Virus record (IMG/VR): IMGVR_UViG_3300049218_000313 | Span: 62,001-126,000 of that record | Reading direction: 5' to 3' (one strand) | DNA length: 64,000 nucleotides | Origin: a virus | Shown here: in pieces, positions 1 through 64,000 of the stretch | Position numbering within the stretch: position 1 is the first letter of the stretch | Layout: each line of letters begins with the position of its first letter | The notes under the pieces: model-generated | The model's input: only the letters and a program-made list of their open reading frames with translations | Database searches by the model: none | What the model was told of the DNA's origin: nothing | Position numbers and translations under genes: made by a program

Positions 1-622
1 CAGCACCTGCTCCAGAGCCGCCGGCCTGCCCGCCTGCTGCCGTTCCTGCGGCACCGCCGCCCGCAGCCGTACTGTCCGAGATGGAGAGGTAGAAGCCGGT
101 GTTGAGATTCGGATAGTCGACGATCAACGACCTCGAACCCGCGCTGCCAGCGCTGCCGCTGCCTGTACCGCCAGCGCCTCCCGCTCCCGTGTAGAGGTAG
201 ACAGTGGGAGGAATGACACCGGCAGGGTACAGGGCACGGCAGGAACCAGCGGCGCCTCCTCCTCCACCACCACCCTTGGCTGACCCGGTGGCTGCGGTGA
301 AGCCGCCGCCGCCTCCCCCCCCTCCACCGATGGTCATGAACATGACCATCGAGGCGTTCTTGGGCTTCACCCAGGGAAAGTAGAGCTCCGCGGTCGGTAG
401 CTGCACGCCGTAGAAGAACTGCTGCTGTGCGTCCTTCGGCATGAACTTGCCGTCGCCGAATACTCCCTTGGGTCTTTCGAACGACGGCAGCTCCTTGAAG
501 AGGTCAGGCCACAGCCACGCAAGCAGGAAGGGGTCGAGTGGCTGAGGAGCAACTCGAGGGCCCCGACGCTGCATATGCCGCAGGTCGGACCGGCTGGGGT
601 TTCTCCTCAGCCTGGAGCGCAT
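1..622 (-). CDS. Glycine-rich virion protein, 3' end cut by window edge
   Basis: Open from an ATG at 622 to the left edge (207 codons visible, no stop seen). The ATG overlaps the stop of the next gene upstream as TGATG, which supports this start. About the first 98 residues are ordinary, aromatic-rich sequence (for example FFYGVQLPTAELYFPW). Then come a run of nine glycines (about residues 99-107) and further Gly/Ala/Ser-rich stretches separated by short hydrophobic segments. This low-complexity layout is typical of phage tail-fibre or adhesin tips and decoration proteins. Its position as the last gene of a structural run fits a virion role. The exact function is inferred only. Confidence 0.75.
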   Translation of the reverse strand, partial: MRSRLRRNPSRSDLRHMQRRGPRVAPQPLDPFLLAWLWPDLFKELPSFERPKGVFGDGKFMPKDAQQQFFYGVQLPTAELYFPWVKPKNASMVMFMTIGGGGGGGGGFTAATGSAKGGGGGGGAAGSCRALYPAGVIPPTVYLYTGAGGAGGTGSGSAGSAGSRSLIVDYPNLNTGFYLSISDSTAAGGGAAGTAAGGQAGGSGAGA

Positions 623-1080
623 CAGTAGTCTCCAGCCCCGATAGGCACTGCGCGGATCGAGGTGCTCGCCGCCGGACCAGAGTGGGTAGAAGCCAGCAAA
701 GCGTAGCCAGCAGGGATGCGGAAGCCCACCGGGATGTCCTGCCCCACGACGTTGCTCGTGCTTGAGTCGGCGGTCGTCGACGGCAAGAAGCACTCGCCGA
801 TGAGCGCGCACGTAGTGGTGCTCGTAGTGCCCGACGTCACGGACGCGAGGTAGAGCCTGCAGGTCGTTGCTGTCGTTGTGGTGTTCGCCGCGCTAGCCAC
901 TGGAATGAAGCGCACAGCCTCGACGAAGGAGCCGTTCGTTGCGTCGGCGTTGAACACCGTGAAGATGTTGGTGCCGATGGTGCCGCTGCTTCCATCGCTG
1001 GTCGTGAGGGCAGCAGTGATGAGCGCGCCAATGCTGGCCGTCGCCTGACGAATGAACTGCGGAAGCGCGTTACCCGACAT
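622..1080 (-). CDS. Small Thr/Ser/Ala-rich structural protein
   Basis: 152 residues, ATG start, rich in Thr, Ser and Ala with short alternating hydrophobic stretches suggesting an all-beta fold. It begins MSGNALPQFIRQATASIG and has no recognisable catalytic motif or signal peptide. It sits 9 bases after the next gene upstream and overlaps the following one by one base, inside a run of virion-type genes. I read it as a tail or head accessory protein. No family is recognised. Confidence 0.7.
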   Translation of the reverse strand: MSGNALPQFIRQATASIGALITAALTTSDGSSGTIGTNIFTVFNADATNGSFVEAVRFIPVASAANTTTTATTCRLYLASVTSGTTSTTTCALIGECFLPSTTADSSTSNVVGQDIPVGFRIPAGYALLASTHSGPAASTSIRAVPIGAGDY

Positions 1081-1089
1081 GATGGTCTC

Positions 1090-1449
1090 CTAGAAGTTCA
1101 CGCGCCGCATCGCGAAGGCTGCCGTCAATCCGATGTCGGCGATGCTCTGCGCAGGCATGTCGCAGAAGACCGTGGTTGTTCCGGTCAGGTTGATGGCTGC
1201 GTTGCTGTTCGAGCTCGCGTAGATGTTGTCCCTCGAGAGCGTTGTGCTCGACACGGTGTAGGTACCGTCGCCCACTTCCCAGTCCGTGCCGTTACCGGAG
1301 AGAAGACAGTAGCGCACCCGCGAGGTGTTCGGGGCAGCAAACGCGGAGGAGAACGCCTGAAAGCCACTGACGGCACCGGCCAGGGTCACTGTGCCGGTGC
1401 CGGTAGTGGCTGTCGTCTCTTTGACTCGGTCCGCGTACGAGGACCCCAT
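1090..1449 (-). CDS. Phage structural protein of the DRVKETT...GTGTVTLAGAV type
   Basis: 119 residues. The N-terminus (MGSSYADRVKETTATTGTG, then VTLAGAVSGFQAF) matches a pattern I know from small uncharacterised structural proteins of many tailed phages, in which a charged start is followed by Thr/Gly-rich beta sequence. A segment near residues 55-75 with DWEVGDGTYT and TLSRDNI is also characteristic. It lies 7 bases after its upstream neighbour in the same structural run. The molecular role in the particle is unknown. Confidence 0.75.
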   Translation of the reverse strand: MGSSYADRVKETTATTGTGTVTLAGAVSGFQAFSSAFAAPNTSRVRYCLLSGNGTDWEVGDGTYTVSSTTLSRDNIYASSNSNAAINLTGTTTVFCDMPAQSIADIGLTAAFAMRRVNF

Positions 1450-1456
1450 CGGGTCC

Positions 1457-2359
1457 TCAGATCGTGATCGTGACCGTGTTCTGGAGCGTGTCGCCGGAGA
1501 CCAACGTCGGAGGCGACGGCTCCGCCGACTCGAACGGCATCACGCCGCCGGCCGTGGTGGTGGCCGCACCGAACTGGGCCTCGTTGTTGATGGTCTCGGT
1601 TCCGGTAGCCGTCCAGAGGTGGACCAGCGCGTAGGTCGAAGCCGCGGCGGTATGCGAGTAGGTACCGACGGCGCGAGCAAAGCCGTTGGTCGTGAGCTCG
1701 CCGGCGAGGGTGGTGTCCGAGGTGGCCGGGGTGAACGTGTTCGCCGTGACGGCCATCCACGAGGCCGGGTTCTGCCCGGGCAGGATGATGTACGGGGCGG
1801 TTGAAGCCGGGGTGGTACCCGCGGCGCCGGAGGTGCTGGTTGCCGAGTACCACTGGTCGACCGTGAGGACAGTCGCAGTGTTGGACGTGATGACTCCGTA
1901 GACCATGACGGTCGTGGAGATCCAGCAGCAGACGATGCTGCCTGCGAGGCCCTGGCCCGAGGTCGGGAAGGACGCGCTGGAGTTGGTCAGCGAGGTGGCC
2001 GAGGAGGCGGTGGCCGCACCCGTCGCGGTCGCGAAGGTGAACGACGGGCCCTGGCCCATCGCCTTGGCGAGCCAGTCGTAGGCATTGGTGTAGCCCGACG
2101 CCGTGGTGGTCGTCAGGTTCTTGCGCCAGGGGCCCTTCTGCGGCTTCGCCTTCGGACCGTGCGCGCGTCCAGGGTGGACGATCGTCTGCCAGATGGACTT
2201 GCACAGGATGGGCGTCTCGCGCGCCGCGGCGCGCGCAGCCTCGCGGACCGTGCGCATCTTGCGGGGACCGGCAGAGCCGCCATGGGAGTGGCCGCCCGTG
2301 CGACGAGCCGAGGAACGGGTGACGGCCGCCAGAGCGGCGCTCTTCAGATGGGTTCTCAC
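1457..2359 (-). CDS. Structural protein with basic N-terminus
   Basis: 300 residues from a GTG at 2359 that overlaps the upstream stop as GTGA. The first 80 or so residues are strongly basic (many Arg/Lys/His). The remainder is Thr/Ser/Ala/Gly-rich beta-type sequence like its neighbours. A basic tail joined to a beta domain could suit nucleic-acid or capsid contact, but this is inference. No enzyme motifs or membrane segments are seen. A later start is possible because the basic part is low complexity. Confidence 0.65.
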   Translation of the reverse strand: MRTHLKSAALAAVTRSSARRTGGHSHGGSAGPRKMRTVREAARAAARETPILCKSIWQTIVHPGRAHGPKAKPQKGPWRKNLTTTTASGYTNAYDWLAKAMGQGPSFTFATATGAATASSATSLTNSSASFPTSGQGLAGSIVCCWISTTVMVYGVITSNTATVLTVDQWYSATSTSGAAGTTPASTAPYIILPGQNPASWMAVTANTFTPATSDTTLAGELTTNGFARAVGTYSHTAAASTYALVHLWTATGTETINNEAQFGAATTTAGGVMPFESAEPSPPTLVSGDTLQNTVTITI

Positions 2360-2982
2360 GACTTCACCGCCTTGACCTTGAAGAACGTGTGCAGGTGGGC
2401 GAGGAGGTCTTCCTTACTGGACTCCTCGGAGTAGGCCGCGAGGTGCGCCGCGTGCTCTTCCGCGGGAATGTTCGCGCGCTCGCTCGGGTCGTCGATGGAG
2501 GGCATGTGACCGCAGCTGGCGCAGCGGGCGGGCGCGCCCGTGACCTCGCTCTTCACGTCGTGCTTGCCCGCGCTCTGGCAAGCCTGCACGCGGCTCGCCT
2601 CGGAGACGGCGTGCGGCTTGAGCATCGCCGCCAGCAGCTCGGGCTCGGGACCGTCGTCGTCGACCTCGATCTTCGTGATCCACTCGCGCTTGGCGTGGAT
2701 GGGCAGGTGGTTCTCGCCCACGTAGAAGGCTATGGCCTGGTTGCGGGTGAGGACACGACCGCCCTCGGGACGGGTCTTCTCGTGGATGATCTTCGCGCAG
2801 ATCTGCGCCTCCGAGAGGTGGACCGTCATGTACGTCGGGGCCTTCTTGGTCACGCGCATGCGGTAGCCACCGTTGGCGGCAGGACGGACGCGCTCCGCAG
2901 CGATGTCTGCGGGGGTGACCTTCACGTCATCCGGGACTGGAACCCAGTCGTAGAACTTGGAGAGGTAGGCAACGACGTGCAT
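2356..2982 (-). CDS. Uncharacterised protein with CxxC pair
   Basis: 208 residues starting MHVVAYLSKFYDWVPVPDDV. This ATG is chosen over an upstream in-frame one at 3108 because an AAAAAAGGAG ribosome site lies just before it and the upstream sequence contains a terminator. The C-terminal third has ARCASCGHMPSIDDPSERAN, one CxxC that could be half a zinc knuckle. It is mostly charged and soluble. It begins a transcription unit after the hairpin at 3085-3116. Function unknown. Confidence 0.75.
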   Translation of the reverse strand: MHVVAYLSKFYDWVPVPDDVKVTPADIAAERVRPAANGGYRMRVTKKAPTYMTVHLSEAQICAKIIHEKTRPEGGRVLTRNQAIAFYVGENHLPIHAKREWITKIEVDDDGPEPELLAAMLKPHAVSEASRVQACQSAGKHDVKSEVTGAPARCASCGHMPSIDDPSERANIPAEEHAAHLAAYSEESSKEDLLAHLHTFFKVKAVKS

Positions 2983-3084
2983 GGGAGAGGCGCTCCTTTT
3001 TTGCCGGGCGTACCTGCAGCCTATCAGGGCGGCCGCGGAGAAGGGAACGAGTGGACTGTCCCATGGTAGCAGTCCGCCAGGGGC

Positions 3085-3116
3085 TAAAAGAAGGGCCCCT
3101 CCCCTCACGGGGCCCC
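3085..3116 (-). terminator. Rho-independent terminator after the 102-residue gene
   Basis: On the minus strand a 7-base-pair stem GGGCCCC/GGGGCCC (3109-3115 with 3093-3099) is followed by TTCTTTTAGC. It starts 8 bases past the stop of the gene ending at 3124. The tail is shared with the hairpin at 49858-49884. Confidence 0.8.
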
Positions 3117-3123
3117 GGTACTT

Positions 3124-3432
3124 CTACTGCGCGGTCGTCGAGGCCTTGTGGAGTTCTTCCTCGAGCTGATCCATGGCCTTCGTGAGCTTCGCCTTGGACT
3201 CCACATCGAGCTGTCCGAATGCGCGCGCGATGATGTGCGCCGCAGAACGGAAGCCCTCGGCATAGCGCTTGTCACCAGCCTCTTGAACCATCTGCTGGAC
3301 GAGCGCCTTCATCCGGTCGAATGGGTCCCTGCTGGGTGGCGTCGGCGGCGGTTTCGCCTCCACAACAGCGGGGGGAGGTGCGGACGCGGGAAGTGCCGGG
3401 CCAGCGTGTCCATTCGACTTGGTCTTCTGCAT
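3124..3432 (-). CDS. Small Pro-rich/helical protein, unknown function
   Basis: 102 residues. The first 35 are Ala/Pro-rich and probably disordered. The rest is charged and helical (DRMKALVQQMVQEAGDKRYA, then a Lys/Glu-rich end). It lies 3 bases after the thyX-like gene, so it is probably cotranscribed with it, and a strong terminator follows. No known family recognised. Confidence 0.7.
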   Translation of the reverse strand: MQKTKSNGHAGPALPASAPPPAVVEAKPPPTPPSRDPFDRMKALVQQMVQEAGDKRYAEGFRSAAHIIARAFGQLDVESKAKLTKAMDQLEEELHKASTTAQ

Positions 3433-3435
3433 GTC

Positions 3436-4305
3436 CTACTCCTTCGACTCTTGCATCCACGGGTAGCAGTTGAACAAGTTCGGCCAGCGTGCGACGCACA
3501 AGCGCTTCCAGGCGCGGGCGAAGCGCTGAATCTCGAGGTCGGCGAGAGGATTGTCGCGCTCACGCACGAACTTCGCGATGGCCGCCGGGTTGGTGGTCCA
3601 GATGAAGCTCGTCTCGGCCTGGTGCGGCAGGAAGCTCGAGGCGGCCTCGTAGATGCGCTTGCGGTCCATGCTGGTCGGCTGCTTGCCGAACTGCTTCGCA
3701 TGCTCGTGCGTCTCTTCCTGCACCGCGGTCATGTAGTTTTCGTAGGCGGCCTGCATCGACTGCTCGAAGTGCGCCTGCATGCCCGGGTCGTCCTTGTAGC
3801 GGGGCGGCTCGATGAAAAAACCGTAGTGATGGGTGAAGCGCGTCGATTCCTGCGACGGGCTACCCTCCTCGCTGCGGTCGGCGCCCACGTAGTTGCGGAT
3901 GATCTCGTGGCTCACGCGGCGGCTGATGCCGGCCACGAAGAAGCTCATCTTCGCGTGGTACATGATGCTCGCGTGCGGGACTTCTCCCGCCTGCGTGCTC
4001 TCGATGTACTCCTTGTTGCTCTTGCGCCCGGCCTTGGCACCGAAGCTGTCGTAGCACTTACGCCCCGCGAGCTCTACGAGCAGCTCGTTGGCGGTGAGCT
4101 CACGGCCGGTGTTCTCATCGAGGCCCTTGTGGGGGAAGAGGTCATCCCAGCGAGCCGGGTTGCCCTCGGCCACATCTGGCAAGCACGCGGGGCGATGAAG
4201 CTTCACCCACTCGATCATGTCCTCGACGCCCAGCGTGATGAGCTGCATCTCGGCCACCGGGACGATGGTCGGTTCGCCGCGCAGAATCGTGACTTTATTG
4301 GTCAT
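3436..4305 (-). CDS. thyX: Flavin-dependent thymidylate synthase (ThyX-like), divergent signature
   Basis: 289 residues from the ATG at 4305, chosen because GGAGG lies 5 bases upstream; in-frame ATGs at 4308, 4317 and 4335 also exist. ThyX makes dTMP from dUMP with FAD, NADPH and methylene-tetrahydrofolate. The usual signature is RHRxxSxNxxSxRY after a conserved VSH/THxxVR helix. Here residues 128-157 read SRRVSHEIIRNY, then VGADRSEEG, then SPSQESTRF. The SxQESTRF half is intact, but RHR is replaced by RNY plus an insertion of about 8 residues. Length (ThyX proteins are about 220-290) and flanking helices fit the family. An ATAAG element lies 35 bases upstream. Confidence 0.85.
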   Translation of the reverse strand: MTNKVTILRGEPTIVPVAEMQLITLGVEDMIEWVKLHRPACLPDVAEGNPARWDDLFPHKGLDENTGRELTANELLVELAGRKCYDSFGAKAGRKSNKEYIESTQAGEVPHASIMYHAKMSFFVAGISRRVSHEIIRNYVGADRSEEGSPSQESTRFTHHYGFFIEPPRYKDDPGMQAHFEQSMQAAYENYMTAVQEETHEHAKQFGKQPTSMDRKRIYEAASSFLPHQAETSFIWTTNPAAIAKFVRERDNPLADLEIQRFARAWKRLCVARWPNLFNCYPWMQESKE

Positions 4306-4338
4306 CATGTCCTCCATGCGCGTACGAGCGCGCATGGG

Positions 4339-4347
4339 CCTTATCCC
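4339..4347 (-). promoter_or_regulatory. GGNATAAG promoter-like element upstream of thyX
   Basis: Minus-strand GGGATAAG ending at 4340, 35 bases before the thyX start at 4305. One of nine similar sites in the window. AAGTCCT lies 12 bases upstream of GATAAG and recurs 13 bases upstream of the CATAAG at 25849. Confidence 0.45.
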
Positions 4348-4404
4348 GTGTTGCGCGAGGACTTTTCACGGTAGCCCCCGCACCAGTGAAAGAGAAGGGC
4401 GCTA

Positions 4405-6762
4405 CTACGGGTGGAACGCCGCGTAGCTGGTCATCACATAGACTGTGCTTGTTCCGTCGGAGTGCACGCAGGTGAGCTCCCAGACATGGTGGCCCCCGCT
4501 AGTGAAGGTGCCGTCGGTCACGCTCGGGTTTACGGGCAGCAGGTTCGCACCCGTGACGCTGCCGAACGAGTCCGCGTTGTAAACGGTGATGGTCTTACCA
4601 CCGCCGCTACGCGTGGCGCAATTAGGGATACCCCCCGTGAAGCTGAGTATTCCGCCTGTGCCGAAGGGCTCACTGCCGATGAGCACGAACTTCATCCCAA
4701 CCGCGACATTGAAAGGCAGTCGGATCTGACCTACCGTGAAGGAAGTCACACCCGACGCGACGACGAAGCCCGCGGTGCCCCAGCGCGGAACACTTGTCGC
4801 GAGCGTGACGCCTGCGTCAGCCTCGTTGGAGAAGTCGCAGTAGGATGTACCGCCGGTGGTCGTGACATTACCGATATTGGTGAACTGGTCATGCACCGTG
4901 CCCTTGATCGGGCCCTGACCGGAGATGCTGCCGATGTGCGGCTCGCTCGAGATGACGGGCGCATACGGCCCCCCGGTGTTCTCCACAGAGAACTGGAGGC
5001 TCGTGAACTGCCCGAGGTTCGTGACCATGGCTCCAGTCACGCTGAGGTCCGCGAAGCCAACAGTGTTGGCCCCCGCCGAGAGCGTGCTGATGGCAGACGC
5101 GTTGATGGACCCGTCAGACAGCAGCGTTCCCAGCTGCTGCCACACGCCGGGGCTGGACCCCGTCATATCGCGCTCGAGACTTCCCCAGGCGAGAGCGATT
5201 CCGAGCGAGCCGTTGATGTAGTTGTAGTGCGCGCCGAAGTACGCGGTCACCACACCGAAGAGCTGCTTCCAGGCACCCGAGTTGTCCAGGGTGTCCCTCG
5301 TCAGCGGCGCTGCAGGCGGCAAGCAGTAGAACCCGCCGTCCACGGTGCCGAGATTCGTGGTGCCGAACAGCTGCTTCGCATTCGAGGCGCCGTACCGGTA
5401 GCCCATGCGACCGGCCACCCAGGTCACCGTGCACGCAGTCGGACCCGCGGTGATTGCGGCGATAGAACCACTATCCAGCGTTGTGCAGTAGACGCTGACC
5501 GGCGAAGACAGGAACTCGACCATGGTCAGCGCAACGGTCACGCCCGCGATGGTCACCTCGAGAACGTCGATGCCCAGCGCCACCATCGTGTCGTTCGACA
5601 CGTTGTTCCAGAAGTACCCCGAACCGAGAACCACCTCGTAGAGACCCGGCGTGGCGGTGGTCGCGATGGTCGCCGACGTGTTCGGAGCGATCTTCGTGGC
5701 GTAGCCGTGTCCCGTGGTGGGCGACCCCGTCAGAATCGGCTCGAGGTGACGCGAAAAGCTCTGGAAGCCGTACAGGCTCGGAGTCGGCTCTGTCGACGTC
5801 GAAGAGCCCGCGATGGTCCACTCGCGCCCCAGGAAGAGGAAGCCGCCGGAGCCTAGTGGGTAGGTGGTCTGGTCAGCACCGAGCTCGAGGCCCTGCGCCG
5901 TGTAGAGCGCCTGGTACGGGTCGACGTACGCGCGTGCGGTCTGCGTGCCCTGCACCGTCAGAGACTGACCGTCGCGCGTGATGACCCCGCCGGAGCCCGG
6001 TGTGTTGAACGCCCCGGAGACGCCCGTCGTCGAGCGCCGGTAGGCCCCGTCCAGCCCGCGCGCAGTGAGGTCCCAGACGGTGGAGTCCCACGCTGCGTTC
6101 CAGGCTTCGTTGTTGCCGTGCAGGAGCCGGAAGAGCTCCTCGACCTTGGAGTCGACCTCGGTGAGGTCTCGGATGTGGACGCTGGTCAGCCCATCGGCAG
6201 GGAAGGTCGCGAAGTTGCCACGCTCGGCGTAGTAGACCTGGTAGGCCACGGGCGCGGGGAAGTTGAACGTCAGCGCGACGTTGCCGCTCGAGAAGCCGCC
6301 GCCGATCGACACGGGGGTACCGCCGCCATCAACGGCCGCGGTGACGACCATCTTCGTCCCGCTCGCGTTGAGGATGTCCTCGTCGTTGAGGTCCGTGATG
6401 TGGAACAGGTCCTCGAACGCGTCGTCGCCGACCAGACCCATGAAGACGCCAGGGCCGACGAGCGTGAGCCCCGTGTCGCTGATCGAGCCTGAACCCGAAC
6501 GCACCGGGATGGCGATGTCCCTGTGCAGCAAATTGTCGAGGTAGTCGGTGTTGGTGGCCAGTGCGAGCGCAGGACGGTTGGCGTTCGCGCTCGTGGCGTC
6601 GTCGTCGAACCCGACAAAGTACGAGCCCGCGTTCGTGCCACCCGACAAGACGCCGTCGGCGTACGCAGGGGTGCCCGAAGTGGCGTTGTTGATGTAGTCG
6701 TAGCCGCTGGGAAGCCCGCCGAAGTAGGTCGGGACAGTCAGGCGATGAAACGCTGCGGTCAT
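4405..6762 (-). CDS. Large virion protein (tail fibre/baseplate type), 785 aa
   Basis: 785 residues, Gly/Thr/Ser-rich beta sequence throughout with no transmembrane segment and no obvious enzyme motif. A charged helical stretch near residues 200-215 (DLTEVDSKVEELFRLLHGN) could be a trimeric coiled-coil or linker, as in phage fibres. It sits between the thyX unit and a 223-residue tail protein that ends 2 bases from its start, so it belongs to the tail/baseplate run at 4405-20471. The role as fibre or spike is inferred from size, composition and place. Confidence 0.75.
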   Translation of the reverse strand: MTAAFHRLTVPTYFGGLPSGYDYINNATSGTPAYADGVLSGGTNAGSYFVGFDDDATSANANRPALALATNTDYLDNLLHRDIAIPVRSGSGSISDTGLTLVGPGVFMGLVGDDAFEDLFHITDLNDEDILNASGTKMVVTAAVDGGGTPVSIGGGFSSGNVALTFNFPAPVAYQVYYAERGNFATFPADGLTSVHIRDLTEVDSKVEELFRLLHGNNEAWNAAWDSTVWDLTARGLDGAYRRSTTGVSGAFNTPGSGGVITRDGQSLTVQGTQTARAYVDPYQALYTAQGLELGADQTTYPLGSGGFLFLGREWTIAGSSTSTEPTPSLYGFQSFSRHLEPILTGSPTTGHGYATKIAPNTSATIATTATPGLYEVVLGSGYFWNNVSNDTMVALGIDVLEVTIAGVTVALTMVEFLSSPVSVYCTTLDSGSIAAITAGPTACTVTWVAGRMGYRYGASNAKQLFGTTNLGTVDGGFYCLPPAAPLTRDTLDNSGAWKQLFGVVTAYFGAHYNYINGSLGIALAWGSLERDMTGSSPGVWQQLGTLLSDGSINASAISTLSAGANTVGFADLSVTGAMVTNLGQFTSLQFSVENTGGPYAPVISSEPHIGSISGQGPIKGTVHDQFTNIGNVTTTGGTSYCDFSNEADAGVTLATSVPRWGTAGFVVASGVTSFTVGQIRLPFNVAVGMKFVLIGSEPFGTGGILSFTGGIPNCATRSGGGKTITVYNADSFGSVTGANLLPVNPSVTDGTFTSGGHHVWELTCVHSDGTSTVYVMTSYAAFHP

Positions 6763-6763
6763 G

Positions 6764-7435
6764 TCAGAACCTCACTGTCCAGGAAACTTCCAGGTCGAAG
6801 GCGTCCGTCTTGCTGATGGTGTCGAACGTGTCGTAGGCCACCCCGGTGTTGTTCCACACGCTGATGCTCGCCGCAGAGGTGAAGAGCATGACCTCCGAAA
6901 GCGGTACGCTGAGGAAGGGACTGTAGCTGACGTCAGACTCTTGGAAGAGGACGCTGAAGGTCGCCGAGGTCGGGGGTACGAACGTAGGCGGCGCCTGCAC
7001 CTGGGCAAGCCACACGTCGCCGCCGACGCCAGGGTAGGCCGTCGAACCGCCCGAGACGCGCACCGGGCGCTCGAGCGTGGTGACCGTCGGGTCGGTGTCC
7101 GTCTGGGCATTGGAGCCCGGGTACGCGGTCACCAGCGGGGCGGCGTTGGCTACGGCGAGGGCCAGCTGCTGGGTGCCCCCAATGCCCAGGCCCATGTACT
7201 GGATGCGGTCGTTGCGCTCCGGCACCGCCGGACCGAAGGAGGCGTAGGAGATCAGCGACGCCAGGTACTCTCGCCCGAGGTTCAACCAGATGTTGTGGCC
7301 CACCCGGCGCGCGGCGATCTTGCCACGGCAGCGTGCGGTCAGAACGAGGTTGCTCTTCACCTCGATGAGGTCTTCTACACGACGACCACCGCGGCCGACG
7401 GGCAGCGCGCGCGACTTCCCGGACTTCTTGATCAT
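6764..7435 (-). CDS. Tail structural protein, 223 aa
   Basis: Starts with a basic tail (MIKKSGKSRALPVGRGGRR). A segment NIWLNLGREYLASLISY followed by IQYMGLGIGGT is a pattern seen in many phage tail-associated proteins of unknown function. The rest is beta-rich and ends in a DLEVSWTVRF strand. It overlaps its upstream neighbour by four bases and is separated by one base from the next gene. Most likely a tail or baseplate component. Confidence 0.75.
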   Translation of the reverse strand: MIKKSGKSRALPVGRGGRRVEDLIEVKSNLVLTARCRGKIAARRVGHNIWLNLGREYLASLISYASFGPAVPERNDRIQYMGLGIGGTQQLALAVANAAPLVTAYPGSNAQTDTDPTVTTLERPVRVSGGSTAYPGVGGDVWLAQVQAPPTFVPPTSATFSVLFQESDVSYSPFLSVPLSEVMLFTSAASISVWNNTGVAYDTFDTISKTDAFDLEVSWTVRF

Positions 7436-7920
7436 GGTGCGCTCCAGGCTTCGCAGATTCCGCCGAGTTCGTCGAGTAGAGACGACTGGGTCACCGCTGA
7501 GATCTTCACGAGCTTCTTCTTCGAGGCGATGAGCTCTCGGAGGCGCTCGATGTGAACCTCCGAGATGGGTCCAAGGAACTTCGGGTCATCGTAGTGCTTC
7601 AGGTAGGCCTCGCGAGCGGCCTTCTCGTCCTTGAAGCCGAGCATGACCTTGTCCTCGTCGTACCCCTTCCCGTCATGCTTGTGCTGGTGGACCACGAAGG
7701 CGTGCGGAGCATCCTTCTTCGGACCGACGTAGGCGTCGACTTCTTCGCCATCGGCGCCGCGCGTCCCCTTGATGTAGCCGTAGGGGTGCTTCATCACCGT
7801 GCGCCACGGCTTGCCGTCCTTGTCCACGCCGCTACGCACCGAGCCCTTTCGGTTCTCGATGGCGATGGAGATCCCTTGGTGCCGGATGTGCCCCTGAAGC
7901 GGGTGTTTTTGGTCAGGCAT
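7432..7920 (-). CDS. Inorganic-pyrophosphatase-like domain protein (InPase of polyvalent proteins)
   Basis: 162 residues. The central part (WRTVMKHPYGYIKGT, GADGEEVDAYVGP, FVVHQ, YDEDKVMLGF) matches the InPase-like domain that Aravind and colleagues described as a module of phage and plasmid polyvalent proteins. Acidic residues in GEEVDAY and YDEDK are candidates for metal binding. Here it stands alone instead of in a giant fusion. The C-terminus carries SLLDELGGICEAW, resembling the FxDEL motif of virion proteins at the right end. It sits inside the tail module. Substrate and activity are not proven. Confidence 0.7.
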   Translation of the reverse strand: MPDQKHPLQGHIRHQGISIAIENRKGSVRSGVDKDGKPWRTVMKHPYGYIKGTRGADGEEVDAYVGPKKDAPHAFVVHQHKHDGKGYDEDKVMLGFKDEKAAREAYLKHYDDPKFLGPISEVHIERLRELIASKKKLVKISAVTQSSLLDELGGICEAWSAP

Positions 7921-7923
7921 CAG

Positions 7924-10900
7924 CTACATGTCCTTGTAGACGAAGTAGGTCCCCGCGGGGACGGTCTCATCGAAGGCCCATGATACCGCCTGACCCAGGG
8001 TCACGAGAACGCTGGTCCATTCGACGGGCACAATGCCCGTTCCCGTCGAGCGGATGTAGCAGGTGAGCGTCGAGCCACTGTTCGTCGGACCGGCGGGCGT
8101 GACCGCCTGCGTCAGTGTGAAGCCGGCGGGGTTGTAGTCCCCGAAGACGCAGACCACGTCGCTGGCGGTTCCGCCGTTGAACTCACCGTAGGCCACGATG
8201 ACGTCCCCGGCATTGGGCTGGTAGCCGACCACGGCGACCCCGTTGACCGTTCGCACTGCGTACCCCTTACCGGCCGCAGCCCCGCTGCGCAGCACAACGT
8301 TGTCGCCGGCGGAGACGGCCCCCACCTGCTCTACGCTGGTCACGGTAAAGGTCAGAAGAAAGCCGACACCCGAGGCCGCGAAGCTAGTACCGCCCAGTAC
8401 AGCACCCACCCCCGGCGGGAAGAAGTTGGGCAGCGTGAAGTCTACGGTGATGACCGGCCCGGAGTTGTAGCCGTCGTCCCAGATCTCGAGCGCGTAGGTG
8501 TTCGGGCTGCCTGCTCGCAGGGCGTTGATCTCGAGGGTGAGCTGCTGGATGGATACCGTCGAGCCCAGCGTGAAGGGGGCCCCAATGGCGGTGCCGGGCG
8601 CAACGTGGGTAACTGCATCAACAGAGCCCGCCGAGAAGTTGGCGTAGTCCTCAGTGTACAGAGGCTGGTCGAACTGGAAGATGCCGTCAAAGTAGGGCGT
8701 CGTGGTGAACGAGAATGTCGAGGAGCACGTGCCCATGATGGCGTCCTCGGGGCAGAGGTAGTTCTTGTCGAAGCCCCAGTACACGGGGTAGTTCGGCGTC
8801 GGGAACGTAGGCGCGCCGGTACCCGGGGCGTGGTCGTACTGGCTCACCCAACCGCCGCCCGCGGGGTTGGGCTGGTCGAACATCGTCGCTGCGCCGCGGG
8901 TGCTGCCGCCCATGTAGACGCCCGAGGTGAGCCCGAGGACCGTGTTCGCCGTCGAGGTGCCGTTGGCGTGGATGACGAGGCTCTCCGTGGCAAAGAGCAG
9001 CAGGCGCGTGCCGTTGTTGCCCCCGAGCCTCGCTGAGAGGCCGTTGCCGATGCCGCTGATGGCCGCCAGGGCCGCAGCCTGCGACGCCGAAGTCGTGGAC
9101 CCATTGAAGGTGACGCTGAGCGACTCTCCGTTGACGGTCACGCCGAGTGTCTTGCCCGCCAGAGAGCCGCCTGTCCCGTAGAGCGACGCGCTGGTCATGT
9201 CCGCTGTTCCACCAACGAGGATGGGCAGCTCCGAACCGGCGAAGCACGCACCCGCGAAGAGGCTCAAGGTCCCGGACATGGACACCGAGTCGGATGTGTC
9301 GACCGTTGTGTCGCCCGTTGTACCCAGAGCTTCGAGCACGACAAAGAGGGGGTACGTGTACGTCGGCTTGATGCGCAGGACGAACGAACGCGCGAACAGA
9401 AGCGCCTGGAGGTTGAAGGCGGCCGCGTCGACACGCACCAGGAACTTGAAGAACTTCTCGACCTCGAAGAAGACACCCTGCTCGAGGTAGCCCTGGAACC
9501 AGGTCGGGTCGCTGATGTAGTCGTCGACCTCGACACCCTGAACGAGCGGAGCGAACTGCGCCACCGTGTCTCCCACCACGTAGGGTTTCCCCGTCGTCGG
9601 GTTGGTCTCGAGAGGCAAAGACGGTGGCCAGGTGTACTCACGCACGATGGCTGTGTTGGCCAGGTCCTGCACGAGTATCTGCCCCTGTGTCACGCTGAAG
9701 TCGTCCCGTACGGAGAGGATGGTGCCGGCCTGCTCGGCGAAGGGCAGCCCGAGCAAGATCTGGGTACCTGCACGCAGGTTGAACACCGTGGGTCCGTTCC
9801 AGTAGGCGTACCAGAGGCCCTGCACGGCAGAGAGGTAGTCGACGTTGCTTGGCAGCTGCGCGAGGTCGTCGAGTGTGAAGTTTGCGGGGATGCCGAAGTT
9901 GCCCTCGATGGCGGGTCGGTTATCGAGGAAGCTGGTCTCGGCCCAGAGCTGGGGCGGAGGCGCCTGACCCTCCCACACGTCGTTGCCCCCTGCATCGGAG
10001 GGCACGGGGGTGATGAAGCGCAGGCAGTTCTGGCCGCGGAAGGTGTCGACGAAGAAGTCGACGTTGCGTCGCAGTACCGCGGTGTCGTCCGTCGACTGGA
10101 TGATCTCCTGTAGCAGCGGGACATCGACGATGAGCGGGTCGAGTGGGATGTACTTCCGCCGCAGCACGCTGAACAGGTAGACCGAGTACACCGCCGGCGT
10201 AGCGAGGTAGGACCCGACGATGGTGGCATCGACGGGCAGGTTGGCGGTGAGCGCCTCGCAGGACCCAAGCACGGGGCCCTGAAGCGTCGTGATGGCGTTG
10301 GTTTGGTTGTTGATGACCTCGTAGGTGACGATGTCGCTCACCTCGCAGAGGCCGTTCCAGAAGTCGAGATCTTGCGACACGACGGTGCCCGCGATGGTCC
10401 ACACCGTGTCCGCCGGTGAGGGCAGGGCGTCGAGCAAAACAAGGCGCTGGAAGTAGAACGGATCGCTTGGGTCATCGACCACGTTGGCGATGCGGTAGGC
10501 AACGCCGTCGATGCAGAGGAAGTCGTTGAGCTCGATGTCCAGGTACTGCAGGCTCCGTTCGACGCGGTACGTGTTCAACGAAACGACAGAAGCGCCCAGG
10601 GTGCCTGTGGGAGCTCCATTCATCTGTCCGACGGAGTAGATCGGACAGGTAGATGTCGTCAGGACCGAGAAGGGAAACGGCGCGTCAATACGCAGGCGGG
10701 TGATGTTACCGGCACGCGCGGAGATCTCTCGGACGATGATGCGCGCGTCGAGCTGCGCGAAGGCCGCCTGCATGATGGCGGCGATGGCGTCTGGCGTGTA
10801 CGGGTTCGGCGCGGTGAACGAGATGATCGTCGGGAAGGAGTAGATGGAGAACTGGATGTCGAGGTGAGTGCCCGCAACACCGGTGATGCCGGCGTTGGCG

Positions 10901-12513
10901 ATGTTGATGGACTCGACCCCCGAGTAGACCGCGCGCACGGTCGACAGAGCGATGAGCGTCGGGCTCTCCTGCATCAGCAGGTCGTAGTGCAGCCACCGAC
11001 GCTGGAAGGTGCGCTGGATGTCGCGCAGGCTCTTGTTGTAGTCGACCTGCCAGAGACGAAGTAGCTCCGCCGCGGCAACCTGCGCGAGGCCTTGCCAGAA
11101 CGTCGTGATGCGCTGGCTGTCGTCGATGAGGTTCCAGAAGTCCGAGAGGTAGTTCCAGATGAACGACAGGTCAGGAGTGCAGCCGCGGGCAACCGCGGTG
11201 ACCACTACGTTGCAGATCATCTCCGAGGGCTCTGAGAAGAGCGCCCCGTTGAAGACGGTGAGGTTGAACTTCCAGATGCCCGCCACGTCCGGGTAGAAGG
11301 TCGGCCGCACCACGGTGGGCGTGTTGAGCCCGTTCTGGGGGAGGTACTTGAACGTCGTGGGGCTCGAGAGGTCGTCCGGCACTACGTAGCCGTCGATCAG
11401 CACGAAGAAGCCATCCACGTCCGTGCCCGTACCCGAGATGACGTAGACAGTGCCGCCCAAAACGATGATGTCGCCCGAGGAGATTGGTGCGGTGCCGTTA
11501 AGCGTGCCCAGATCTGCCGAGTAGAGGCGATTGGTGAAGCCCGTGGGAGGCGAGAGCGGGTAGGTGAGGCCGTCGGTGCCGTCGAAGAGGTACTGGCTGC
11601 CCGGAGGGGCGTCCACGAGCTGCCAGAGGTAAGTCAGGGGCGCAGCCTGCGGGTCGTAGCTCGCCGAGCCGTCGAGGCGCAGAATCTCGCAGAACTGGAT
11701 GGCCTGGTCGACGCCCGCATTGGCGATGGGCTGCAGGGCAGGAATGACGAGCCCTGTGCCCAGACAGATGCTGTTGAGCGCGGCGTACGTGGGCGCCGTG
11801 AGGGTTCCGCGAACGCTGACGAAGGTCTCACTGGGCGGCGTGACCGCGGCGCTCGATGAGGGAATGGCAGGCAGTACGTACCGCAGCTGGTGTCCCAGCG
11901 TCGGCAGGTCAGCAGTGCGCGTCACGTAGACGTAGACCGCCCCCGTCGAGAAGCTCATGGCGAGCCGGATGGTCCAGTACTCCCCCTCACTGACGAGAAC
12001 CTGGCTGCCAGGCAGGTCCTGCACGGGCGTGTCGAGCACCAGGGTATTGCTGCTATCGAGGTGCACCGAGCCGGTGTACGCGAGGCCGATCTTCGAGAAG
12101 AACAACCCGACGCACCCGCCGGCTGCAGCGAACGTTCCGAAGTACGCATGGCTGAGCGGGATGTTCGAGAAGTCGGGTGGCAGGTGCTCGAAGAAGACCG
12201 TGAACTCGAAGGTGAAGTTGCTCGGCACCCCGACGTCGAGGATCATCGCCGCATCGGTCGTTTCGTAGTCGCCGCCCGAATCGAGCTCCTGGTCGAGGGT
12301 GACGGGATCGATGGGAAGCTGCGAACCGTCGCCCACCGTCGAGACACCCGTGTGCGTCAGGATGGTGGAGATGGGACCGCACGGGCCGACGCAGTAGATG
12401 TCGAAGGGCAGCACGAAGGGCAGCGGCCCGCCGATGTCCGGGGTAAGCGCACCGCCCCAGGGACTCTGTCCCCAGGCGCCCGTGCCCCAACCCGGTGCGA
12501 TGCAATTCGACAT
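7924..12513 (-). CDS. Giant virion/baseplate protein, 1529 aa, with PKD-like domain
   Basis: Starts MSNCIAPGWGTGAWGQSPWG. A PKD/Ig-like domain begins near residue 260 (PIANAGVDQAIQF, then LDGSASYDP and LTYLWQL). Residues about 1105-1195 form a module (LYGTGG ... NTVLGLTSG) and about 1386-1430 a second one (LLTFTVTSV ... VLRSG ... VNG); both recur in the same order in the 1169-residue protein at 39341-42850. A middle part near residues 450-560 is helical (FLWNYLSDFWNLI type). No signal peptide. Size and location next to the baseplate-J-like gene suggest a baseplate or tail-tip scaffold, possibly host-binding. Confidence 0.8.
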   Translation of the reverse strand: MSNCIAPGWGTGAWGQSPWGGALTPDIGGPLPFVLPFDIYCVGPCGPISTILTHTGVSTVGDGSQLPIDPVTLDQELDSGGDYETTDAAMILDVGVPSNFTFEFTVFFEHLPPDFSNIPLSHAYFGTFAAAGGCVGLFFSKIGLAYTGSVHLDSSNTLVLDTPVQDLPGSQVLVSEGEYWTIRLAMSFSTGAVYVYVTRTADLPTLGHQLRYVLPAIPSSSAAVTPPSETFVSVRGTLTAPTYAALNSICLGTGLVIPALQPIANAGVDQAIQFCEILRLDGSASYDPQAAPLTYLWQLVDAPPGSQYLFDGTDGLTYPLSPPTGFTNRLYSADLGTLNGTAPISSGDIIVLGGTVYVISGTGTDVDGFFVLIDGYVVPDDLSSPTTFKYLPQNGLNTPTVVRPTFYPDVAGIWKFNLTVFNGALFSEPSEMICNVVVTAVARGCTPDLSFIWNYLSDFWNLIDDSQRITTFWQGLAQVAAAELLRLWQVDYNKSLRDIQRTFQRRWLHYDLLMQESPTLIALSTVRAVYSGVESINIANAGITGVAGTHLDIQFSIYSFPTIISFTAPNPYTPDAIAAIMQAAFAQLDARIIVREISARAGNITRLRIDAPFPFSVLTTSTCPIYSVGQMNGAPTGTLGASVVSLNTYRVERSLQYLDIELNDFLCIDGVAYRIANVVDDPSDPFYFQRLVLLDALPSPADTVWTIAGTVVSQDLDFWNGLCEVSDIVTYEVINNQTNAITTLQGPVLGSCEALTANLPVDATIVGSYLATPAVYSVYLFSVLRRKYIPLDPLIVDVPLLQEIIQSTDDTAVLRRNVDFFVDTFRGQNCLRFITPVPSDAGGNDVWEGQAPPPQLWAETSFLDNRPAIEGNFGIPANFTLDDLAQLPSNVDYLSAVQGLWYAYWNGPTVFNLRAGTQILLGLPFAEQAGTILSVRDDFSVTQGQILVQDLANTAIVREYTWPPSLPLETNPTTGKPYVVGDTVAQFAPLVQGVEVDDYISDPTWFQGYLEQGVFFEVEKFFKFLVRVDAAAFNLQALLFARSFVLRIKPTYTYPLFVVLEALGTTGDTTVDTSDSVSMSGTLSLFAGACFAGSELPILVGGTADMTSASLYGTGGSLAGKTLGVTVNGESLSVTFNGSTTSASQAAALAAISGIGNGLSARLGGNNGTRLLLFATESLVIHANGTSTANTVLGLTSGVYMGGSTRGAATMFDQPNPAGGGWVSQYDHAPGTGAPTFPTPNYPVYWGFDKNYLCPEDAIMGTCSSTFSFTTTPYFDGIFQFDQPLYTEDYANFSAGSVDAVTHVAPGTAIGAPFTLGSTVSIQQLTLEINALRAGSPNTYALEIWDDGYNSGPVITVDFTLPNFFPPGVGAVLGGTSFAASGVGFLLTFTVTSVEQVGAVSAGDNVVLRSGAAAGKGYAVRTVNGVAVVGYQPNAGDVIVAYGEFNGGTASDVVCVFGDYNPAGFTLTQAVTPAGPTNSGSTLTCYIRSTGTGIVPVEWTSVLVTLGQAVSWAFDETVPAGTYFVYKDM

Positions 12514-12522
12514 CGACTCTCC

Positions 12523-15390
12523 TCACGCCAGGGGCGAGTAGCGCCAAGAGCGGAACGAGCGGAGGTGTCCGAGAGCTCCCGCGACACTCTCGTACTCCGT
12601 GTTGTCGAACGTGACCTGGTAGACGTAGTTCCCCAGTGGCACGAGCATGGGATGCGGCGCATATCCGTTCGCGACCGCCAGGTTGGAGTAGACGCCCTGG
12701 TAGGTCATCGTCAGATCGTAGACGCGCGCCTGCGAAGTCGCGGCAGACGCCCACAACAGCCAGTACTGACCGTCCAGGTAGACCGCCCTGCTCCCCTCGT
12801 AGGTGACGGCCGTTGTGTCCGACGCGACCGCGGCCCAGGTGCCTCCCGGACTCGAGGACGAAGCGAGCGCGGGGTAGAAGGCGCTCGAGGTGCTCGGAGC
12901 GAGTACGTAGGCCAGCCACCACGTCGAGCCGTCGAAGAAGCAGTACGGGTCGTAAGAGCCGATGCTCCCGGACGTGCCAGGCAAGCTGGGAGTCGTCACG
13001 GAGTTCACGACATGCGCGCCCGACAGAAGGTTCAGCGCGGTCTCGTGCTTGTAGAGGATGTTGATGTACGGCCCACCAGAGCCCACCTCGGTGTTGGCCC
13101 AGGACGAGATGAAGAAGTAGAAGCCCCCGCTGCCGTCCTCGATGATGTGCGCTGCGTTGTCGTTTTGGATGACGCCGAGGGTCGCGGTAGTAGCGCCCGT
13201 GGTCCCGGTATATGCCGTCGTCAGCGTGATGGACCCGGACGACACGCTCTGAACGACGTAGTACACGCCCGGCTGAGCAGCGAACTGCACGACCGAGTTC
13301 TGGAACAGAATGCCCACCTGAGAGGTGCTCGTAGTCACACTCGTGGACGCAGCGGTCGTGAACGTCCCAGACAGCGAAGCACTCGTGCTCGGCGCAGTGC
13401 CTGCCGCCGTGATGCGGTCGACCATGATGGCCCCGACCTGCGTCAGTGTTCTGGCAACGAGGTCGTAGGTGAACACGCCACAGTACGCGGACGCGCCAGG
13501 GTCGGTCGCCGTGGCTGTCAGCCACACCTGGTTGCCGCTAAGAACGGGGGAACCGCTGGCAGCAGAGACGACGCACGTGTCGCGCAGACCGCTTGCACCG
13601 AAGCTGCCGACCTTGAAGTTCGAGAACGACACCGTGAGGGCGGCACCGTTGTTGGGGAAGTAAGCGGCGGCCCACGATCCGTACCAAGTGTTGGCGACCA
13701 CGGAACCGTACGTGCGGAAGTCGTAGTGCGAGCTCAGACCGGCTGTGCTGATGGCTGTCCACGTGCCGCCGGACGGGCAGTACCAGATCGTCGCGTTGTC
13801 GCCGACGAGCGAGAAGCCGAGGTCGAACGGTGGAGTCCACGAAACGCTGACCTGGGCGATGCCGTCGGTGCTCGTGCCAGCGATCTTGATGTGGATGCGT
13901 ACGTACCCAGAGTTCTGCCTCCAGGTCGCGTAGCAGTAGTTGTTCGAGTCCTTCGCGATGCCGACCGAGTAGTCCTCGTAGGTGCTGCCGCCTGTGTTGC
14001 TCGCCGCGGCGATGTGGATCGTGGCGCAGACCTGCGGCATCCCGATAGGGGCGCCCTCGAGCATCAGGTTGTTGTACTGGGTGGACCCGTCACCCGTCTG
14101 GGTGAAGGTGAACTCAGAGCTGACGACCGTCGCCGTGTTCGGCACGCCCTCCGAGACCATCGTCCAAGGTGCGTAGGCCCCCTGCGTGGCCGCGCTTGTG
14201 TACCCGGTGTACTGGCTGGCCAGTGTGATGGTCGTAGAAGTGACGCTCTGAACCTGGTACCAGACGAACGCCTGCGTCTGGAAAGCAATCGAGCTGCCCG
14301 CCTTCAGCACCGAGGTCTGGTCTACCGTTGTAGTGACCGTCGTAGAGCTGTTGGTCACAGAGAAGGTCCCAGATAGCGCAGGCGCCGTGAAGGCACTCTC
14401 GGTGAACGACTCGGTCAGGTACACCAGGCTGGGAGGCTGGATGCCCACGCCCGTGGCCAGCAGAGGATCGATGTTCGCGACCTCGTGCGGGTTCAGGTCG
14501 ACAGGGTTGTTCTCTTGCGCACTGCTGGTAGCCCCGAACTCCCAGTCAGAGCCCGTCCACTGCAGTGCTCCCGCCGAGAGCCCAGGCAGAGGCTGTCCCA
14601 GAATGCCGATGACTTCCTGGTCGGTGCTCGAGCCGAAGAGGTCACCGTTTGCGATGAAGCCACTCGGACCCGACGAAAAGACCCACGCGGTGCCGTTGTA
14701 CGTGAGGTAGCCCTCGGTGAGCGTCGGCAGTGCGTGGCGGAGGAGCCCCGTGACTTCCCAAGAGAATGTCGTGCCCCCGAGGTCACCCCCGGCCGAAACC
14801 TCCTGGTAGGTCCAGAAGGAGCCTGTGTACGTGAGGCAGCCGAGGCCGAGCGTACCTGGTAGCGGCTCCCCCAGGATGCCAACGACTTCCTGCGAGGTGG
14901 ACGTTCCGCTCAAGTCCCCGCCGGGCGTGAACGACGACCCGCCGAGGTTCGCCAGTATGTCGGCGAGTATGAACTCGAGCGCAGCGGACCAGCCACGCAC
15001 GTTGCCTTCCATGTTGTCTTCGGCTGGCAGTTCACCGACACCCGGGATGCGCCAGCCGCGGTTCACCAGGGTGCCCGTGTTGTTGTAGCGAACGGCCGCG
15101 ACGAGAACCTGCACATTGCCAGGGCCGCCGCCGCTCGTGGCGAGCTGCACGCGGTAGGTGCCCGCCAGGTCCGGGGTGAAGGTGGCGCTCGACTCGTTCG
15201 CGTCAGCTAGCACCGCGGCGCTGCCTGCCGGGATGCTCAAGAACTCCCACGCGTAGGAGATGTTGCCGCTCGTCGTGCAGCGACAAGTAACCTCCCAGGA
15301 AAGCCACAGGTCGTCGCGCGCGATGCCCGGCGAGCCGTAGGACGGCGTCGAGGGGCGTGCCTGGTCAAAGGCAATGATGGCACCGGGCAT
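12523..15390 (-). CDS. Tail fibre-like protein, 955 aa, with internal repeats and propeller-like C-terminus
   Basis: Begins with an Ig/PKD-like domain (YAWEFLSIPAGSAAVLADAN, about residues 45-65). Residues about 155-285 hold three copies of a roughly 43-residue unit (GGDLSGTSTSQEVVGILG and variants with PLPG), typical of long-tail-fibre shafts. A module of about 65 residues starting LSGTF occurs twice (about 338-404 and 668-733). The last 200 residues contain YDPYCFFDGSTWWLAYV and YLDGQYWLLWAS, resembling blades of GH43-type beta-propellers. I infer a fibre with a carbohydrate-binding or sugar-cleaving tip; catalytic residues cannot be assigned. Confidence 0.75.
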   Translation of the reverse strand: MPGAIIAFDQARPSTPSYGSPGIARDDLWLSWEVTCRCTTSGNISYAWEFLSIPAGSAAVLADANESSATFTPDLAGTYRVQLATSGGGPGNVQVLVAAVRYNNTGTLVNRGWRIPGVGELPAEDNMEGNVRGWSAALEFILADILANLGGSSFTPGGDLSGTSTSQEVVGILGEPLPGTLGLGCLTYTGSFWTYQEVSAGGDLGGTTFSWEVTGLLRHALPTLTEGYLTYNGTAWVFSSGPSGFIANGDLFGSSTDQEVIGILGQPLPGLSAGALQWTGSDWEFGATSSAQENNPVDLNPHEVANIDPLLATGVGIQPPSLVYLTESFTESAFTAPALSGTFSVTNSSTTVTTTVDQTSVLKAGSSIAFQTQAFVWYQVQSVTSTTITLASQYTGYTSAATQGAYAPWTMVSEGVPNTATVVSSEFTFTQTGDGSTQYNNLMLEGAPIGMPQVCATIHIAAASNTGGSTYEDYSVGIAKDSNNYCYATWRQNSGYVRIHIKIAGTSTDGIAQVSVSWTPPFDLGFSLVGDNATIWYCPSGGTWTAISTAGLSSHYDFRTYGSVVANTWYGSWAAAYFPNNGAALTVSFSNFKVGSFGASGLRDTCVVSAASGSPVLSGNQVWLTATATDPGASAYCGVFTYDLVARTLTQVGAIMVDRITAAGTAPSTSASLSGTFTTAASTSVTTSTSQVGILFQNSVVQFAAQPGVYYVVQSVSSGSITLTTAYTGTTGATTATLGVIQNDNAAHIIEDGSGGFYFFISSWANTEVGSGGPYINILYKHETALNLLSGAHVVNSVTTPSLPGTSGSIGSYDPYCFFDGSTWWLAYVLAPSTSSAFYPALASSSSPGGTWAAVASDTTAVTYEGSRAVYLDGQYWLLWASAATSQARVYDLTMTYQGVYSNLAVANGYAPHPMLVPLGNYVYQVTFDNTEYESVAGALGHLRSFRSWRYSPLA

Positions 15391-15398
15391 TGTTGTCC

Positions 15399-15407
15399 TC
15401 TTATACT
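15399..15407 (-). promoter_or_regulatory. TATAAGAGG element just before the 955-aa gene
   Basis: Minus-strand AGTATAAGAGG, only about 10 bases before the ATG at 15390. It resembles the GGNATAAG sites, but AAGAGG also works as the ribosome site here, so this copy may not be a promoter. Confidence 0.3.
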
Positions 15408-15427
15408 CGCTGCTCTAGGTTCTGAGA

Positions 15428-15706
15428 ATGGTCATCAAGCCCATGGATCCAGCGCTCGTGCTGAAGGCGGTAGAAGGCTACCAGAACGAGCTCGCCCCGG
15501 AGGCCAAGGCGCTCGAGGCGTTCTACCGGCAGTTCGTGTGCACGCACTGCGGGGGGCCATGCCGCAAGGAGTTCGTCCGCGGGCACGTCTTCTCGGACCC
15601 CGACGTGGCGGTACCGCGCGCGTGCTTGCGTTGTACTTCCTGCGGACTGTTGTTCGATCCCCACTCGGGTCTCCTTGTCGAAGGGCCTACGTCAAGGTCC
15701 GAGTAA
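15428..15706 (+). CDS. Small Cys-pair protein on the plus strand
   Basis: 92 residues on the opposite strand to its neighbours (ATG at 15428, alternative at 15443). It has two cysteine clusters, CTHCGGPC and CLRCTSCG, separated by about 25 residues, a zinc-ribbon arrangement. The first 30 residues are helical and charged. Its end overlaps the end of the baseplate gene by 20 bases, a tail-to-tail meeting. The Cys spacing and amino-acid makeup look coding, but the isolated orientation lowers confidence. Possible small regulator or nucleic-acid-binding protein. Confidence 0.6.
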   Translation: MVIKPMDPALVLKAVEGYQNELAPEAKALEAFYRQFVCTHCGGPCRKEFVRGHVFSDPDVAVPRACLRCTSCGLLFDPHSGLLVEGPTSRSE

Positions 15707-18700
15707 CCAGCAGTACGTCGGGGATGAAGGCAGCCAGCGAGCCCGTGTTGAGCGAGTCCTGGCTGCGCTCGACCGTGATGGTGCGGTCGAAGTTGTGGAT
15801 GACCGCCAGCAGCGTGATGGGGTTCTGGATGGAGATGGCCCCGCGGTTGTAGGCCAGCTGGTTGAGCTCACTGGCGTCCAGCGTCTGGGCGGGCTCGAGC
15901 CCGTTGATGTACGTCTGGATGTCCGACGTGAGAAGGCTCTCGGCGGAGCCGCCCGCGTACGTCAGCGAGAACCGCACGAAGTACGGGATGAGGTGGCGCG
16001 CGAGCGGGCTCTCGTTGATGACGCGCTCGGTGTCGCTGCGGATGTAGTTGTCGACGTTGGCCACAGTGTTGCTGCGGTCGTAGTTGACCTGTAGGTTCTG
16101 CCCCGGCAGCAGTGTGGCATTGGAGGGGTCGTCACTCGTACCCACCTCGAGGATGGACGTCGAGATGTGCAACTTGGGCTTCTCGACCGGCGAGAAGGTG
16201 AGGTTCGGGTCGTCGGTGGTCAGGTAGTAACCGTCGGACTGGAAGCCCTTGACGGTCATCTGAAGGTCGGCGCCGATGTTGTACGAATCGCCGGTACCCT
16301 GCGAGATTAGCTCGACGTCGAAATAGTAGAGGTTGGCCGTCTCGACCTGCGTGGACATCGTGGTCGAAACAATGCGCTGAACACCCGCACGCAGCACCTG
16401 GAACTGCTGGATGGCCTGGCCGTCATCCGCCGTGGAGGCGAAAGAAGTGAGGTAGGGCGCCGGCGCGTCGGGGTCGATGACGACCTGGTGCACGTCGCCA
16501 GCCGGGCCCACCATGTCGATCTGGTAGGTGCCCTTGATGGGCGAATTGTTGCTCTGGTCGACGCCCGCCACCAAAGAGAAGCCCAGGAGTGCATTGGCGC
16601 TGTTCGACGCGCTCGAGCCACGCACGATGATCTCGACGTCCGCCTGGAACTCGAGGTAGGCGGGCGTGCCCGTGCTGAGAGAGCAGACCGTCTGGCCGAC
16701 GACCTCGTTGATCTGGTTGACGAGCCCCGTCGTTGTGACGTCCGTCGAAGGGATGGAGCTCGAGTCGTTGACGAAGATGATGTTCTTGTCGACTCCACCA
16801 CCCACGTTCAGAGTGATGATCTTGGTGGCCAGCATGGAGACAGAATTGCCCAGCGCCACGGTGCCCAGCAGCGGGACGTAGTCGATGACCAGAAGGTCGC
16901 CCTTCTGAATGCCCTGAGCGATGAAGTCGGTCGAAAGCGACTCGAAGTACAGGTCCGACGGCAGCGCTCCGTTCACGTTCCCATCAGTGGGCTGCGTGCC
17001 GCTCGGCAACGACGGGATGCGCTGGTAGTTGTTCGTCGGGTCGGGAATATAGTTGTACTCGGAGCCGTCCAGCGCCGTGTAGGTGAAGAGTGTGTTCGAG
17101 TCGACCTGGAAGCTGGTCGGGTCCATGAAGTAGCAGCGCGCGGTGCCGAGCGAGCGGGAACCGACCTGGATGTGCCGTGAGACCTCTGGGCTGAAATCGT
17201 TCTTGGTCCGCAGCGGGTCGTACTTCGTGTCGTTGTACGGAGCGTTGGGGACGGTGAGCCCGTCGTAGAAGCCAATCTGGTTGCCGTCGAGCACCTGGGC
17301 AACGTCGAAGACTGTGTCGAGCGCGGGACGGAGTGAAGCCCATCCACCACCACTGCTCGCGGTATCGATCTGCGACGCGCCAGGATCGCCAGAGCGGATG
17401 TCCCTTGAGGTGTAGTTGGTGACGCCGTCGTCGTAGCCGAAGAGGGTCGCGAGGGCGCTGCCCACAACACCGGCGTAGACCGTGGTGTTCGTGTCGATGG
17501 GCAGGATGCCCATGCGCTCCCCATCAGGGGTCACAACGGCCAGGCGCGAGATGCCCGTAGCCAGGAAGGCCGCCGAGTTGACCTGGTTGACGACGTCCGC
17601 GATGAAGAGCAGCCCCGCGGTGAGGGTGACGATGATGGGTGACGAGAGCCCGTCCCAGCCGATATGCAGCACGTTACGGCCGGACACGATGGTCACGCCC
17701 GTGGGGAAGGGCCGCGAGACGATACCGAGGATGCCGTCGTCGATGTCGGCCTTGACGCCGTGCGCTGAGTTCGCGAAGCCCTGTGACTCCACGTCGATGG
17801 GGTTGGCGTAGGGGATGGTGGTGCCGACAGGCTGCCCAGACGTGTCCAGCAGGTCGATGCTGTCAATGCGGATGAAGGGCAGGTCGAGTCCGCCAGCGGG
17901 GTTGGGCGTGAAGATGTAGTAGGACAGGTCGTTGGCCGAAGCGGGTAGCGACGGCGTAACCTGCAGGCGAGTGTAAAAGGGCGCCAGCGGCGCTGCGGTC
18001 ACCACGTAGTCGCCGGCGACCGGCCCGTTGGTGATGCGCACCACGTCGTTGACCCCTACGCCGTAGTTCTGGAAGTCAGTCCCGCCGTTGGTGGTGAGCG
18101 TCGACTGCCCAAGCACGGAGCTCATGTCGGAGCCAGAGACTTTCGTGTCCTTAGGCTCGACCAGGTCGATGAAGATCTCCGCGCTGATGCGCCAGCGGAA
18201 GGTGCCGGGGAGGTACGTGAACGCCGGAGAGACGACGAGAATGGGAGAAGAACCGTTGACCTGCACGACCTCGAGGATGCGGTAGGGGCCTGCGTTCGGG
18301 GGGTCGAGGATCTGCAGCGTGTAGCCGTAGAGGGGCGCGTCGTTGATGGCCTGCCACGTGGGGTCGTTCTCGGAGTAGCCACCAGGCACCCCCATGGTGA
18401 AGTCCAGCAGCTGCACGACCTGGTTATCGGGGTACGGCGGGTCGGAGGCCTCGAAGGCCAGCTTAGTGCCCGCGAGAAGAGGCTGGTCGTCGACGATGTC
18501 GCTGAGCACGAGCGAGTCCGAATCGAGCGCGGACGCGCGCACGTAGACGTCGGTGCAGCCGCCGATGTGGATCTCGTTGCTCGGGACCGTGACCGTGCCG
18601 TCCGGCTGGTTGGGGTAGAGAATGCCCCCGGGGATGTTCGACAGCGACAACGAAACCGCGCGCAGTGTCCAGACGCAGTTCGCGGCCTGGTAGCTGATGA

Positions 18701-19808
18701 ACTGGTCCTCGAGGTCGAGCGTCTGTGCGTCGACAACCGCGATGACGTTGATGTCGCGAACCAGCGGCACCGAGAAGGTGGGGTACGCATTGGCCAGCGT
18801 CAGGACGAAGCCCTTGATGGGCGTCTGTGTCGGGCCGATGAGCTGCGTGAAGTCGATGCCCGGGTCCGTGGTGTGCACCCGGCGGGTCAGGACCATGTCC
18901 TCGCCGTCGGCCTGTGCCGACATGAGCGTGCCGGCGCCCAGAATGGGGCCCAGGCCACCGCCGGTGAGGATGTCGCGCTGCATCTCGGGGTCGTTGAAGC
19001 CCCGGACGTTGATCTGGGTTACGTCGGAGAAGTCGTTGGTGATCTGAGCGACGACGCCCGCCACGGTGACCAGCGACCGCTCGGTGAGCTCCTGCTCGAC
19101 CCTGTCGATGAACTCGACGGCCGTCTCGGCGTCCACACCCGTCGAGAAGCGGGACTTGTTGGTGATGCGCGTGGCGCTGGCCACGTTCGCGATGGTCACC
19201 ACATCATCCGGGCCGATGTTGTACTGGTCACCAGCAGCTTCGGCGACGACGTTGATGTCGAAGAAGTAGAGCGTCCCCTCGAGGTTCAGGAGCATCTCGG
19301 CGACGCTTATGCCCTGCACCTCGGTCGGGTAGAAGTGCAGGCCCTCCTGGGTCGTGACGAAGTTGGCCGGAGTGATGGAGATGTCCTGGGGCTGGGCGAA
19401 GTAGATGCGCACCACACCCGTGGCCAGGTTGCCAGTCTCTCGGGTCGCGAAGAGGTTTGCCCCGAGCGCATCCGCTTCATCGGTCGTGAGGACGGTTGGG
19501 TCCTGGAACGACTGCGCGTTGGCCACGCGCGTGATTTCCCGAACGATGGGGTTCCACAACACGATGGCCGCCTTGATGAGCAAGTCGGTGATCGCGTCAC
19601 CCTCTTTCGTGGGCATCTGCGGGAAGTTCTGGTTGAGCAGCGTCTGGATGAACTGCCCGATGTCGACCGTGAAGGGGTCGGTGCCAAGCCGCGCGAGGAT
19701 GGGCTGTACGACCTGGACGTCGTAGGGGGAGCCCGGCGTCAGGTCGAGCGAAGAATCGACGTTGCCGAGGCACTGGATGATGAAGGCTTGGAGGTCGGCA
19801 AGGGCCAT
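15687..19808 (-). CDS. Baseplate J-like protein, 1373 aa
   Basis: The N-terminal 250 residues show a baseplate-J-like pattern: a helical start (EGDAITDLLIKAAIVLWNPI), a segment with LTTDEADALGANLFATR and IYFAQPQDISI, FYTEV-like strands, then EFIDRVEQELTERSLVT. A similar arrangement reappears near the C-terminus (YYFDVELISQGTGDSYNIG ... DLQMTVKGF) ending in GAISIQNPITLLAVIHNF. Baseplate J proteins form the wedge that links tail tube to fibres in contractile phages. This one is several times the usual 300-500 residues, with inserted modules at about 724-795 and 1006-1080 that end in LFGYDD or LLGFSL. It anchors the reading of 4405-20471 as a tail/baseplate module. Confidence 0.8.
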   Translation of the reverse strand: MALADLQAFIIQCLGNVDSSLDLTPGSPYDVQVVQPILARLGTDPFTVDIGQFIQTLLNQNFPQMPTKEGDAITDLLIKAAIVLWNPIVREITRVANAQSFQDPTVLTTDEADALGANLFATRETGNLATGVVRIYFAQPQDISITPANFVTTQEGLHFYPTEVQGISVAEMLLNLEGTLYFFDINVVAEAAGDQYNIGPDDVVTIANVASATRITNKSRFSTGVDAETAVEFIDRVEQELTERSLVTVAGVVAQITNDFSDVTQINVRGFNDPEMQRDILTGGGLGPILGAGTLMSAQADGEDMVLTRRVHTTDPGIDFTQLIGPTQTPIKGFVLTLANAYPTFSVPLVRDINVIAVVDAQTLDLEDQFISYQAANCVWTLRAVSLSLSNIPGGILYPNQPDGTVTVPSNEIHIGGCTDVYVRASALDSDSLVLSDIVDDQPLLAGTKLAFEASDPPYPDNQVVQLLDFTMGVPGGYSENDPTWQAINDAPLYGYTLQILDPPNAGPYRILEVVQVNGSSPILVVSPAFTYLPGTFRWRISAEIFIDLVEPKDTKVSGSDMSSVLGQSTLTTNGGTDFQNYGVGVNDVVRITNGPVAGDYVVTAAPLAPFYTRLQVTPSLPASANDLSYYIFTPNPAGGLDLPFIRIDSIDLLDTSGQPVGTTIPYANPIDVESQGFANSAHGVKADIDDGILGIVSRPFPTGVTIVSGRNVLHIGWDGLSSPIIVTLTAGLLFIADVVNQVNSAAFLATGISRLAVVTPDGERMGILPIDTNTTVYAGVVGSALATLFGYDDGVTNYTSRDIRSGDPGASQIDTASSGGGWASLRPALDTVFDVAQVLDGNQIGFYDGLTVPNAPYNDTKYDPLRTKNDFSPEVSRHIQVGSRSLGTARCYFMDPTSFQVDSNTLFTYTALDGSEYNYIPDPTNNYQRIPSLPSGTQPTDGNVNGALPSDLYFESLSTDFIAQGIQKGDLLVIDYVPLLGTVALGNSVSMLATKIITLNVGGGVDKNIIFVNDSSSIPSTDVTTTGLVNQINEVVGQTVCSLSTGTPAYLEFQADVEIIVRGSSASNSANALLGFSLVAGVDQSNNSPIKGTYQIDMVGPAGDVHQVVIDPDAPAPYLTSFASTADDGQAIQQFQVLRAGVQRIVSTTMSTQVETANLYYFDVELISQGTGDSYNIGADLQMTVKGFQSDGYYLTTDDPNLTFSPVEKPKLHISTSILEVGTSDDPSNATLLPGQNLQVNYDRSNTVANVDNYIRSDTERVINESPLARHLIPYFVRFSLTYAGGSAESLLTSDIQTYINGLEPAQTLDASELNQLAYNRGAISIQNPITLLAVIHNFDRTITVERSQDSLNTGSLAAFIPDVLLVTRTLT

Positions 19809-19814
19809 TGGGGG

Positions 19815-20471
19815 CTACACCATGATGTTCGCGATGGCCGAACGGCCGGCCTGGGACGTGAGCTCGATGGAGACTACCAGGGCCCCCTCGTTGCTGTTGT
19901 ACGCCGCCGAGCTCACGGTTGCAGCAAGAAGGCGCTCGTCACGGGGTATCGACGGGTCGCGGGACTGGATGGCCGTGATCTGCCGGCTCGTCGTGTCGAC
20001 CGCCACGATGATGTCGCTCACGATTGTACCGCCCTGGTCAGCGCCGAAAGTCAGGCCGATGTCCTTCAGGGCGTTGCCCCCGATCTTCGGCGCGAAGATG
20101 TCGCGACCAGGCGTGGTGAGCAGAATCTTCAGGAAGATCTGCATCAGCCGCAGAATCCCCGAGACCTTGCTGGCCACGGGGCCGACCTGGAACTTGATGA
20201 CGCTCCTGGGGCTGATGGCGAGGTTGCGCGAGACGACCTGTACCGAGGTCAGGGTCACCAGCGTTAGCTGCACCGGCACCTGGGCCAGAAGCACGGTCTT
20301 CGAGAGGATGACGACGTCGGGCGAGGCGATGTCGTTGATGAGGACCTGGTCGACAGCCGTGAAGTCCAGCCCGGTCACGCGGATGGTGCGAGGCGTCATG
20401 CCCTGAACAATCGACACCGCGGAAAGCGGCACGGCCGACTGGGGAAACACCACCTGGAAGTCGACCGACAA
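19815..20471 (-). CDS. Baseplate-associated protein, 218 aa (TTG start)
   Basis: Start is TTG at 20471 with GAGGAGG five bases upstream. Middle part LKILLTTPGRDIFAPKIGGN followed by a DIGLTFGAD segment resembles the gp25/lysozyme-like wedge class, in which early helices are followed by a conserved TxPGER-type loop. It is located 6 bases upstream of the baseplate-J-like gene, where wedge genes usually sit. I call it a putative baseplate wedge protein; the gp25 relation is uncertain. It is the first gene of the long structural run. Confidence 0.65.
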   Translation of the reverse strand: MSVDFQVVFPQSAVPLSAVSIVQGMTPRTIRVTGLDFTAVDQVLINDIASPDVVILSKTVLLAQVPVQLTLVTLTSVQVVSRNLAISPRSVIKFQVGPVASKVSGILRLMQIFLKILLTTPGRDIFAPKIGGNALKDIGLTFGADQGGTIVSDIIVAVDTTSRQITAIQSRDPSIPRDERLLAATVSSAAYNSNEGALVVSIELTSQAGRSAIANIMV

Positions 20472-20514
20472 GTTGCCTCCTCGAGTACTGCTGCACAGTC
20501 TACAGCCAGACGCT

Positions 20515-20550
20515 AAGAAAGCAGAGACCCGGCTTCAGCCGGGCCCCCTT
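20515..20550 (-). terminator. Terminator ahead of the tail module
   Basis: Perfect hairpin CCCGGC-loop-GCCGGG (20528-20533 with 20538-20543), followed on the minus strand by TCTCTGCTTTCTTAGC. It lies directly after the stop of the 21-residue reading frame at 20553 and ends the 20.6-25.8 kb unit. Confidence 0.75.
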
Positions 20551-20552
20551 TG

Positions 20553-20618
20553 CTACGTGCTGGCCGCGAGGTAGGCGGTCAGCGGCTTGAGCGCTTCTCG
20601 GACTTCTTCGTCACTCAT
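20553..20618 (-). CDS. 21-residue microprotein before terminator
   Basis: ATG at 20618 overlaps the stop of the 228-residue gene as TGATG, with AGGTGG five bases upstream; stop TAG at 20553. The peptide begins MSDEEVREALKPLTAYLA, an acidic amphipathic helix. A terminator follows within 3 bases, so it is the last gene of its unit. It is too short for family assignment, but overlap, ribosome site and position make translation plausible. Confidence 0.5.
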   Translation of the reverse strand: MSDEEVREALKPLTAYLAAST

Positions 20619-21304
20619 CAGCCCACCTGCTCTGCACTTGAGTGGACACCGTCTCGGAGGAGGACAGCGCGGGTGTAGTCGTACTGCCAGCCAGTGATGT
20701 GCTGCTCTTGCGCCCAGACGGTGAGGTAGGCCTGCAGCCGTTTTCGAGCGTCATCGGTGATTCCCTCCCCTGCGTTCTCGTACATCTCCTGCCGCTCGAG
20801 CTCATGCTCGAGGATGTTCTCTGCATTCAGCGTGAAGGGGTGCGGCGTGCACGCCCAGACGTACTCGGGGACGCTGACACCCTCGTCCTCGCAGTAGTCG
20901 AGGACCTCGTCGATGCCGCTGAAGTAGCCGTCGCCGAGGCCGTCGCCGAGGCCGCCCTCGTGGCCTTCCCAGTAGACCGGGCCCTCGTAGTCTTCCATGA
21001 CGAGCTTCACGGCTTTGTCGTAGCGGGCCTTCTCCTTCTCGATCGCGACGGCCGCACGGCACTCCTTGCAGCGCAAGTAGTAGTGGTAATCGAGCGGCTT
21101 ACCGCAGACGCAGTTCTGCACACAGTGCGCGGCCGCGTCTTGCATCTTGCGCTTGCGGTCCTTCTCCGTGTCCCTGGCGCCCAAGATGAAGAGCAGGCCG
21201 CACTTGGGACAAGCCCAGGCCACCAGGCGGTCCTCGATCTTGAGGACCACCTCGAGGGGCTCTGGAAGCGTGGCGGGGGGCAAAGTATCGTCGGGCTGGG
21301 TCAT
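20618..21304 (-). CDS. Zinc-ribbon protein, 228 aa
   Basis: Starts MTQPDDTLPPATL at 21304; longer upstream extensions are out of character. Two Cys clusters, CPKCGLLF and later CVQNCVCG plus CKEC, suggest one or two zinc ribbons in the first 100 residues, followed by a helical acidic part with EDYEGPVYWEGHEGG and a C-terminal helical stretch (DDARKRLQAYLTVWAQEQ). Eight bases separate it from the 62-residue gene upstream. Function unknown; many such Cys-rich proteins occur in this half of the window. Confidence 0.75.
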   Translation of the reverse strand: MTQPDDTLPPATLPEPLEVVLKIEDRLVAWACPKCGLLFILGARDTEKDRKRKMQDAAAHCVQNCVCGKPLDYHYYLRCKECRAAVAIEKEKARYDKAVKLVMEDYEGPVYWEGHEGGLGDGLGDGYFSGIDEVLDYCEDEGVSVPEYVWACTPHPFTLNAENILEHELERQEMYENAGEGITDDARKRLQAYLTVWAQEQHITGWQYDYTRAVLLRDGVHSSAEQVG

Positions 21305-21312
21305 CGTTGTGC

Positions 21313-21501
21313 TCAGAGGGGCTTGTCGTGTGGCGTTGCAGTCGCTTCGATACGGCCGTCGACCTTCTCGAAGCTCGGGACGTCGAGCGTGAAGGAGTAG
21401 ACCCGCGCACCCGGCTTCTTCTGGTAGTCGGTCGGCTCGGTGTGCGAGAAGTACGGGCGGTCGGCACCCGGCTCCATGATGAGGAAGGCCTGAACTTTCA
21501 T
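21313..21501 (-). CDS. Small hypothetical protein, 62 aa
   Basis: Start ATG at 21501 (MKVQAFLIMEPGADRPYFSH) overlaps the RNase HII stop as ATGA. Compact, beta-looking, no cysteines, no membrane segment. In the same operon as RNase HII and the 228-residue zinc-ribbon gene. No family recognised. Confidence 0.7.
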   Translation of the reverse strand: MKVQAFLIMEPGADRPYFSHTEPTDYQKKPGARVYSFTLDVPSFEKVDGRIEATATPHDKPL

Positions 21502-22094
21502 GCGATCTCCAAGAACTTCTTGATGGGGCGGTAGCTGCGGCGATGCAGCGCGCAAACGCCGTGCTGCTCCAGCCCGTGCGTATGGGAAGCAACGCCGTAC
21601 CCGACGTTCTTGTCGAAGCCGTAGTGCGGATACTGCTGGTGGTACTGGCGCATGACGTAGTCTCGGTGGGTCTTGGCGACGATGCTCGCAGCACTGACGG
21701 CAGGGAAGATGGAGTCGGCCCTCGGCACGCAGCGAGCCATCAGCAGACCGGGAGGACGCAGGATACCGTCGATGATGACGGTAGCCAACGGGAAGCTCTC
21801 CTGCATCGTGCGAATGGCCGCCGAGTGCGCCTCGAGCAGTGCTGTCTTCACCCCGACCCGGTCGATGTAGTCGTTGCTGGCCGAGATCAAGGAGAACGGC
21901 ATTCCCTCGAGGAGCGCGTAGACGGCCACGCGCTCCTCGTGCGTGAGCCTCTTCGAATCGTCGAGCCCCTCAGGGGGCGTCCACGTGGTGGGCGCACAGA
22001 ACGCGCACACGACGAGCGGACCGGCCCAAGCGCCGTACCCGACTTCGTCGCTGCCGATGATGTACGCGGGCTCAAGCCGGCGAGTTGACGTCAC
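21498..22094 (-). CDS. rnhB: Ribonuclease HII
   Basis: 198 residues from a GTG at 22094 (other in-frame starts would add unrelated Arg/Ser-rich sequence). RNase HII cuts RNA in RNA/DNA hybrids and removes single ribonucleotides and primers. The catalytic set is visible: GSDEVGYG (D16, E17), an aspartate in LDDSKRL, and an aspartate in VIIDGI, plus the family motif AVSAASIVAKTHRD and the GYG...HTHG end. Length is normal for the family. It overlaps a 104-residue gene upstream by 23 bases. In a phage it would help primer removal during replication. Confidence 0.9.
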   Translation of the reverse strand: MTSTRRLEPAYIIGSDEVGYGAWAGPLVVCAFCAPTTWTPPEGLDDSKRLTHEERVAVYALLEGMPFSLISASNDYIDRVGVKTALLEAHSAAIRTMQESFPLATVIIDGILRPPGLLMARCVPRADSIFPAVSAASIVAKTHRDYVMRQYHQQYPHYGFDKNVGYGVASHTHGLEQHGVCALHRRSYRPIKKFLEIA

Positions 22095-22386
22095 GGGTCG
22101 GGTCCGCGTCTGCGAACGCCGACGCCGGCATCGCCATGATCTGGGTCGCGGCCTGCGTGACGGCGTTGAGGACGTTCTGCACGGCGTTGAGCTCGTTGGG
22201 GCGCGTAGGTGTGTCCGGGCCCGAGATGCGCGCAATCTGCTGGGTAGCAAGGTCCTCGAACGTGATGGCGCTGAAGGACTGAACAAGCTTGTCTCCCTCT
22301 ACCGCCGCGTAGGCGTCGTTGAGGGCCACGCGCAGGTTGAGGTTCTGCTGCTGTGTCTGCGGATCGTCCTGGACGTTGCCGGGCAT
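22072..22386 (-). CDS. Helical hypothetical protein, 104 aa
   Basis: Starts MPGNVQDDPQTQQQNLNLR. Mostly helical, Gln/Asn/Ala-rich, with a central NELNAVQNVLNAVTQAATQI stretch. No cysteines or membrane segments. It lies 3 bases after the 182-residue gene and overlaps the RNase HII start. Could be a small virion or scaffold protein, but placement is with metabolism genes. Function unknown. Confidence 0.65.
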   Translation of the reverse strand: MPGNVQDDPQTQQQNLNLRVALNDAYAAVEGDKLVQSFSAITFEDLATQQIARISGPDTPTRPNELNAVQNVLNAVTQAATQIMAMPASAFADADPTRDVNSPA

Positions 22387-22389
22387 GGG

Positions 22390-22938
22390 CTACTCCAACG
22401 GTGTGGGGGTTCGCAGCTTGTCGGCGAACCCACGTAGCAGATAGGGGAACGCCGTGATGTCGAAGGTCGTGGTGTTCAGTATCGTGAGTCCCACGGGAAT
22501 GATCGGGTCGACTCCAGAGGGCGGACTGACGCGCAGGTGGTCGCTGACAAGGCGCAGGGCATCGACCAGGGAAGGGAAGACCTTCTGCACCTGCTCGCCC
22601 TGCTCGATGCAGTGGTACAGCACCTCTTCGTGCATGACCCCCTTGGGCACCTGCTCGACTACAGCCCGGCGGGCCGGGATACGAGAAAGCGGCGGCTGCG
22701 TCTGAGCCGCGACCTGCTCCTGCATGCCCAGGGGAGTATCAACACGCTGCCCAGTGATGATGATCGCCGCGCCTCGTACGGTCTGGCTCACCACCTGGAA
22801 CTGATTGTCGGTCATCTCCTGCAGCGCGGCCTCGAGGGCATGGGCAAAGCTGTGCGGGTCGTCACCGGTGACGGCCACGGTCTTCCAGTGCACCTTGGGC
22901 TGGAACGGGTTGCTGCGCATACGCTGGCGTGAACTCAT
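22390..22938 (-). CDS. Hypothetical protein, 182 aa
   Basis: Start chosen at 22938 (MSSRQRMRSNPFQPKVHW), with GGGAG seven bases upstream and an ATGA overlap with the 53-residue gene. An earlier in-frame ATG at 22974 is less likely. The sequence alternates helices and strands, with a segment HALEAALQEMTDNQFQVVSQ near residue 40. No diagnostic motif. Soluble protein of unknown role. Confidence 0.7.
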   Translation of the reverse strand: MSSRQRMRSNPFQPKVHWKTVAVTGDDPHSFAHALEAALQEMTDNQFQVVSQTVRGAAIIITGQRVDTPLGMQEQVAAQTQPPLSRIPARRAVVEQVPKGVMHEEVLYHCIEQGEQVQKVFPSLVDALRLVSDHLRVSPPSGVDPIIPVGLTILNTTTFDITAFPYLLRGFADKLRTPTPLE

Positions 22939-23096
22939 TCTACTCCCTTCACAGTGTATTCCCGAACCTTCCACCTGAAGCCTGTGACGTCGTCAGGATC
23001 AATCATCCTGCGCTCAGTCCTGTCGATGAGCTTCTGTTGTCTCCACCAGCGCGACTGCGACTTGCTGAACTTCCTGCGTCGAAGACGACCCGACAT
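22935..23096 (-). CDS. Small basic protein, 53 aa, nested start
   Basis: ATG at 23096 preceded by AAGGAGG with ideal spacing, although this start lies 83 bases inside the end of the upstream gene. The protein is strongly basic (MSGRLRRRKFSKSQSRWWRQ) with a short acidic middle and ends in VREYTVKGVE. Stop overlaps the next ATG as ATGA. Possible nucleic-acid-binding peptide. Ribosome site and overlaps make it a real gene despite the deep overlap. Confidence 0.65.
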   Translation of the reverse strand: MSGRLRRRKFSKSQSRWWRQQKLIDRTERRMIDPDDVTGFRWKVREYTVKGVE

Positions 23097-23394
23097 CTAC
23101 TTCTCCTCCTTCAGTGGGCTCGCCTACGGCCTTGGTCAGAGCGCGCAGGCGGTCCATGCCCTTGCCGATGAGGCTCTTCTGCACCTCGCGCACGACCTGT
23201 ATGTACGTCTTGCACGCCGCAACCGCCTGAAAGAGGCCAGCCTGATCTTTTGCGAGCTCCGGGGCAGGCAGCCCCTTGACCATCGCGAACTCGGCGTAGT
23301 CGACGCTCATGTCAAAAAGGTGCTGCTTCTCGGCCTCCTCGTACGTGATGCCCCTGAAGGTCGCCAGCGCCTCGATGAACGGGTCCTTCTCCAT
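23014..23394 (-). CDS. Hypothetical helical protein, 126 aa
   Basis: Start at 23394 (MEKDPFIEALATFRGITYEE). Helical and charged, no cysteine pairs, with YAEFAMVKGLPAPELAK in the middle and a C-terminal tail that shares DNA with the nested 53-residue gene. It lies 11 bases after the nucleotidase stop, likely the same operon. Function not recognised. Confidence 0.7.
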   Translation of the reverse strand: MEKDPFIEALATFRGITYEEAEKQHLFDMSVDYAEFAMVKGLPAPELAKDQAGLFQAVAACKTYIQVVREVQKSLIGKGMDRLRALTKAVGEPTEGGEVDVGSSSTQEVQQVAVALVETTEAHRQD

Positions 23395-23405
23395 CGCTTC
23401 CTTGG

Positions 23406-23921
23406 TCAGTAGAACTGGTTGTGTACCAGCTGGACCACCTGGTTCCAGTTGGTGGCCACGGTTACACCCTCCACCACCTCGGTGTTGATCGTGCGGTCGG
23501 TTTGCCAGAGCACCGGGATGACGTAGTCGTTGTTCTGGCTGAGCCAGTAGTCGAACCAACTGCGAACGTGCTCGTACTTGTCGTCGATGAAGATGTCGCC
23601 GTGGATGCGCTCCTTGTGGCGCGTGTGGATGACGTAGCTGATGTCAGCCCCGAAGTGCCGCTCAAGCCAGAGCTCGCGCTCGTGCGCCCACGTAGGGGAG
23701 CCATTGAACGGCGAGGTGACGCAGATGATGTCCGCGAGCTCCTTCAGCTTCTTCACACCTTCGACGGCGCCCTCGTAGACGGGGATGCTGTCGAAAACCT
23801 CCCAGGTGGTTATGTCGCTGGGCTTGTACTTCTTGCCCGTGATCTCGTTCACGAGCGAGACCGCAGCCAGGGTGAAGTTGGCCAGGATTCCGTCGACGTC
23901 CAGTAGAACAGTGGGCTTCAT
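23406..23921 (-). CDS. 5'(3')-deoxyribonucleotidase, HAD family
   Basis: 171 residues, ATG at 23921 in a TGATG overlap with the MazG-like gene. The N-terminal VLLDVDGILANF is the HAD motif I (DxDG; D8 nucleophile, D10). A Thr/Ser in ICVTSPF fits motif II, and IFIDDKYEHV fits the motif IV acid pair. This NT5C-like family dephosphorylates deoxynucleoside monophosphates. With ThyX and the MazG-like enzyme it points to phage control of the dNTP pool, possibly degrading or excluding particular nucleotides. Confidence 0.85.
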   Translation of the reverse strand: MKPTVLLDVDGILANFTLAAVSLVNEITGKKYKPSDITTWEVFDSIPVYEGAVEGVKKLKELADIICVTSPFNGSPTWAHERELWLERHFGADISYVIHTRHKERIHGDIFIDDKYEHVRSWFDYWLSQNNDYVIPVLWQTDRTINTEVVEGVTVATNWNQVVQLVHNQFY

Positions 23922-24550
23922 CAGACCTTCTTGCCTCCATGCCTCGTGGGACGCGTGCGGTTGTAGGCCTCCTTCTGGTCGATGGCGGCCCACAGGTCGA
24001 TGCCCTTGCCCTTGCAGAATGCGAAGACCTCCCTGAGGGCGTCGGTGAGGTGCGCGAGGTACGCCGTGTCCCCCTCCCCCATCGTCTTCGACGAGTAGGC
24101 CAGCGCGACCGCCAGGTGGGCCTCGGCGATGAGGGTGTCGAAGTCGGCGTAGTGCTCATCGCTGATGCGCTCGTTGAAGAGCTCTTCGAGCGCGGCCGAC
24201 TTGCCGGAGGTACCCACGTGCTGGGCCACGCGGATGACGAAGTCGGCGAGCTCGATGGGGATGCCGCAGGGCTTGCACCTCGAGAGGTCGGCATCTTCCT
24301 TGAGCTGCGAGGCGTACGTCTTGCACCGGATGCTGCCCTCGCCTACCGTCTCGATCTCGTACCAGATCTCGTTCAGCGGCTTGTTGTTGCGGTACTCCTC
24401 GAAGGCCTCGGACAGCTCGCTGTGATTGAGCGAGGCGATGGACGCGAAGGAGCGCGGGTCACCTTCCGCGCTGACCCAGCCCTTCTCGAGGGAGATGGCG
24501 TGGGAGCGTTCGCAGAGGGCCTTGATGGTGTGCTCGGGCGTGGTGGTCAT
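23921..24550 (-). CDS. MazG-like nucleotide pyrophosphohydrolase
   Basis: 209 residues, start at 24550 with an ATGA overlap with the upstream gene. The all-alpha NTP pyrophosphatase pattern is present: HSELSEAFEEYR (ExxE-type metal site) followed by an acidic helix GIPIELADFVIRV (EhxDxxxxV). Such enzymes hydrolyse NTPs or dNTPs to monophosphate and pyrophosphate and are common phage genes, used for dNTP pool editing or for dampening (p)ppGpp-linked stress. It is directly followed by a deoxynucleotidase that would act on its product. Confidence 0.8.
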   Translation of the reverse strand: MTTTPEHTIKALCERSHAISLEKGWVSAEGDPRSFASIASLNHSELSEAFEEYRNNKPLNEIWYEIETVGEGSIRCKTYASQLKEDADLSRCKPCGIPIELADFVIRVAQHVGTSGKSAALEELFNERISDEHYADFDTLIAEAHLAVALAYSSKTMGEGDTAYLAHLTDALREVFAFCKGKGIDLWAAIDQKEAYNRTRPTRHGGKKV

Positions 24551-24792
24551 GGACGGTTCCTCAGGGTGATGTTCTCGGCTTCGAGGCTCTTCTTCTGGCT
24601 CTCGAGCTCGCGGATCTTCACGTCCGCGGCCGCGAGCAAGTCGTTCATCGTCTTCATGTTGCGTGTGGCCATCGCCTGCGCTTCGAGGGCCTTCGTGAGC
24701 AGCGTGGCCAGCTGGTCCTTGGTCAGGTGGTCGAGCTGCTCCTGAGTGATCTGCGGAATCTCGGGCACGGGGGGAATCGAGGGCATAGCCAC
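24547..24792 (-). CDS. Coiled-coil protein, 81 aa
   Basis: Starts MAMPSIPPVPEIPQITQEQL (ATG at 24792, second ATG at 24786). After a Pro-rich head the rest is heptad-like (LLTKALEAQAMATRN, then IRELESQKKSLEAEN). Probably a dimeric coiled coil. It overlaps the MazG-like gene by four bases. Function unknown. Confidence 0.65.
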   Translation of the reverse strand: MAMPSIPPVPEIPQITQEQLDHLTKDQLATLLTKALEAQAMATRNMKTMNDLLAAADVKIRELESQKKSLEAENITLRNRP

Positions 24793-24801
24793 GGTGGTCT
24801 C

Positions 24802-24978
24802 CTAGATGAACGGGTTTATGGGCAGGCGTGAGCGCTGTAGTCGCTCCATCATCCGCTCGATAGCCCGCACCTGCCAACGGGCAAGATCGGGTCGATCAGT
24901 GGCCGGGCCGATGAGCTCGAGCTGGGCCTTTCGTTGTAGTAGCACCTGCAGTACGTAGTCGCGCTCAAGATCCTTCAC
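24802..24978 (-). CDS. Small helical protein, 58 aa (GTG start)
   Basis: Frame from GTG at 24978 to TAG at 24802, beginning VKDLERDYVLQVLLQRKAQL and ending RLPINPFI. Charged amphipathic helices and codon use like the neighbours suggest a real gene. It overlaps the upstream stop by 14 bases and leaves a 9-base gap to the next. The ribosome site is weak. No family known. Confidence 0.55.
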   Translation of the reverse strand: MKDLERDYVLQVLLQRKAQLELIGPATDRPDLARWQVRAIERMMERLQRSRLPINPFI

Positions 24979-25507
24979 GTGGCAGCGCCCCCCTAGCCGC
25001 TATGCACTTGCACTCCTCTCCGCGCGCACTGTACGCGGCGCATCCGTGAGCACCGTGCTGCTCAGGGGCGTGGTAGCAGGTGCAGATGCTCGACCAAGGC
25101 GGCGGGCTCTTGATCTGGCTGACGGGACTGAGTCCGTTTAGCCCGATCCACCTCGTGATGGACGCCGAGACATGGTCCGTCACTGAACCGGCAGGCACCG
25201 GCGGCGCCATCTTGTTCTCGGTGGCCCGCACGATGAGGTCCAAGAACTCGGCGCTGATCTTGGGGCTACTCTCGATGTGCTCGAAGAGCTTCTGCCAGAC
25301 CCAATCCACGAAGAAGGCCGCATCGATGTTCTTGAACTGGAAGCCATTGATGCAGTGGCGGCAGCGTTCTACTGCTGGCGTAGTACGGCCAGGAACAGCG
25401 GTGTGCGGTCTGGCGCTAACTTCTCCGGTGCCACCGCACGTCGGGCAGATGCGAGACAGGCACGGAGCGAATCCTTCTTTCAGCCCGCCATCGTTGGCGG
25501 AACTCAT
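24965..25507 (-). CDS. Cys-rich protein, 180 aa
   Basis: Contains CPTCGGTGEV and CRHCINGF in the first 55 residues, a DnaJ-like or zinc-ribbon spacing. A helical centre (AAFFVDWVWQKLFEHIESSP) follows, and the C-terminal part has CTCYHAPEQHGAHGC with CKC. These clusters may bind zinc at both ends. Linked by ATGA-type overlap to the upstream gene. Function unknown. Confidence 0.7.
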   Translation of the reverse strand: MSSANDGGLKEGFAPCLSRICPTCGGTGEVSARPHTAVPGRTTPAVERCRHCINGFQFKNIDAAFFVDWVWQKLFEHIESSPKISAEFLDLIVRATENKMAPPVPAGSVTDHVSASITRWIGLNGLSPVSQIKSPPPWSSICTCYHAPEQHGAHGCAAYSARGEECKCIAARGALPREGS

Positions 25508-25812
25508 ACGGTCCTCGCGTGCAAGGCATCTCGGACGCTGTCTGCCGAGGTAGTCTTCACGTGCTGCCGCCAGACGTTGATGCTGACGACTTCCCAGTTG
25601 TTGGCGGTCTCGTCCCAGTAGGCCCAGACCTTCAGCTCGTCACGCATGCGGCGCAGCACATCGAGGTCCGCTGCAGGTAGCGGATCTAGCAGGGGGAAGG
25701 GGCGGTCACGCTGCCCGTTCAACGTCTCGAACGCCAGATACTCGCCCCAGCCGGCGGCGTTCCAGTACTCCACCAAGCGGATGAAGTGCTGCACATACGG
25801 GTGGTCTTTCAT
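25504..25812 (-). CDS. Hypothetical protein, 102 aa
   Basis: Start at 25812 (MKDHPYVQHFIRLVEYWNAA) with GGAGAG just before it; longer in-frame sequence upstream is noise. Compact and aromatic-rich, with LRRMRDELKVWAYWDETANN near the middle. An ATAAG element lies 37 bases upstream, so this is the first gene of a unit running left to 20553. Function not recognised. Confidence 0.7.
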   Translation of the reverse strand: MKDHPYVQHFIRLVEYWNAAGWGEYLAFETLNGQRDRPFPLLDPLPAADLDVLRRMRDELKVWAYWDETANNWEVVSINVWRQHVKTTSADSVRDALHARTV

Positions 25813-25848
25813 GGGCTCTCCGCGGGGCGGTGTCACCCCGTTGTCGGC

Positions 25849-25857
25849 CTTATGCCC
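25849..25857 (-). promoter_or_regulatory. GGCATAAG promoter-like element
   Basis: Minus-strand GGGCATAAGG, 37 bases upstream of the 25812 start and in the gap between the 102- and 65-residue genes. AAGTCCT lies 13 bases upstream of the CATAAG, compare the 4340 site. Confidence 0.45.
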
Positions 25858-25880
25858 GCCCGCCCCCAGGACTTGCCGAG

Positions 25881-26078
25881 CTACTTCGCCAGCGGGGGAG
25901 GGGCAGCGTAGGTCCAGCCGTGGGCGAGGCGGTTGACCTCGGCCATGCTCTGCTCGACCTGGGCCTCGAGGGCGTTGCCCTCGTTGAGCAGGCGTATCGC
26001 GGCAGTAAGGGTACGGGCGGCGCGCAGGCGAGCGCGGATCTGGGCGAGCTTCTCGGGACGGCAGTCGATGACGTTCAC
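25881..26078 (-). CDS. Small helical protein, 65 aa (GTG start)
   Basis: GTG at 26078 overlaps the stop of the membrane protein gene as GTGA. Sequence VNVIDCRPEKLAQIRARLRA then a helical stretch with NALEAQVEQSMAEVNRL. Probably a small coiled-coil protein. Last gene of the lysis-like cluster before the ATAAG element at 25849. Function unknown. Confidence 0.6.
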   Translation of the reverse strand: MNVIDCRPEKLAQIRARLRAARTLTAAIRLLNEGNALEAQVEQSMAEVNRLAHGWTYAAPPPLAK

Positions 26079-26365
26079 GCGGACTCCTTGTTGGGTTCCA
26101 TCTTCTCGGTCTTGTTTTCGAAGGCGGGCTTGCCGCAGCTCGAGCAGTTGGCGGCCAGCAGCGCACGCCTTGCAGCGATGCCGGAGGCGACCTGCCACAC
26201 ACCCAGGCCGACGCCCATCTGGGCCACGACGGCCCCTATGATGTGACAGTACGCCACCAGAGCGACGTTGGTGGAGAACTCGCCGGCGGCCATCTGGGTG
26301 CCGACGATGATCATGCCCACGAGGGTGTGGGCGATGGTCTGCCAGTTGAGGGTGATGTTGTTCAT
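26075..26365 (-). CDS. Two-helix membrane protein, holin candidate
   Basis: 96 residues, ATG at 26365. Two hydrophobic segments (HTLVGMIIVGTQMA, then LVAYCHIIGAVVAQMGVGLG) separated by a short polar loop, followed by a cytoplasmic tail with CSSCGKPAF and an acidic/basic end. Size and topology fit small phage holins. It lies 10 bases downstream of the glycoside-hydrolase-like gene, the usual holin/endolysin pairing. The CxxC tail is unusual for a holin. Assignment rests on topology and context. Confidence 0.6.
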   Translation of the reverse strand: MNNITLNWQTIAHTLVGMIIVGTQMAAGEFSTNVALVAYCHIIGAVVAQMGVGLGVWQVASGIAARRALLAANCSSCGKPAFENKTEKMEPNKESA

Positions 26366-26375
26366 GGGAGCTCCT

Positions 26376-27020
26376 TCACGCTGCGCGCAGGACAACGACC
26401 GTGCGGCCGCGGTAGTCCTCCCACACGACATCCAGGTCGACCTCAGGACCGCCGCCGGGCACCTTGTAGTCGAAGGGCATGCCCTGCACCACCGCCCAGC
26501 CGCATCCAGGCTCGGCATGCTGCCCGTTGCGATCGAGCACGATGGAGCCCGACTTCCAGTAGAGGGTGACCAGCAGGGCGTAGAGCTCCGCGCTGGTGAG
26601 GCCGACGCCCGCCCCGATGTAGCCGCCGGCGATGAAGCCCATCTTCACGATGACCGCGGCCGCGGCGTTGGCATGGGCAATCTTGTCGGCGGGCAGCCCG
26701 CCCATGCTCTCGAGATCGATGAAGAGCGTGAGCCCGGCCGGCAGATTGAGCGCCCGCAGCTTCTGACAGGCCACCGTGGCCATGCTCGCCCCGAGTGCTG
26801 CTGAGGGCTGGTAGCCAGGAGCCGGTGAGAACATGACGAAGGCCACCTGCAGGCCCGCGCTGAGCGCGAGGTCGATGTCCGACTGGGTGACCTGCTCGGC
26901 GTAGAGGAAGACCCCCGTGAACTTGTCCGCGACCAGCGCAGCGGCTTCGGTCGCCGTGATGTGCGAGATCGTGTCGGCCCAGCGACTACCGGGAGTGGGC
27001 GTAGCGACGCTATAGTTCAT
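26376..27020 (-). CDS. Glycoside-hydrolase-like TIM-barrel protein (DUF1906/Rv2525c type), endolysin candidate
   Basis: 214 residues. The pattern (FTGVFLYAEQ, then AGLQVAFVMFSPAPGY, LTLFIDLES, GFIAGGYIG) fits the DUF1906 glycoside-hydrolase-like barrel, with the acidic FIDLES strand end as candidate active site. This class is found in phage lysins and in mycobacterial secreted proteins. No signal peptide is visible, so export would depend on a holin; the adjacent two-helix membrane protein could serve. The endolysin role is inferred. Confidence 0.6.
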   Translation of the reverse strand: MNYSVATPTPGSRWADTISHITATEAAALVADKFTGVFLYAEQVTQSDIDLALSAGLQVAFVMFSPAPGYQPSAALGASMATVACQKLRALNLPAGLTLFIDLESMGGLPADKIAHANAAAAVIVKMGFIAGGYIGAGVGLTSAELYALLVTLYWKSGSIVLDRNGQHAEPGCGWAVVQGMPFDYKVPGGGPEVDLDVVWEDYRGRTVVVLRAA

Positions 27021-27038
27021 GTGGGTCTCCTCTGGGTG

Positions 27039-27536
27039 CTACTTCGTGTGGCCGGCGTGCTTCATCGCCGCAACCGCCGTAGCGAGCTCCTTGACGCCCG
27101 CGATGGGTCCCGTCGTGGCCACGGCACCGGCAGTCGCCGAAGCTGGAGGGTTCTGGAAGTCGCTCACGATGGTCTCGACCTGCACGACGGCATCACTGAC
27201 GGCCTGCATCAGGCTTTGGAAGTCGGGCGAGGGGTTCTTGGCGTCGATGGCCGCCTGCACACCGTCTTCGAGCGTCGCGAGCGCAGCACGCGCCGCCACC
27301 ATGGCCTGCGTGAACTTCGGCTGCGCCACCACAAGGGCGCTGGCCGGAAGCAAAGGCGTAATGGTCGACCAGGCCGTCTGGGCCAAGGTCAGGGCGTTCT
27401 CCGCCGCCGAGTCGAAGCTCTGCACGGCAGCGACGGGGTTGTTCACGATGTTCTGCCACCAGCTACTGGCGCAGCCTTCGGTGCCGAGCAGCGTGGTGGC
27501 GACGACGAGGACGAGTACGGCGAGGCGCTTGTTCAT
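27039..27536 (-). CDS. Putative secreted lipoprotein, 165 aa
   Basis: Begins MNKRLAVLVLVVATTLLG followed by TEGC: a basic start, hydrophobic core and a cysteine at position 23. The residues before the cysteine (TEG) are not a textbook lipobox, so lipidation is uncertain though export is likely. The mature part is helical and Ala-rich with periodic Gln/Asp. It neighbours the lysin- and holin-like genes, so a spanin-like or envelope role is possible. ATGA overlap with the upstream gene. Confidence 0.65.
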   Translation of the reverse strand: MNKRLAVLVLVVATTLLGTEGCASSWWQNIVNNPVAAVQSFDSAAENALTLAQTAWSTITPLLPASALVVAQPKFTQAMVAARAALATLEDGVQAAIDAKNPSPDFQSLMQAVSDAVVQVETIVSDFQNPPASATAGAVATTGPIAGVKELATAVAAMKHAGHTK

Positions 27537-28165
27537 CTCTTGCTCCCTGATGCGCGCGGGGCGCGCGGCTTGGTGACGTTGGGCGTGGGCAGCTGTGGAC
27601 GGCGCACCGGCGCCGAGCGCTGACCGGACTTCTGGGGCTTGCGTGCGACGACCTGCGAAGGCCCACGGGCCGCAGGAGCCGTCACGGTCTTCTTCACTAC
27701 GGGCTGGCGCGGAGGCACGAGGGGCTTGCGTGGAAGCGCCTTGGCGCCAGCGGCAGGCAGCGGCTGCGTCTTCGGAGCGACAGCGGTGGCGATGGCCTTG
27801 TGCGCGCTCTCCTCGCTGCCCGTGAGCTGAGCGATGGCCGCGGTCATCAGCGAGACCATGGCCGCGTAAGGCAGGCTCTCCGGGACCAGACCAGGCTGGA
27901 TGTCCTCGAGCAGGTCCCAAACGTCGGTGGTGATGAACTGAGGCGGGTAGGGCGGCTTGCGTGGCAGCACCAGGTCGTAACCCGCGAGGTAGAGCGCCCC
28001 GACGAGGGAGTACTTCACCTTGCCCGGCGAGTGCGGACCGACGGCAACACCCGAGGCGTTCGCGTAGTGCGCGCCGGTCTGGAGGTACACCTCTTCGCTC
28101 GGGATGAGCGCGAGGGCCCTCGAAAGGACCGTGATGGACTGCTCCTTGGTGAGACGAGTGGGCAT
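27533..28165 (-). CDS. Protein with N-terminal domain and basic Pro/Lys tail, 210 aa
   Basis: The first 125 residues (MPTRLTKEQSITVLSRALAL ... CALGAL-like KYSLVGALYLAG) resemble small phage proteins of the DUF6197 kind, though the match is by eye. From residue about 130 it becomes a Lys/Arg/Pro/Ala tail with repeated PRK and APR pieces, probably disordered and able to bind nucleic acid or membrane. Two-part layout is odd. First gene of the lysis-like cluster. Confidence 0.6.
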   Translation of the reverse strand: MPTRLTKEQSITVLSRALALIPSEEVYLQTGAHYANASGVAVGPHSPGKVKYSLVGALYLAGYDLVLPRKPPYPPQFITTDVWDLLEDIQPGLVPESLPYAAMVSLMTAAIAQLTGSEESAHKAIATAVAPKTQPLPAAGAKALPRKPLVPPRQPVVKKTVTAPAARGPSQVVARKPQKSGQRSAPVRRPQLPTPNVTKPRAPRASGSKR

Positions 28166-28180
28166 GTTCTTTCCCTGAGC

Positions 28181-28765
28181 CTACCAGCGCCTGCGAGAAG
28201 CGACCGTCTTGGTCAGCGCGGCCATGGCGGCATCTTCCCTCGGTACCAGGCCTCGGCGCAACATGGCCCCCAAGATCAGGCCGCAGGTGCGTGCATCGAC
28301 GGCAGCGCGGTGGGCGTCTTCCATCGCGACATCGTAGCGGGCAGCGACCTCAGCGAGCTTGTTGCCCGCTCCGCCGATGTGGCGAGCGAGGTCCAACGTG
28401 CAGACGAGCATCTTGGGCGAGAGCGCCGGGCGGTTCAACCGCTGCAGCTCCTGCGAGAGCATGCGCATGTCGAACGACGCGTTGTGCGCAGCCCAGACGT
28501 CGTGGGAGAACTCCATCAGCAGGTTAGGCAGCACCTGGGAGAACGTGGGACGTCCGGTGAGGTCCTTCCTGTCGATGTGGTTGATCTCGAGCGCCTTGTG
28601 CACGTCGGCGTTGTTCCAGTCGACGCCCTCGGGGCAGAGCAGCTGCGACCACTCGTGAACAGGTTGGCCGCCTTCGAATACGACCACGGCGATCTCTACT
28701 ATGCGCGCTCGACCGTCCAGTCCTGTGGTTTCTGTGTCGAAGGCGATCCACCCATCAGCCCACAT
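28181..28765 (-). CDS. DnaQ-like 3'-5' exonuclease (DEDDh)
   Basis: 194 residues from ATG at 28765, with AAGG eight bases upstream; a GTG at 28774 is an alternative. The DEDDh exonuclease signature is complete: FDTETTGLD (Exo I, DxE), AHNASFDMRML (Exo II) and EDAHRAAVDAR (Exo III, HxxxxxD). Such proteins proofread, trim DNA/RNA ends or act with a polymerase. The start overlaps the upstream gene by about 67 bases. Stand-alone enzyme without polymerase domain. Replication or repair role. Confidence 0.85.
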   Translation of the reverse strand: MWADGWIAFDTETTGLDGRARIVEIAVVVFEGGQPVHEWSQLLCPEGVDWNNADVHKALEINHIDRKDLTGRPTFSQVLPNLLMEFSHDVWAAHNASFDMRMLSQELQRLNRPALSPKMLVCTLDLARHIGGAGNKLAEVAARYDVAMEDAHRAAVDARTCGLILGAMLRRGLVPREDAAMAALTKTVASRRRW

Positions 28766-29244
28766 CGCGTGCACCTTCCTCCGTCTTTCGTAGCACGCCA
28801 GATGTCGAGTGCATCAGAGGCGGCTGCTACAACGAGCGGGTCTTCTTCTGCTAGTACAACACGCTCGGACAAGATGAAAGCTACTTCTTCTGACCGACGG
28901 ATAAAAAAGAGGGCCCCGTAGGAGGCGGCGACCCTGTACTCAGCGCGCGGATGGTTCAACGCGCGGCGTACGAAGGTCTCCACCTGCAGGTTGTCGTGGA
29001 AGAGCCCCGCACCCACCGGCAGGTGCGCGGGCTCCGCCACAAGCTCGCTCTTGGCCGCGCGCAGTAGCTGACCGCGCAATGCGTCAGCTCCCTGCCGGCG
29101 GAAGATCATGTGCAGGCCCTTGATGGCCACGAGGCGCTTGTTGTTCTCCGCGCCCAGCGGCTCGTTCTTGAGGCGGAGCTGGTACCAGTGCGTGAGCACA
29201 CACTTGAGGGCCGGGAACACGTCCACGCTCTTCGTGTCTAGCAC
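28699..29244 (-). CDS. Hypothetical protein with C-terminal CxxC, 181 aa
   Basis: GTG start at 29244 with AGGAG three bases upstream. Helical, HEAT-repeat-like feel (ALNHPRAEYRVAASYGALFF, VVAAASDALDIWRATKDGG), ending with CTRCGLMGG. An ATAAG element is 23 bases upstream. The 3' end overlaps the exonuclease start. Function unknown. Confidence 0.65.
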   Translation of the reverse strand: MLDTKSVDVFPALKCVLTHWYQLRLKNEPLGAENNKRLVAIKGLHMIFRRQGADALRGQLLRAAKSELVAEPAHLPVGAGLFHDNLQVETFVRRALNHPRAEYRVAASYGALFFIRRSEEVAFILSERVVLAEEDPLVVAAASDALDIWRATKDGGRCTRCGLMGGSPSTQKPQDWTVERA

Positions 29245-29266
29245 CGTCTCCTGCTAGCCGCAGCCT

Positions 29267-29275
29267 CTTATGCCC
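29267..29275 (-). promoter_or_regulatory. GGCATAAG promoter-like element
   Basis: Minus-strand GGGCATAAGAGG 23 bases before the GTG at 29244. Just upstream lies an imperfect inverted repeat ACCAG...CTGGT. Confidence 0.5.
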
Positions 29276-29309
29276 ACCAGAAACCCGCTTTTGCTGGTCC
29301 ACGGCCCCT

Positions 29310-29582
29310 TCATCCGAGCAGCTCGAGATTGTGGCACGACTCGCACGTGCCCGTAAGAGCAAGTACCAGGTCAGTCTTCTCCTGGCGGCACTTGTTGCAC
29401 ACCAAGTCGACGGCGCCCGTCATGGCGGCTAGAAGAGCGGCGTCGCCGAGAGGAGAATCAGGGGCAATGGCCTTGAGCATCTTCACCTCGGTCTGGTGAA
29501 CGACCCTGTCCGTTCGGTTCTCCTCCAGCTTCGCGCGCACTTCGGGAGCCAGCCGACTGACGGGCTGCTTCCCGAAGGCCAT
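29310..29582 (-). CDS. Small Cys-pair protein, 90 aa
   Basis: Start at 29582 (MAFGKQPVSRLAPEVRAKLE). C-terminal CNKCRQEKTD and CESCHNLELL form a likely zinc ribbon. First 50 residues helical. One base after the stop of the 274-residue gene. Possible small regulator; no family recognised. Confidence 0.7.
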   Translation of the reverse strand: MAFGKQPVSRLAPEVRAKLEENRTDRVVHQTEVKMLKAIAPDSPLGDAALLAAMTGAVDLVCNKCRQEKTDLVLALTGTCESCHNLELLG

Positions 29583-29583
29583 T

Positions 29584-30408
29584 CTACGTCTCGCTGTGCG
29601 ACGGCTCGTGCGCTTCCGCACGGGCCGTGCAGGCAGCACCGCAGTAGATGGCGCCGGGGTACGCGACCGTCTTCTTCTTGCAGTGGGCGCACATCGATGC
29701 CTGCAGTGCGTCGAGTCGCACCCACGCGGCGTGAAGCACGGCCTTCGCACCCTCTGCCCTCTCAGGCGGCGACCGCCACCACGCCATGGCTGCGTCGGAC
29801 ACGGCCTTCTCGGCCTCGCCTGTGAGAATGAGATCCCGCGCGAAGGCCTCGTCGCGGGCCGTCTGCTTCGGCGTTGGAGTGGTCTTGGCCTCGTACTCGA
29901 GCTCGGCCTGCAGCATGGGCACGAACCTAGCTCGAAAGACCTTCTCGCAGAATGCAGTCGCCGCGGGGTCGGACTTCCACGCGCCGTACTCCCAGGGGTC
30001 ATCGAGGTGCGTTTCGCTCTGCCAAGCCTCGAAGTCTTCTTCGTCCCCGCACCCTGCCTCAAAGAGATGCGCGAGTAGATCTATCTCTTCGCCAGTATAC
30101 TTCCAGTTAGTGCCCTTCTCCTTGCGGACCGCTTCGTTACGCGCCGTGATGGCATCCTTGATGGCCGCAGCGGTGGCGTGGCTATCGAAGACCAGCCCCT
30201 CATTCAGCCACCCGTGCAGCAACTTGCCACGCAAGTAGTCGACGTTCAGACCGCAGAGAAACTGGCGGAACTCCATGCCCGGTTCGACCCAGATGTACGA
30301 GTAGTTTCCGTAGTCGGATACCGCTGAGAAGAACCCGATCTCCGTGGCGATGACAATGTGCGCCCAGCTCCCGACGCGATCGCGTTTGATGTAGTACCGC
30401 TTCAGCAT
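29584..30408 (-). CDS. Hypothetical protein, 274 aa, with C-terminal zinc knuckle
   Basis: Start at 30408 (MLKRYYIKRDRVGSWAHIVI), overlapping the upstream gene by 7 bases. Mixed alpha/beta N-terminal part with NEIGFFSAV-like strands, acidic centre, and a C-terminal CAHCKKKTV plus CGAACTA cluster. The Cys spacing suggests zinc binding. Function unknown. It belongs to the dense run of Cys-containing genes between 28 and 39 kb. Confidence 0.7.
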   Translation of the reverse strand: MLKRYYIKRDRVGSWAHIVIATEIGFFSAVSDYGNYSYIWVEPGMEFRQFLCGLNVDYLRGKLLHGWLNEGLVFDSHATAAAIKDAITARNEAVRKEKGTNWKYTGEEIDLLAHLFEAGCGDEEDFEAWQSETHLDDPWEYGAWKSDPAATAFCEKVFRARFVPMLQAELEYEAKTTPTPKQTARDEAFARDLILTGEAEKAVSDAAMAWWRSPPERAEGAKAVLHAAWVRLDALQASMCAHCKKKTVAYPGAIYCGAACTARAEAHEPSHSET

Positions 30409-30593
30409 CGCTCCTCCTGTTGCCGCTTCTTGGCCCTGACCCAGTTGGGGCAGCCCGTCTCGTGACAAGCCGTACCGTTGATGACCGCGACCGAGCACTG
30501 GGAGCACCTCGGGCGCCACACGCGCTGCGCCCTGTCGTACTCGCTCGCGTCGAAACCACGCGCGCGTAGCTGCCTGAGAACTCCGCGTGCCAT
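30402..30593 (-). CDS. Small CHExGCPN zinc-binding phage protein
   Basis: 63 residues. Motif CSQCSVAVINGTACHETGCP with following NW is one I know from short phage proteins: CxxC, then NG, then CHExGCPN. Four cysteines and a histidine can hold a zinc ion. Basic ends. ATG at 30593 directly follows the upstream TAG. Role unknown, probably a small DNA- or protein-binding factor. Confidence 0.75.
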   Translation of the reverse strand: MARGVLRQLRARGFDASEYDRAQRVWRPRCSQCSVAVINGTACHETGCPNWVRAKKRQQEERC

Positions 30594-30953
30594 CTACTTG
30601 CTCTTCGCCGCGGCTTCGGCCCGCCGCTTCTTCAGCTGCAACAGGCCGTACTCGCTGTGCGTGTTCTTGCGCCGGCGGCTGGACGGCTTCATCTCCTCCT
30701 TGCAGACGTGGCAGGCCTCGCCGCTGCCCGTGAAAGCCAGGCAGTACGGCCGGCCCCCGCAGTAGCCGTGCTTGACCTTGAAGGCGCGCAGCTGGTGCTC
30801 GCTGCGGTAGCAGGCGTCGAAGTGTTGCTCGATCCGGTCCTGGATGAGAACCGCGCCGGTTAGCACCCTGAGGTCGTTGAGGTTGAGCGCCCGCCGCACC
30901 TTCGCGGGCAGGTTCTTCATGAGAGAGAGCTCTACTGAATCACGTCGGGCCAT
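30594..30953 (-). CDS. Hypothetical Cys-containing basic protein, 119 aa
   Basis: Start at 30953 (MARRDSVELSLMKNLPAKVR). Has CYRSEHQ, CGGRPYC, and CHVCKEE, possibly a zinc site, and a Lys/Arg-rich C-terminus. Overlaps the upstream gene by 14 bases. No family identified. Confidence 0.65.
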   Translation of the reverse strand: MARRDSVELSLMKNLPAKVRRALNLNDLRVLTGAVLIQDRIEQHFDACYRSEHQLRAFKVKHGYCGGRPYCLAFTGSGEACHVCKEEMKPSSRRRKNTHSEYGLLQLKKRRAEAAAKSK

Positions 30954-31161
30954 TTTCTTCTTTCTCCTTTTCCAGCAGGATGAGCTTCGCTGCCTCGAAG
31001 TCTGCTGCGTCTTTGGTCTCTTGCCGCACCCACGACAGCTCACCGAAGCCGTCGATGCTGTGGCCGAGCAGCTGGTAGAACTGCTCTCTATCCGCCACGT
31101 GCACGTCCATGTACTGGACGACCTTGAACTCGAAGTGACCCGCTTCAAACAGCCGCTTCAC
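30940..31161 (-). CDS. Small hypothetical protein, 73 aa
   Basis: Starts MKRLFEAGHFEFKVVQYMDV. Beta-alpha like, with EAAKLILLEKEKEENG at the end. Four-base overlap with the upstream gene. Function unknown. Confidence 0.65.
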   Translation of the reverse strand: MKRLFEAGHFEFKVVQYMDVHVADREQFYQLLGHSIDGFGELSWVRQETKDAADFEAAKLILLEKEKEENGPT

Positions 31162-31418
31162 GATGGCGTTGGGCCTGAAGCGCGCACGATAATCGTTGCT
31201 GCCTGCAACCCGCAGAATCTCGATGGCTGCATGGGCTGCGGCCGGTTCAGCACTTTCTCGTAGAGCCCGATGATGCGCCCCCAGAGCACGCCGTCGAGGA
31301 TCATGCCCTTGTCGAAGTACTTCTTGATGACGTCCTGCGCCACCTCGCGAAAGTTGATCTCCTCGATGTCCTTCTTGATCGCCTTCTTCGCTGCCGTGTT
31401 CTTACCTACCGCTGTCAT
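31158..31418 (-). CDS. Small charged helical protein, 86 aa
   Basis: Start at 31418 (MTAVGKNTAAKKAIKKDIEE) overlaps the upstream stop as ATGA. Very basic head, then a helical centre (VIKKYFDKGMILDGVLWGRI). Possibly nucleic-acid-binding. No recognised family. Confidence 0.65.
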   Translation of the reverse strand: MTAVGKNTAAKKAIKKDIEEINFREVAQDVIKKYFDKGMILDGVLWGRIIGLYEKVLNRPQPMQPSRFCGLQAATIIVRASGPTPS

Positions 31419-31693
31419 TCGCTCGGTACTCCTTCCACGGGCCCCCGGGGCAGGCCCGGCATGTCCCACGCATCATCCGGCACGAACGCGACACGCCGCT
31501 TCAGGATGTCGGCCTCAAGCTCCACCGGCTTGATGCCGATGCGCCGTACGGCCTCTTCCTTCACCACAATCCAGCCGCCAGTTCGGTAGGGGTTGTCGTT
31601 GTCGGGACTCTCCTTCGAGTCGACGCTGATAAGAATGATGCCCTTCTCCATCAGCTCCTTGCACTTGCTGCAGGGCTCCTTGTCGATGACCAT
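31415..31693 (-). CDS. Phage protein of the EPCSKCKELMEKGIILISVD type (C-terminal part)
   Basis: 92 residues, ATG at 31693. Contains EPCSKCKELMEKGIILISVD and NPYRTGGWIVVKEEAVRR, a pattern known to me from a family of about 130-150-residue phage proteins that normally start MGIILSPxxGxNPS. That expected start is found upstream at 31836 in another frame, so this frame is probably the end of a broken or mis-sequenced gene; see the upstream entry. Function of the family unknown. Confidence 0.65.
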   Translation of the reverse strand: MVIDKEPCSKCKELMEKGIILISVDSKESPDNDNPYRTGGWIVVKEEAVRRIGIKPVELEADILKRRVAFVPDDAWDMPGLPRGPVEGVPSE

Positions 31694-31836
31694 CTTGCGT
31701 GGCGCCTTGTCGATAACCGTTCACCCATTCGAGCGTCGCGGCGATCTTCTTGCCGAAGCGCTGCTCCGCATTGAACCAAGAAGCAGCACTCGAGCGACGG
31801 GTTCAGGCCGTGCTCAGGCGAAAGAATGATGCCCAT
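31694..31836 (-). pseudogene. 5' part of the 31415-31836 gene, two apparent +1 frameshifts
   Basis: ATG at 31836 gives MGIILSPEHGLNPSLECCF. If one T is dropped at 31778-31779 the frame continues WFNAEQRFGKKIAATLEWVN, and if one T is dropped at 31715-31716 it runs on through GIDKAPRKMVIDKEPCSKC into the frame ending at 31415. The whole then reads as one protein of about 139 residues. The raw bases break it twice. Either decay or base-calling error. Confidence 0.6.
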
Positions 31837-32294
31837 CAGCGCACCCCTCGTCGCAAGACTTCATCGACAGTGCGCATAGTCTTGAGCTGCTTCTCGAACT
31901 GCTCGCGCGCCAAGCTCAAAGCTTCCTTGGGCGTTTTTGCGCTGGCGCACCAGATACCGCCCGAGTAACCGTTCCCGCTGTCATTGATGAAGGCGTTGTA
32001 CCCGATGACCTTCCCGCCGGTGGTGGCGTTGCTCCCCGTGGTCGATACGGACACGTAGGCGTAGCCCTCGAGGCCCTGCGCGCTGGCGTACCAGCCACAA
32101 TTCTCGCGAACACTCGGCTTCCACAACCCGCCAAGCGCCATGCACAACTCGTGTGCCCGCTGCGTAGCAGTCTGGAATGCTTTCCAGGTGCAGTTGAAGC
32201 CGCAGAATGGAGAGCAGTAGACAGACCCGCGGCGTACCGGGGTGTACCAGCGTTCTCCGTCTTCTCGCTTCCACACTCGCTTCGATGCCTTCAT
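31836..32294 (-). CDS. Hypothetical protein with Cys-rich N-terminus, 152 aa
   Basis: ATG at 32294 within a TGATG overlap and GGAGG four bases upstream (another ATG at 32297 is too close). N-terminal part has VYCSPFCGFNCTW, possibly metal-binding. Then a Gly/Ser-rich centre and a basic helical end. Sequence pattern (RWYTPVRRGSVYCSPFCG) is seen in phage hypothetical proteins. Role unknown. Confidence 0.7.
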   Translation of the reverse strand: MKASKRVWKREDGERWYTPVRRGSVYCSPFCGFNCTWKAFQTATQRAHELCMALGGLWKPSVRENCGWYASAQGLEGYAYVSVSTTGSNATTGGKVIGYNAFINDSGNGYSGGIWCASAKTPKEALSLAREQFEKQLKTMRTVDEVLRRGVR

Positions 32295-32503
32295 CATCCC
32301 TCCTCGCCGGCACTAGGCTTGTTGGCGAACCCGTTCTGGCACACGTAGCTTGCGACGCGGCTGAGGGGCAGCTCGTAGGTGGTCCGGCTGCCTTTGGGCC
32401 GCACGGTCACCGCCCCGCTGTCTCGGTCGATGTAGAGGGTTCCCTCCTTCTCGCCGCCAGCCGAGTCAAGCTTGCCCCTCACTTTGAATGCCGCCTTACT
32501 CAT
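32294..32503 (-). CDS. Small basic beta-type protein, 69 aa
   Basis: Start at 32503 (MSKAAFKVRGKLDSAGGEKE), overlapping the upstream gene as ATGA. Strand-rich with LYIDRDSGAVTVRPKGSR; may be a small OB- or SH3-like fold. Function unknown. Confidence 0.65.
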   Translation of the reverse strand: MSKAAFKVRGKLDSAGGEKEGTLYIDRDSGAVTVRPKGSRTTYELPLSRVASYVCQNGFANKPSAGEEG

Positions 32504-32772
32504 GTAGTCCTCCATGTAGTGAATGCTTCGGCCAAGACGTCGGCCGCCTGCAGTGGCGTGCGCACCATCCTGCGCGTGTACCCACCCAAGACGTGCGGGT
32601 TGTCCCGCACCTGGGCCGGTAACAAGTCGCACAGGGAGATGTAGAACCCGACGAACACGCTCATGTGGTCATCGAACTCTTTCGCCAGATCGCCGTTTAT
32701 CCAAAGCATGAGAAGAAAAGCAGGCTCCTGCTGAGCCTCTACAACTCGCTTCGTCCAGGCATTGACGTCCAT
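32500..32772 (-). CDS. Helical hypothetical protein, 90 aa
   Basis: MDVNAWTKRVVEAQQEPAFL start at 32772, preceded by an ATAAG element 19 bases upstream and a terminator at 32821-32848. Helical, aromatic-rich. First gene of a leftward unit that includes the 69- and 152-residue genes. No family recognised. Confidence 0.7.
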   Translation of the reverse strand: MDVNAWTKRVVEAQQEPAFLLMLWINGDLAKEFDDHMSVFVGFYISLCDLLPAQVRDNPHVLGGYTRRMVRTPLQAADVLAEAFTTWRTT

Positions 32773-32789
32773 CGTAGAACCTCTCTGTT

Positions 32790-32798
32790 TCTTATCCC
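32790..32798 (-). promoter_or_regulatory. GGGATAAG promoter-like element
   Basis: Minus-strand GGGGGGATAAGAAAC, 19 bases before the 32772 start and just past the terminator at 32821-32848, a clear end-then-begin arrangement. Confidence 0.55.
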
Positions 32799-32820
32799 CC
32801 CTTCTTGCTTGAGCTTGCAG

Positions 32821-32848
32821 CTAGAAGAAGCGGGCCCCCGAAGGGGCC
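32821..32848 (-). terminator. Terminator with UUCG tetraloop
   Basis: Perfect stem GGCCCC-UUCG-GGGGCC (32833-32838 with 32843-32848), followed by CGCTTCTTCTAGC on the minus strand. It follows the gene ending at 32861 by 12 bases. Confidence 0.8.
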
Positions 32849-32860
32849 ACGCCTCAGTGC

Positions 32861-33268
32861 TCAGTCGTCGTCATCCGGGTCGTGGGTACCGAGCAGCTTG
32901 CCGACCTCCTTGGTATCGAGCGTGACCTGGTCTCTGCCCGTGATGGCCAGGTGGCGCAGCGTGTTCCTGATGTCCTTGACCTGCTGCGTGGACGGACGCT
33001 TGGGCGGCCGCGGTGCACCCGCAAAGAAGAGCGAGGCATCGAAGCCGGCGCCGCCGTAGTTACGGCCCTCGCGGTTGAACAGCTCCTCGAGCGTGATGCG
33101 GGCGACACGCTTTGCGCCGTGTTCCTTGAGCCAGCTGGTCATGTCCAGGCGCCAGTCGTGGATAGCGCTGTTGTACGCGCCGAGGTCCTTCTTGTGCTGC
33201 TCCTGCAGCTCCTTCATGCGCTTGCGCAGCTCGGCCGCAAACTTCAACACATTGATCTTGGTCTGCAT
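32861..33268 (-). CDS. Charged helical protein, 135 aa, acidic tail
   Basis: Start at 33268 (MQTKINVLKFAAELRKRMKE). Long helical N-terminal half (ELQEQHKKDLGAYNSAIHDW), then a Pro/Lys-rich section and a DPDDDD end. No membrane or Cys motifs. Last gene before the terminator. Possible DNA-binding or scaffold protein; unknown. Confidence 0.7.
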   Translation of the reverse strand: MQTKINVLKFAAELRKRMKELQEQHKKDLGAYNSAIHDWRLDMTSWLKEHGAKRVARITLEELFNREGRNYGGAGFDASLFFAGAPRPPKRPSTQQVKDIRNTLRHLAITGRDQVTLDTKEVGKLLGTHDPDDDD

Positions 33269-33305
33269 CAGCGTCTTCTCTTTCTGCTGTTCTGTCGGCT
33301 GGCGG

Positions 33306-34118
33306 TCACCACAGCTTGGCCGCGCTAGTGAAACCCGCAGCGTTCTTGTGCCCACCCCCGCCGTACTTTTTCGCGACCTCCGACACGTCGACGTCGCTCG
33401 TTGCGCTAGAGCGCAGTGAGTACTGGAACACGCCGTCATTGCGCTCGAACCAGCCAACGGCAAACGGCTTGTCCTTGGCCAGGTGCTGCAGCAGCTCGCT
33501 GATGTTGATGTAGGGCGCGTTGATGACGGGAACTGGCTGCGGGCTGTGCTCGGTGTAGACCTCGCGCGCCTGCACCGACATCTCCTCGACGTAGCGGTCG
33601 ACATACCTCAGAACCGCAGCACCTTGCTCGCTGGCCTTAGCCATGCCTTCCTGAAGCAGCCACGTCCAGTCCAGGAACCTGGTGCGTGTCTGCGCACCGA
33701 TCCAAGCGTTGACCTGCTTGCTCCCTGAAAGCTTGAAGCGCCACAGGTCTCGGTCCTCGACGTAGTCGATGAGCCAGGGTCGCGTGTCGGCACCGTGGAA
33801 GTAGTCCCAGGTCATGCCAGCGCCTGAGCGCTCCATGTCGAAGAGCGCGTAGGACAAACCTTCGAGCTCGACTCGTGCAGTCCTATGGTGGTCGAGCACG
33901 AGTAGTTCCCTCGCCTCTCGGTGCATGTCGATGAGCACTTCTCGCGGGTAGCTGAAGTCCACGATGTAGACATCGCGGCCTCGCACAGAAGGTGCTGCGT
34001 CGCCGTGGTTGGCGGGCAAGTACTCGGTGTCGTGGTCACCGAACCTGCACCAGATGGCCCAGGCAGCGGTGAAGCCGTCAACGCAGCGGTCGTGGTAGAT
34101 GACGAGTCGTTTCTTCAT
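33306..34118 (-). CDS. DHH-family phosphoesterase
   Basis: 270 residues, start at 34118 with AGGAG upstream. DHH superfamily pattern: YHDRCVDGFTAAW (motif I aspartates), VDFSYP, the signature LDHHRTARV (DHH), and a C-terminal GGGGHKNAAGF characteristic of the DHHA1 part. Members include nanoRNases, cyclic-dinucleotide phosphodiesterases and RecJ. Length without extra domains suggests a small-substrate phosphodiesterase rather than RecJ. In a phage it could recycle short oligonucleotides or cut cyclic signalling nucleotides. Confidence 0.85.
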   Translation of the reverse strand: MKKRLVIYHDRCVDGFTAAWAIWCRFGDHDTEYLPANHGDAAPSVRGRDVYIVDFSYPREVLIDMHREARELLVLDHHRTARVELEGLSYALFDMERSGAGMTWDYFHGADTRPWLIDYVEDRDLWRFKLSGSKQVNAWIGAQTRTRFLDWTWLLQEGMAKASEQGAAVLRYVDRYVEEMSVQAREVYTEHSPQPVPVINAPYINISELLQHLAKDKPFAVGWFERNDGVFQYSLRSSATSDVDVSEVAKKYGGGGHKNAAGFTSAAKLW

Positions 34119-34513
34119 GGAGACTCCTTGTTCGACGAGAAGAGGTCTACCGCCAGCTCGTAACAGTCGCGGCACTCCGCATCGCAGTAGACCCCGTTGT
34201 TAGTGAGAAGCCCGCAGCACAAGCAGGGAACCGCGGTCATCTTCGTCTCGGCCTCGAAGATGTGGCGCTGCATGTCTTCCTCGCTGAGCCGCTCGAGCAG
34301 TGCCTTCGCGTTGCGCGGGTCAGCGAAGGTGATGACGTAGTTCTTGCCGAGAGGCGCCGTAGTAAAGGCAGGGCCGGAGTCGGTCAGGCGCGGCTGGCCC
34401 TCGATGACGGGAGGCAGCGCCTCGGCGAAGGCGGCGAATGGGCGCAAGGCATCTCGTAGTTCCACCGGCTGCTGGCAGAGTCGGGCAATCTCCGCTCCGC
34501 TGATGACCTTCAT
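34115..34513 (-). CDS. Hypothetical protein with C-terminal zinc knuckle, 132 aa
   Basis: Start at 34513 (MKVISGAEIARLCQQPVELR). C-terminal CLCCGLLTNNGVYCDAECRD has four or more paired cysteines typical of zinc binding. N-terminal part alpha/beta. Overlaps the DHH gene by four bases. Family unknown. Confidence 0.7.
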   Translation of the reverse strand: MKVISGAEIARLCQQPVELRDALRPFAAFAEALPPVIEGQPRLTDSGPAFTTAPLGKNYVITFADPRNAKALLERLSEEDMQRHIFEAETKMTAVPCLCCGLLTNNGVYCDAECRDCYELAVDLFSSNKESP

Positions 34514-34773
34514 TCTTCTGCTTCCCAGTCCTTGATGGTGAGGCGCGGACGGTAGTAGGTACCAGGCTTGTACCCGGGTTTGGATGTCCGCGCTGGCTTG
34601 TTCTGACGCCCGAGCTTGCGCCACTTCTTGTCGCAGTTGTGGCAGCACAACCTGTCATGCGGCTTCTTCACCTCGGCTGCGGTTTTGGCGGACAGGCCGC
34701 AGATCGTGAAGTCACACGCAGAATCAAAGACAAGATGCACCTCGTCGCCGAAGGGCAACTTCACGTAGCGCAT
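34510..34773 (-). CDS. Small basic Cys protein, 87 aa
   Basis: MRYVKLPFGDEVHLVFDSAC start. CTICGLSAK-like DFTICG, then CCHNCDKKW, followed by a Lys/Arg/Pro-rich end. Likely one zinc site and a nucleic-acid-binding tail. ATGA overlap with the next gene. Confidence 0.7.
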   Translation of the reverse strand: MRYVKLPFGDEVHLVFDSACDFTICGLSAKTAAEVKKPHDRLCCHNCDKKWRKLGRQNKPARTSKPGYKPGTYYRPRLTIKDWEAEE

Positions 34774-34782
34774 GACCGCCTC

Positions 34783-35277
34783 CTAGAAGTCGACAGGGAT
34801 GACGTGGCCGTTGGTCAGCTTCACGAGTAGACGCGTGCCCGCGGCCTCGAACTTTGTCTCGGGGCCGAACGTGCGTCGCAGCTCGAGGCGGAGCCGGTCT
34901 GGGAACGTGTCCGCGTCGCCGTCCTTCTTGGCCAGGCGGATGATCACAGCCGTCTTTGCTAGCTCCGTCGGTGTGGGCTGCGCCTCGGCCACCTTGAAGA
35001 GCTTCTCGGCGAGCTCGCGTGTGAAGCGCAGCACGACCGGCGGCTGCTTGCGTACCCCCGTGCCGTCGTAGCTGCGAGAACCCCTGGGGTAGCCCTGGTT
35101 CTCGATGCTGAAGCTAACGACCAGGACGTGCCACCCCTCGACCTTGCCGGTGAAGGCGCGGGCCGAGGGGTCATTGCGGGTCACTTCACCGCCGAGATTG
35201 TCAGCGGTCCATTGGATCTTCTCGGCTTGCTCGGCGAGCTGCTTGAGAAGGCCCATGGTCTCTTCTTGGGTCACCAT
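34783..35277 (-). CDS. Hypothetical protein, 164 aa
   Basis: Start taken at 35277 (MVTQEETMGLLKQLAEQAEK); the ATG at 35256 is also possible. First helical segment, then beta-rich sequence with FTGKVEGWHVLVVSFSIEN and FTRELAEKLFKVAEAQPTP. No active-site motif. 9 bases before its downstream neighbour. Function unknown. Confidence 0.7.
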   Translation of the reverse strand: MVTQEETMGLLKQLAEQAEKIQWTADNLGGEVTRNDPSARAFTGKVEGWHVLVVSFSIENQGYPRGSRSYDGTGVRKQPPVVLRFTRELAEKLFKVAEAQPTPTELAKTAVIIRLAKKDGDADTFPDRLRLELRRTFGPETKFEAAGTRLLVKLTNGHVIPVDF

Positions 35278-35278
35278 C

Positions 35279-35524
35279 TTACTCGCCCTCGTCCTCTGTT
35301 GGCCAACCCAGCATCCGGTGCTCCGTCTGACGCACATCACGGCAAGCCTGGGAGCAAAGAATAGTCTCGTGCTCAACTGTCCGCGCGGCGTAATGCGCCC
35401 ACACGCAGAAGCGGCATATACGCTGCGAGCACACCGAGCACTTCAAGAGGGGCTCACCATGCCCGGAGAGCCCGCAGTTGCTGCAGCTCTTCGGGTCGTC
35501 GATCCCAACGATGAAGCCCGTCAC
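35279..35524 (-). CDS. Multi-Cys zinc-finger-like protein, 81 aa (GTG start)
   Basis: GTG at 35524 shares one base with the upstream TAG. Contains CSNCGLSGHG, CSVCSQRICRFC and CSQAC: eight or more cysteines with CxxC spacing, likely two zinc sites, LIM/RING-like in density. Histidine-rich middle. Could be a small adaptor. No family match by eye. Confidence 0.7.
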   Translation of the reverse strand: MTGFIVGIDDPKSCSNCGLSGHGEPLLKCSVCSQRICRFCVWAHYAARTVEHETILCSQACRDVRQTEHRMLGWPTEDEGE

Positions 35525-36192
35525 TACGCTGCTGTCCCCTCGGGAGGGATGTACTCGGGCTTGCTGTCGGAGCTCCACATCCCGCAGGGGATGTTCTTGT
35601 CCGCCCAGTCCTCGAGGAGCTTGGTGAGCTCGGCTGCCTTCTCGCTCGATACGTCGGGCCAGTCGGAAGCCACCTCTCCGAGCTCGTCGTAGGCCCGCTC
35701 TCCCATTGCTTCGAGGACCCAATCGCCCTCTGGTGTGAACTTACTGGCCTGCACCGGCGACCCCGAACTAATCCAGAAGCCCTCGTTGCGGTAGTACTCC
35801 CGGCCCTCCTTGATGATCTCCTCACGTGAGCTCGCAGAGCCCAGCCAGACCTCAGCCTGGTCGGAGTCAGCGTAGCCCCAGACCTGCGTAGGCCCGGAAG
35901 GAGGCGCAGGCTCTGTGGGCGTGTCGAGTGCCGGCGGCACTAGCGACAGGCAGGTGTGGAACCGCGCAGGCACCGGGTGAGACGTTTCCTCCGTGCCGAT
36001 CTCTACCTCGATGCGGCAAGCCTGGCACACGGGCCTGTCCGCCCGGAACTCGTCACGGTAGGCCTTCATGCGTGTCTCGATGCGCGTGAGCGCGATCTCG
36101 ATCTGCCTGGGCTCCTTCAACTGCAGCGCGTCGCGCGCAAAGCTGAGGGCAAGATGGTCCAAGTACCGCGGGCTGATCTTATCGTCGCTCAT
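35524..36192 (-). CDS. Hypothetical protein, 222 aa
   Basis: Begins MSDDKISPRYLDHLALSFAR. Helical start with CQACRIEVEIG in the first third, a Pro/Thr linker, then a helical acidic region (EEIIKEGREYYRNEGFWISS; ELTKLLEDWADKNIPCG). Modular and uncharacterised. ATGA-type overlap upstream. Confidence 0.7.
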   Translation of the reverse strand: MSDDKISPRYLDHLALSFARDALQLKEPRQIEIALTRIETRMKAYRDEFRADRPVCQACRIEVEIGTEETSHPVPARFHTCLSLVPPALDTPTEPAPPSGPTQVWGYADSDQAEVWLGSASSREEIIKEGREYYRNEGFWISSGSPVQASKFTPEGDWVLEAMGERAYDELGEVASDWPDVSSEKAAELTKLLEDWADKNIPCGMWSSDSKPEYIPPEGTAA

Positions 36193-36512
36193 GTTTTCAC
36201 CGTAAGTCCAGGGTCTGCGATGGTTCCGCTGACCACAGACGGCTCAAGCTTTTTGCCACAAAACGGGCAGTAGTGGATGGCGAAGAAGCTCGAGCCGCCG
36301 TCCTTGATCGGGATGACGAACCGCACGCCAGCCGAGGGGTGGTAGCCCGTTAGGGCAGCAACGCCGCGCCCACGGTCGACGATGACCGCATCGGAGCACT
36401 GCATGTCGATGGGGTCATGGTGCGGACAGGGCGGCAGCGTGAGGATTGACTTCATCGTGTCGCAGCACCACTTGCCGGCGGTGGGTGCTTTCTTCTCTAC
36501 TTCTTTCTTCAA
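36189..36512 (-). CDS. Cys-containing protein, 107 aa (TTG start)
   Basis: TTG at 36512 lies just past the upstream stop, with a GGAGAGGAG site about 11 bases before it. Contains KWCCDTMKSI, CPHHDP and HYCPFCGKKLE, the latter a classic zinc-ribbon knuckle. Middle beta strands VIVDRGRGVAAL. Probably a zinc-binding phage protein. Confidence 0.65.
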   Translation of the reverse strand: MKKEVEKKAPTAGKWCCDTMKSILTLPPCPHHDPIDMQCSDAVIVDRGRGVAALTGYHPSAGVRFVIPIKDGGSSFFAIHYCPFCGKKLEPSVVSGTIADPGLTVKT

Positions 36513-36516
36513 TGGA

Positions 36517-36699
36517 CTACCACTCCTCTCCAGCACCGCTGAGGTGCTTCGCGTCGTGACCAAGATGTGCGACGCAGCGTCCGTACGATACGGAGAACGC
36601 GCTGCACGCGTGTTTCTCGCAGTACTCGCTTGCTACAGCGGCGAGCATGGTGGGGCAGCCCGGCTCCGCGCACCGGTGCTTCTTTCTCCTGGGCTTCAT
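36517..36699 (-). CDS. Small Cys/His protein, 60 aa
   Basis: MKPRRKKHRCAEPGCPTMLA, then YCEKHACSAF and CVAHLGHD: cysteines and histidines spaced like a treble-clef or bacterial zinc finger. Basic head. Function unknown. Confidence 0.7.
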   Translation of the reverse strand: MKPRRKKHRCAEPGCPTMLAAVASEYCEKHACSAFSVSYGRCVAHLGHDAKHLSGAGEEW

Positions 36700-36701
36700 G
36701 G

Positions 36702-37292
36702 TCAGGCCGCCGCGCTCTGCGAGAACGCCTCGTCGAACTCGACCTTCTTCTTCACCAGCGCCGTAGACGCTGCATCATGCTCACGCGAAGCCGCGGCTAA
36801 AGCCAGAGTGGCTTCCTCGACTCGGCGCTTGCATTCCTTGACCTGGTCCTCGGTGAGCGTGGCGTAGACCCTGGCGTCCTTGAGCTCCTTGAACAGTCTG
36901 TCCATGCGCTGCTCAAGGGTCTCAGTGCGGGCCTCGTCTTCCTCTATGAGGGCCCTGCGGACTGCCTCGAGATCGGCGTGAACGCTGAGCTGCTCGCTCG
37001 ATGGCGGCGATGGCGGCGCTGCTGCCGCGTCGTTGTCTGCTGCGCGCGGCTCCTGCCGGCTTCGGGCCTCGGCCTTCGACGGCACGGGCCAGATGAACCC
37101 ACCCCGCTTCAGGTCTCGGATGTTGTTCATGTAGGCGTGCGGATCGTCGCTCATGCTGATGACGATGATGGGCTTCGTCTTGTCGGGCGGCACTGCTTTG
37201 AAGTGCCCCCGATTCGTCTGCTCGACCGTCCAGCCCTGGTCGTCCAGCGCGCTGAAGATCTCTTTGTACTGCTTGGCCCCTGTACTCGACAT
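36702..37292 (-). CDS. HicA-like N-terminal domain with coiled coil, 196 aa
   Basis: Residues about 1-65 show the HicA/YcfA-like fold pattern: SALDDQGWTVEQTNRGHFKA, then PIIVISMSDDPHAYMNNIRD with LKRGGF. HicA toxins are dsRBD-like mRNA interferases with the catalytic His in a GSH-type position; here GHF is present. After a Pro/Ala linker comes a long coiled coil (EQRMDRLFKELKDARVYATL ...). The fusion is unusual, and no antitoxin partner is next door. Active toxin not shown. Confidence 0.5.
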   Translation of the reverse strand: MSSTGAKQYKEIFSALDDQGWTVEQTNRGHFKAVPPDKTKPIIVISMSDDPHAYMNNIRDLKRGGFIWPVPSKAEARSRQEPRAADNDAAAAPPSPPSSEQLSVHADLEAVRRALIEEDEARTETLEQRMDRLFKELKDARVYATLTEDQVKECKRRVEEATLALAAASREHDAASTALVKKKVEFDEAFSQSAAA

Positions 37293-37310
37293 GGTAGGTC
37301 TCCCATTGTT

Positions 37311-37329
37311 CTTATGCCCGAACGGGCAT
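37311..37329 (-). promoter_or_regulatory. GGCATAAG promoter-like element in an inverted repeat
   Basis: Minus-strand GGGCATAAGAAC ends 19 bases before the 37292 start. Immediately upstream is the perfect inverted repeat ATGCCCG-TT-CGGGCAT (37314-37329), which may be an operator or a terminator for the gene ending at 37337. Confidence 0.55.
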
Positions 37330-37336
37330 TGTACTT

Positions 37337-38200
37337 CTACTTCTTCAAGAGGCTAACGTGAAGTGGCCCACGCAACGGCTCCTTCACGTGAACAGAACAA
37401 GGACGCTTGGTGTGCATGAGCCACACGAAGTCGGTCCTTGAGATGCTGACGTGTACCGCGCAGCCGCAGCGCAGCTCGGCGTCGCGAGAACCCTTGTGCC
37501 CTTTAAAAAGACCAGGCTTACAGCCGATCTTCTTGTACCGTCCGGTTAGTGCCTTGTTGTTGCCCGCGTGCATGTACCTGCTGTTGCCAGGCCCGTACGT
37601 GCGCACATACATCAGTCGCCGCTCGAACAGGCGCAGGGTCTTGGCTGAAGGCGTAGGCGGTGGCTCCTCCACGGGCGGTACTAGGTCCTCGGGCGCAAGG
37701 CGCGGCGGCCTGTCGATGAAGCGCAGGCCGTGCGTGCGGTCGAAGTCTTTCAAGTTGGACAGCACCCGCTGGGCGACTTCCTCATCCGTGAGGTCGAGCT
37801 TGCGGCCTGAAACAAGGAAGTCCGCCGTGGACGTGCTCCCGAGGGCGAGGAAGCAGCCCACCAGTCGTCGTAGGCGGAACGTGCCGAGGGCGAGCAGGCC
37901 CTCGACCGTTCCAGGAGCCTCGCGAAGGCCCACGAACTGGAGCACTGCATGCACCGCCTCGGCAATCTCCCGGTGCTTGGCGTGACGGATGTTCGAGGGC
38001 GGATCGTAGACCTGCAGGTCGTAGGCGATGCAGTGCAGCTTGTAGGAGTCTAGCTTGCAGAGCTCCTCAAGGCTGGCCGGCACATACCAGCAGAACCTTG
38101 TGACAGGTACAGGTACAGGCTCACCCAGCATGAGAGCCTCAATGGCGCGTACTTTACGCAGGGTCTTGCTGAGGCGCTTGTGCTTCTTCTTTTTGCCCAT
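37337..38200 (-). CDS. Hypothetical protein, 287 aa, basic N-terminus
   Basis: MGKKKKHKRLSKTLRKVRAI start, very basic, then helical regions (LCKLDSYKLHCIAYDLQVYD, ALGTFRLRRLVGCFLALGST). C-terminal part basic with CGCAVHVS. Possibly nucleic-acid-binding. It overlaps the upstream gene by 47 bases. Function not recognised. Confidence 0.65.
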   Translation of the reverse strand: MGKKKKHKRLSKTLRKVRAIEALMLGEPVPVPVTRFCWYVPASLEELCKLDSYKLHCIAYDLQVYDPPSNIRHAKHREIAEAVHAVLQFVGLREAPGTVEGLLALGTFRLRRLVGCFLALGSTSTADFLVSGRKLDLTDEEVAQRVLSNLKDFDRTHGLRFIDRPPRLAPEDLVPPVEEPPPTPSAKTLRLFERRLMYVRTYGPGNSRYMHAGNNKALTGRYKKIGCKPGLFKGHKGSRDAELRCGCAVHVSISRTDFVWLMHTKRPCSVHVKEPLRGPLHVSLLKK

Positions 38201-38330
38201 GCCCCTTCTCCTGGTCTCGCCGCGCTTTAGTCTCCGCGCACTCGAAGATGCCTTGGCGCCGGGCTTCTACTTCTCGTTCCTTGAGCGTCCCGCGTAGTAG
38301 GCGCGTCTCAAGCTCCGTCAGGTACGGCAT
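38154..38330 (-). CDS. Small helical protein, 58 aa
   Basis: Start at 38330 (MPYLTELETRLLRGTLKERE) in an ATGA/TGATG-type junction with the upstream gene. Charged, Gln/Lys-rich, one Cys. Its last part overlaps the 287-residue gene start by 47 bases. Plausible but short. Confidence 0.5.
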   Translation of the reverse strand: MPYLTELETRLLRGTLKEREVEARRQGIFECAETKARRDQEKGHGQKEEAQAPQQDPA

Positions 38331-38740
38331 CACTTCTCCGGTCTCGGGCAGTGGCCACAACGGAACCCTCCAGCGGGGTGAGCCCAGACGGCCCTCGCTC
38401 CGCAAAGGTCGCAGAGCACATCGATGCGCTTCCACGTCGGCTTTGGCGGCTTGAGGGTCTTCTTGTACTCCTGCACCGTCATCACCGTCGCGTAGCTAGG
38501 GCCAAAGAACCTTAGGAAGGCTACCCTGCACGCGTCGCAAAGGGACATGCTGCCCTTCTGGCCGTCTTTGCCGGGCTTGTTCTCGATGGCCACGCAGGAA
38601 GCTCCGTGGTAGCAGCGGACCATCTCCGGGCGACCACCGATGGTCATGAATGAGTGGCCGTTGGAGCTCTCGGCTTGGCAGCGCTCCAAGTCCGGCGGTG
38701 TCAGCGGCTTCGGCTTCTTGCCTTTTCTTGCCTTGGTCAT
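38330..38740 (-). CDS. Multi-Cys zinc-ribbon-like protein, 136 aa
   Basis: Start at 38740 (MTKARKGKKPKPLTPPDLER). Cysteine pairs at RCYHGASC, LCDACRVAF, VLCDLCGARAV and GGFRCGHC suggest two zinc ribbons. Basic head. ATGA overlap upstream. Probably DNA- or RNA-binding. Confidence 0.75.
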   Translation of the reverse strand: MTKARKGKKPKPLTPPDLERCQAESSNGHSFMTIGGRPEMVRCYHGASCVAIENKPGKDGQKGSMSLCDACRVAFLRFFGPSYATVMTVQEYKKTLKPPKPTWKRIDVLCDLCGARAVWAHPAGGFRCGHCPRPEK

Positions 38741-38928
38741 TTCGTGAACGCCTTTCGCCAATCCGCGGGGGCGAAGCCACCCTTCGTCAACCACTCGTCG
38801 AGCGCGTCGAAGGCGGCGGCTAGGTCGCTTGCAAGCTCGGCCTGCTCGTCGTATGGCATCGCCCCATCGTCCTCGAGCAACTTGGCGGTAGCTTCCCGCG
38901 CTACGCGCAGAGCTTCATCAGGGTCCAT
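38737..38928 (-). CDS. Small acidic helical protein, 63 aa
   Basis: MDPDEALRVAREATAKLLED then DLAAAFDALDEWLTKGG. This acidic helical pattern is common in small phage hypothetical proteins. First gene after the ATAAG element at 38968, preceded by GGAG. Function unknown. Confidence 0.7.
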   Translation of the reverse strand: MDPDEALRVAREATAKLLEDDGAMPYDEQAELASDLAAAFDALDEWLTKGGFAPADWRKAFTK

Positions 38929-38966
38929 CTACTGCTCCTTCTGGTGGCAGATACTCCTGCCAGTTC

Positions 38967-38990
38967 TCTTATACCGCTCGAGCTAGCGGT
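38967..38990 (-). promoter_or_regulatory. GGTATAAG promoter-like element with inverted repeat
   Basis: Minus-strand GCGGTATAAGAGAA, 40 bases before the 38928 start. An inverted repeat ACCGCT-AGCTCG-AGCGGT ends right at the element, as at 37314-37329. Confidence 0.5.
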
Positions 38991-39016
38991 TCTTCCGCCC
39001 CAGGGAGCAGCCTCGA

Positions 39017-39301
39017 CTACTCGTCCTCTTCGTCGTGGGCGCAGTTGTCGTCGTGCGGATGGCCGCGCATGTCGGCGCTGACGTGGATGCCTCCGTCGTC
39101 CAGCACCTTCACTGCGGCGGGGGTGCCGTCCTTCTTCAGCCGGGAAGCCGGACGACGGTTGAGCACCTCCATCTGACGGCGCTGACGGCGGTTGCCGACC
39201 TTGAGGGCCGGGGTCTGGGCCTGCACCTGGGCGGTGACCCGCTCCCGGTGGACGGCTCGCTCGATGTGGTTGTTGAGAGCCCTAGCTCGGTACGACTTCA
39301 T
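39017..39301 (-). CDS. Small basic/acidic protein, 94 aa
   Basis: MKSYRARALNNHIERAVHRE start, Arg/Gln-rich, then a HVSADMRGHPHDDNC and an acidic DEEDE end. Charge-split sequence suggests a disordered nucleic-acid or protein-binding role. 39 bases separate it from the giant virion gene. Function unknown. Confidence 0.65.
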   Translation of the reverse strand: MKSYRARALNNHIERAVHRERVTAQVQAQTPALKVGNRRQRRQMEVLNRRPASRLKKDGTPAAVKVLDDGGIHVSADMRGHPHDDNCAHDEEDE

Positions 39302-39340
39302 GCACCCAGAACTACAACCGCGATGTAGCTATTGCAAGTA

Positions 39341-42300
39341 CTACTGGTTGCCAGAACCAGTACTTCCAGTCGTCAGGCCGTAGTTCGAGGGCTCGCCTGC
39401 ATCCGCCGGCGGGTCCACCTGCGGTCCCTGAATGACCTCGCTCACGGCGTTCGCGCTGTATTCCAGGTCCGGGCTCGCCGTCTGCCCTGTCATCTGCGAG
39501 GTCTGCGTCTCGGCGCGGTTGACCTTGCGCACAGGCAGGTCGTTGGTGGCGACGGCGCGCGTGGCAACCTGGAAGGCGCCCGCGTAGCTCGCCGTCTCGT
39601 TGGTCATGCCGAAGAAGGTGGCAAAGTCGCCACCCAGCAGCGTGTCGATGGCTGCATCCGCGCCCTTCTGGGTGTACGTCGCGATGAGGGTGTCGATGGC
39701 AGGCACGGGCTCGATGGTGAAGGTCTTGAGGATGCTCTGCAGCGCCTGGGTGGGGTCGTTCAGCTGCGCCTGGGCCTGCGCCGTGGTCAGGTACTGGTAG
39801 ATGTCGTTGATGCCCTGCACTGCCGCCCCCACCTGCTCCGCCGTCGGGTTCGAGCCCACGAGAAGAGGGTTGATGAGCGCGTTGAGGTTCTGGAAGTACA
39901 AGGCCTGGTTCTCGGCGAGGTCGAGCCAGGTCTCGAGCGCCGCCTGCACCGTCGTGAAGTTGTTCAGGATGCCGTAGCGCAGACGAGCGAAGGGCACGGG
40001 CTGCGGCGTGAACTGCCAGCTGGCGTTATTCGGCGGGTAGGTCCCAGCCACGGGATCGGCATCCACCTGGATGACGTTGAGGCTCGTGATGACCTGCACG
40101 ATCTCGTAGCTGAAGCTCGGCGTCGTGAAGTCCGTGGGGTAGTACTCGAGCAGGTCGCCCGCCTGTAGCCCGGCCGGAATGGAGGGCAGCAGAAACCACT
40201 GCGAGGTACCCAGCTGCGTCTTGGGGGAGCTCGAGAAGAAGGTCGGGGCAGCGTTGCCCCCGATGACCAGCTTGCTGCTAGTGGTCGTGCTCTTGGACGA
40301 GAGCGTGAGGTACATCCCGCCGATGCTGGCGGCCATCGTGATGGGATTGGTGGTCGGACTGACTGGCGAGCGCACCATGGGCAGCGCCTGCTGAATGAGC
40401 ACGTCGATGGCCGTCGCACCCTTGCCCGTCACGGTGTAGGTGCCGTTGTTCGGCCCACCCGTGATGGTCACGATCTGGTACTTCGCCGCGTTGACGGTGG
40501 GCCCGAACTCGGCGGTGATGAGGGTGCCGTTGGCCAGCGCCCCCGTAGTGGTGCACCCAATGGTGTCCCCCACCGCCACCGCATGGTCCGTCAGGGCCTG
40601 GCCGTTGATGGTGCTGATGATGTAGCCCAGCACCCCGTTGGGCCCCGAGCGCAGAGCCAGCGTGTCCCCCACCGAGATGCTGCCCGCCGTGGTGACGCTC
40701 GTGATGGTGAAGGTGAGCTCCATGCCCACGTAGCTGGTGCTGCCGACGACCGCAGCCTCCATGAAGACCACGAGGTTCGGGTTGGTCACGTCCCCGTGCG
40801 CAGTAGCGATGGGACCGATGGGCGTTGTAACAACCGTGCCAGCCGTTACGAGGCCGGTCTTGCTGTTGATGTCGGCCGCCACGAGGTCGGGCGTCGTCTT
40901 GCTGCACGAGCTCGTAGCCCCCGCAGTCATGCCCAGCGTGGTCAGGCAGGCTGCGCTCACGGCATCGGGGCCCACCACGCTCAGCGTGGTCTCGGCAGGC
41001 ACCTGCGTGGAGGCGTTGGTGCAGAGGAGCTTCACGCGCCTGCTCGCCGGCCCGATCTCCACAACCGCCCCCGTCTGCGCGAACGTGGTGCCTGCGACCG
41101 TGATGGAGCTCGCCGTGACCGCGGTGATGTAGAAGATGCCGTTGGAGGCCGGTCCGCCCACCGAGTTCACCCCGCTCATGACCTGCGCAGTGTCGGTGGT
41201 GAGCACGCCAAGGGCCAGCAGGTCGCTCGCCCCGGGTACCGTGAGCGTCCAGGTCTGGTTCACGCCCGCGGGGATGGCCATCGAGCTGTTGAAGCGCAGA
41301 GGGGAGTAGTACGCCTCCCCCTCCACGCCCGCGGGCGCAACCGCGGTGATGGCAGCAGCCACGGCATCCGCCGTTGTAGTGCCGCCTGCGCTGCCCGGGG
41401 TCGACTGGTGCAGGGTGAAGCCCAGAAGCGTGTTGGCCGTGCCATTGCCCACCAGAAGCGCAGCGCTCGTGCCCACTGCAGTCGTCGTAGCCACCAGATG
41501 CACGCCCACCTGGGAGAACACTACGGGGTTGGGCGCCACGTTGAAGACGCCGTTGAGGGCCGCGATGAGCGCGGCGGCGTTGGCCAGAGCCGAGAGAGTG
41601 GCGCTGCCTACGGTCACCCCATTGGCCGTGAGCACGAAGGTCGTCCCGTTGAGGGTGCCACCACCGCCGTACAACCCCGCGGCTGTGATGTCGGTGGTGC
41701 CCGTGAGCACCGCAGCGGTGGCACCCGTAGTGATGGGCAGCGTGGCCGTGTACAGCGTGCCGTTGACCATGAACTTGAAGAGGTTGTTGTTCGGGATGGC
41801 CGCGCCACCGCCCAGAACAGGCGCCGTACCGTTGCCGAAGACGAAGCTCGAGTCACTGGCCTGCCCGTCAATCTCGGCGAGCGACGAGGCGTTGAGGATG
41901 ATGTCCACGCCCGCCGCGCCATCCACGGCCAGGTTGAGGTCATCGCTCACGCCCGTGACGATGGAGTAGGAGCCGCCGAAGTCCGCGGTCACCGTGGCGG
42001 GCGTGGCTGCATGATTCACGTCCGAGTACGCAGAACCAAGCCCGATGAGCGCGTAGAAGTCCGTCGGGCCCGAGAACACCCCGTAGGTGTCGATGACCGC
42101 CTGGGTGGCCAGAAGGTTGAGCACCACCGAGCGAACAGAAACCAGCCTCTCGGTGGGCGTCATCGCGGCCAGCGTAGTGGCGTCGTTACCCACGAGCTCA
42201 CCCGCAGCGGACAGCACGCTCGAGATGACCACGCTCGGCAGGTTCACGCTGTTGTAGTTCACGATGCCGTTGACCAGCGCGAGCACCGAAGCCACGAGCG

Positions 42301-42850
42301 CGGTGTGCGCAGTCTGCAGCTGGGTCATCAGCCCAGGGATGGCGGCCACGGCCTGCTGCGGGGTCTGCACGATGTTGCCGCCCTGCTTCACCGCCTGGCC
42401 TGGCCCGTTCAAGAACGTGGTGAGGTTGCTCTTGTACTGCTGGTACGCCGGCGCGGTGGTCACGTTGGTGAATACACCGGCGCGAGCAGTAGCCGCGGTG
42501 CCCAGGTTCTGTAGCGCGCTCTGGATGTTGAAGAGCGGGCTCACATCCGCCACGGGCTGTACCGAGCGGCTCATCACGCCCACCGCAGCAAGTAGCTGCT
42601 GGAAGATGGCATCCTCCGCAGTGATCTGGTCCTGCACACGACTCATGCCGAGCTGCAGAACGTAGAAAGGGGAGCTTGGGTACAAGATGAAGATTCCAGC
42701 CGCTGCCTGCTGGATGTCGTCGAACGTTACATCTGTGCGACGAACACCGAGGGTGTCATAAGGAAAGGAAATGGTGCTCTGCACCAGCTGGGTCACGACC
42801 GCATTGATCTCGTCGGTCGTGTAGTTCGAGTTGGGCACGGGCTGCGTCAT
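39341..42850 (-). CDS. Large virion protein, 1169 aa
   Basis: First 250 residues helical (TDEINAVVTQLVQSTISFPY; AGIFILYPSSPFYVLQLGMS), then a long Gly/Ser/Thr/Val-rich beta region. Two modules, at about 387-480 (LYGGGGTLNG ... TANTLLGFTLH) and 711-760 (ELTFTITSV ... ALRSG ... INGQA), recur in the same order in the 1529-residue protein at 7924-12513. C-terminal part helical again (EQVGAAVQGINDIYQYLTTA). Probably a tail, neck or fibre component, though it lies apart from the tail module. No enzyme motif. Confidence 0.75.
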   Translation of the reverse strand: MTQPVPNSNYTTDEINAVVTQLVQSTISFPYDTLGVRRTDVTFDDIQQAAAGIFILYPSSPFYVLQLGMSRVQDQITAEDAIFQQLLAAVGVMSRSVQPVADVSPLFNIQSALQNLGTAATARAGVFTNVTTAPAYQQYKSNLTTFLNGPGQAVKQGGNIVQTPQQAVAAIPGLMTQLQTAHTALVASVLALVNGIVNYNSVNLPSVVISSVLSAAGELVGNDATTLAAMTPTERLVSVRSVVLNLLATQAVIDTYGVFSGPTDFYALIGLGSAYSDVNHAATPATVTADFGGSYSIVTGVSDDLNLAVDGAAGVDIILNASSLAEIDGQASDSSFVFGNGTAPVLGGGAAIPNNNLFKFMVNGTLYTATLPITTGATAAVLTGTTDITAAGLYGGGGTLNGTTFVLTANGVTVGSATLSALANAAALIAALNGVFNVAPNPVVFSQVGVHLVATTTAVGTSAALLVGNGTANTLLGFTLHQSTPGSAGGTTTADAVAAAITAVAPAGVEGEAYYSPLRFNSSMAIPAGVNQTWTLTVPGASDLLALGVLTTDTAQVMSGVNSVGGPASNGIFYITAVTASSITVAGTTFAQTGAVVEIGPASRRVKLLCTNASTQVPAETTLSVVGPDAVSAACLTTLGMTAGATSSCSKTTPDLVAADINSKTGLVTAGTVVTTPIGPIATAHGDVTNPNLVVFMEAAVVGSTSYVGMELTFTITSVTTAGSISVGDTLALRSGPNGVLGYIISTINGQALTDHAVAVGDTIGCTTTGALANGTLITAEFGPTVNAAKYQIVTITGGPNNGTYTVTGKGATAIDVLIQQALPMVRSPVSPTTNPITMAASIGGMYLTLSSKSTTTSSKLVIGGNAAPTFFSSSPKTQLGTSQWFLLPSIPAGLQAGDLLEYYPTDFTTPSFSYEIVQVITSLNVIQVDADPVAGTYPPNNASWQFTPQPVPFARLRYGILNNFTTVQAALETWLDLAENQALYFQNLNALINPLLVGSNPTAEQVGAAVQGINDIYQYLTTAQAQAQLNDPTQALQSILKTFTIEPVPAIDTLIATYTQKGADAAIDTLLGGDFATFFGMTNETASYAGAFQVATRAVATNDLPVRKVNRAETQTSQMTGQTASPDLEYSANAVSEVIQGPQVDPPADAGEPSNYGLTTGSTGSGNQ

Positions 42851-42876
42851 GCGCCCTCGAGTCTACTACCCCGGGA

Positions 42877-42909
42877 GCTAAAGAACAGAGCGCAGGCCGA
42901 AGCCCACGC
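42877..42909 (-). terminator. Terminator between the 92- and 1169-residue genes
   Basis: Stem of eight pairs with two wobbles around a UUCG loop (42902-42909 with 42890-42897), followed on the minus strand by TCTGTTCTTTAGC. It lies about 120 bases after the stop at 43031. The gap 42851-43030 otherwise shows only a 21-codon frame (42921-42986) and the leader of the giant gene. Confidence 0.6.
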
Positions 42910-42920
42910 CCCATTCTCGT

Positions 42921-42986
42921 TCAGGACCGACCCCTGGGCCGGTGCGGGATGATGGCGAGCATGCACCGCCGACCATCCGGCTTCAC
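42921..42986 (-). CDS. Possible 21-residue microprotein
   Basis: GTG at 42986 with AAGGG seven bases upstream, stop TGA at 42921, just ahead of the terminator. Peptide begins VKPDGRRCMLAIIPHRPRG. Very basic with one Cys. Only the ribosome site and the place support it, so this is tentative. Confidence 0.3.
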   Translation of the reverse strand: MKPDGRRCMLAIIPHRPRGRS

Positions 42987-43030
42987 GTGGGGCCCTTAGG
43001 GGTGATAGGCAGGTTTCGGGTTGTAGACGC

Positions 43031-43309
43031 TCACTTGAGCGCGTCCTCGACCACGTTGTAGACGTCAGCGAAGGCCATCGGGCCGCCCATGACGAACCGC
43101 TGACGGTTCGCTGGGCTCATCATCTCGCGAATGTCCGTCAGAGCGATCTGCCATCCGTGGGCGCAAGCCGCGCAATACCAGCTCGTGACGCCTGGCAGGT
43201 TCTTGTCGAGCGCGAGTGCGTGTGGCCAGACTCCCGGATCGCCCGCGAGGCCATTACACCGGCGCCCGCACTGCGCACAGGGCTGGTCGTGTCCGTCTGC
43301 GTTGCTCAT
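43031..43309 (-). CDS. Cys-pair protein, 92 aa
   Basis: Start at 43309 (MSNADGHDQPCAQCGRRCNG) with AAAGGTGA upstream. N-terminal CAQCGRRC and a later YCAACAHGW make a zinc site. C-terminal half has DIREMMSPANRQRFVMG. An ATAAG element lies 90 bases upstream. Function unknown. Confidence 0.7.
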   Translation of the reverse strand: MSNADGHDQPCAQCGRRCNGLAGDPGVWPHALALDKNLPGVTSWYCAACAHGWQIALTDIREMMSPANRQRFVMGGPMAFADVYNVVEDALK

Positions 43310-43398
43310 CTCGTCACCTTTCCTTCGCGTCCTTCGCCAACGGGCGCAGCGGAGGTGCGGCGTTCGCAACAGTACGCCGCGAACGCAGCGTCGTAGGC

Positions 43399-43407
43399 CT
43401 TATGCAC
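43399..43407 (-). promoter_or_regulatory. TGCATAAG promoter-like element
   Basis: Minus-strand GTGCATAAGGCC. The TAA inside it is also the stop of the 43-residue frame ending at 43400. It is 90 bases upstream of the 43309 start, the longest distance of the set; the 43310-43398 leader shows no gene. Confidence 0.35.
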
Positions 43408-43531
43408 CTGCCTTCGACCTCTTCTGCAGCTCGATGGTGATGTCGTCGAGGCTGCCCACGAGAGTGAAAATAACCAGGGGAGACTTCTTGTGGTGGGCCA
43501 GCCAGCGGATCTCGCCGATGATGCCCTTCAG
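43400..43531 (-). CDS. Small protein, 43 aa, probable CTG start
   Basis: Protein-like frame (KGIIGEIRWLAHHKKSPLVI ... SLDDITIEL) with no ATG, GTG or TTG start that fits. A CTG at 43531 overlaps the upstream stop as CTGA, the same geometry as the ATGA and GTGA junctions common here. Translation by reinitiation at CTG is inferred. Function unknown. Confidence 0.4.
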   Translation of the reverse strand: MKGIIGEIRWLAHHKKSPLVIFTLVGSLDDITIELQKRSKAGA

Positions 43532-44148
43532 GCGCTGGACGACGTAGCCCCCGACCTCAAAGGAGGCGGCTCCCCGGGTAGGTACAGGAGACCATCGTCG
43601 GTCGTCAGTACCTTGCTCGTGCCCGTCAGCCACCACAACTGGCTGGTCACCCTGTTCTTGTTGCGCTCGTTCAGCTCCTCCCCCATCGCCCTGCACACGT
43701 GCTTCTTCAGCTCCACCCGAGTCATAGGACCCAGGTTCTTCAGCACGTTGAGGATGGTCTGGGTTCGGTTCGGACGTCCGTTCCGGCTCTGATGGGCCGG
43801 AGGGGCGGCAAAAGGGCCCGGCGGCCCCACCTCCTCGGGGGGCGCGCTGGAAGTGACCTCGTTGTTCGCCGTGGCCCTCAACGAGCTCACGGCGGGAGTG
43901 GGCGGTCCGCTCTCCTCGAGCTCCTCCACCGGGCCGCCACCGCACTTCTGCGCCGGAGGCGCATGAGTAGACACTGCCGCCCCTTGCGACAAGAAAGAGT
44001 AGGCAGGGGGCACGGGGGTAGCTTGTCGGATCTTGCGCACGACGTCGAGCAGCAGCTGGCAGGCCTGTTCGGGCTCGAGACGGGAGACCGCGCGCAGCAC
44101 GTCTGCTTCGGTCTCCAGGTCAAAGACGAGAGAGTCGATGGTCTTCAC
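43528..44148 (-). CDS. Winged-helix-like protein, 206 aa
   Basis: GTG at 44148 (VKTIDSLVFDLETEADVLRA), with AGGAGG upstream; a GTG at 44172 would add eight residues. N-terminal helical domain, a long Pro/Ala/Ser linker, then TILNVLKNLGPMTRVELKKH with LWWLTGTSKVLTTDDGLLYL, the shape of a winged-helix DNA-binding domain. Possibly a phage transcription regulator. Confidence 0.6.
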   Translation of the reverse strand: MKTIDSLVFDLETEADVLRAVSRLEPEQACQLLLDVVRKIRQATPVPPAYSFLSQGAAVSTHAPPAQKCGGGPVEELEESGPPTPAVSSLRATANNEVTSSAPPEEVGPPGPFAAPPAHQSRNGRPNRTQTILNVLKNLGPMTRVELKKHVCRAMGEELNERNKNRVTSQLWWLTGTSKVLTTDDGLLYLPGEPPPLRSGATSSSA

Positions 44149-44177
44149 GAAGAGCAGTCTACCTCCTGTCACACTTC

Positions 44178-44366
44178 CTAGCTGCGCCTGTGCAGCACCT
44201 TGGCCGGGGCGTAGGCCGTGATGAACTCAGTGCCATCCTGTACGTCGGTGGACTGGTCGTCCTGGAGCATGATGCACTCCTTGGGCCTGCCGTCGGGCCA
44301 GCGCCCCACGATCTTCAAGACGATGATGCGGTACTCCTCACCACGAATCGTGCGTGTCTTGCTCAT
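44178..44366 (-). CDS. Small beta protein, 62 aa
   Basis: MSKTRTIRGEEYRIIVLKIV, then GRWPDGRPKECIMLQ and EFITAYAPAKVL. Compact strands, basic. 9 bases before the next gene downstream. Unknown function. Confidence 0.65.
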   Translation of the reverse strand: MSKTRTIRGEEYRIIVLKIVGRWPDGRPKECIMLQDDQSTDVQDGTEFITAYAPAKVLHRRS

Positions 44367-44375
44367 GGAGTAGTC

Positions 44376-44558
44376 CTAGCGGATGTACTGCTGGATGGCA
44401 GTCGTGCCGTGCAAGATGGCGCCTTCTGCAAGACCAACCCAGAAGTCAGGGTCGTTCTTGCTGTTGCGGGTCAACGCGAGCCACTGGACTTGGTACAGGC
44501 CTGCGCCTGCGAGCTGGATATGGAAACGCATGCGAGGCAGCTCCTCATCGGTCCACAT
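44376..44558 (-). CDS. C-terminal part of a frameshifted small gene
   Basis: Frame from ATG at 44558 (MWTDEELPRMRFHIQLAGAG). The same frame is protein-like further upstream, with TREQWTDLEKRGLVVFGSY before that ATG and no start there. This suggests it continues the frame of the 44471-44773 gene through a single-base shift near 44618-44624. The alternative is an independent start at 44531 (GAGGAG upstream). No family recognised. Confidence 0.5.
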   Translation of the reverse strand: MWTDEELPRMRFHIQLAGAGLYQVQWLALTRNSKNDPDFWVGLAEGAILHGTTAIQQYIR

Positions 44559-44773
44559 GTATGAGCCGAAGACAACAAGTCCCCTCTTTTCGAGATCGGT
44601 CCATTGTTCGCGCGTGACGTGCAGGTGCCGTAACTATGTGCGATAGTTTTGTTGTGCATCCTGCCCGAGGCGTCGTTGAAGTACCAGATGCCCGTGCCGG
44701 GCTCGCAGGTCGCGCAAGCGCGCAGCAGTAGCTCCTCGGGCTCAGTACTCTCGCCCTGGGGGACTAGAGTCAC
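44471..44773 (-). CDS. N-terminal part of the frameshifted gene, CxxC protein
   Basis: GTG at 44773. Starts MTLVPQGESTEPEELLLRAC and carries CATCEPGTGIWYFNDASGR and IAHSYGTC, a pattern of small phage proteins. After HSYGTC the frame turns into Ser/Cys/Ala noise while the other frame becomes protein-like, so the real protein probably passes into the 44376-44558 frame (about 131 residues in all). Confidence 0.5.
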   Translation of the reverse strand: MTLVPQGESTEPEELLLRACATCEPGTGIWYFNDASGRMHNKTIAHSYGTCTSRANNGPISKRGDLLSSAHTCGPMRSCLACVSISSSQAQACTKSSGSR

Positions 44774-44776
44774 GTC

Positions 44777-44908
44777 TCAGCTCTTGTACTTCTTCGGCCA
44801 GAAGAGCCACACGGTCAGGCCAATGAAGACCAGGATGAGCAGCGTAAGAATCTGAGTAGCGGATAGAGCACTGGTGCTCGCGTCCGTAGGGTCGATGAAC
44901 GGGTGCAT
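44777..44908 (-). CDS. Single-pass membrane microprotein, 43 aa
   Basis: ATG at 44908, stop TGA at 44777. Starts MHPFIDPTDASTSALSATQ, followed by one hydrophobic helix (ILTLLILVFIGLTVWLFW) and a KKYKS tail. Likely inserts in the membrane. Could be a holin-like or regulatory peptide. Confidence 0.6.
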   Translation of the reverse strand: MHPFIDPTDASTSALSATQILTLLILVFIGLTVWLFWPKKYKS

Positions 44909-44914
44909 GTTCTC

Positions 44915-45022
44915 TCAGGGGTTGATGTTACCGCGCTGCAAGCTACGCCTTCTCTCGACCACGAGGCCCAGCGTAACCCACAGAACCTTGGCGATCAGAG
45001 CAAGAACGAGTGGGGTGTACAT
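44915..45022 (-). CDS. Single-pass membrane microprotein, 35 aa
   Basis: ATG at 45022, stop TGA at 44915. MYTPLVLALIAKVLWVTLGL followed by VVERRRSLQRG: one hydrophobic helix and a basic end. Lies 6 bases upstream of the other membrane microprotein. Weak ribosome site. Function unknown. Confidence 0.5.
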   Translation of the reverse strand: MYTPLVLALIAKVLWVTLGLVVERRRSLQRGNINP

Positions 45023-45042
45023 GGCGTCCAGGCCTCTTGCAG

Positions 45043-45319
45043 CTAAAACATCTTCTCGATGTACTTGCGCCATGCCGCGGCTCTGCACCGCTGCTCAGCT
45101 TCCTCCAGCACGTCACTCAGTCGCTTGTTGGTCATGCTCTGCGCTACGTAGTCGGCCAGGATGGCACCACTGAGCTGCACCTGCAGCAAGGCGGCCGCGC
45201 CAACCGCACGCTCGAGGGGCCGCCCAGGCGTAGCCGTACCAAACATCCGCCAGATTCGCTGTCGCACGCAACAAGAATCGCGTGATGACCTCCTTCTGCT
45301 GTGATACGTACAAGAACAA
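45043..45319 (-). CDS. Small helical gene with one apparent frameshift
   Basis: One frame reads TRFLLRATANLADVWYGYAW and becomes noise; another becomes protein-like from LERAVGAAALLQVQLSGAIL to the stop at 45043 (ending RCRAAAWRKYIEKMF). Dropping one C from the CCCC run at 45216-45219 joins them into a single protein of about 90 residues. The start is unclear: TTG at 45319 is in frame, but AAGGAGG lies inside it. A shorter frame with ATG at 45246 exists. Confidence 0.45.
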
Positions 45320-45378
45320 CGCGGCCGCCCACGGTGAGCGGTCTTGAAAGCCCGGCCCTGCGCCGAGAGGCCCACGAG

Positions 45379-46365
45379 ATGCACCTCGCAGACCACATCC
45401 AGCATCACGACCTGCGTTCCGACAACACGCTGCATGTCATCGGCGTGCTCGCCAACCCCGCCCGGTACCACTCTCGCTACCGCCTGGCACGTGAGTGGAT
45501 GGAGCACATGAGCATGACCCCGAACGTGCAGCTCCACGTGGTGGAGAGCGCGTTCGGCGACCGCTACCACGAGGTGCTCGACGGCTGCGACAGCGTGCTC
45601 AAACTGAGGACCTCGTCCGAGATCTGGACGAAGGAGAACATGATCAACCTCGGCGTGCGGCATCTGCTGCCCGTCAACTGGAAGTACGTCGCGTGGGTGG
45701 ACATGGACATCCACTTCCGCGACTACAACTGGGCGCAAGAGACGATGCAGATCTTGCAGCACTGGCCCGTCATCCAGCCCTGGATGCAGTGCGCAGACCT
45801 GGGCTTCCGGGGTGACATCCGCGACGTCAACCAGAGCTTCGCGTACCTGCGCCACTACGGCAAGATCCCCGAGCACCACTCCAAACACCGGATGCACGAC
45901 GGTTACCCGTACGGCAAGTTCACCTACGGCCACACCGGCTACGCCTGGGCGTGCACGCGCGCCTTCTTCGAAGCGGTGGGTGGGCTCATGGACTGGTGCA
46001 TCCTCGGCAGCGCCGACCACCACATGGCCTGGGCCTGCGTGGGCAAGGTGGACGACACCATCAACGGCAACATGGGCCCGGCCTTCTTCCGCAAGGCCCA
46101 CGAGTGGCAGGCCCGCGCGGTGCGCGCTTGCCACAAGCACGTGAGCTTCGCCAACGGTCGCATCGAGCACAACTTCCACGGGAGCAAGACCAAGCGCGGC
46201 TACCAGAGCCGCTGGAAGCTCCTCGTCGACCACAAGTACAACCCCGACGCGGATCTCACGTACGACGCCCAGGGTATGATTCAACTCGTCGGGAAGCCGG
46301 ACCTCGAGCAGGCCATCAAGCTCTACAACCGCAGCCGCAGCGAAGACTCCATCGAAGACGGGTGA
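45379..46365 (+). CDS. Glycosyltransferase-like protein (GT-A fold)
   Basis: 328 residues from ATG at 45379 with GAGAGG eight bases upstream; longer in-frame sequence to 45301 lacks support. Pattern of a GT-A enzyme: TLHVIGVLANPARYHSR strand-loop start, WVDMDIHF near residue 108 (DxD metal/sugar-nucleotide site), and a later GYAWACTRAFFEAVGG with CILGSADHHMAW acceptor region. Similar proteins occur in phages and may modify virion proteins, host surface sugars or DNA bases. It heads a plus-strand cassette. Substrate unknown. Confidence 0.75.
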   Translation: MHLADHIQHHDLRSDNTLHVIGVLANPARYHSRYRLAREWMEHMSMTPNVQLHVVESAFGDRYHEVLDGCDSVLKLRTSSEIWTKENMINLGVRHLLPVNWKYVAWVDMDIHFRDYNWAQETMQILQHWPVIQPWMQCADLGFRGDIRDVNQSFAYLRHYGKIPEHHSKHRMHDGYPYGKFTYGHTGYAWACTRAFFEAVGGLMDWCILGSADHHMAWACVGKVDDTINGNMGPAFFRKAHEWQARAVRACHKHVSFANGRIEHNFHGSKTKRGYQSRWKLLVDHKYNPDADLTYDAQGMIQLVGKPDLEQAIKLYNRSRSEDSIEDG

Positions 46366-46392
46366 CCGCCGGGGCTGGTACACCAGTCGGTC

Positions 46393-46818
46393 ATGGAAAA
46401 CGACAAGAACGCCCAGCTACTAGAAGAACTGCGCGACGAGCTGCGTATGCAGCGTCAGGCGCGAGAGCACCACGCGCGTCGTACGGTCCCCTGGTACGAG
46501 CGAGCCCCGTACAAGGAGATCATCGCGCACAGTGTCACGGCCTGTGTCGCCGTCACCATCGCGATGCTTGTCCATCAGTGCACGGGCGCACCCGTGACCA
46601 TCGAGGCCCAGAGCGCGCCGCCTACTCCGCCTGCGGTCTCGACTACTGCTACGCCCCAGGCAACGACGTTCGCGTTCGCAGAGCCAGAGGCCACGCCCTC
46701 GGCCAGCGTGGTTGCGACCGCACCGCCGCTGTCGACGCACACGGCCAAGTCGAAGAAGCCCCAGCCGATACCCCCTGCGCCAGCCATGGCCGCCCCCACC
46801 ACTCAGGACAAGGAGTAG
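46393..46818 (+). CDS. Membrane-anchored Pro/Thr-rich protein, 141 aa
   Basis: Charged cytoplasmic-type head (MENDKNAQLLEELRDELRMQ), one hydrophobic helix near residues 44-62 (AHSVTACVAVTIAMLV), then a Pro/Thr/Ala-rich region. This is the layout of a single-pass protein with an extended periplasmic or outside part. 27 bases after the glycosyltransferase gene. Possible envelope or spanin-like partner of the next lipoprotein. Confidence 0.7.
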   Translation: MENDKNAQLLEELRDELRMQRQAREHHARRTVPWYERAPYKEIIAHSVTACVAVTIAMLVHQCTGAPVTIEAQSAPPTPPAVSTTATPQATTFAFAEPEATPSASVVATAPPLSTHTAKSKKPQPIPPAPAMAAPTTQDKE

Positions 46819-46821
46819 TTC

Positions 46822-47103
46822 ATGCGTTTCACCTTGCTCACGATCGTTCTTCTGCTGATGGCCTGCGGGGGCAGCACCTCGCTCGCCCCCATCGACCTGC
46901 GCGCGCAGACCAACCAGCAGAAGGCCGCCGAAGCCCAGATCTCACACCTGCAGGGCGTGCCTGACGGCGGCTGCCTGTCTGCAGGAGACCTGGGGGCCAT
47001 CGAAAGTCTCGCCGAGGCCATCTACTGCGGGGCCGGCGGTACTATCCAGCGCGCCGGACTGACCAGCACCGAGGACGCCGGAATCACATGCCCGTCACAG
47101 TAA
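46822..47103 (+). CDS. Lipoprotein, 93 aa
   Basis: MRFTLLTIVLLLMACGGSTS has a signal peptide and a clear lipobox (LMAC, C15). Mature part is polar with CLSAGDLG and further cysteines. It follows the membrane protein by 3 bases, an arrangement like Rz/Rz1 spanin pairs, though the pair is not nested. The role in lysis or host-surface change is open. Confidence 0.7.
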   Translation: MRFTLLTIVLLLMACGGSTSLAPIDLRAQTNQQKAAEAQISHLQGVPDGGCLSAGDLGAIESLAEAIYCGAGGTIQRAGLTSTEDAGITCPSQ

Positions 47104-47363
47104 CGAGCATAGACGACCTGACCACGAAGCTGGCCCTCACCGGGGTCGGGTGGGACAAGCCCCGGTGGGACCGCTTCGTGAACGACCTCACGCCCCAAGA
47201 GCAGGCACTGGAAGCCCAGATGTACGCCGACTCGGCGGTGGGTCCCACCAAGAGCGCCTGGCAAGAAGCCATGAACATCCTGACAGTAGCTCTGGCCATC
47301 GCTGGCGCCGTGTCGGGCATCAGCGGGGCCATCAGCGCCGTGCAGGGCGTCATCAAGGGCTAG
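47088..47363 (+). CDS. Protein with hydrophobic C-terminus, 91 aa
   Basis: Starts MPVTVTSIDDLTTKLALTGV, overlapping the lipoprotein end by 16 bases. Polar first 60 residues and a Gly/Ala-rich hydrophobic end (LTVALAIAGAVSGISGAISA), perhaps a membrane hairpin. Last gene of the plus-strand cassette; it meets the minus-strand gene ending at 47360. Confidence 0.65.
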   Translation: MPVTVTSIDDLTTKLALTGVGWDKPRWDRFVNDLTPQEQALEAQMYADSAVGPTKSAWQEAMNILTVALAIAGAVSGISGAISAVQGVIKG

Positions 47364-47554
47364 TCGCTCTTCGACGGACGCAGCTCTACTTCTCCCCGGA
47401 GGTGCTTGAGCGGATGGCGCTCGAGCACCTCGGGCTGCTTCTTCTGCGGACGTAGTCGGCCCGGCTGATGATGCTCTCCGACGACGTAGTCCCTGGCGCG
47501 CAGCGACTGCTGTAGCTCACGCGCGGTGGCGCGAACAACCTTGATCTTGGGCAT
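47360..47554 (-). CDS. Small basic protein, 64 aa
   Basis: Start at 47554 (MPKIKVVRATARELQQSLRA). Basic throughout with an Arg/Pro/Lys middle. It converges on the plus-strand cassette with a 4-base overlap. Function unknown. Confidence 0.6.
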   Translation of the reverse strand: MPKIKVVRATARELQQSLRARDYVVGEHHQPGRLRPQKKQPEVLERHPLKHLRGEVELRPSKSD

Positions 47555-47580
47555 GCTGTTCTCCTTCTTGCGAGCTGCAG

Positions 47581-48891
47581 TCACTGCAGCACGACCAAGT
47601 ACTTGGACGCGCGTGTGATTGCTGTGTAAAGGGCTCTCTTCTTCGTGTCGAAGTCCATCGCCCTCGGCACGTCGTTGACGACGATCACGTGTTCGTAGCT
47701 TGAGCCTTGCGCCTTGTGAATCGTCATGGCGTAGCCGTAATCCATCAGCAGCCCGATGCTGTCCCAGTTATGCACGCGCCGACCGGTGAGCCGCAGGTAG
47801 TCATTGAAGTCCTTGATGGTGCCGGGCTGTCCGAACTGTGCTCGGCAGATGGGGCCCTCCACCTCGATCTCTTCGTCCTCGAAGAGGACCTTGCCGTAGT
47901 AGTTGTACTTCGTCTCGTAAGCGGGATCGAGGTGCGTGATGATGCCGCGCATTCCGTTGAAGATGTGACCTTCGACGTTCTTCAGCAGGATGACCTGGTC
48001 ACCCACCAGTGGGCCAGAGAAGACCGTCTTACCCCAGCGTGCGGTTCGCGCCAGGTCGTTGAGCGCGATGCGCTCTCGGTTGGTGAATACTAGCAAGCCC
48101 ACGTCGTCGTAGCGCAGGCCCTTGTGGCCGAAGAGCGAGAAGACCACGTCGTGGAGCTGGTCGTAGGGAAGGACCTGCACTTCGTGGCCATCCGCGCAGA
48201 ACCGGGGGATCTGTCCGGTACGACGCACGAGCGCGGACAGCGCCAGTATCGGGCTGTCCGCGGCCTGTCGGTGGATGGTCTCGAGCTTGTAGTCCGGGTT
48301 CTTCATCAGGTTGAAGTTGCCGGTGATGGGCGGCAGCTGCCCGTGGTCACCCACTGCCAGGATGGGAACGCCGTGGGCCTGCAGGTCGTCGAAGAGCGTC
48401 TTGTCGAGCATCGAGGCCTCGTCCACGACGATCAGGCTGTAGCTGTCGAGGTCGTAGCGCCGCTTCCACTCGACAAGAGCACCCGTCTTCGAGTCGGTGA
48501 TCGGACGGTACAGGAGCGAGTGAAGAGTGCTGGTTTCATGCGCGAAGGCAACCACGCCAGCTTCAGCGAACTTCTTGCGAAGCACACTGGTCGCCTTGCC
48601 CGTGAGCGCGCAGAAGGCAACGCTCTCATCTCGGTAGTGGTGGGCCAGTACCGAGATGAGCGTGCTCTTGCCCACGCCAGCGTAGCCTCCGACCGTGAGC
48701 ACGCCGCTGTCACCGCGGCGCTCGTACCAGCTGACGACGGCCTCGAACACCTCGCGCTGCTCCTTGCTCAGCGTGTTCTCGGCCATCTGTCCGCCCATCT
48801 GACGCTCGATGTCCGCGAGCAGCTCTTCTTCCTTCTTCACGAGCTTGGGTACGCGCGTGAACTTGTACGGGCTGCCTTCCTTCTTCTCCAT
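47581..48891 (-). CDS. SF1B DNA helicase, Dda/RecD-like
   Basis: 436 residues. Walker A GYAGVGKST at about 68-76, Walker B LIVVDEAS at 153-160, AVGDHGQLPPI (motif III), a DEAD/H-like region and the UvrD_C_2-type ending YAMTIHKAQGSSYEHVIVV with LYTAITRA (motifs V/VI). This is the layout of T4 Dda and RecD-like helicases, which unwind 5' to 3' and work at replication forks or recombination. Start ATG in a TGATG overlap. Good length for the class. Confidence 0.9.
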   Translation of the reverse strand: MEKKEGSPYKFTRVPKLVKKEEELLADIERQMGGQMAENTLSKEQREVFEAVVSWYERRGDSGVLTVGGYAGVGKSTLISVLAHHYRDESVAFCALTGKATSVLRKKFAEAGVVAFAHETSTLHSLLYRPITDSKTGALVEWKRRYDLDSYSLIVVDEASMLDKTLFDDLQAHGVPILAVGDHGQLPPITGNFNLMKNPDYKLETIHRQAADSPILALSALVRRTGQIPRFCADGHEVQVLPYDQLHDVVFSLFGHKGLRYDDVGLLVFTNRERIALNDLARTARWGKTVFSGPLVGDQVILLKNVEGHIFNGMRGIITHLDPAYETKYNYYGKVLFEDEEIEVEGPICRAQFGQPGTIKDFNDYLRLTGRRVHNWDSIGLLMDYGYAMTIHKAQGSSYEHVIVVNDVPRAMDFDTKKRALYTAITRASKYLVVLQ

Positions 48892-49094
48892 CAGGCAGGC
48901 CTCCTGCTCTCCAGGAAGTACAAGGTTTCGGTCCGCAGCTCGAGGTCAATGTCCATCTCGCGATAGCGCAGAGGCATCGCGGCGACCCTGGCCACTAGCT
49001 GCACCGGCGGTATGCGGCCGACCGCGTAGACGTAGAAGCGCTCAACTTCCAGTTGCTTTAGACCCAGCGGCGTTGTGCTTCTTCCGCTCCTCAT
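48891..49094 (-). CDS. Small hypothetical protein, 67 aa
   Basis: ATG at 49094 (AAGG upstream), overlapping the upstream gene by 53 bases. Coding signal is clearest from LKQLEVERFYVYAVGRIPPV onward. No motif. TGATG link to the helicase gene. Start uncertain. Confidence 0.55.
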   Translation of the reverse strand: MRSGRSTTPLGLKQLEVERFYVYAVGRIPPVQLVARVAAMPLRYREMDIDLELRTETLYFLESRRPA

Positions 49095-49395
49095 CTTCCT
49101 TCTTCCTCTCCTTGAGCTCCTCGACCATGTTTAGGTAGCGGGCGACGGTGAGATCGTCGAACCGCGACATCTCCGACTCAGCCATCTCCACCTTGTCCGT
49201 GCTGCGGCCGTACCGCACGTTTACGAGTGAGGCCATGCCGCGCCGGTCGAGAAACGCGATGATGTTCTGCAGATGGGACGTCGTCATCTCCTCGATGAGC
49301 GTGCGCCGCTTGTCCTTGGACACCCAGAAGTACTCTTCCCCGTCGTACTCTTCGCCGGGGTCCTGGTCGTTGAGAATCTCAGCCATCTCTCCCAT
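49042..49395 (-). CDS. Charged helical protein, 117 aa
   Basis: Start at 49395 (MGEMAEILNDQDPGEEYDGE) in a TGATG overlap. Acidic head, then helical Lys/Glu-rich sequence (ARYLNMVEELKERKKEDEER). Probably coiled coil. Function unknown. Confidence 0.65.
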   Translation of the reverse strand: MGEMAEILNDQDPGEEYDGEEYFWVSKDKRRTLIEEMTTSHLQNIIAFLDRRGMASLVNVRYGRSTDKVEMAESEMSRFDDLTVARYLNMVEELKERKKEDEERKKHNAAGSKATGS

Positions 49396-49841
49396 CAGCT
49401 TTTCCCCAAAACGGGGCCTCCTGGCAGCAGCAGTCCGCGCAGCTGTTCGATGCGTTCGAACAGCTTCTCCATGAGGACCATGGTGGTCATCCCCTCGCCG
49501 CTCAGGGGCGACAGGTGGTCGTAGAGCTCCTCGAGCAGGCGACACCCGAACTCCAAGTCGCTCGCGTACGGCGGGAAGTTACCGGGCGAGTAGAGGTTGA
49601 GCGTCTTGCGCAGCTCGTCGTAGCTGTCGGTGAAGACACCGGTCTCTCCCTCCTTCACCGCCTTCCACGCTGCGTTAGCCACCCGCGATGCGATGCGGTA
49701 GCTACGCATCAAGCAGACGATGTTCTCACCGGCCTTCGCAGTTCCCTCGCGCATGATGTACGCGGCCACCTCGGCATCGGTCATCCGTTCCAGCAGCTGG
49801 ATCTCGCTATCCGGCATGTATGTCTTCCTCTTCGCGCTCAT
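49395..49841 (-). CDS. Hypothetical helical protein, 148 aa
   Basis: MSAKRKTYMPDSEIQLLERM, then helices (YRIASRVANAAWKAVKEGET; RLLEELYDHLSPLSGEGMTT). No motif recognised. First gene after the terminator at 49858-49884. Confidence 0.65.
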   Translation of the reverse strand: MSAKRKTYMPDSEIQLLERMTDAEVAAYIMREGTAKAGENIVCLMRSYRIASRVANAAWKAVKEGETGVFTDSYDELRKTLNLYSPGNFPPYASDLEFGCRLLEELYDHLSPLSGEGMTTMVLMEKLFERIEQLRGLLLPGGPVLGKS

Positions 49842-49857
49842 GAGCCTTCAAGTTCAG

Positions 49858-49884
49858 CTAAAAGAAGGGCCGCGAGCGCCCTTC
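49858..49884 (-). terminator. Rho-independent terminator
   Basis: Stem GAAGGGC/GCCCTTC (49878-49884 with 49864-49870) followed by TTTTAGC; GGCCCTTCTTTTAGC is shared with the hairpin at 3085-3116. Follows the gene ending at 49889 by 4 bases. Confidence 0.8.
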
Positions 49885-49888
49885 AGAA

Positions 49889-50422
49889 CTACCTCGTAGC
49901 AACCTCGAAACAGGACGTGTGCCACACTTCTCCGCGGCTCCACATCCCGTACCTCCCGTAGACGAGCTTCTCTGCGCAGCCCGGGCAGTACGCAGGCTCG
50001 AGCACCGTGATGAGCCGGGCATCGGAGTCAGGCGCCACCCGGCGGGTACCAGGCACCGTGGGTTGAGGCGGAGGGGCAGCGGGCTGCTCGACATCGACGT
50101 CCCAGGGCTCGGTACCAGCCGGATAGGTTGGCGGCCGCGGAGGCCGCGGCCTTTTGGCCTCCCGGACCCTTGCCTCTCTGGCACGACGGTGTGCTGCCTT
50201 CTCGACCATATCGGCCAGGAAGTCTTCGAACGACTTGGCCTTGGTCGGAGCCTCCTCTTCTTGCGACACCGTCTCGGCTTCTGGCGGAGGAGGGTCGATG
50301 AGCTCGTGCTTCTCTATGAGGCGGCACGCCTTCACGGCCATGCTGCGCGCCTCATTCACGTTCGCCGCCGGGTCGTTGACGAAGGCGATGAGCTTGAGCA
50401 CCGTGGCGCGCGGGTTCTCCAT
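49889..50422 (-). CDS. DUF2786-like protein with C-terminal zinc knuckle, 177 aa
   Basis: N-terminal VLKLIAFVNDPAANVNEARS with ACRLIEKHELI resembles the DUF2786 helical pattern (Ixxxxxxxxx NExEAxxAxxxxxxLMxxy). Pro/Arg linker in the middle; C-terminal YCPGCAEKLVYGRYGMWSRG with HTSC is a zinc knuckle. Role unknown. Confidence 0.6.
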   Translation of the reverse strand: MENPRATVLKLIAFVNDPAANVNEARSMAVKACRLIEKHELIDPPPPEAETVSQEEEAPTKAKSFEDFLADMVEKAAHRRAREARVREAKRPRPPRPPTYPAGTEPWDVDVEQPAAPPPQPTVPGTRRVAPDSDARLITVLEPAYCPGCAEKLVYGRYGMWSRGEVWHTSCFEVATR

Positions 50423-50426
50423 CGAC

Positions 50427-50963
50427 CTACTGCAGCTGGAGCTGCATCGTCTGCTTGAGGATCTCCGACAGAGCTCGCAGTGTCTCGGGGATGAGGCAGT
50501 CGCTGCCGGGCTTGTGTGTCTTTTCGTGCGCGTCCGCTTCCTTGAGGATCTCTTCGACCGCGGTCGCGAGCTCCGACGCGCTGAATCCCTGTATCAAGCT
50601 GCTGGCCTGCTTGCGCGCCTCGACCCGGAAGCCCTCGATGTCCGTGGCTTTGCCGGCGTATCTGAAGCGCGACACCAGCTCGTCGGTGCGCGGGCTCATC
50701 GCACTGGGCGCATGCTGCTGCGGCTGCGCCCCCAGGTTCTGCAAGATCTCGACGATCGGGTTCTGCTGCGACTCGCTGAGCTGGCCGAGTAGCACCACGC
50801 CGTTCTTCTCGTCGCTGAGCTGCACGGCGTAGCCCGCCGCGTGCATCTCGTTCATTGCATCCTCGATCTTCGCGGCGTAGGCCTTGATGTCCTTGGGCCG
50901 GGGGACACCGATGACGCGGTACTTCTTCTTGTGACCTGCGGGGGCGTTGTTCTTCTTGATCAT
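50427..50963 (-). CDS. Hypothetical protein, 178 aa
   Basis: Start at 50963 (MIKKNNAPAGHKKKYRVIGV). Basic head, then alpha/beta (IEDAMNEMHAAGYAVQLSDE) and a helical Gln-rich end. Seven bases separate it from the 114-residue gene. Function unknown. Confidence 0.65.
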   Translation of the reverse strand: MIKKNNAPAGHKKKYRVIGVPRPKDIKAYAAKIEDAMNEMHAAGYAVQLSDEKNGVVLLGQLSESQQNPIVEILQNLGAQPQQHAPSAMSPRTDELVSRFRYAGKATDIEGFRVEARKQASSLIQGFSASELATAVEEILKEADAHEKTHKPGSDCLIPETLRALSEILKQTMQLQLQ

Positions 50964-50970
50964 GGTGCTC

Positions 50971-51315
50971 TCACTGGGGCGACTGCCCGTCCTGGGGTGG
51001 GAACCTAAAGTACTTCTTCGCAGCGGCAACGGACATGGGCTTGTTCGCCCACCGCCAGACGCGTTCGTAGGCGCTGTTGGCTGGGTCACTGAGCATGTGC
51101 GCGTCGAGCGTGATGCTCGCACCGCGCACATCCATGGGTCCCATGATGATGCTGTAGATGAAGAGCAGGCCGTCCCTACAGGGAGCTGCGAAGGGCGGCG
51201 GTTCGGGGGTGAAGCGCCCGCCGCATCTTTCGGCGGCCGACTCGAAGAAGGTGCTGTCGATGTCGAGGAACTCGGCGTCGAGCCCCATGACGCGAACGTG
51301 GACCACAGTACTCAT
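50971..51315 (-). CDS. Hypothetical protein, 114 aa
   Basis: MSTVVHVRVMGLDAEFLDID start at 51315. Beta-rich, with FIYSIIMGPMDVRGASITLD. 23 bases downstream of an ATAAG element, so a first gene of a unit leading leftward to the terminator at 49858. No family. Confidence 0.7.
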   Translation of the reverse strand: MSTVVHVRVMGLDAEFLDIDSTFFESAAERCGGRFTPEPPPFAAPCRDGLLFIYSIIMGPMDVRGASITLDAHMLSDPANSAYERVWRWANKPMSVAAAKKYFRFPPQDGQSPQ

Positions 51316-51337
51316 GGGAAGGGTCTCCCTCGTACTT

Positions 51338-51346
51338 CTTATCCCA
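51338..51346 (-). promoter_or_regulatory. GGGATAAG promoter-like element
   Basis: Minus-strand GGTGGGATAAGAAG, 23 bases before the 51315 start, in a 45-base gap after the HTH gene. Confidence 0.5.
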
Positions 51347-51360
51347 CCCACGCGCGGATT

Positions 51361-52074
51361 CTAGTAGCTTGGATCTTCGCTGTCGCTATCGCTGTACTCG
51401 ACCAGCACCCCGGGTGTCGAGTAGACGTCGTCGCCAGCGTTGGCCGCGAACACGTCCCGTCGCCGGTACTCAGCAGGGCGACCCACGCTCATCACGTTGC
51501 GCGGCGTGAGCTTCTTGATGTGCCTACGCACGGTATCCGGGTCGAGGTCGAGACCCTCGCAGATGGCGACGAAGCTGGTGATGTACTTGCCGCCGCGCAT
51601 ACGCTGCTGCCAGTCGCTGGAACCAGGCACCTCAAGGAACAACCAGCGGTAGGCCTGGTCAGCCAGGACCTTCTGCACCATCCTCCGGCTGCCTTTATAT
51701 AAAACCCAGTCGTAGGCAGCCCTGCGGATGATCTCGAGTAGCAGCGTCTTGCAGCCATTGATGGTCTGGAGGGCGAGCTCCTCGTCCTCGGGGTCGCTCA
51801 CTTCAAAGCGCAGGTCCTCCTCCGGGTCCCAGGCCGAAGGGGGCTCCGGCGCAGGCGGAGGGGGCGCGGGGATGCGCAGCACGAGCAGCTTGCCCATCTT
51901 CGCGGGGGGCTGGCTTGGCTGCTTCTTGGGCAGCAGCTTCTCGGCACGAGACAGGGCACCGCGCGCCTCCGCTACGAGCCTGGCAGGGGGTGCGGGGGGC
52001 GCCGGCGGGTTCGGTACCACAACGGGCGCACGCGCGATTCGGCACAAGGCCAGGTGGATGACGGGTGCCAGCAT
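51361..52074 (-). CDS. HTH-containing protein, 237 aa
   Basis: ATG at 52074 in a TGATG overlap. Pro/Ala-rich N-terminal third, acidic middle, then helical region (RRAAYDWVLYKGSRRMVQKV) and EGLDLDPDTVRRHIKKLTPR with a following RPAEYRRRD, a helix-turn-helix like shape. Possibly a phage regulator or small DNA-binding subunit. Acidic tail. Confidence 0.6.
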   Translation of the reverse strand: MLAPVIHLALCRIARAPVVVPNPPAPPAPPARLVAEARGALSRAEKLLPKKQPSQPPAKMGKLLVLRIPAPPPPAPEPPSAWDPEEDLRFEVSDPEDEELALQTINGCKTLLLEIIRRAAYDWVLYKGSRRMVQKVLADQAYRWLFLEVPGSSDWQQRMRGGKYITSFVAICEGLDLDPDTVRRHIKKLTPRNVMSVGRPAEYRRRDVFAANAGDDVYSTPGVLVEYSDSDSEDPSY

Positions 52075-52958
52075 CACGGGTTGACCGTGACCGAGAGCAC
52101 CCCGTTCGTAATCCCGGGGTCGGGTATGTGGATGATGCTCTGGTCGCAGCGCGTGATGGTGAGCGTCGCGGTGCCTGGCCCCATCGCCACCAGAACTAGG
52201 CCCGCGTTGTTGATGTTCCAGCTGAGGACGTTGGGGTCGCTCGAGAGGAAGCGAATCTGCCCACCGCCCAGGCCCAGGTCTTCCCCGTCGCTTGCGTAGA
52301 CGGTGAGGCCCACGTTCAGCTGGGTGCCCGCCGTCATGGTGTAGGGGCCCGGCGGGTCGAGCTCGACCAGGCTCACGATGGGGAAGATGAGGTCCGCCAG
52401 GTTGACGTTGGGCGCGTCGGGCACCTTGATGTGCCGCACCACATCTTCTTCTCCCTGTATGGTCACGTCGAAGTGGCCGTTGCGGATCAGATTGAGCTGC
52501 ATGTAGCCGGTGGCATCCGACCAGGCGACGACCCTCTCGGAGAGCACGGCGTTGCCGTCGAGCCACACCGGGTCGAACTTCGCGATGAAGTGAGCCTCGA
52601 CGTATGCCTGTGGGGCGCCCGTCACATCCCGGAAATAGCCGTAGGCTGTGCATAGCCTCGAGTCGAGGGGCACCGGTGGCATGAGTAGCTGGGCTGCGAC
52701 CTGGAAGGTGTTGTTGGCAGGCGCCGGTTCCACGACGATGAGCTGCGGGTTCGTGAATCCGACCTGGAACTGGTACATCCGCAGCTGGTAGGTCGTGCTG
52801 TCTGGCAGGTCGAAGCTGGCCAGGCCGTTGTTGTTGGTAGTCGCCTGCGCGATGAAGGTAGTGCCGTCCGAGGACAGCACACGCACATTCACCCCGGACA
52901 CCGGGTTCTGCTGCGGTGTGGTGTCGAGGACGTAGACGTCGACGGTTGCGATGGTCAC
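52074..52958 (-). CDS. Virion protein with Ig-like domains, 294 aa
   Basis: N-terminal repeat-like beta domain (PVSGVNVRVLSSDGTTFIAQ ... NGLASFDLPD) like carboxypeptidase-regulatory or Ig-like folds, and a C-terminal BIG2-like part (LNVGLTVYASDGEDLGLGGG ... GTATLTITRC). Such domains are common on phage surface and tail proteins and help binding to cells or sugars. ATGA overlap upstream. Confidence 0.7.
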   Translation of the reverse strand: MTIATVDVYVLDTTPQQNPVSGVNVRVLSSDGTTFIAQATTNNNGLASFDLPDSTTYQLRMYQFQVGFTNPQLIVVEPAPANNTFQVAAQLLMPPVPLDSRLCTAYGYFRDVTGAPQAYVEAHFIAKFDPVWLDGNAVLSERVVAWSDATGYMQLNLIRNGHFDVTIQGEEDVVRHIKVPDAPNVNLADLIFPIVSLVELDPPGPYTMTAGTQLNVGLTVYASDGEDLGLGGGQIRFLSSDPNVLSWNINNAGLVLVAMGPGTATLTITRCDQSIIHIPDPGITNGVLSVTVNP

Positions 52959-53974
52959 AGCGTTCTCCTCACCGCGTACGGGATGTTCGGGACAACGACC
53001 GTGAACAAATCGTTCTGGCCGTTGTCTGCCGACAGCAGGTTGATGGAGGGGACGGTGGTGTCCGTCGGCACCTGCACGTCACGCGCGAGCGGGGTGCCGC
53101 CGATCGACACCGTGACCAGGGCCCCGCGGGCCAGCAGCAGCTCGGCGTGTCCGTGCTGGTCAGTCAGCAGCCGCTGGGCGCTGCCCACGACCGCGGCGCC
53201 CTCGATGAGGGTGCCATTGAACTGGTTGTAGACCAGGACTTCCTGGTTCACGGCGGGGGCGCCCGTCACATCGACCAGACGCACGTAGCCGCGGCAGAGC
53301 GCTGTGGGGCTGAGGCCGGCGACCACTGCGCCTTGGAAGGGGTCGGAGTACTGGCTCACCGTGCGGGTGAAGCTGTTGAAGAAGCGCGCGCGGTAGTAGT
53401 ACTCCGGCGAGCCATTGGCATCGACGAAGCCATACTGTTCCTGCCCGAGGATCAGCACGATGCGCGCGTCCAGTCCGAAGGCTACGGAATTGGGTTCCTG
53501 GGTCGCCAGACCGAGAAGCGGCGCCGCGTCCCCGCCCGTGCAGCGGAGAACGACCTTGGCACCGACTTCCACGGTCTGGACGACGAGGATGTCACTGTTG
53601 ACGTACGCGGTGAGCAGGCCGTTGCTCTGCTCCTGGATCTGCGTGGCCGCTTCACCGAAGGTGAACGGGTTGTTGCCCGTGAAGGTCGTAGTGACCGGCG
53701 TCTGCTCGTTGATGAGCAACGTGAGGTCCGTGCCCTGAAGCGCCACCGGTGGACCATCCTGCGAGGAAGCGGGTGGCGCGGGTGCGCCCGGCGGCAGGAC
53801 TGCAGGGGACCAGGAGTCCCCGTGCAGCGGTTCGTACGGCCCCTCGGGCGTGCCACGGGAGCGCCAGACCTCGATGCGGTCGAAGAGCCCCTGCCAGGAG
53901 CGCCCGCTCACGAAGAAGTCGAGCTGGAAGCGCTCGCGAGTGGCCACCGTGGGGGCCGTACGAAGGATGATCAT
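52955..53974 (-). CDS. Virion protein, 339 aa, with LLGL module
   Basis: Beta-rich. Residues about 81-158 (LTLLINEQTPVTTTFTGNNP ... DAAPLLGLATQ) follow the same pattern as modules in the 1529-, 1373- and 1169-residue proteins. A C-terminal FN3/Ig-like area (YVRLVDVTGAPAVNQEVLVY) resembles the neighbour's domain. Likely a neck, tail or fibre component. Confidence 0.7.
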   Translation of the reverse strand: MIILRTAPTVATRERFQLDFFVSGRSWQGLFDRIEVWRSRGTPEGPYEPLHGDSWSPAVLPPGAPAPPASSQDGPPVALQGTDLTLLINEQTPVTTTFTGNNPFTFGEAATQIQEQSNGLLTAYVNSDILVVQTVEVGAKVVLRCTGGDAAPLLGLATQEPNSVAFGLDARIVLILGQEQYGFVDANGSPEYYYRARFFNSFTRTVSQYSDPFQGAVVAGLSPTALCRGYVRLVDVTGAPAVNQEVLVYNQFNGTLIEGAAVVGSAQRLLTDQHGHAELLLARGALVTVSIGGTPLARDVQVPTDTTVPSINLLSADNGQNDLFTVVVPNIPYAVRRTL

Positions 53975-53976
53975 CG

Positions 53977-54306
53977 TCAGTTCTCGGGTTCTGCGAAGAC
54001 CTGCGCAGGAGCTGGCGGGGCTACCGCAGTGGCGGGCACCTGCTGGGCGGGGCGGTTGATGGTGCCGTCCGCCTTGACGCTCGTGCGGTTGATGTCGACC
54101 CCGTACTTCGCGGACAGGGCCTGGCGCTCCTTCTCCATGTCCGCCTGCAGCGCCTTCATCTGCTCGACGATCACAGCCTTCTGGATGTCGAGCCCCTTCA
54201 CCTGCAGCTCGAGGTTGACGAGCTTGAGGTAGATGACCTCGATGCGGAGGCGCTCTGCCTCCTCGAGCTGTGCGCCGAGCGCGGTGGCCTTCTCTTGTTC
54301 TGTCAT
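53977..54306 (-). CDS. Coiled-coil protein, 109 aa
   Basis: ATG at 54306 (MTEQEKATALGAQLEEAERL) chosen over 54321 for its GGAG site. First two-thirds are a regular coiled coil (IYLKLVNLELQVKGLDIQKA), then a Pro/Ala tail. Probably oligomeric virion accessory. Confidence 0.65.
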   Translation of the reverse strand: MTEQEKATALGAQLEEAERLRIEVIYLKLVNLELQVKGLDIQKAVIVEQMKALQADMEKERQALSAKYGVDINRTSVKADGTINRPAQQVPATAVAPPAPAQVFAEPEN

Positions 54307-54317
54307 GAGCACTCCGT

Positions 54318-54533
54318 TCATCCTGTCAGGAAGTCGTTGATAGAGGAAACCACGAGGTCGGAAGCGGCGTCGACGCCCGTCTGAGCGAGGCGGTTCGAGC
54401 CGCTCCGGCCTTGCAGGATTGCCTGCAGTGTGGCGACCTGGTTGTTGAGCGTGTTCGTGCGACTGGTGGCCCAGGCCTTGGTGGCCGCGACCAGTGCGTT
54501 CAGTCGGGCGTTGCGAGCCGTAGTGTCCGCCAT
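54318..54533 (-). CDS. Small helical protein, 71 aa, start codon in hairpin
   Basis: MADTTARNARLNALVAATKA start at 54533. Helical Ala/Gln-rich. The ATG lies within CCGCC-ACAT-GGCGG, which could hide the start in a stem-loop. Weak ribosome site upstream. Function unknown. Confidence 0.6.
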   Translation of the reverse strand: MADTTARNARLNALVAATKAWATSRTNTLNNQVATLQAILQGRSGSNRLAQTGVDAASDLVVSSINDFLTG

Positions 54534-54555
54534 GTGGCGGATTGTACCTGCACTT

Positions 54556-55698
54556 CTAGGTGGCGACCAGAGCCGCCGCAAGTAGCTTGCCGGCCTCACG
54601 CTGCAGCTCGAGCCGACGGTCCGTATCGTCGGCCTTGGAGGCGAGCGCCGACAGCGCGCTCGAAGCCCAGTACCGATTGGGGGTGGGAGCGCCGTCCGGG
54701 GCGTAGGAGATGGGGGGCAGGTCGATGATGCTTTCCCCCTTCTTGTCGAGCACCTGCTGCAGCCAGTCCAGGTCCCCCTTACCGACCACATCCCGCAAGC
54801 GGGAGCGCAGCTGGGCCCAGGGGATGGCCTCCTCGTGCGCAGCGCGAATGGCCGTGAGAAGCCGGCCCACGGTCTTCTCGGCGAGGTACTCCTTCACGTG
54901 GTCGCGCACAGCCCCCTGCTGGGCCTCGACCTCCTTGCGCGCCGTGGCATCGGACATCTCGATGTCGGACTCTTCGATGACGGAGCCGATGTGGGCACGG
55001 CTCAAGCCCTCATCGAGGACCGCGGCCGTGCCGGTAGTCACGCGCCACACCGTCTGCAGTACCTTCAGCTTGCCCGAGCCGAAGTCGCTGTTGCTCCACT
55101 CCACCCCAGTGCAGATGTACTCCCCGGGGAAGGCTTCGAAGACCGTCGGCAGCAGGCACTTCAGGGCGTTGCGCACCGGGGAGCTCGAGGCCTCGACGGG
55201 CCTAGCCCCCTCGATGACGCACTGGTCGATGAACGCCCTGAGCAGAGGAGCGCTCGCCAGATGGCGGTTGAAACGGCGGGAGAGAAACCCCCGCAGCTCG
55301 TTGCCCACGATGCGGTGGAGGAAGCGGGTGGGTTCACCGCCGCGCTCCACCCAGTCCGGGGACGAGAAGAGGGACTCGAGGTTGTAGGCCAGGAGGTCCT
55401 TCTTCCAGCTGTCCTTTCCGGCAAGCAGCAGGTCCACGTAGGACATGGGCAGCTTCACCTTGGAGCAGAGCTGGTTGAGCGCGTGCCGGTGGATAGAACA
55501 AACCAGCTCACCGGCGTAGCGAATCTTCACCCCCGTGCTGTCGACGGGGAAGTCCATCGACTTGGGGGGCACCAGCTTGTCGACGATTACGGTCTTGGCC
55601 ACGGTGTCGAGCAGCATCTGCTCCTGCTGCGCGCCGAGCGAGAACCGCCGCTCCATGCGATCGACAGCCTCGTTGTAGCGTTCCTTCGCGTCCTTCAT
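54556..55698 (-). CDS. DUF932-like protein, 380 aa
   Basis: Start at 55698 (MKDAKERYNEAVDRMERRFS). Contains IRYAGELVCSIHRHALNQLC and SYVDLLLAGKDSWKKDLLAY, then RGFLSRRFNRHLASAPLLRA: the order expected of DUF932-type phage/plasmid proteins, in which a fixed RGxLS-x-RY region is conserved. Their function is not known but they often lie near replication or regulatory genes. C-terminal helical extension. Confidence 0.6.
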   Translation of the reverse strand: MKDAKERYNEAVDRMERRFSLGAQQEQMLLDTVAKTVIVDKLVPPKSMDFPVDSTGVKIRYAGELVCSIHRHALNQLCSKVKLPMSYVDLLLAGKDSWKKDLLAYNLESLFSSPDWVERGGEPTRFLHRIVGNELRGFLSRRFNRHLASAPLLRAFIDQCVIEGARPVEASSSPVRNALKCLLPTVFEAFPGEYICTGVEWSNSDFGSGKLKVLQTVWRVTTGTAAVLDEGLSRAHIGSVIEESDIEMSDATARKEVEAQQGAVRDHVKEYLAEKTVGRLLTAIRAAHEEAIPWAQLRSRLRDVVGKGDLDWLQQVLDKKGESIIDLPPISYAPDGAPTPNRYWASSALSALASKADDTDRRLELQREAGKLLAAALVAT

Positions 55699-55714
55699 CC
55701 GTTGTTCCTCCCTA

Positions 55715-56134
55715 CTAGGGGTGCAGCTGTTTCGACTGGAACCGACCGGCGCCGTTGGGCCTACTGTTGAGCGCAGTAGCCTTGCATGCGGCATCGACCT
55801 GACTCATGGGCTTGAACGGATGCCAGCGACCCTTCCAGGTGTCGAAGACACCGTACTGCTTTTCCTGTTCCGGCATCGGTAGCGTGCGCCTGTAGCGCTT
55901 CGCGATATCGCCGCCGTCGCAGATGGACAGGACAAGCAACTGCTTGAAGGCACAGGCGTCTTCCTCGTGGGCGAAGAACGCGATGTAGCCGTCGTTGCCG
56001 TCGGAGACGGCCCACCAGCCCTCGGGCCAGACCGCCTGTGTGTCAGGCTCCGCCCCGTCGCGGTCCATCGGGCTGTCGATGGCGATCTCGTCAACGACCT
56101 CGGAGTAGTCCTTAGTCCTTGTCTTCTTCGGCAT
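55715..56134 (-). CDS. Hypothetical protein, 139 aa
   Basis: MPKKTRTKDYSEVVDEIAID start at 56134, overlapping the sigma-like gene by 23 bases. Acidic start, then aromatic-rich WAVSDGNDGYIAFFAHEEDA and RRTLPMPEQEKQYGVFDTWK. Unknown function. Confidence 0.65.
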   Translation of the reverse strand: MPKKTRTKDYSEVVDEIAIDSPMDRDGAEPDTQAVWPEGWWAVSDGNDGYIAFFAHEEDACAFKQLLVLSICDGGDIAKRYRRTLPMPEQEKQYGVFDTWKGRWHPFKPMSQVDAACKATALNSRPNGAGRFQSKQLHP

Positions 56135-56921
56135 TGAGGCCCATGTGCTTCTTGAGGGTGTCGCCCACGATGGTCTTCCACCGGGCGGAGTTCTGCTCGG
56201 TCGTACCCAGCTTCTTCGCAAGCTCACCGTTGTGGGTGATCTTCGGGTAACCGTTGGTGCCGAACACGTAGTTGAAGGTCGCGTGCAGGTGCGGCTTGTT
56301 CGGGAAGATCTCGGGCAGGATGTTCTGTGCCACCGCGATCTGCTGCTCCTCGAACTGCCGCCCAGTATGCTCGCCGCCGGAATAGTCGTAGTTCTCTCCG
56401 CCGGAGCGGCTCATGGGAACGTCGCGCTTGACCGCCTTGAGGACAGTGCTGATGCGCTTGGGGGTCTCGCCGAGGTGCTCGGACAGCTCGTTGACGGTGG
56501 GCTCTCTGCCGAGTTGTTCTCCGAGCTCCGACTGCGCGCGCTGCAGGGCGCCGATGAGCCCACTCTGTCCCTCGGGGATGTAGGCCACGTTCTGGTAGCG
56601 GTTGTTGTACCGCATGGCCTTCCGCAGGCGGTTCTCCACGTGGGTGTTGATGGCAGCCCCGCGATTCGGGTCATACACCTCGAGGGCATTGATGAGGTGC
56701 TTCTGCAGCTCCGCCTTGAACGCGCTCTCGGGCACGGTCTTGGCGCGGAACTGGCGCGCCTTCTGCGCTAGCACAGGCTCGTAGAGCTTGAGCAGCGGCT
56801 TGAGGTGTTCGGGCTTCTTGCCGTTGTCCATCCAGCGCTGCCAGAGATCGAGCTCGTTCTTCTTGCGCTTGGCCTTCTCGGCTTCCTTGGACTGCTTGTA
56901 GTCCTCGAGCGGGTCGGACAT
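56112..56921 (-). CDS. Sigma-70-like transcription factor
   Basis: 269 residues. Region 2-like core: YEPVLAQKARQFRAKTVPES, LINALEVYDPNRGAAINTHV and NRLRKAMRYNNRYQNVAYIP; then a region 3-like helix set: ALQRAQSELGEQLGREPTVN, ELSEHLGETPKRISTVLKAV, with the LGREPTxxELSEHLG pattern typical of sigma factors. C-terminal part (ELAKKLGTTEQNSARWKTIV) may be a region-4-like HTH. Such a factor could recruit host RNA polymerase to the GGNATAAG sites. It is a separate gene, not a fusion. Confidence 0.8.
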   Translation of the reverse strand: MSDPLEDYKQSKEAEKAKRKKNELDLWQRWMDNGKKPEHLKPLLKLYEPVLAQKARQFRAKTVPESAFKAELQKHLINALEVYDPNRGAAINTHVENRLRKAMRYNNRYQNVAYIPEGQSGLIGALQRAQSELGEQLGREPTVNELSEHLGETPKRISTVLKAVKRDVPMSRSGGENYDYSGGEHTGRQFEEQQIAVAQNILPEIFPNKPHLHATFNYVFGTNGYPKITHNGELAKKLGTTEQNSARWKTIVGDTLKKHMGLNAEEDKD

Positions 56922-56930
56922 AGATCACTC

Positions 56931-57119
56931 TCACGTATGGGGGTAGTAGCTGATGGTCTCGAACGCAGCCCACGCAACGACACGGCTGTAAGCCATGCGT
57001 CTCTCGGTGTCCTCGATGAGCTCACGTGCGTCGGCCCCCCGTGCGTAGCGACAGAAGGCCTCGATGCGCGGGTCTGCAGGCGCAGCGACGAGAAGCCGAC
57101 TACCGGTGCCCGACCACAC
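56931..57119 (-). CDS. Small hypothetical protein, 62 aa (GTG start)
   Basis: GTG at 57119, overlapping the upstream gene by 20 bases. Begins VWSGTGSRLLVAAPADPRIE; helical FCRYARGADARELIEDTERR. Nothing recognised. Confidence 0.55.
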   Translation of the reverse strand: MWSGTGSRLLVAAPADPRIEAFCRYARGADARELIEDTERRMAYSRVVAWAAFETISYYPHT

Positions 57120-57516
57120 GCATCACCTGGTCAGTGAGCGTAGGCTCGTCGACGCTCGCCGTCTTGTTCCGCTGCAGCAGGGGGGAGTGAGGGTTGCCCT
57201 CGCCAGCGTGCTCGAAAACCCGGCGCAGCAGGGCCTGCTCCGCCGGCGCCGTGGTCTTGCCTGCGTCGAGGATGCGGTCGAGCAGGTCGCCGCGGCCGTC
57301 CTGGGCCTCGCGGTGCACCGCCTCGCTGTAGACGTCAGGGTACCCGTCTTTGCCCTCGCGCGGCGTGTCCCCCCACTTCGCGTTGAGGGTGCCCGGGGCA
57401 CGTCCCTCGGGGGGCATGCGCACGTGGGTGATGCCCTTCTGGGTCTCGTTTTCGTTGGTCTTGGGGGCGTCCGCAGCCTTGCCCAACATCGCCTGCTTCA
57501 GTGTGTCGACGCTCAT
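57100..57516 (-). CDS. Polar hypothetical protein, 138 aa
   Basis: MSVDTLKQAMLGKAADAPKT start. Polar, Gly/Asp/Pro-rich with ITHVRMPPEGRAPGTL and LDRILDAGKTTAPAEQALL. Soluble and probably flexible. Unknown role, in a block of virion-associated genes. Confidence 0.65.
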   Translation of the reverse strand: MSVDTLKQAMLGKAADAPKTNENETQKGITHVRMPPEGRAPGTLNAKWGDTPREGKDGYPDVYSEAVHREAQDGRGDLLDRILDAGKTTAPAEQALLRRVFEHAGEGNPHSPLLQRNKTASVDEPTLTDQVMRVVGHR

Positions 57517-57558
57517 GCCGGCATTGTACTCCTCAACGCGCCCTCACGGTAAATGCGC

Positions 57559-57927
57559 TCATCCTCCGCGCAGCGCACGGCCGAATGCGCCGAGCGGTGC
57601 CCTGAACTGTTCGAGCTCGGACTCGACCTGCTTGCGCCTGTCCTGCTCCTGCGCCACCTGCCGCTCGAGGATGATGTTCCTCTCCTTGGCTGCCTTGAGC
57701 TCCGCACGCATGACGTCGATGACCTCGACGTGGAAGTCGGGCACCGTGTGGATGCGGAATCCCTCCTTGAACTTCTTCTCGACCTCCTGCCAGAGCTCAT
57801 CGTCGTTGACTGCGCAGTCGAGACTGAGCTTCACGCGGTACTTTTCGTCGCCCTGCGACGCACCCAACGAAGAGTTCACCAGCCAGAACGTCACACCCGG
57901 TACTTGTTCTTCGTGCTCATCAGACAC
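57559..57927 (-). CDS. Coiled-coil protein, 122 aa
   Basis: MSDEHEEQVPGVTFWLVNSS start, beta-type first half, then a coiled coil (VIDVMRAELKAAKERNIILE; RKQVESELEQF). Overlaps the upstream gene by 8 bases. Probably a virion or scaffold accessory. Confidence 0.65.
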   Translation of the reverse strand: MSDEHEEQVPGVTFWLVNSSLGASQGDEKYRVKLSLDCAVNDDELWQEVEKKFKEGFRIHTVPDFHVEVIDVMRAELKAAKERNIILERQVAQEQDRRKQVESELEQFRAPLGAFGRALRGG

Positions 57928-58516
57928 CGGTCACCTCCACGAGTTGTTCTGCCGCCTGAACCATCTCGTCACCCGTCTTCTTCTGATCTACGAGCACCTC
58001 TACGAACAGGTGGCCTACTTCTGCCGCTGCGTCCGGGGTGTTCTTTTCGCAGAAGACCCTGGCCTCAGCGAGCAGATTGCGAAGGCTCTTGAGCGCGCTA
58101 CGCCGCCTGTGTAGTGACTCCTGCCAGAACTTACCAAGCCCAAGAGTGTCAGGATCCTGGACCATCCTATGCTCGGCGATGTCGACGTTGACCGCCTCCT
58201 CGATGGCGAAGATGGCGCTGCTCATCGCTTGTAGCTGGCGCGAGTCGACGTTGCGTCGGTCAAGGATGCGACCGGCGCTGTTGGGCAGCTCGATCGATCC
58301 CAGCACATCGTCACACGTGAAGTAGCAGCACCACGACACACGCCGCAGCGTTGTCGCCGCCGACTGGTCACCAGCCGCACTCTTCTCTGCAGCTGCATGA
58401 ACACGCTCGCGCAGATCTTGAGCTAGGTTACTTGAGTAGCGAAGACGCAGCTTTGCCTCAAGCGCCGCGACGCAGCCGAATGCGACCGGGTCGTGGCGCT
58501 GCGAAGGTGCCTTCAT
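57920..58516 (-). CDS. Helical hypothetical protein, 198 aa
   Basis: MKAPSQRHDPVAFGCVAALE start with TAGGAGATTCCC just upstream. Helical, with a CCYFTCDDVLG segment near residue 65 and many Arg/Glu. Its start faces the plus-strand gene at 58604; the 87-base gap holds a 13-codon reading frame (58526-58567) on the minus strand. Function unknown. Confidence 0.65.
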   Translation of the reverse strand: MKAPSQRHDPVAFGCVAALEAKLRLRYSSNLAQDLRERVHAAAEKSAAGDQSAATTLRRVSWCCYFTCDDVLGSIELPNSAGRILDRRNVDSRQLQAMSSAIFAIEEAVNVDIAEHRMVQDPDTLGLGKFWQESLHRRRSALKSLRNLLAEARVFCEKNTPDAAAEVGHLFVEVLVDQKKTGDEMVQAAEQLVEVTGV

Positions 58517-58603
58517 GGGAATCTCCTAGAGGAAGAACTCCTCCCAAGGTTCTTTTCCCTCTTTCATGCCGTTCTTTGGCGCGCTTGGTGTATAGCTCCG
58601 AGG

Positions 58604-58768
58604 ATGATCAACATCCTTCTCGCCCTGCTCATCTGCATCATCGGCGCGTTTCTCTACCTGGCCGCGTCGAACCCGAAGGTAGCCCAGCTCGGTCTCTGGG
58701 CCTTCGCCGTGGGCCTCTTCTGGACGCTAGCCGAGGTGCCACACCACGTGACGCACCTGTTCGACTAG
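58604..58768 (+). CDS. Small membrane protein, 54 aa, plus strand
   Basis: MINILLALLICIIGAFLYLA and LGLWAFAVGLFWTLA form two hydrophobic helices joined by ASNPKVAQ. This pattern is common for tiny phage membrane proteins (holin-like or unknown). ATG follows GAGG directly, so initiation may be weak. Lone plus-strand gene in a minus-strand block. Confidence 0.6.
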   Translation: MINILLALLICIIGAFLYLAASNPKVAQLGLWAFAVGLFWTLAEVPHHVTHLFD

Positions 58769-60225
58769 AGCTTCAGGTCGGGCTGCACGTAGCCGCCGAT
58801 GCCACTCTTCTGAGCGCCGGGGATCGCGGAGCCGAAGCGAGCCCCCCTCGGCTTCACCTGGTCAGCGATGGAAGGGCCCGGCGGCGGTGCCACCTTGGGC
58901 GCCCCGACGCTCTGCGTCTTGGACAGCTGGCCCGCGGGAGTGATGCCTGCCATGCCCTGCTTCTGGATGCCGCGGTCGAGGCGGGGGGAACGAAAGGGCG
59001 GGATGTCGCTGACCCCGTTGCGCGGGCCGGCCCCACCGAAGGTGCCCCCGTTCCATGACGACGCGGGTGAGACATCGGCCTGCTTACGCAGGTCCCGCAC
59101 GTAGAAGGCCAGCTGCTCGGTAGTGATGGAGGACAGCTTGGCGGGCTTGAAGTCGTTGCTGTCGGTGGTCACACCGTCGGGCATCCCGGCCGCGGACTTG
59201 CCGCTGTTCTCTAGCGGTATGGACGCCCCAGAGGGGTTCTTGCTCACGGGCATGCTGGTCTCGCCGCTGTTCTTCTGGATGCCGCGCTCGAGCTGAGGCT
59301 GACGCCAGCCCGGCAGGTCGCTGGCCATCATGAAGTTACCGCGTGTGGGCGCACTGGCCGCGGCCTTGGCCATCTCGCGCTCCTTCTTCTTCTTGCGGTC
59401 CATGTGGGAAGTCAGCTTGTCGATGCCCGCGCCCGCGCCCACGATGGCCAACGGTATACCGGCGCCGACGGCGGCCACGCGCACAGGCCGTGGCAGCTTC
59501 TTCAGCCGGCCCACCTGCGCCTTCACGAAGTCATGCGTGCGACTGGTCTTCTTCTTGTCGCGCAAGAACTTGATGCGGTCGGCGTTCTCGCGCATCTCCT
59601 TGCTGACGTTCTCGCCCTGACCAGCACGACGGTCGAAGCTCGCGTGCTGCACAGCGCGGCGTTTGAGCTCCGCGTGCTCTTCGCGGCTGAGCGCAGCCAC
59701 CTTGTCGAGCAGGTCGAGCAACATCGCGTCCATGCCTGCCTTCACGAGATCTCCGCCGCTGGGTCCGACCATGGGGGTCACCGCTCCACTGTTCTTCTGA
59801 ATGCCTCGCCGCAGCTGCGGCATGCGAAACGGGGGCAGGTCACTCGCTCCGCTGCGGATGTCCGGGTTCATGGGGCCCGAGAACTCGTTGATGGCGAAGC
59901 CGAGCTTCGGCAGCGGTGAGAGGTAGTCTAGCCCCTTCTCGAGACCTCGTTTGGCCGCCATGGCCACGAGGCTGGCACCGGGGAGTAGAACGGGCACAGC
60001 AAGGGCGGCCTCGGGATGGTCGAGCAGAAACCCCGCGGGCTTGCGCAGCACGCCTGGCAGGGCCGGCAGCTTGTCCTTGAGCGGGGCCAGGAGGTTGTTG
60101 CCCTTGTGCTGGATGCCCGCGAGCTGCGCCGGCGACGCCTTCGGCAGAACCCAGCGAGGCGTGCCAGGGATGTCCTGCCGTGCGATGCGCGCGATCTGTC
60201 CGAGCAGAGCGACCTTGTCCATCAC
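58765..60225 (-). CDS. Virion-type protein with triplicated SDLPPFRxPQLxRGIQK motif, 486 aa
   Basis: Starts MMDKVALLGQIARIARQDIP. A conserved unit SDLPPFRMPQLRRGIQKNSG occurs at about 127-148, again as SDLPGWRQPQLERGIQKNSG at about 300-323, and as SDIPPFRSPRLDRGIQK at about 405-424. A central DAMLLDLLDKVAALSREE recalls the FxDEL motifs of the neighbours. Two hydrophobic stretches (PVLLPGASLVAMAA; AVGAGIPLAIVGAGAGI) may be membrane-active. I infer an internal virion protein. Confidence 0.7.
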   Translation of the reverse strand: MMDKVALLGQIARIARQDIPGTPRWVLPKASPAQLAGIQHKGNNLLAPLKDKLPALPGVLRKPAGFLLDHPEAALAVPVLLPGASLVAMAAKRGLEKGLDYLSPLPKLGFAINEFSGPMNPDIRSGASDLPPFRMPQLRRGIQKNSGAVTPMVGPSGGDLVKAGMDAMLLDLLDKVAALSREEHAELKRRAVQHASFDRRAGQGENVSKEMRENADRIKFLRDKKKTSRTHDFVKAQVGRLKKLPRPVRVAAVGAGIPLAIVGAGAGIDKLTSHMDRKKKKEREMAKAAASAPTRGNFMMASDLPGWRQPQLERGIQKNSGETSMPVSKNPSGASIPLENSGKSAAGMPDGVTTDSNDFKPAKLSSITTEQLAFYVRDLRKQADVSPASSWNGGTFGGAGPRNGVSDIPPFRSPRLDRGIQKQGMAGITPAGQLSKTQSVGAPKVAPPPGPSIADQVKPRGARFGSAIPGAQKSGIGGYVQPDLKL

Positions 60226-60857
60226 CAGTTCTTTCCGCTGCGGTCCTTGGGAGGCGCGTCTTTCTTCTCAGCAGGAGCGGTCGGCTTGCTCCAACTCCCT
60301 TCGACCTTGTCCTCGAGCACCGAGAGCTGACGACGCATGCGCGGGAGCTTGGCCGCGTCGCGCTCGGCCAGCTCTGCGCGCTGGTTGTCGAGCTCATTGA
60401 GGGCGATGAGACGCTTGTGCTTGTCGAGGTAGCCAGTGCCGATGCCGCCCAGCGCCCCTGCCGCCATGTTCGCGGCAAAGTGGGGTATCTGCTTCTTCGA
60501 GTTCGGCCCGTACATCATCTGCATTGTAGGAAGCACGGGAACGCCCTTGGCAGCCATGTTCTGCATCGAGGTGAGCTGCGTCGGCTGCTTCTTGCCAGAG
60601 AGGTGCTTGCTCTGCTCCTTGCGGTAGTTGCCAAGCAGCGCCGCCGGTGCCACCACTTGGGCAGGCATGTGCAGCGCGTCCTGGGCGGCGATGGACGTGA
60701 GCGTCTTGCCCGAGCCCAAGCCATGGATGGCAACAAGACCGGGCTGATCGTCCTGCTGCAGACGGTCGACGACCCGCTGCTGGTGAGGCAGCAGGGGTGT
60801 CTTGATGTCGGCGATCTTCTCGAGCTCGTCGACGAAAGCCTGCAGTAAAGCGCTCAT
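60222..60857 (-). CDS. Truncated helicase-like chimera, 211 aa
   Basis: Start at 60857 (MSALLQAFVDELEKIADIKT). Residues 24-60 have the SNF2/SF2 helicase entry, LLPHQQRVVDRLQQDD and the Walker A HGLGSGKT (46-52). The expected DExH motif II and the second RecA domain are missing; from about residue 105 the sequence becomes an unrelated helical protein (ANMAAGALGGIGTGY; LNELDNQRAELAERDA). Probably a deletion fusion, unlikely to unwind DNA. The N-terminal FVDELEKIA motif links it to the virion-protein group. Confidence 0.65.
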   Translation of the reverse strand: MSALLQAFVDELEKIADIKTPLLPHQQRVVDRLQQDDQPGLVAIHGLGSGKTLTSIAAQDALHMPAQVVAPAALLGNYRKEQSKHLSGKKQPTQLTSMQNMAAKGVPVLPTMQMMYGPNSKKQIPHFAANMAAGALGGIGTGYLDKHKRLIALNELDNQRAELAERDAAKLPRMRRQLSVLEDKVEGSWSKPTAPAEKKDAPPKDRSGKNW

Positions 60858-61489
60858 GCGATGCCTACCGCGTTCTTGCGGAGCATCGTAACACGTGCGG
60901 CCCGCCAATCCGCAGGCGCCTTCGCCGCAGATGCAACCGCCGGAGCTGCCTTGCCGAAGCGACTCGCAGCCTCGACCGCGGAGTGCGGGAAGAGCTCGGG
61001 GGTGCCGGGGATGGGCGTGGTGAGCGCCTTCTTCGCGCTCTGTGCGATGTCACCCAGTACGCCGGCCTCCTTCATCTCCTCGAGCTCGCTGACGAAGCCG
61101 GCCATGCCGTACTTCCCGAGCGCGGGGGCGTGCGAGAGCATCCCAGGCACCATGAAGGAACCGTCGCGCTTGAAGAGACCCGCGAGCCACTCGTCGTTCG
61201 TCTGAGCGTGCGCAGGGCGACCGTCGAGGCCGAAGTCGATGCGCATGCCCGCGGTCTTGTTCTCCATCTTCCTGCTCTTCAGGTGGCCTGGGTTGGAGGC
61301 TTTCACATCGTCCTTGGGGGTGTCGAACTTCGCCTTCGCAACGCGCTTGCCCTCGGCGGTGCCGTAGCCCTTGGGGCCCTTGCCCAGGGCGTGCATCTGC
61401 TGCGTAGCGATGGCGAACGCCTCGTTCTTGGGCATCGCCGGGTTCTTCGCGAGGATGTGCTCGGCCCGGTTGTGCATCCACTCAGGCAT
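60854..61489 (-). CDS. Virion-associated protein with MPEWMHNRAEHILAKNP start, 211 aa
   Basis: N-terminal MPEWMHNRAEHILAKNPAMP, then AFAIATQQMHALGKGPKGYG, is a pattern I know from phage proteins in large-genome virions. A central FVSELEEMKEAGVLGD fits the FxDEL-type motif family. Ala/Lys-rich C-terminus. ATGA overlap with the helicase-like gene. Likely packaged in the head, function unknown. Confidence 0.7.
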   Translation of the reverse strand: MPEWMHNRAEHILAKNPAMPKNEAFAIATQQMHALGKGPKGYGTAEGKRVAKAKFDTPKDDVKASNPGHLKSRKMENKTAGMRIDFGLDGRPAHAQTNDEWLAGLFKRDGSFMVPGMLSHAPALGKYGMAGFVSELEEMKEAGVLGDIAQSAKKALTTPIPGTPELFPHSAVEAASRFGKAAPAVASAAKAPADWRAARVTMLRKNAVGIA

Positions 61490-61501
61490 GACCTGCTCCC
61501 C

Positions 61502-61861
61502 CTACGGCGTCTTCGCCGCTGCCGCCTTGGCGTCTTCGAGGGCAGCCTCGAGGATGCGCACGTCCTGCTCGAGCTTGTCGAGCCGTAGCGTGAGCTGGAT
61601 GATGGCGCTCGTAGCCTTGCTCACGTCCGCGCCCTGCGCGGCGATCTGCAGGTGCAGACCGCGCACGTCATGCACGAGCAGGTCGACCAGGGTGGTCAGC
61701 CTGTTGAGCGGGTCCAGCACCCGCTTCTCGTGCTCCTGCAGCATGTTCTTGACCAGGGAAGCGAAGAAGCGGGCCTTGTCCACATCGTGGTCTGGCTCCG
61801 GCAGGAAGTCTTGCGGGGGCGGTGGCATGGTCGGAATCTCGACGGTCGGGTCATCCGGCAT
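61502..61861 (-). CDS. Coiled-coil protein, 119 aa
   Basis: Start at 61861 (MPDDPTVEIPTMPPPPQDFL) with GAGGG upstream. Pro-rich head, then regular helices (FFASLVKNMLQEHEKRVLDP; LTLRLDKLEQDVRILEAALE). Probably oligomerises. Part of the right-end virion block. Confidence 0.65.
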   Translation of the reverse strand: MPDDPTVEIPTMPPPPQDFLPEPDHDVDKARFFASLVKNMLQEHEKRVLDPLNRLTTLVDLLVHDVRGLHLQIAAQGADVSKATSAIIQLTLRLDKLEQDVRILEAALEDAKAAAAKTP

Positions 61862-62483
61862 AGACAGTCCCTCGGTGTGGAGCAATCGTGGCCGCGTGCT
61901 GCGTGGCCGCAGTGATGTTGGGACTGACGTGAAGCGTCCTGCCGAAGTCGCCGCTGCCGATAACGGGAGCGCGACCAGCCTTGGGTATGAGGGGCATCTT
62001 CTTCAGCGCCCCTGCCATGGCCGAGGGGGGAGGAATGGCGAACGTACCCATCGCCCCGATCTTGAGCCGGCCGATGGTGGCAATCTTGCCACCGCTCTCG
62101 AAGGGAGGCGCGTGGGTTGCCGGGGCGGGATTCGAGGCGTACTCGCCGACATGCTCCTGCTGCATGTACTTGCGCAGGCGTCCGACCTCCGCGTGCTGGT
62201 CGAGCCCTCTGCGCACCAAGGGGACGGCCCCCATGCCGATAGCCCCTGACGCGGCCGCGCCGAGAGCGCCGCGCGCGGTCGGCAGCCTGCCGTGTTCGAT
62301 GGAGTGACTGACGGCCTTGCCGAGGACACCAGCGCCGGCGCCGAGGACACCGTAGCGAGCAACCTGTCCAGCCGTGGGCCTCTCCTTCTCGAGAGACTCG
62401 AGCCGGTCGACAGCACGTGACGCCTCCTCGTGGGAAACGAAACCGAGCTTCACCAGCTCGTCCAGCGTACTGAGAAAGTTCAC
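61851..62483 (-). CDS. Virion-type protein with FxxLDEL start, 210 aa
   Basis: MNFLSTLDELVKLGFVSHEE start carries the LDEL motif. A Gly/Ala helix (GVLGAGAGVLGKAV) may be membrane-associated, and the C-terminal half has PSAMAGALKKMPLIPKAG and a His/Ala-rich end. Overlaps the upstream gene by four bases. Likely internal virion protein. Confidence 0.65.
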   Translation of the reverse strand: MNFLSTLDELVKLGFVSHEEASRAVDRLESLEKERPTAGQVARYGVLGAGAGVLGKAVSHSIEHGRLPTARGALGAAASGAIGMGAVPLVRRGLDQHAEVGRLRKYMQQEHVGEYASNPAPATHAPPFESGGKIATIGRLKIGAMGTFAIPPPSAMAGALKKMPLIPKAGRAPVIGSGDFGRTLHVSPNITAATQHAATIAPHRGTVYAG

Positions 62484-62722
62484 GGCGCAATCCTGTGCTT
62501 CAAGAGCTCGGCTGTCGGAGACCCGGCAAGGATGCCGAGGCCCGCGAGCTCGGACAAGGGTTTGGCCACGTGCGGAAGCACAGTGCGCTTCTCCACGCCG
62601 TCTTTGCTGTAGTCACCCGCGAGTGCCGCGCGCGCGTGGGCCTGCGCCTCGTCGACGCTGGGGGCTGCTAGCACTCCGAGACCAGTGAGTTCTGCCGCGT
62701 GCGCACCGGCAGAACTCGTCAG
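62480..62722 (-). CDS. Small virion-type protein, about 80 aa, probable CTG start
   Basis: Coding-like sequence runs upstream of the first GTG (62674) to a CTG at 62722 that overlaps the previous stop as CTGA. It contains AELTGLGVLAAPSVDEA and, later, SELAGLGILAGSPTAEL, an internal duplication. If GTG is used the protein is 64 residues and loses the first copy. Function unknown. Confidence 0.5.
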   Translation of the reverse strand: MTSSAGAHAAELTGLGVLAAPSVDEAQAHARAALAGDYSKDGVEKRTVLPHVAKPLSELAGLGILAGSPTAELLKHRIAP

Positions 62723-63792
62723 CCTTTTCCCAGGCTGCCCAGCATCCCCGCCGTCTTGGTACGGTCGAAGCCAAGCTGCGCCACGAGCTCCTCGCTGAAC
62801 GCGGCGATGCTAGCTTCCTTAGGCGACGACTTGGGCACGCTCTTGCCAATGCGACCCATGAGACCCGGCGTGCCGCCCTGCTCGTGCGAAGACGGCGTCA
62901 GGGCGCCGCCCCATGGATTCCAGGCATTGTGGCCCTGCTCGTGCTTTTTGGCCGCATACTCGAGGTGCCTGGCGTGCAGATCTTGCCGCCCGCCGTACTG
63001 TCCGAAAAGCCCATCGGGCGAAGGAATGGGACTACCCATGTTGAAGCGCAAGATTCCACCGGCAGTCGAGGGATTCTTGCCTTCCTCGTCGATGTGACCC
63101 AGGCCCTTGTACTTCTGCTGCAGCGCGGCCAGCTCCGCCGCCTGACGCGCCATGAGGTGGTACGCCTCAGCGTCGTGCTTGTGACCCTCCTCGGTAACAG
63201 CGAAGGCCTTCTTCTCCGCCTTGTAGGCCTTCTCGCGCTCAGTCGGTGTGAGGAAGCCCCCAAGCGGGTTCCAGGCGTTGTGCCCTTGCTCGTGCTTCTT
63301 GGCCGCGTAGTTGAACTCCCTCTCGCTCAGCATGTCTGCGAAGCCAGAGAGATGCCCTGTACCCTTGAGGGTAGGCGTAGGAATCACGCTGGACAGAAGA
63401 CCTCTGACTTCCAGACCCGTGGACAACGCGCGGTGTTTCGGCCGCTCTTGAGCGTACTCGTCACGTGCCTCCCTGCGCTTGCCGTACATGTCGCGCTGCG
63501 CTCCGTAAGCCTTGGCGTCGAACTTGTGCCCGGCGTCGGTGACAGCGAAGGCATCCTTCTCCAGCGAGATCTGCTCGAGCTCATCGAGGAAGGCAGCCTT
63601 CAGCAGCTCGAGGGACGCGCCCTTGAGCAGCCCGCCCATCACGTTGGGCGTGCCCTTGGTAGCGAGGTGCTGCTTCATGCCGCCGAAGAGCGCCTCCCCT
63701 GCTTCGCTGAGGGGCTTGGCCACGGTCTTGGCTGCCGCCGGCAGGGGAGGGGGAAGGCCGGCGAGCTTGTCGTTGGTAGCTGCGGTGTTCAT
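62719..63792 (-). CDS. Virion-type protein with tandem repeat, 357 aa
   Basis: Two copies of a unit of about 115 residues: KDAFAVTDAGHKFDAKAY ... YAAKKHEQGHNAWNPLGG at about 76-180 and KKAFAVTEEGHKHDAEAY ... YAAKKHEQGHNAWNPWGG at about 193-295. FLDELEQISLEKDAF (about 67-81) and FSEELVAQLGF (about 330-340) match the FxDEL-type motifs. GAGG precedes the ATG at 63792. I infer an internal head or tail-tube associated protein; no enzyme motif. Confidence 0.7.
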   Translation of the reverse strand: MNTAATNDKLAGLPPPLPAAAKTVAKPLSEAGEALFGGMKQHLATKGTPNVMGGLLKGASLELLKAAFLDELEQISLEKDAFAVTDAGHKFDAKAYGAQRDMYGKRREARDEYAQERPKHRALSTGLEVRGLLSSVIPTPTLKGTGHLSGFADMLSEREFNYAAKKHEQGHNAWNPLGGFLTPTEREKAYKAEKKAFAVTEEGHKHDAEAYHLMARQAAELAALQQKYKGLGHIDEEGKNPSTAGGILRFNMGSPIPSPDGLFGQYGGRQDLHARHLEYAAKKHEQGHNAWNPWGGALTPSSHEQGGTPGLMGRIGKSVPKSSPKEASIAAFSEELVAQLGFDRTKTAGMLGSLGKG

Positions 63793-63802
63793 CGAGCACT
63801 CC

Positions 63803-64000
63803 TCACGAATGTTCTGCGGCGATGTTGCTGGCCCCGATGTCGCTCGAGTGCTGGGCCAGACCAGTCACTGTCGTAGCGTTGTTTCGCTGATCGTACGCGT
63901 CGACCTTGTTGATGTCGTCCGTGCGCGTGGGTGTGTCACCCCGCTTGGGACGCTTGGCCCCGGGGTCGGTCGTGATGGCGACCGGGCGCAGGCGCGTGGC
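63803..64000 (-). CDS. Polar protein, 5' end beyond the window
   Basis: Frame open from the right edge to a TGA at 63803 (65 residues visible). Polar, with PGAKRPKRGDTPTRTDDINK and GASNIAAEHS at the end. Missing start, family unknown. GTGAGGAG at its stop forms the ribosome site for the next gene. Confidence 0.65.
   Translation of the reverse strand, partial: ATRLRPVAITTDPGAKRPKRGDTPTRTDDINKVDAYDQRNNATTVTGLAQHSSDIGASNIAAEHS

What the first reader, a model, noticed from the sequence alone, without database searches (positions are those of the whole stretch)
4339..51346. Recurrent minus-strand GGNATAAG element at gene-run starts
Near-identical sites lie at 4340, 15400, 25849, 29267, 32791, 37311, 38968, 43399 and 51338, all on the minus strand and nearly all in short intergenic gaps. 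Most end 19-40 bases before the first gene of a run (15400 and 43399 are outliers at about 10 and 90). GG precedes NATAAG in seven of nine. No conserved -35 hexamer is evident. A phage-specific promoter class read by a phage or altered host polymerase is a simple explanation.
Basis: partly seen in the sequence, partly recalled or inferred. Interest (0 to 1): 0.7.

Follow-up and report, generated by a model that had tools for sequence, protein, structure and literature searches.

The report
Promoters of a phage's own polymerase
The repeated GGNATAAG signal is very probably a start signal for transcription in a widespread, little-known group of bacterial viruses that carry their own bacterial-style RNA polymerase and a matching sigma factor, so these viruses may switch on their genes without the host's polymerase.

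Summary
The window is part of a 137 kb phage record. GGNATAAG occurs 16 times there: 14 between genes and pointing into the next gene, although 87% of the record is coding. It is the most over-represented upstream 8-mer in this phage and several relatives. It is the -10 half of a bipartite promoter: GCAA at -34..-31, a 16-17 nt spacer, GGNATAAG at -14..-7, then T-1 G+1.

The phage encodes a 2146-aa fused beta-beta' RNA polymerase and a sigma-70-family factor (window 56112-56921, minus). Both recur in relatives with the same promoter, including cultured Salmonella phage Arash, where published proteomics found polymerase and orthologous sigma in virions. In an IMG/VR scan, 11 of 21 contigs chosen by the promoter alone encode the polymerase, against 0 of 21 for a scrambled control.

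Best explanation: promoters of non-structural genes read by the phage's own RNAP-sigma holoenzyme. No transcript start has been mapped. New variant of a known kind.

The parts
4340..4347 (-). Extended -10 core GGGATAAG; GAAA -35 at 4364-4367; T-1 G+1 present, predicted start of transcription 4333; upstream of a ThyX-like gene (3436-4335 by my call; its true start codon is probably further downstream, after the predicted transcript start)
   Evidence: Pfam Thy1 8.2e-26; core also present upstream of the orthologous gene in two relatives
25849..25856 (-). Core GGCATAAG; GCAA -35 at 25873-25876; predicted start 25842; upstream of 25504-25812
   Evidence: conserved at the orthologous gene in relative G001
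29267..29274 (-). Core GGCATAAG; GCAA -35 at 29291-29294; predicted start 29260; upstream of 28699-29244
32791..32798 (-). Core GGGATAAG; GCAA -35 at 32815-32818; predicted start 32784; upstream of ORF 32500-32772
37311..37318 (-). Core GGCATAAG; AGAA -35 at 37335-37338; T-1 G+1 present, predicted start 37304; upstream of 36702-37292
38968..38975 (-). Core GGTATAAG; GGAA -35 at 38993-38996 (17 nt spacer); T-1 G+1 present, predicted start 38961; upstream of 38737-38928
51338..51345 (-). Core GGGATAAG without a recognisable GCAA or TG; intergenic, 22 nt before gene 50971-51315; weaker candidate promoter
19306..19313 (-). Exact core match inside a coding sequence (15687-19808), no -35, no TG: probably a chance match
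15400..15407 (-).
43399..43406 (-).
56112..56921 (-). Gene of a 269-aa sigma-70-family factor (three helical blocks, consistent with regions 2, 3 and 4), orthologue of Arash virion sigma Gp10; candidate reader of the promoter
   Evidence: Pfam Sigma70_r3 1.2e-10; PDB sigma matches; phmmer to Gp10 9e-25; AlphaFold mean pLDDT 81.7; Foldseek matches to sigma-S and sigma-A chains

Best explanation
GGNATAAG is the extended -10 element of a bipartite, sigma-dependent phage promoter: GCAA at -34..-31, a 16-17 nt spacer, GGNATAAG at -14..-7, then T-1 G+1. It is read by the phage's own transcription machinery, a single-chain fused beta-beta' RNA polymerase plus the phage sigma factor encoded at window 56112-56921. 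It drives non-structural (early or middle) gene runs. By analogy with Arash, polymerase and sigma may enter with the virion, so that early genes would not need the host polymerase. Shown here by sequence: the motif, its spacing, its placement, its conservation, and the co-occurrence of polymerase and sigma. Inferred: the transcription start, which sigma reads it, timing, and virion delivery in this phage.
For: Placement: 14 of 16 sites intergenic and co-oriented. De novo: top gapped 8-mer upstream of genes in own record (12 seen, 0.16 expected), the 171 kb copy, and relatives G001 and G003; GGNATAAG or GNTATAAG is at or near the top in G019, G021, Arash and D69. Architecture: GCAA at 16-17 nt in 54 of 157 sites against about 1 per other spacing; TG at offset 13 in 79 of 157 against about 8. 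GCAA-N15-18-GGNATAAG gives 154 matches against 3 for the reversed pattern in 25 records. Footprint: at 8 orthologous promoter pairs the core (except N) and the first A of the -35 are identical while most flanking positions agree in 12-50%. Machinery: 2146-aa beta-beta' with NADFDGD, alignable to Thermus beta' through the clamp-helix region; no alpha; sigma with a region 3 match in 20 of 25 records. Prediction from the motif alone: 11 of 21 promoter-bearing contigs encode the polymerase, 0 of 21 control contigs. Virion: Arash polymerase (3516 and 1210 spectra) and sigma Gp10 (467 spectra, 24 peptides) found in particles (PMC10585845). Covariation of parts: Arash and D69 sigma have a diverged region 4, and Arash lacks, and D69 has only weakly, the AA of the -35.
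Against: No transcript start is mapped in any member. Sigma binding to this polymerase, and not to the host core, is untested. Records G001 and G022 carry the motif but gave no sigma hit; they may be incomplete or the sigma divergent. Only some sites have GCAA and TG (AA of the -35 at 9 and TG at 6 of 14 intergenic sites in the own record at the fixed position). The Arash particle preparation also held many metabolic enzymes, and its authors allow for carry-over. Structural genes of the own phage largely lack the motif and their promoter was not found.
Confidence: 0.78

Rival explanations
1. The phage sigma redirects the host core polymerase to these promoters (as T4 gp55 does), and the phage polymerase serves another gene class.
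For: Phage sigma factors that use host core are well known, and reviews describe this for jumbo phages without their own polymerase (PMC7598289, PMC13282480). The sigma resembles bacterial SigA over regions 2-3.
Against: Promoter and phage polymerase co-occur tightly (11 of 21 against 0 of 21). The core is kept across genomes from 45% to 64% GC. Polymerase and the orthologous sigma are both found in Arash particles.
Confidence: 0.13
2. Ordinary host housekeeping promoters of the extended -10 type (TGnTATAAT-like), read by host sigma-70/sigma-A.
For: TGGTATAAG in Arash and TGTTATAAG in D69 look like extended -10 elements with A at -11.
Against: The de novo word has G at -7, where sigma-70 prefers T (own knowledge); -12 is free in the own phage; the -35 is GCAA and not TTGACA; the same core recurs in phages whose GC runs from 45% to 64%.
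Confidence: 0.04
3. A binding site for a repressor or activator, or an RNA element in the 5' leader, rather than a promoter core.
For: The core is short and near start codons.
Against: Not palindromic; two parts at fixed 16-17 nt spacing plus TG at exactly the start position; no Rfam match in the window.
Confidence: 0.03
4. Chance or compositional artefact.
For: An 8-mer with one free position is short.
Against: 0 of 100 shuffles; reversed and permuted controls; recurrence across relatives.
Confidence: 0.01

Closest known systems
Bacterial sigma-70-family promoters, extended -10 type
   Same: -35 element near -34, about 17 nt spacing, A at -11, purine start 7 nt after position -7, a sigma consistent with regions 2-3-4
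   Different: GCAA instead of TTGACA, G at -7 instead of T, read most likely by a virus-encoded single-chain polymerase
phiKZ/AR9 virion and non-virion RNA polymerases of jumbo phages (PMC7598289, PMC7824862)
   Same: Phage-encoded beta/beta'-type polymerase without alpha; early promoters tied to a virion enzyme
   Different: Those are split into several chains, have no sigma recognisable by sequence (gp68/gp226 instead) and use other motifs; here beta and beta' are fused and a sequence-recognisable sigma is encoded
mReC Caudovirales (Weinheimer and Aylward 2020, PMC7481178)
   Same: Metagenomic tailed phages whose polymerase is recognisably bacterial-like
   Different: Their capsid PF07068 and terminase PF03237 were not found in this phage; the words sigma and promoter do not occur in that paper and it does not describe a fusion in mReC; overlap with this clade was not tested by a tree
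Salmonella phage Arash (OQ632216, PMC10585845)
   Same: Related polymerase, orthologous sigma Gp10, same GGTATAAG word upstream of genes
   Different: Polymerase split in two genes; -35 element not evident; promoters not described in its paper
T4 late promoters (TATAAATA, gp55)
   Same: ATAA-containing -10-like core in a phage
   Different: T4 late promoters use host core and have no -35 (own knowledge); the TAAAATA motif in front of Arash and D69 structural genes looks more like it

Membership tests
sigma-70-family bipartite promoter | -35 element at a fixed spacing of about 16-18 nt | tested here: met
   GCAA at 16 or 17 nt in 54 of 157 sites, about 1 at other spacings
sigma-70-family bipartite promoter | -10 hexamer with A-11 and T-7 | tested here: not met
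   A-11 present but G at -7; the unbiased de novo search also returns G there
sigma-70-family bipartite promoter | transcription starts 6-7 nt downstream | not testable with these tools
   T-1 G+1 enriched at that position (79 of 157), but no transcript data
sigma-70 family protein (window 56112-56921) | regions 2, 3 and 4 | tested here: met
   Pfam region 3 above cut-off, SigA alignment through regions 2-3, model with three helical blocks and sigma matches; Pfam region 2 alone was not detected in this phage
Cellular-type beta/beta' RNA polymerase | beta and beta' catalytic domains with NADFDGD | tested here: met
Cellular-type beta/beta' RNA polymerase | alpha subunit | tested here: not met
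   PF01193 not found in six genomes, control genomes positive
phiKZ/AR9-type jumbo phage polymerase | beta and beta' split into several chains, no sequence-recognisable sigma | tested here: not met
   one 2146-aa open frame, also in relatives; sigma present
mReC | capsid PF07068 and terminase PF03237 | tested here: not met
   capsid homologue without Pfam match, terminase PF05876; the Arash terminase matches both terminase families
mReC | polymerase falls in the mReC clade of the tree | not tested
   no tree was built
T4 late promoter system | no -35 element; host core polymerase | tested here: not met
   -35 element present; the phage encodes its own polymerase, though its use here is inferred

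The most novel reading that the evidence does not exclude
A widely distributed clade of tailed phages injects a complete host-independent RNA polymerase holoenzyme (fused beta-beta' plus its own sigma-70-family factor) that fires GCAA/GGNATAAG early promoters. Some members then switch to a second phage sigma (Gp196 type) that reads TAAAATA late promoters: a two-sigma cascade run entirely by the virus.
Probability: 0.45. Interest if true: 0.88.

Novelty: new variant of a known kind. Interest (0 to 1): 0.74.

Why it matters
Reviews state that jumbo phages with their own multisubunit polymerase lack sigma factors recognisable by sequence, and that phages with sigma factors rely on the host core (PMC7598289, PMC7824862). 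A clade with both, and with a promoter consensus that can be read from sequence, would give a virus-encoded counterpart of the bacterial holoenzyme, a single-chain alpha-free polymerase for structural work, and possibly an orthogonal promoter-sigma-polymerase set. It can be tested at once because a cultured member (Arash) exists. The consensus also makes operons of many unannotated phage genomes predictable.

Tried and rejected
1) Equal frequency in coding sequence: rejected (2 of 16 sites in an 87% coding record). 3) RNA element: no Rfam match; fixed two-part spacing favours DNA recognition. 4) Late promoter of this phage: pooled upstream regions of structural genes in three relatives gave no clear second motif, only the divergent GGNATAAG in reverse and a T-rich TTTTAGCC. 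5) A second sigma like Arash Gp196 was not found in this phage. 7) The pattern with a 17 nt spacer alone under-counts; the main spacer is 16. 8) Near-identity search of phage records found nothing. 9) Paper searches for GGNATAAG, Arash promoters or a fused phage RpoB-RpoC gave no earlier description, but the library holds open-licence papers only.

Full report
WHAT WAS CHECKED. The window is bases 62001-126000 of a 137,334-base virus record. A longer, circularly permuted copy of the same phage, 171,415 bases, called G002 here, exists in IMG/VR. GGNATAAG occurs 8 times in the window, all on the minus strand, against 1.74 expected and never 8 in 100 shuffles. In the whole record it occurs 16 times against 1 for the pattern read backwards. 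The other two have imperfect cores.

PLACEMENT. I called genes with a codon-usage script (148 genes, 87% coding). Fourteen of the 16 sites are intergenic and point into the next gene; two lie in coding sequence (P = 3.6e-11). The strand bias in the window is only local gene direction: plus-strand sites stand in front of plus-strand genes elsewhere. Permuted versions of the pattern gave on average 0.8 upstream intergenic hits, at most 7, against 12.

ARCHITECTURE. A search of all gapped 8-mers upstream of genes returned GGNATAAG as the best word in this record, in G002 and in relatives G001 and G003. It or GNTATAAG is first or nearly first in G019, G021, Arash and D69; the signal is weaker in G015 and G022. 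Aligning the sites showed two further conserved parts. In six pooled genomes (157 sites) GCAA lies exactly 16 nt (42 sites) or 17 nt (12) upstream, with about one at any other spacing, and TG lies at offset 13 in 79 sites against about 8 elsewhere. If the final G of the core is -7, then GCAA is -34..-31 and TG is -1/+1, the geometry of a sigma-dependent promoter. GCAA-N15-18-GGNATAAG gives 154 matches against 3 for the reversed pattern in 25 records. At eight orthologous promoter pairs the core (except N) and the first A of the -35 never differ, while most flanking positions agree in 12-50%.

MACHINERY. Outside the window (record bases 22245-28685, minus) a single 2146-aa frame holds beta domains followed by beta' domains, with the NADFDGD catalytic motif; it aligns to Thermus beta' through the region of the clamp helices, where bacterial sigma binds (the role of the clamp helices is own knowledge). 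Sixty-three IMG/VR loci encode relatives at 38-100% identity. No alpha subunit was found. Window 56112-56921 (minus) encodes a 269-aa sigma-70-family protein. Its model (mean pLDDT 81.7, pTM 0.43) has three helical blocks and matches sigma-S and sigma-A chains; the global superposition is poor (TM about 0.3), as expected if the domains are flexibly linked. It is orthologous to Gp10 of Salmonella phage Arash (9e-25), and Pfam region 3 is found in 20 of 25 records of the clade.

CO-OCCURRENCE TEST. I scanned IMG/VR with GCAA-N16-17-GGNATAAG-A-N4-TG and asked whether contigs found this way encode the polymerase. Eleven of 21 do, including all four newly found contigs with two or more sites. With the core reversed none of 21 does. 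The control contigs were shorter on average, which is a partial confounder.

CULTURED RELATIVE. Arash encodes a related polymerase in two genes and the orthologous sigma. It has 43 GGNATAAG, mostly GGTATAAG on the strand of non-structural genes, against 15 in the control. Its published particle proteome lists the polymerase proteins (3516 and 1210 spectra) and sigma Gp10 (467 spectra, 24 unique peptides); the authors note that carry-over is possible (PMC10585845). The words promoter and motif do not occur in that paper. A second sigma, Gp196, is not in the particle list. In Arash and Vibrio phage D69 the plus-strand (largely structural) genes have almost no GGNATAAG-type sites (1 of 28 and 0 of 30 upstream regions) and carry TAAAATA instead (Arash 5 of 28 against 0 of 99 on the other strand; D69 12 of 30 against 2 of 90). 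This suggests early and late classes with two sigmas. In the own phage GGNATAAG stands in 14 of 72 other upstream regions and 2 of 27 structural ones; its late promoter was not found.

MECHANISM. Most likely (0.78) the fused polymerase plus this sigma form a phage holoenzyme that reads the promoter and transcribes non-structural genes. Shown by sequence: motif, spacing, placement, conservation and co-occurrence. Inferred: start site, sigma assignment, timing and virion delivery. A supporting detail: the Arash and D69 sigmas have a diverged region 4, and the AA of the -35 is absent in Arash and weak in D69. The main rival (0.13) is phage sigma with host core.

NOVELTY. Reviews describe polymerase-encoding jumbo phages as lacking sigma (PMC7598289; PMC7824862), and the mReC paper mentions neither sigma nor promoters (PMC7481178). 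Within the held open-access library I found no description of this promoter or of a fused beta-beta' phage enzyme of this kind with its own sigma. I rate it a new variant of a known kind: sigma-dependent transcription, carried by a virus.

Noticed in passing
G000 (own record) 22245-28685 minus, outside the window: 2146-aa fused beta-beta' RNA polymerase with intact NADFDGD; 63 IMG/VR loci with relatives.
   Followed up: yes
Arash OQ632216 and D69 OZ195729, plus-strand structural genes: TAAAATA motif, mostly 25-60 nt upstream of plus-strand genes, a likely late promoter class; in Arash it often abuts a divergent GGTATAAG.
   Followed up: partly
Arash gp196 (120656-121693) and D69 133187-133963: Second, RpoS-like sigma not listed in Arash particles; candidate reader of the late motif.
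   Followed up: partly
Arash 130093-141261: The polymerase is split into two genes (gp206, gp216) about 4.8 kb apart with other genes between; D69 has a similar break, with small ORFs between the parts and a homing endonuclease gene just upstream.
   Followed up: no
G000 8167-11019 minus and 13518-16391 minus: Hint and LAGLIDADG matches in a 950-aa protein, and a weak LAGLIDADG match in the terminase: possible inteins or homing elements.
   Followed up: no
window 47581-48891 minus: Dda-like helicase (phrog_325, 2.4e-86).
   Followed up: no
window 39341-42850 minus; 58765-60225 minus: Large proteins (1169 and 486 aa) without any PHROG match.
   Followed up: no
structural-gene upstream regions of G002, G001 and G003: Over-represented TTTTAGCC-like word, unexplained; possibly part of terminators.
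   Followed up: no
G001 and G022: Carry the promoter and the polymerase but no sigma hit; incomplete records or a divergent sigma.
   Followed up: partly
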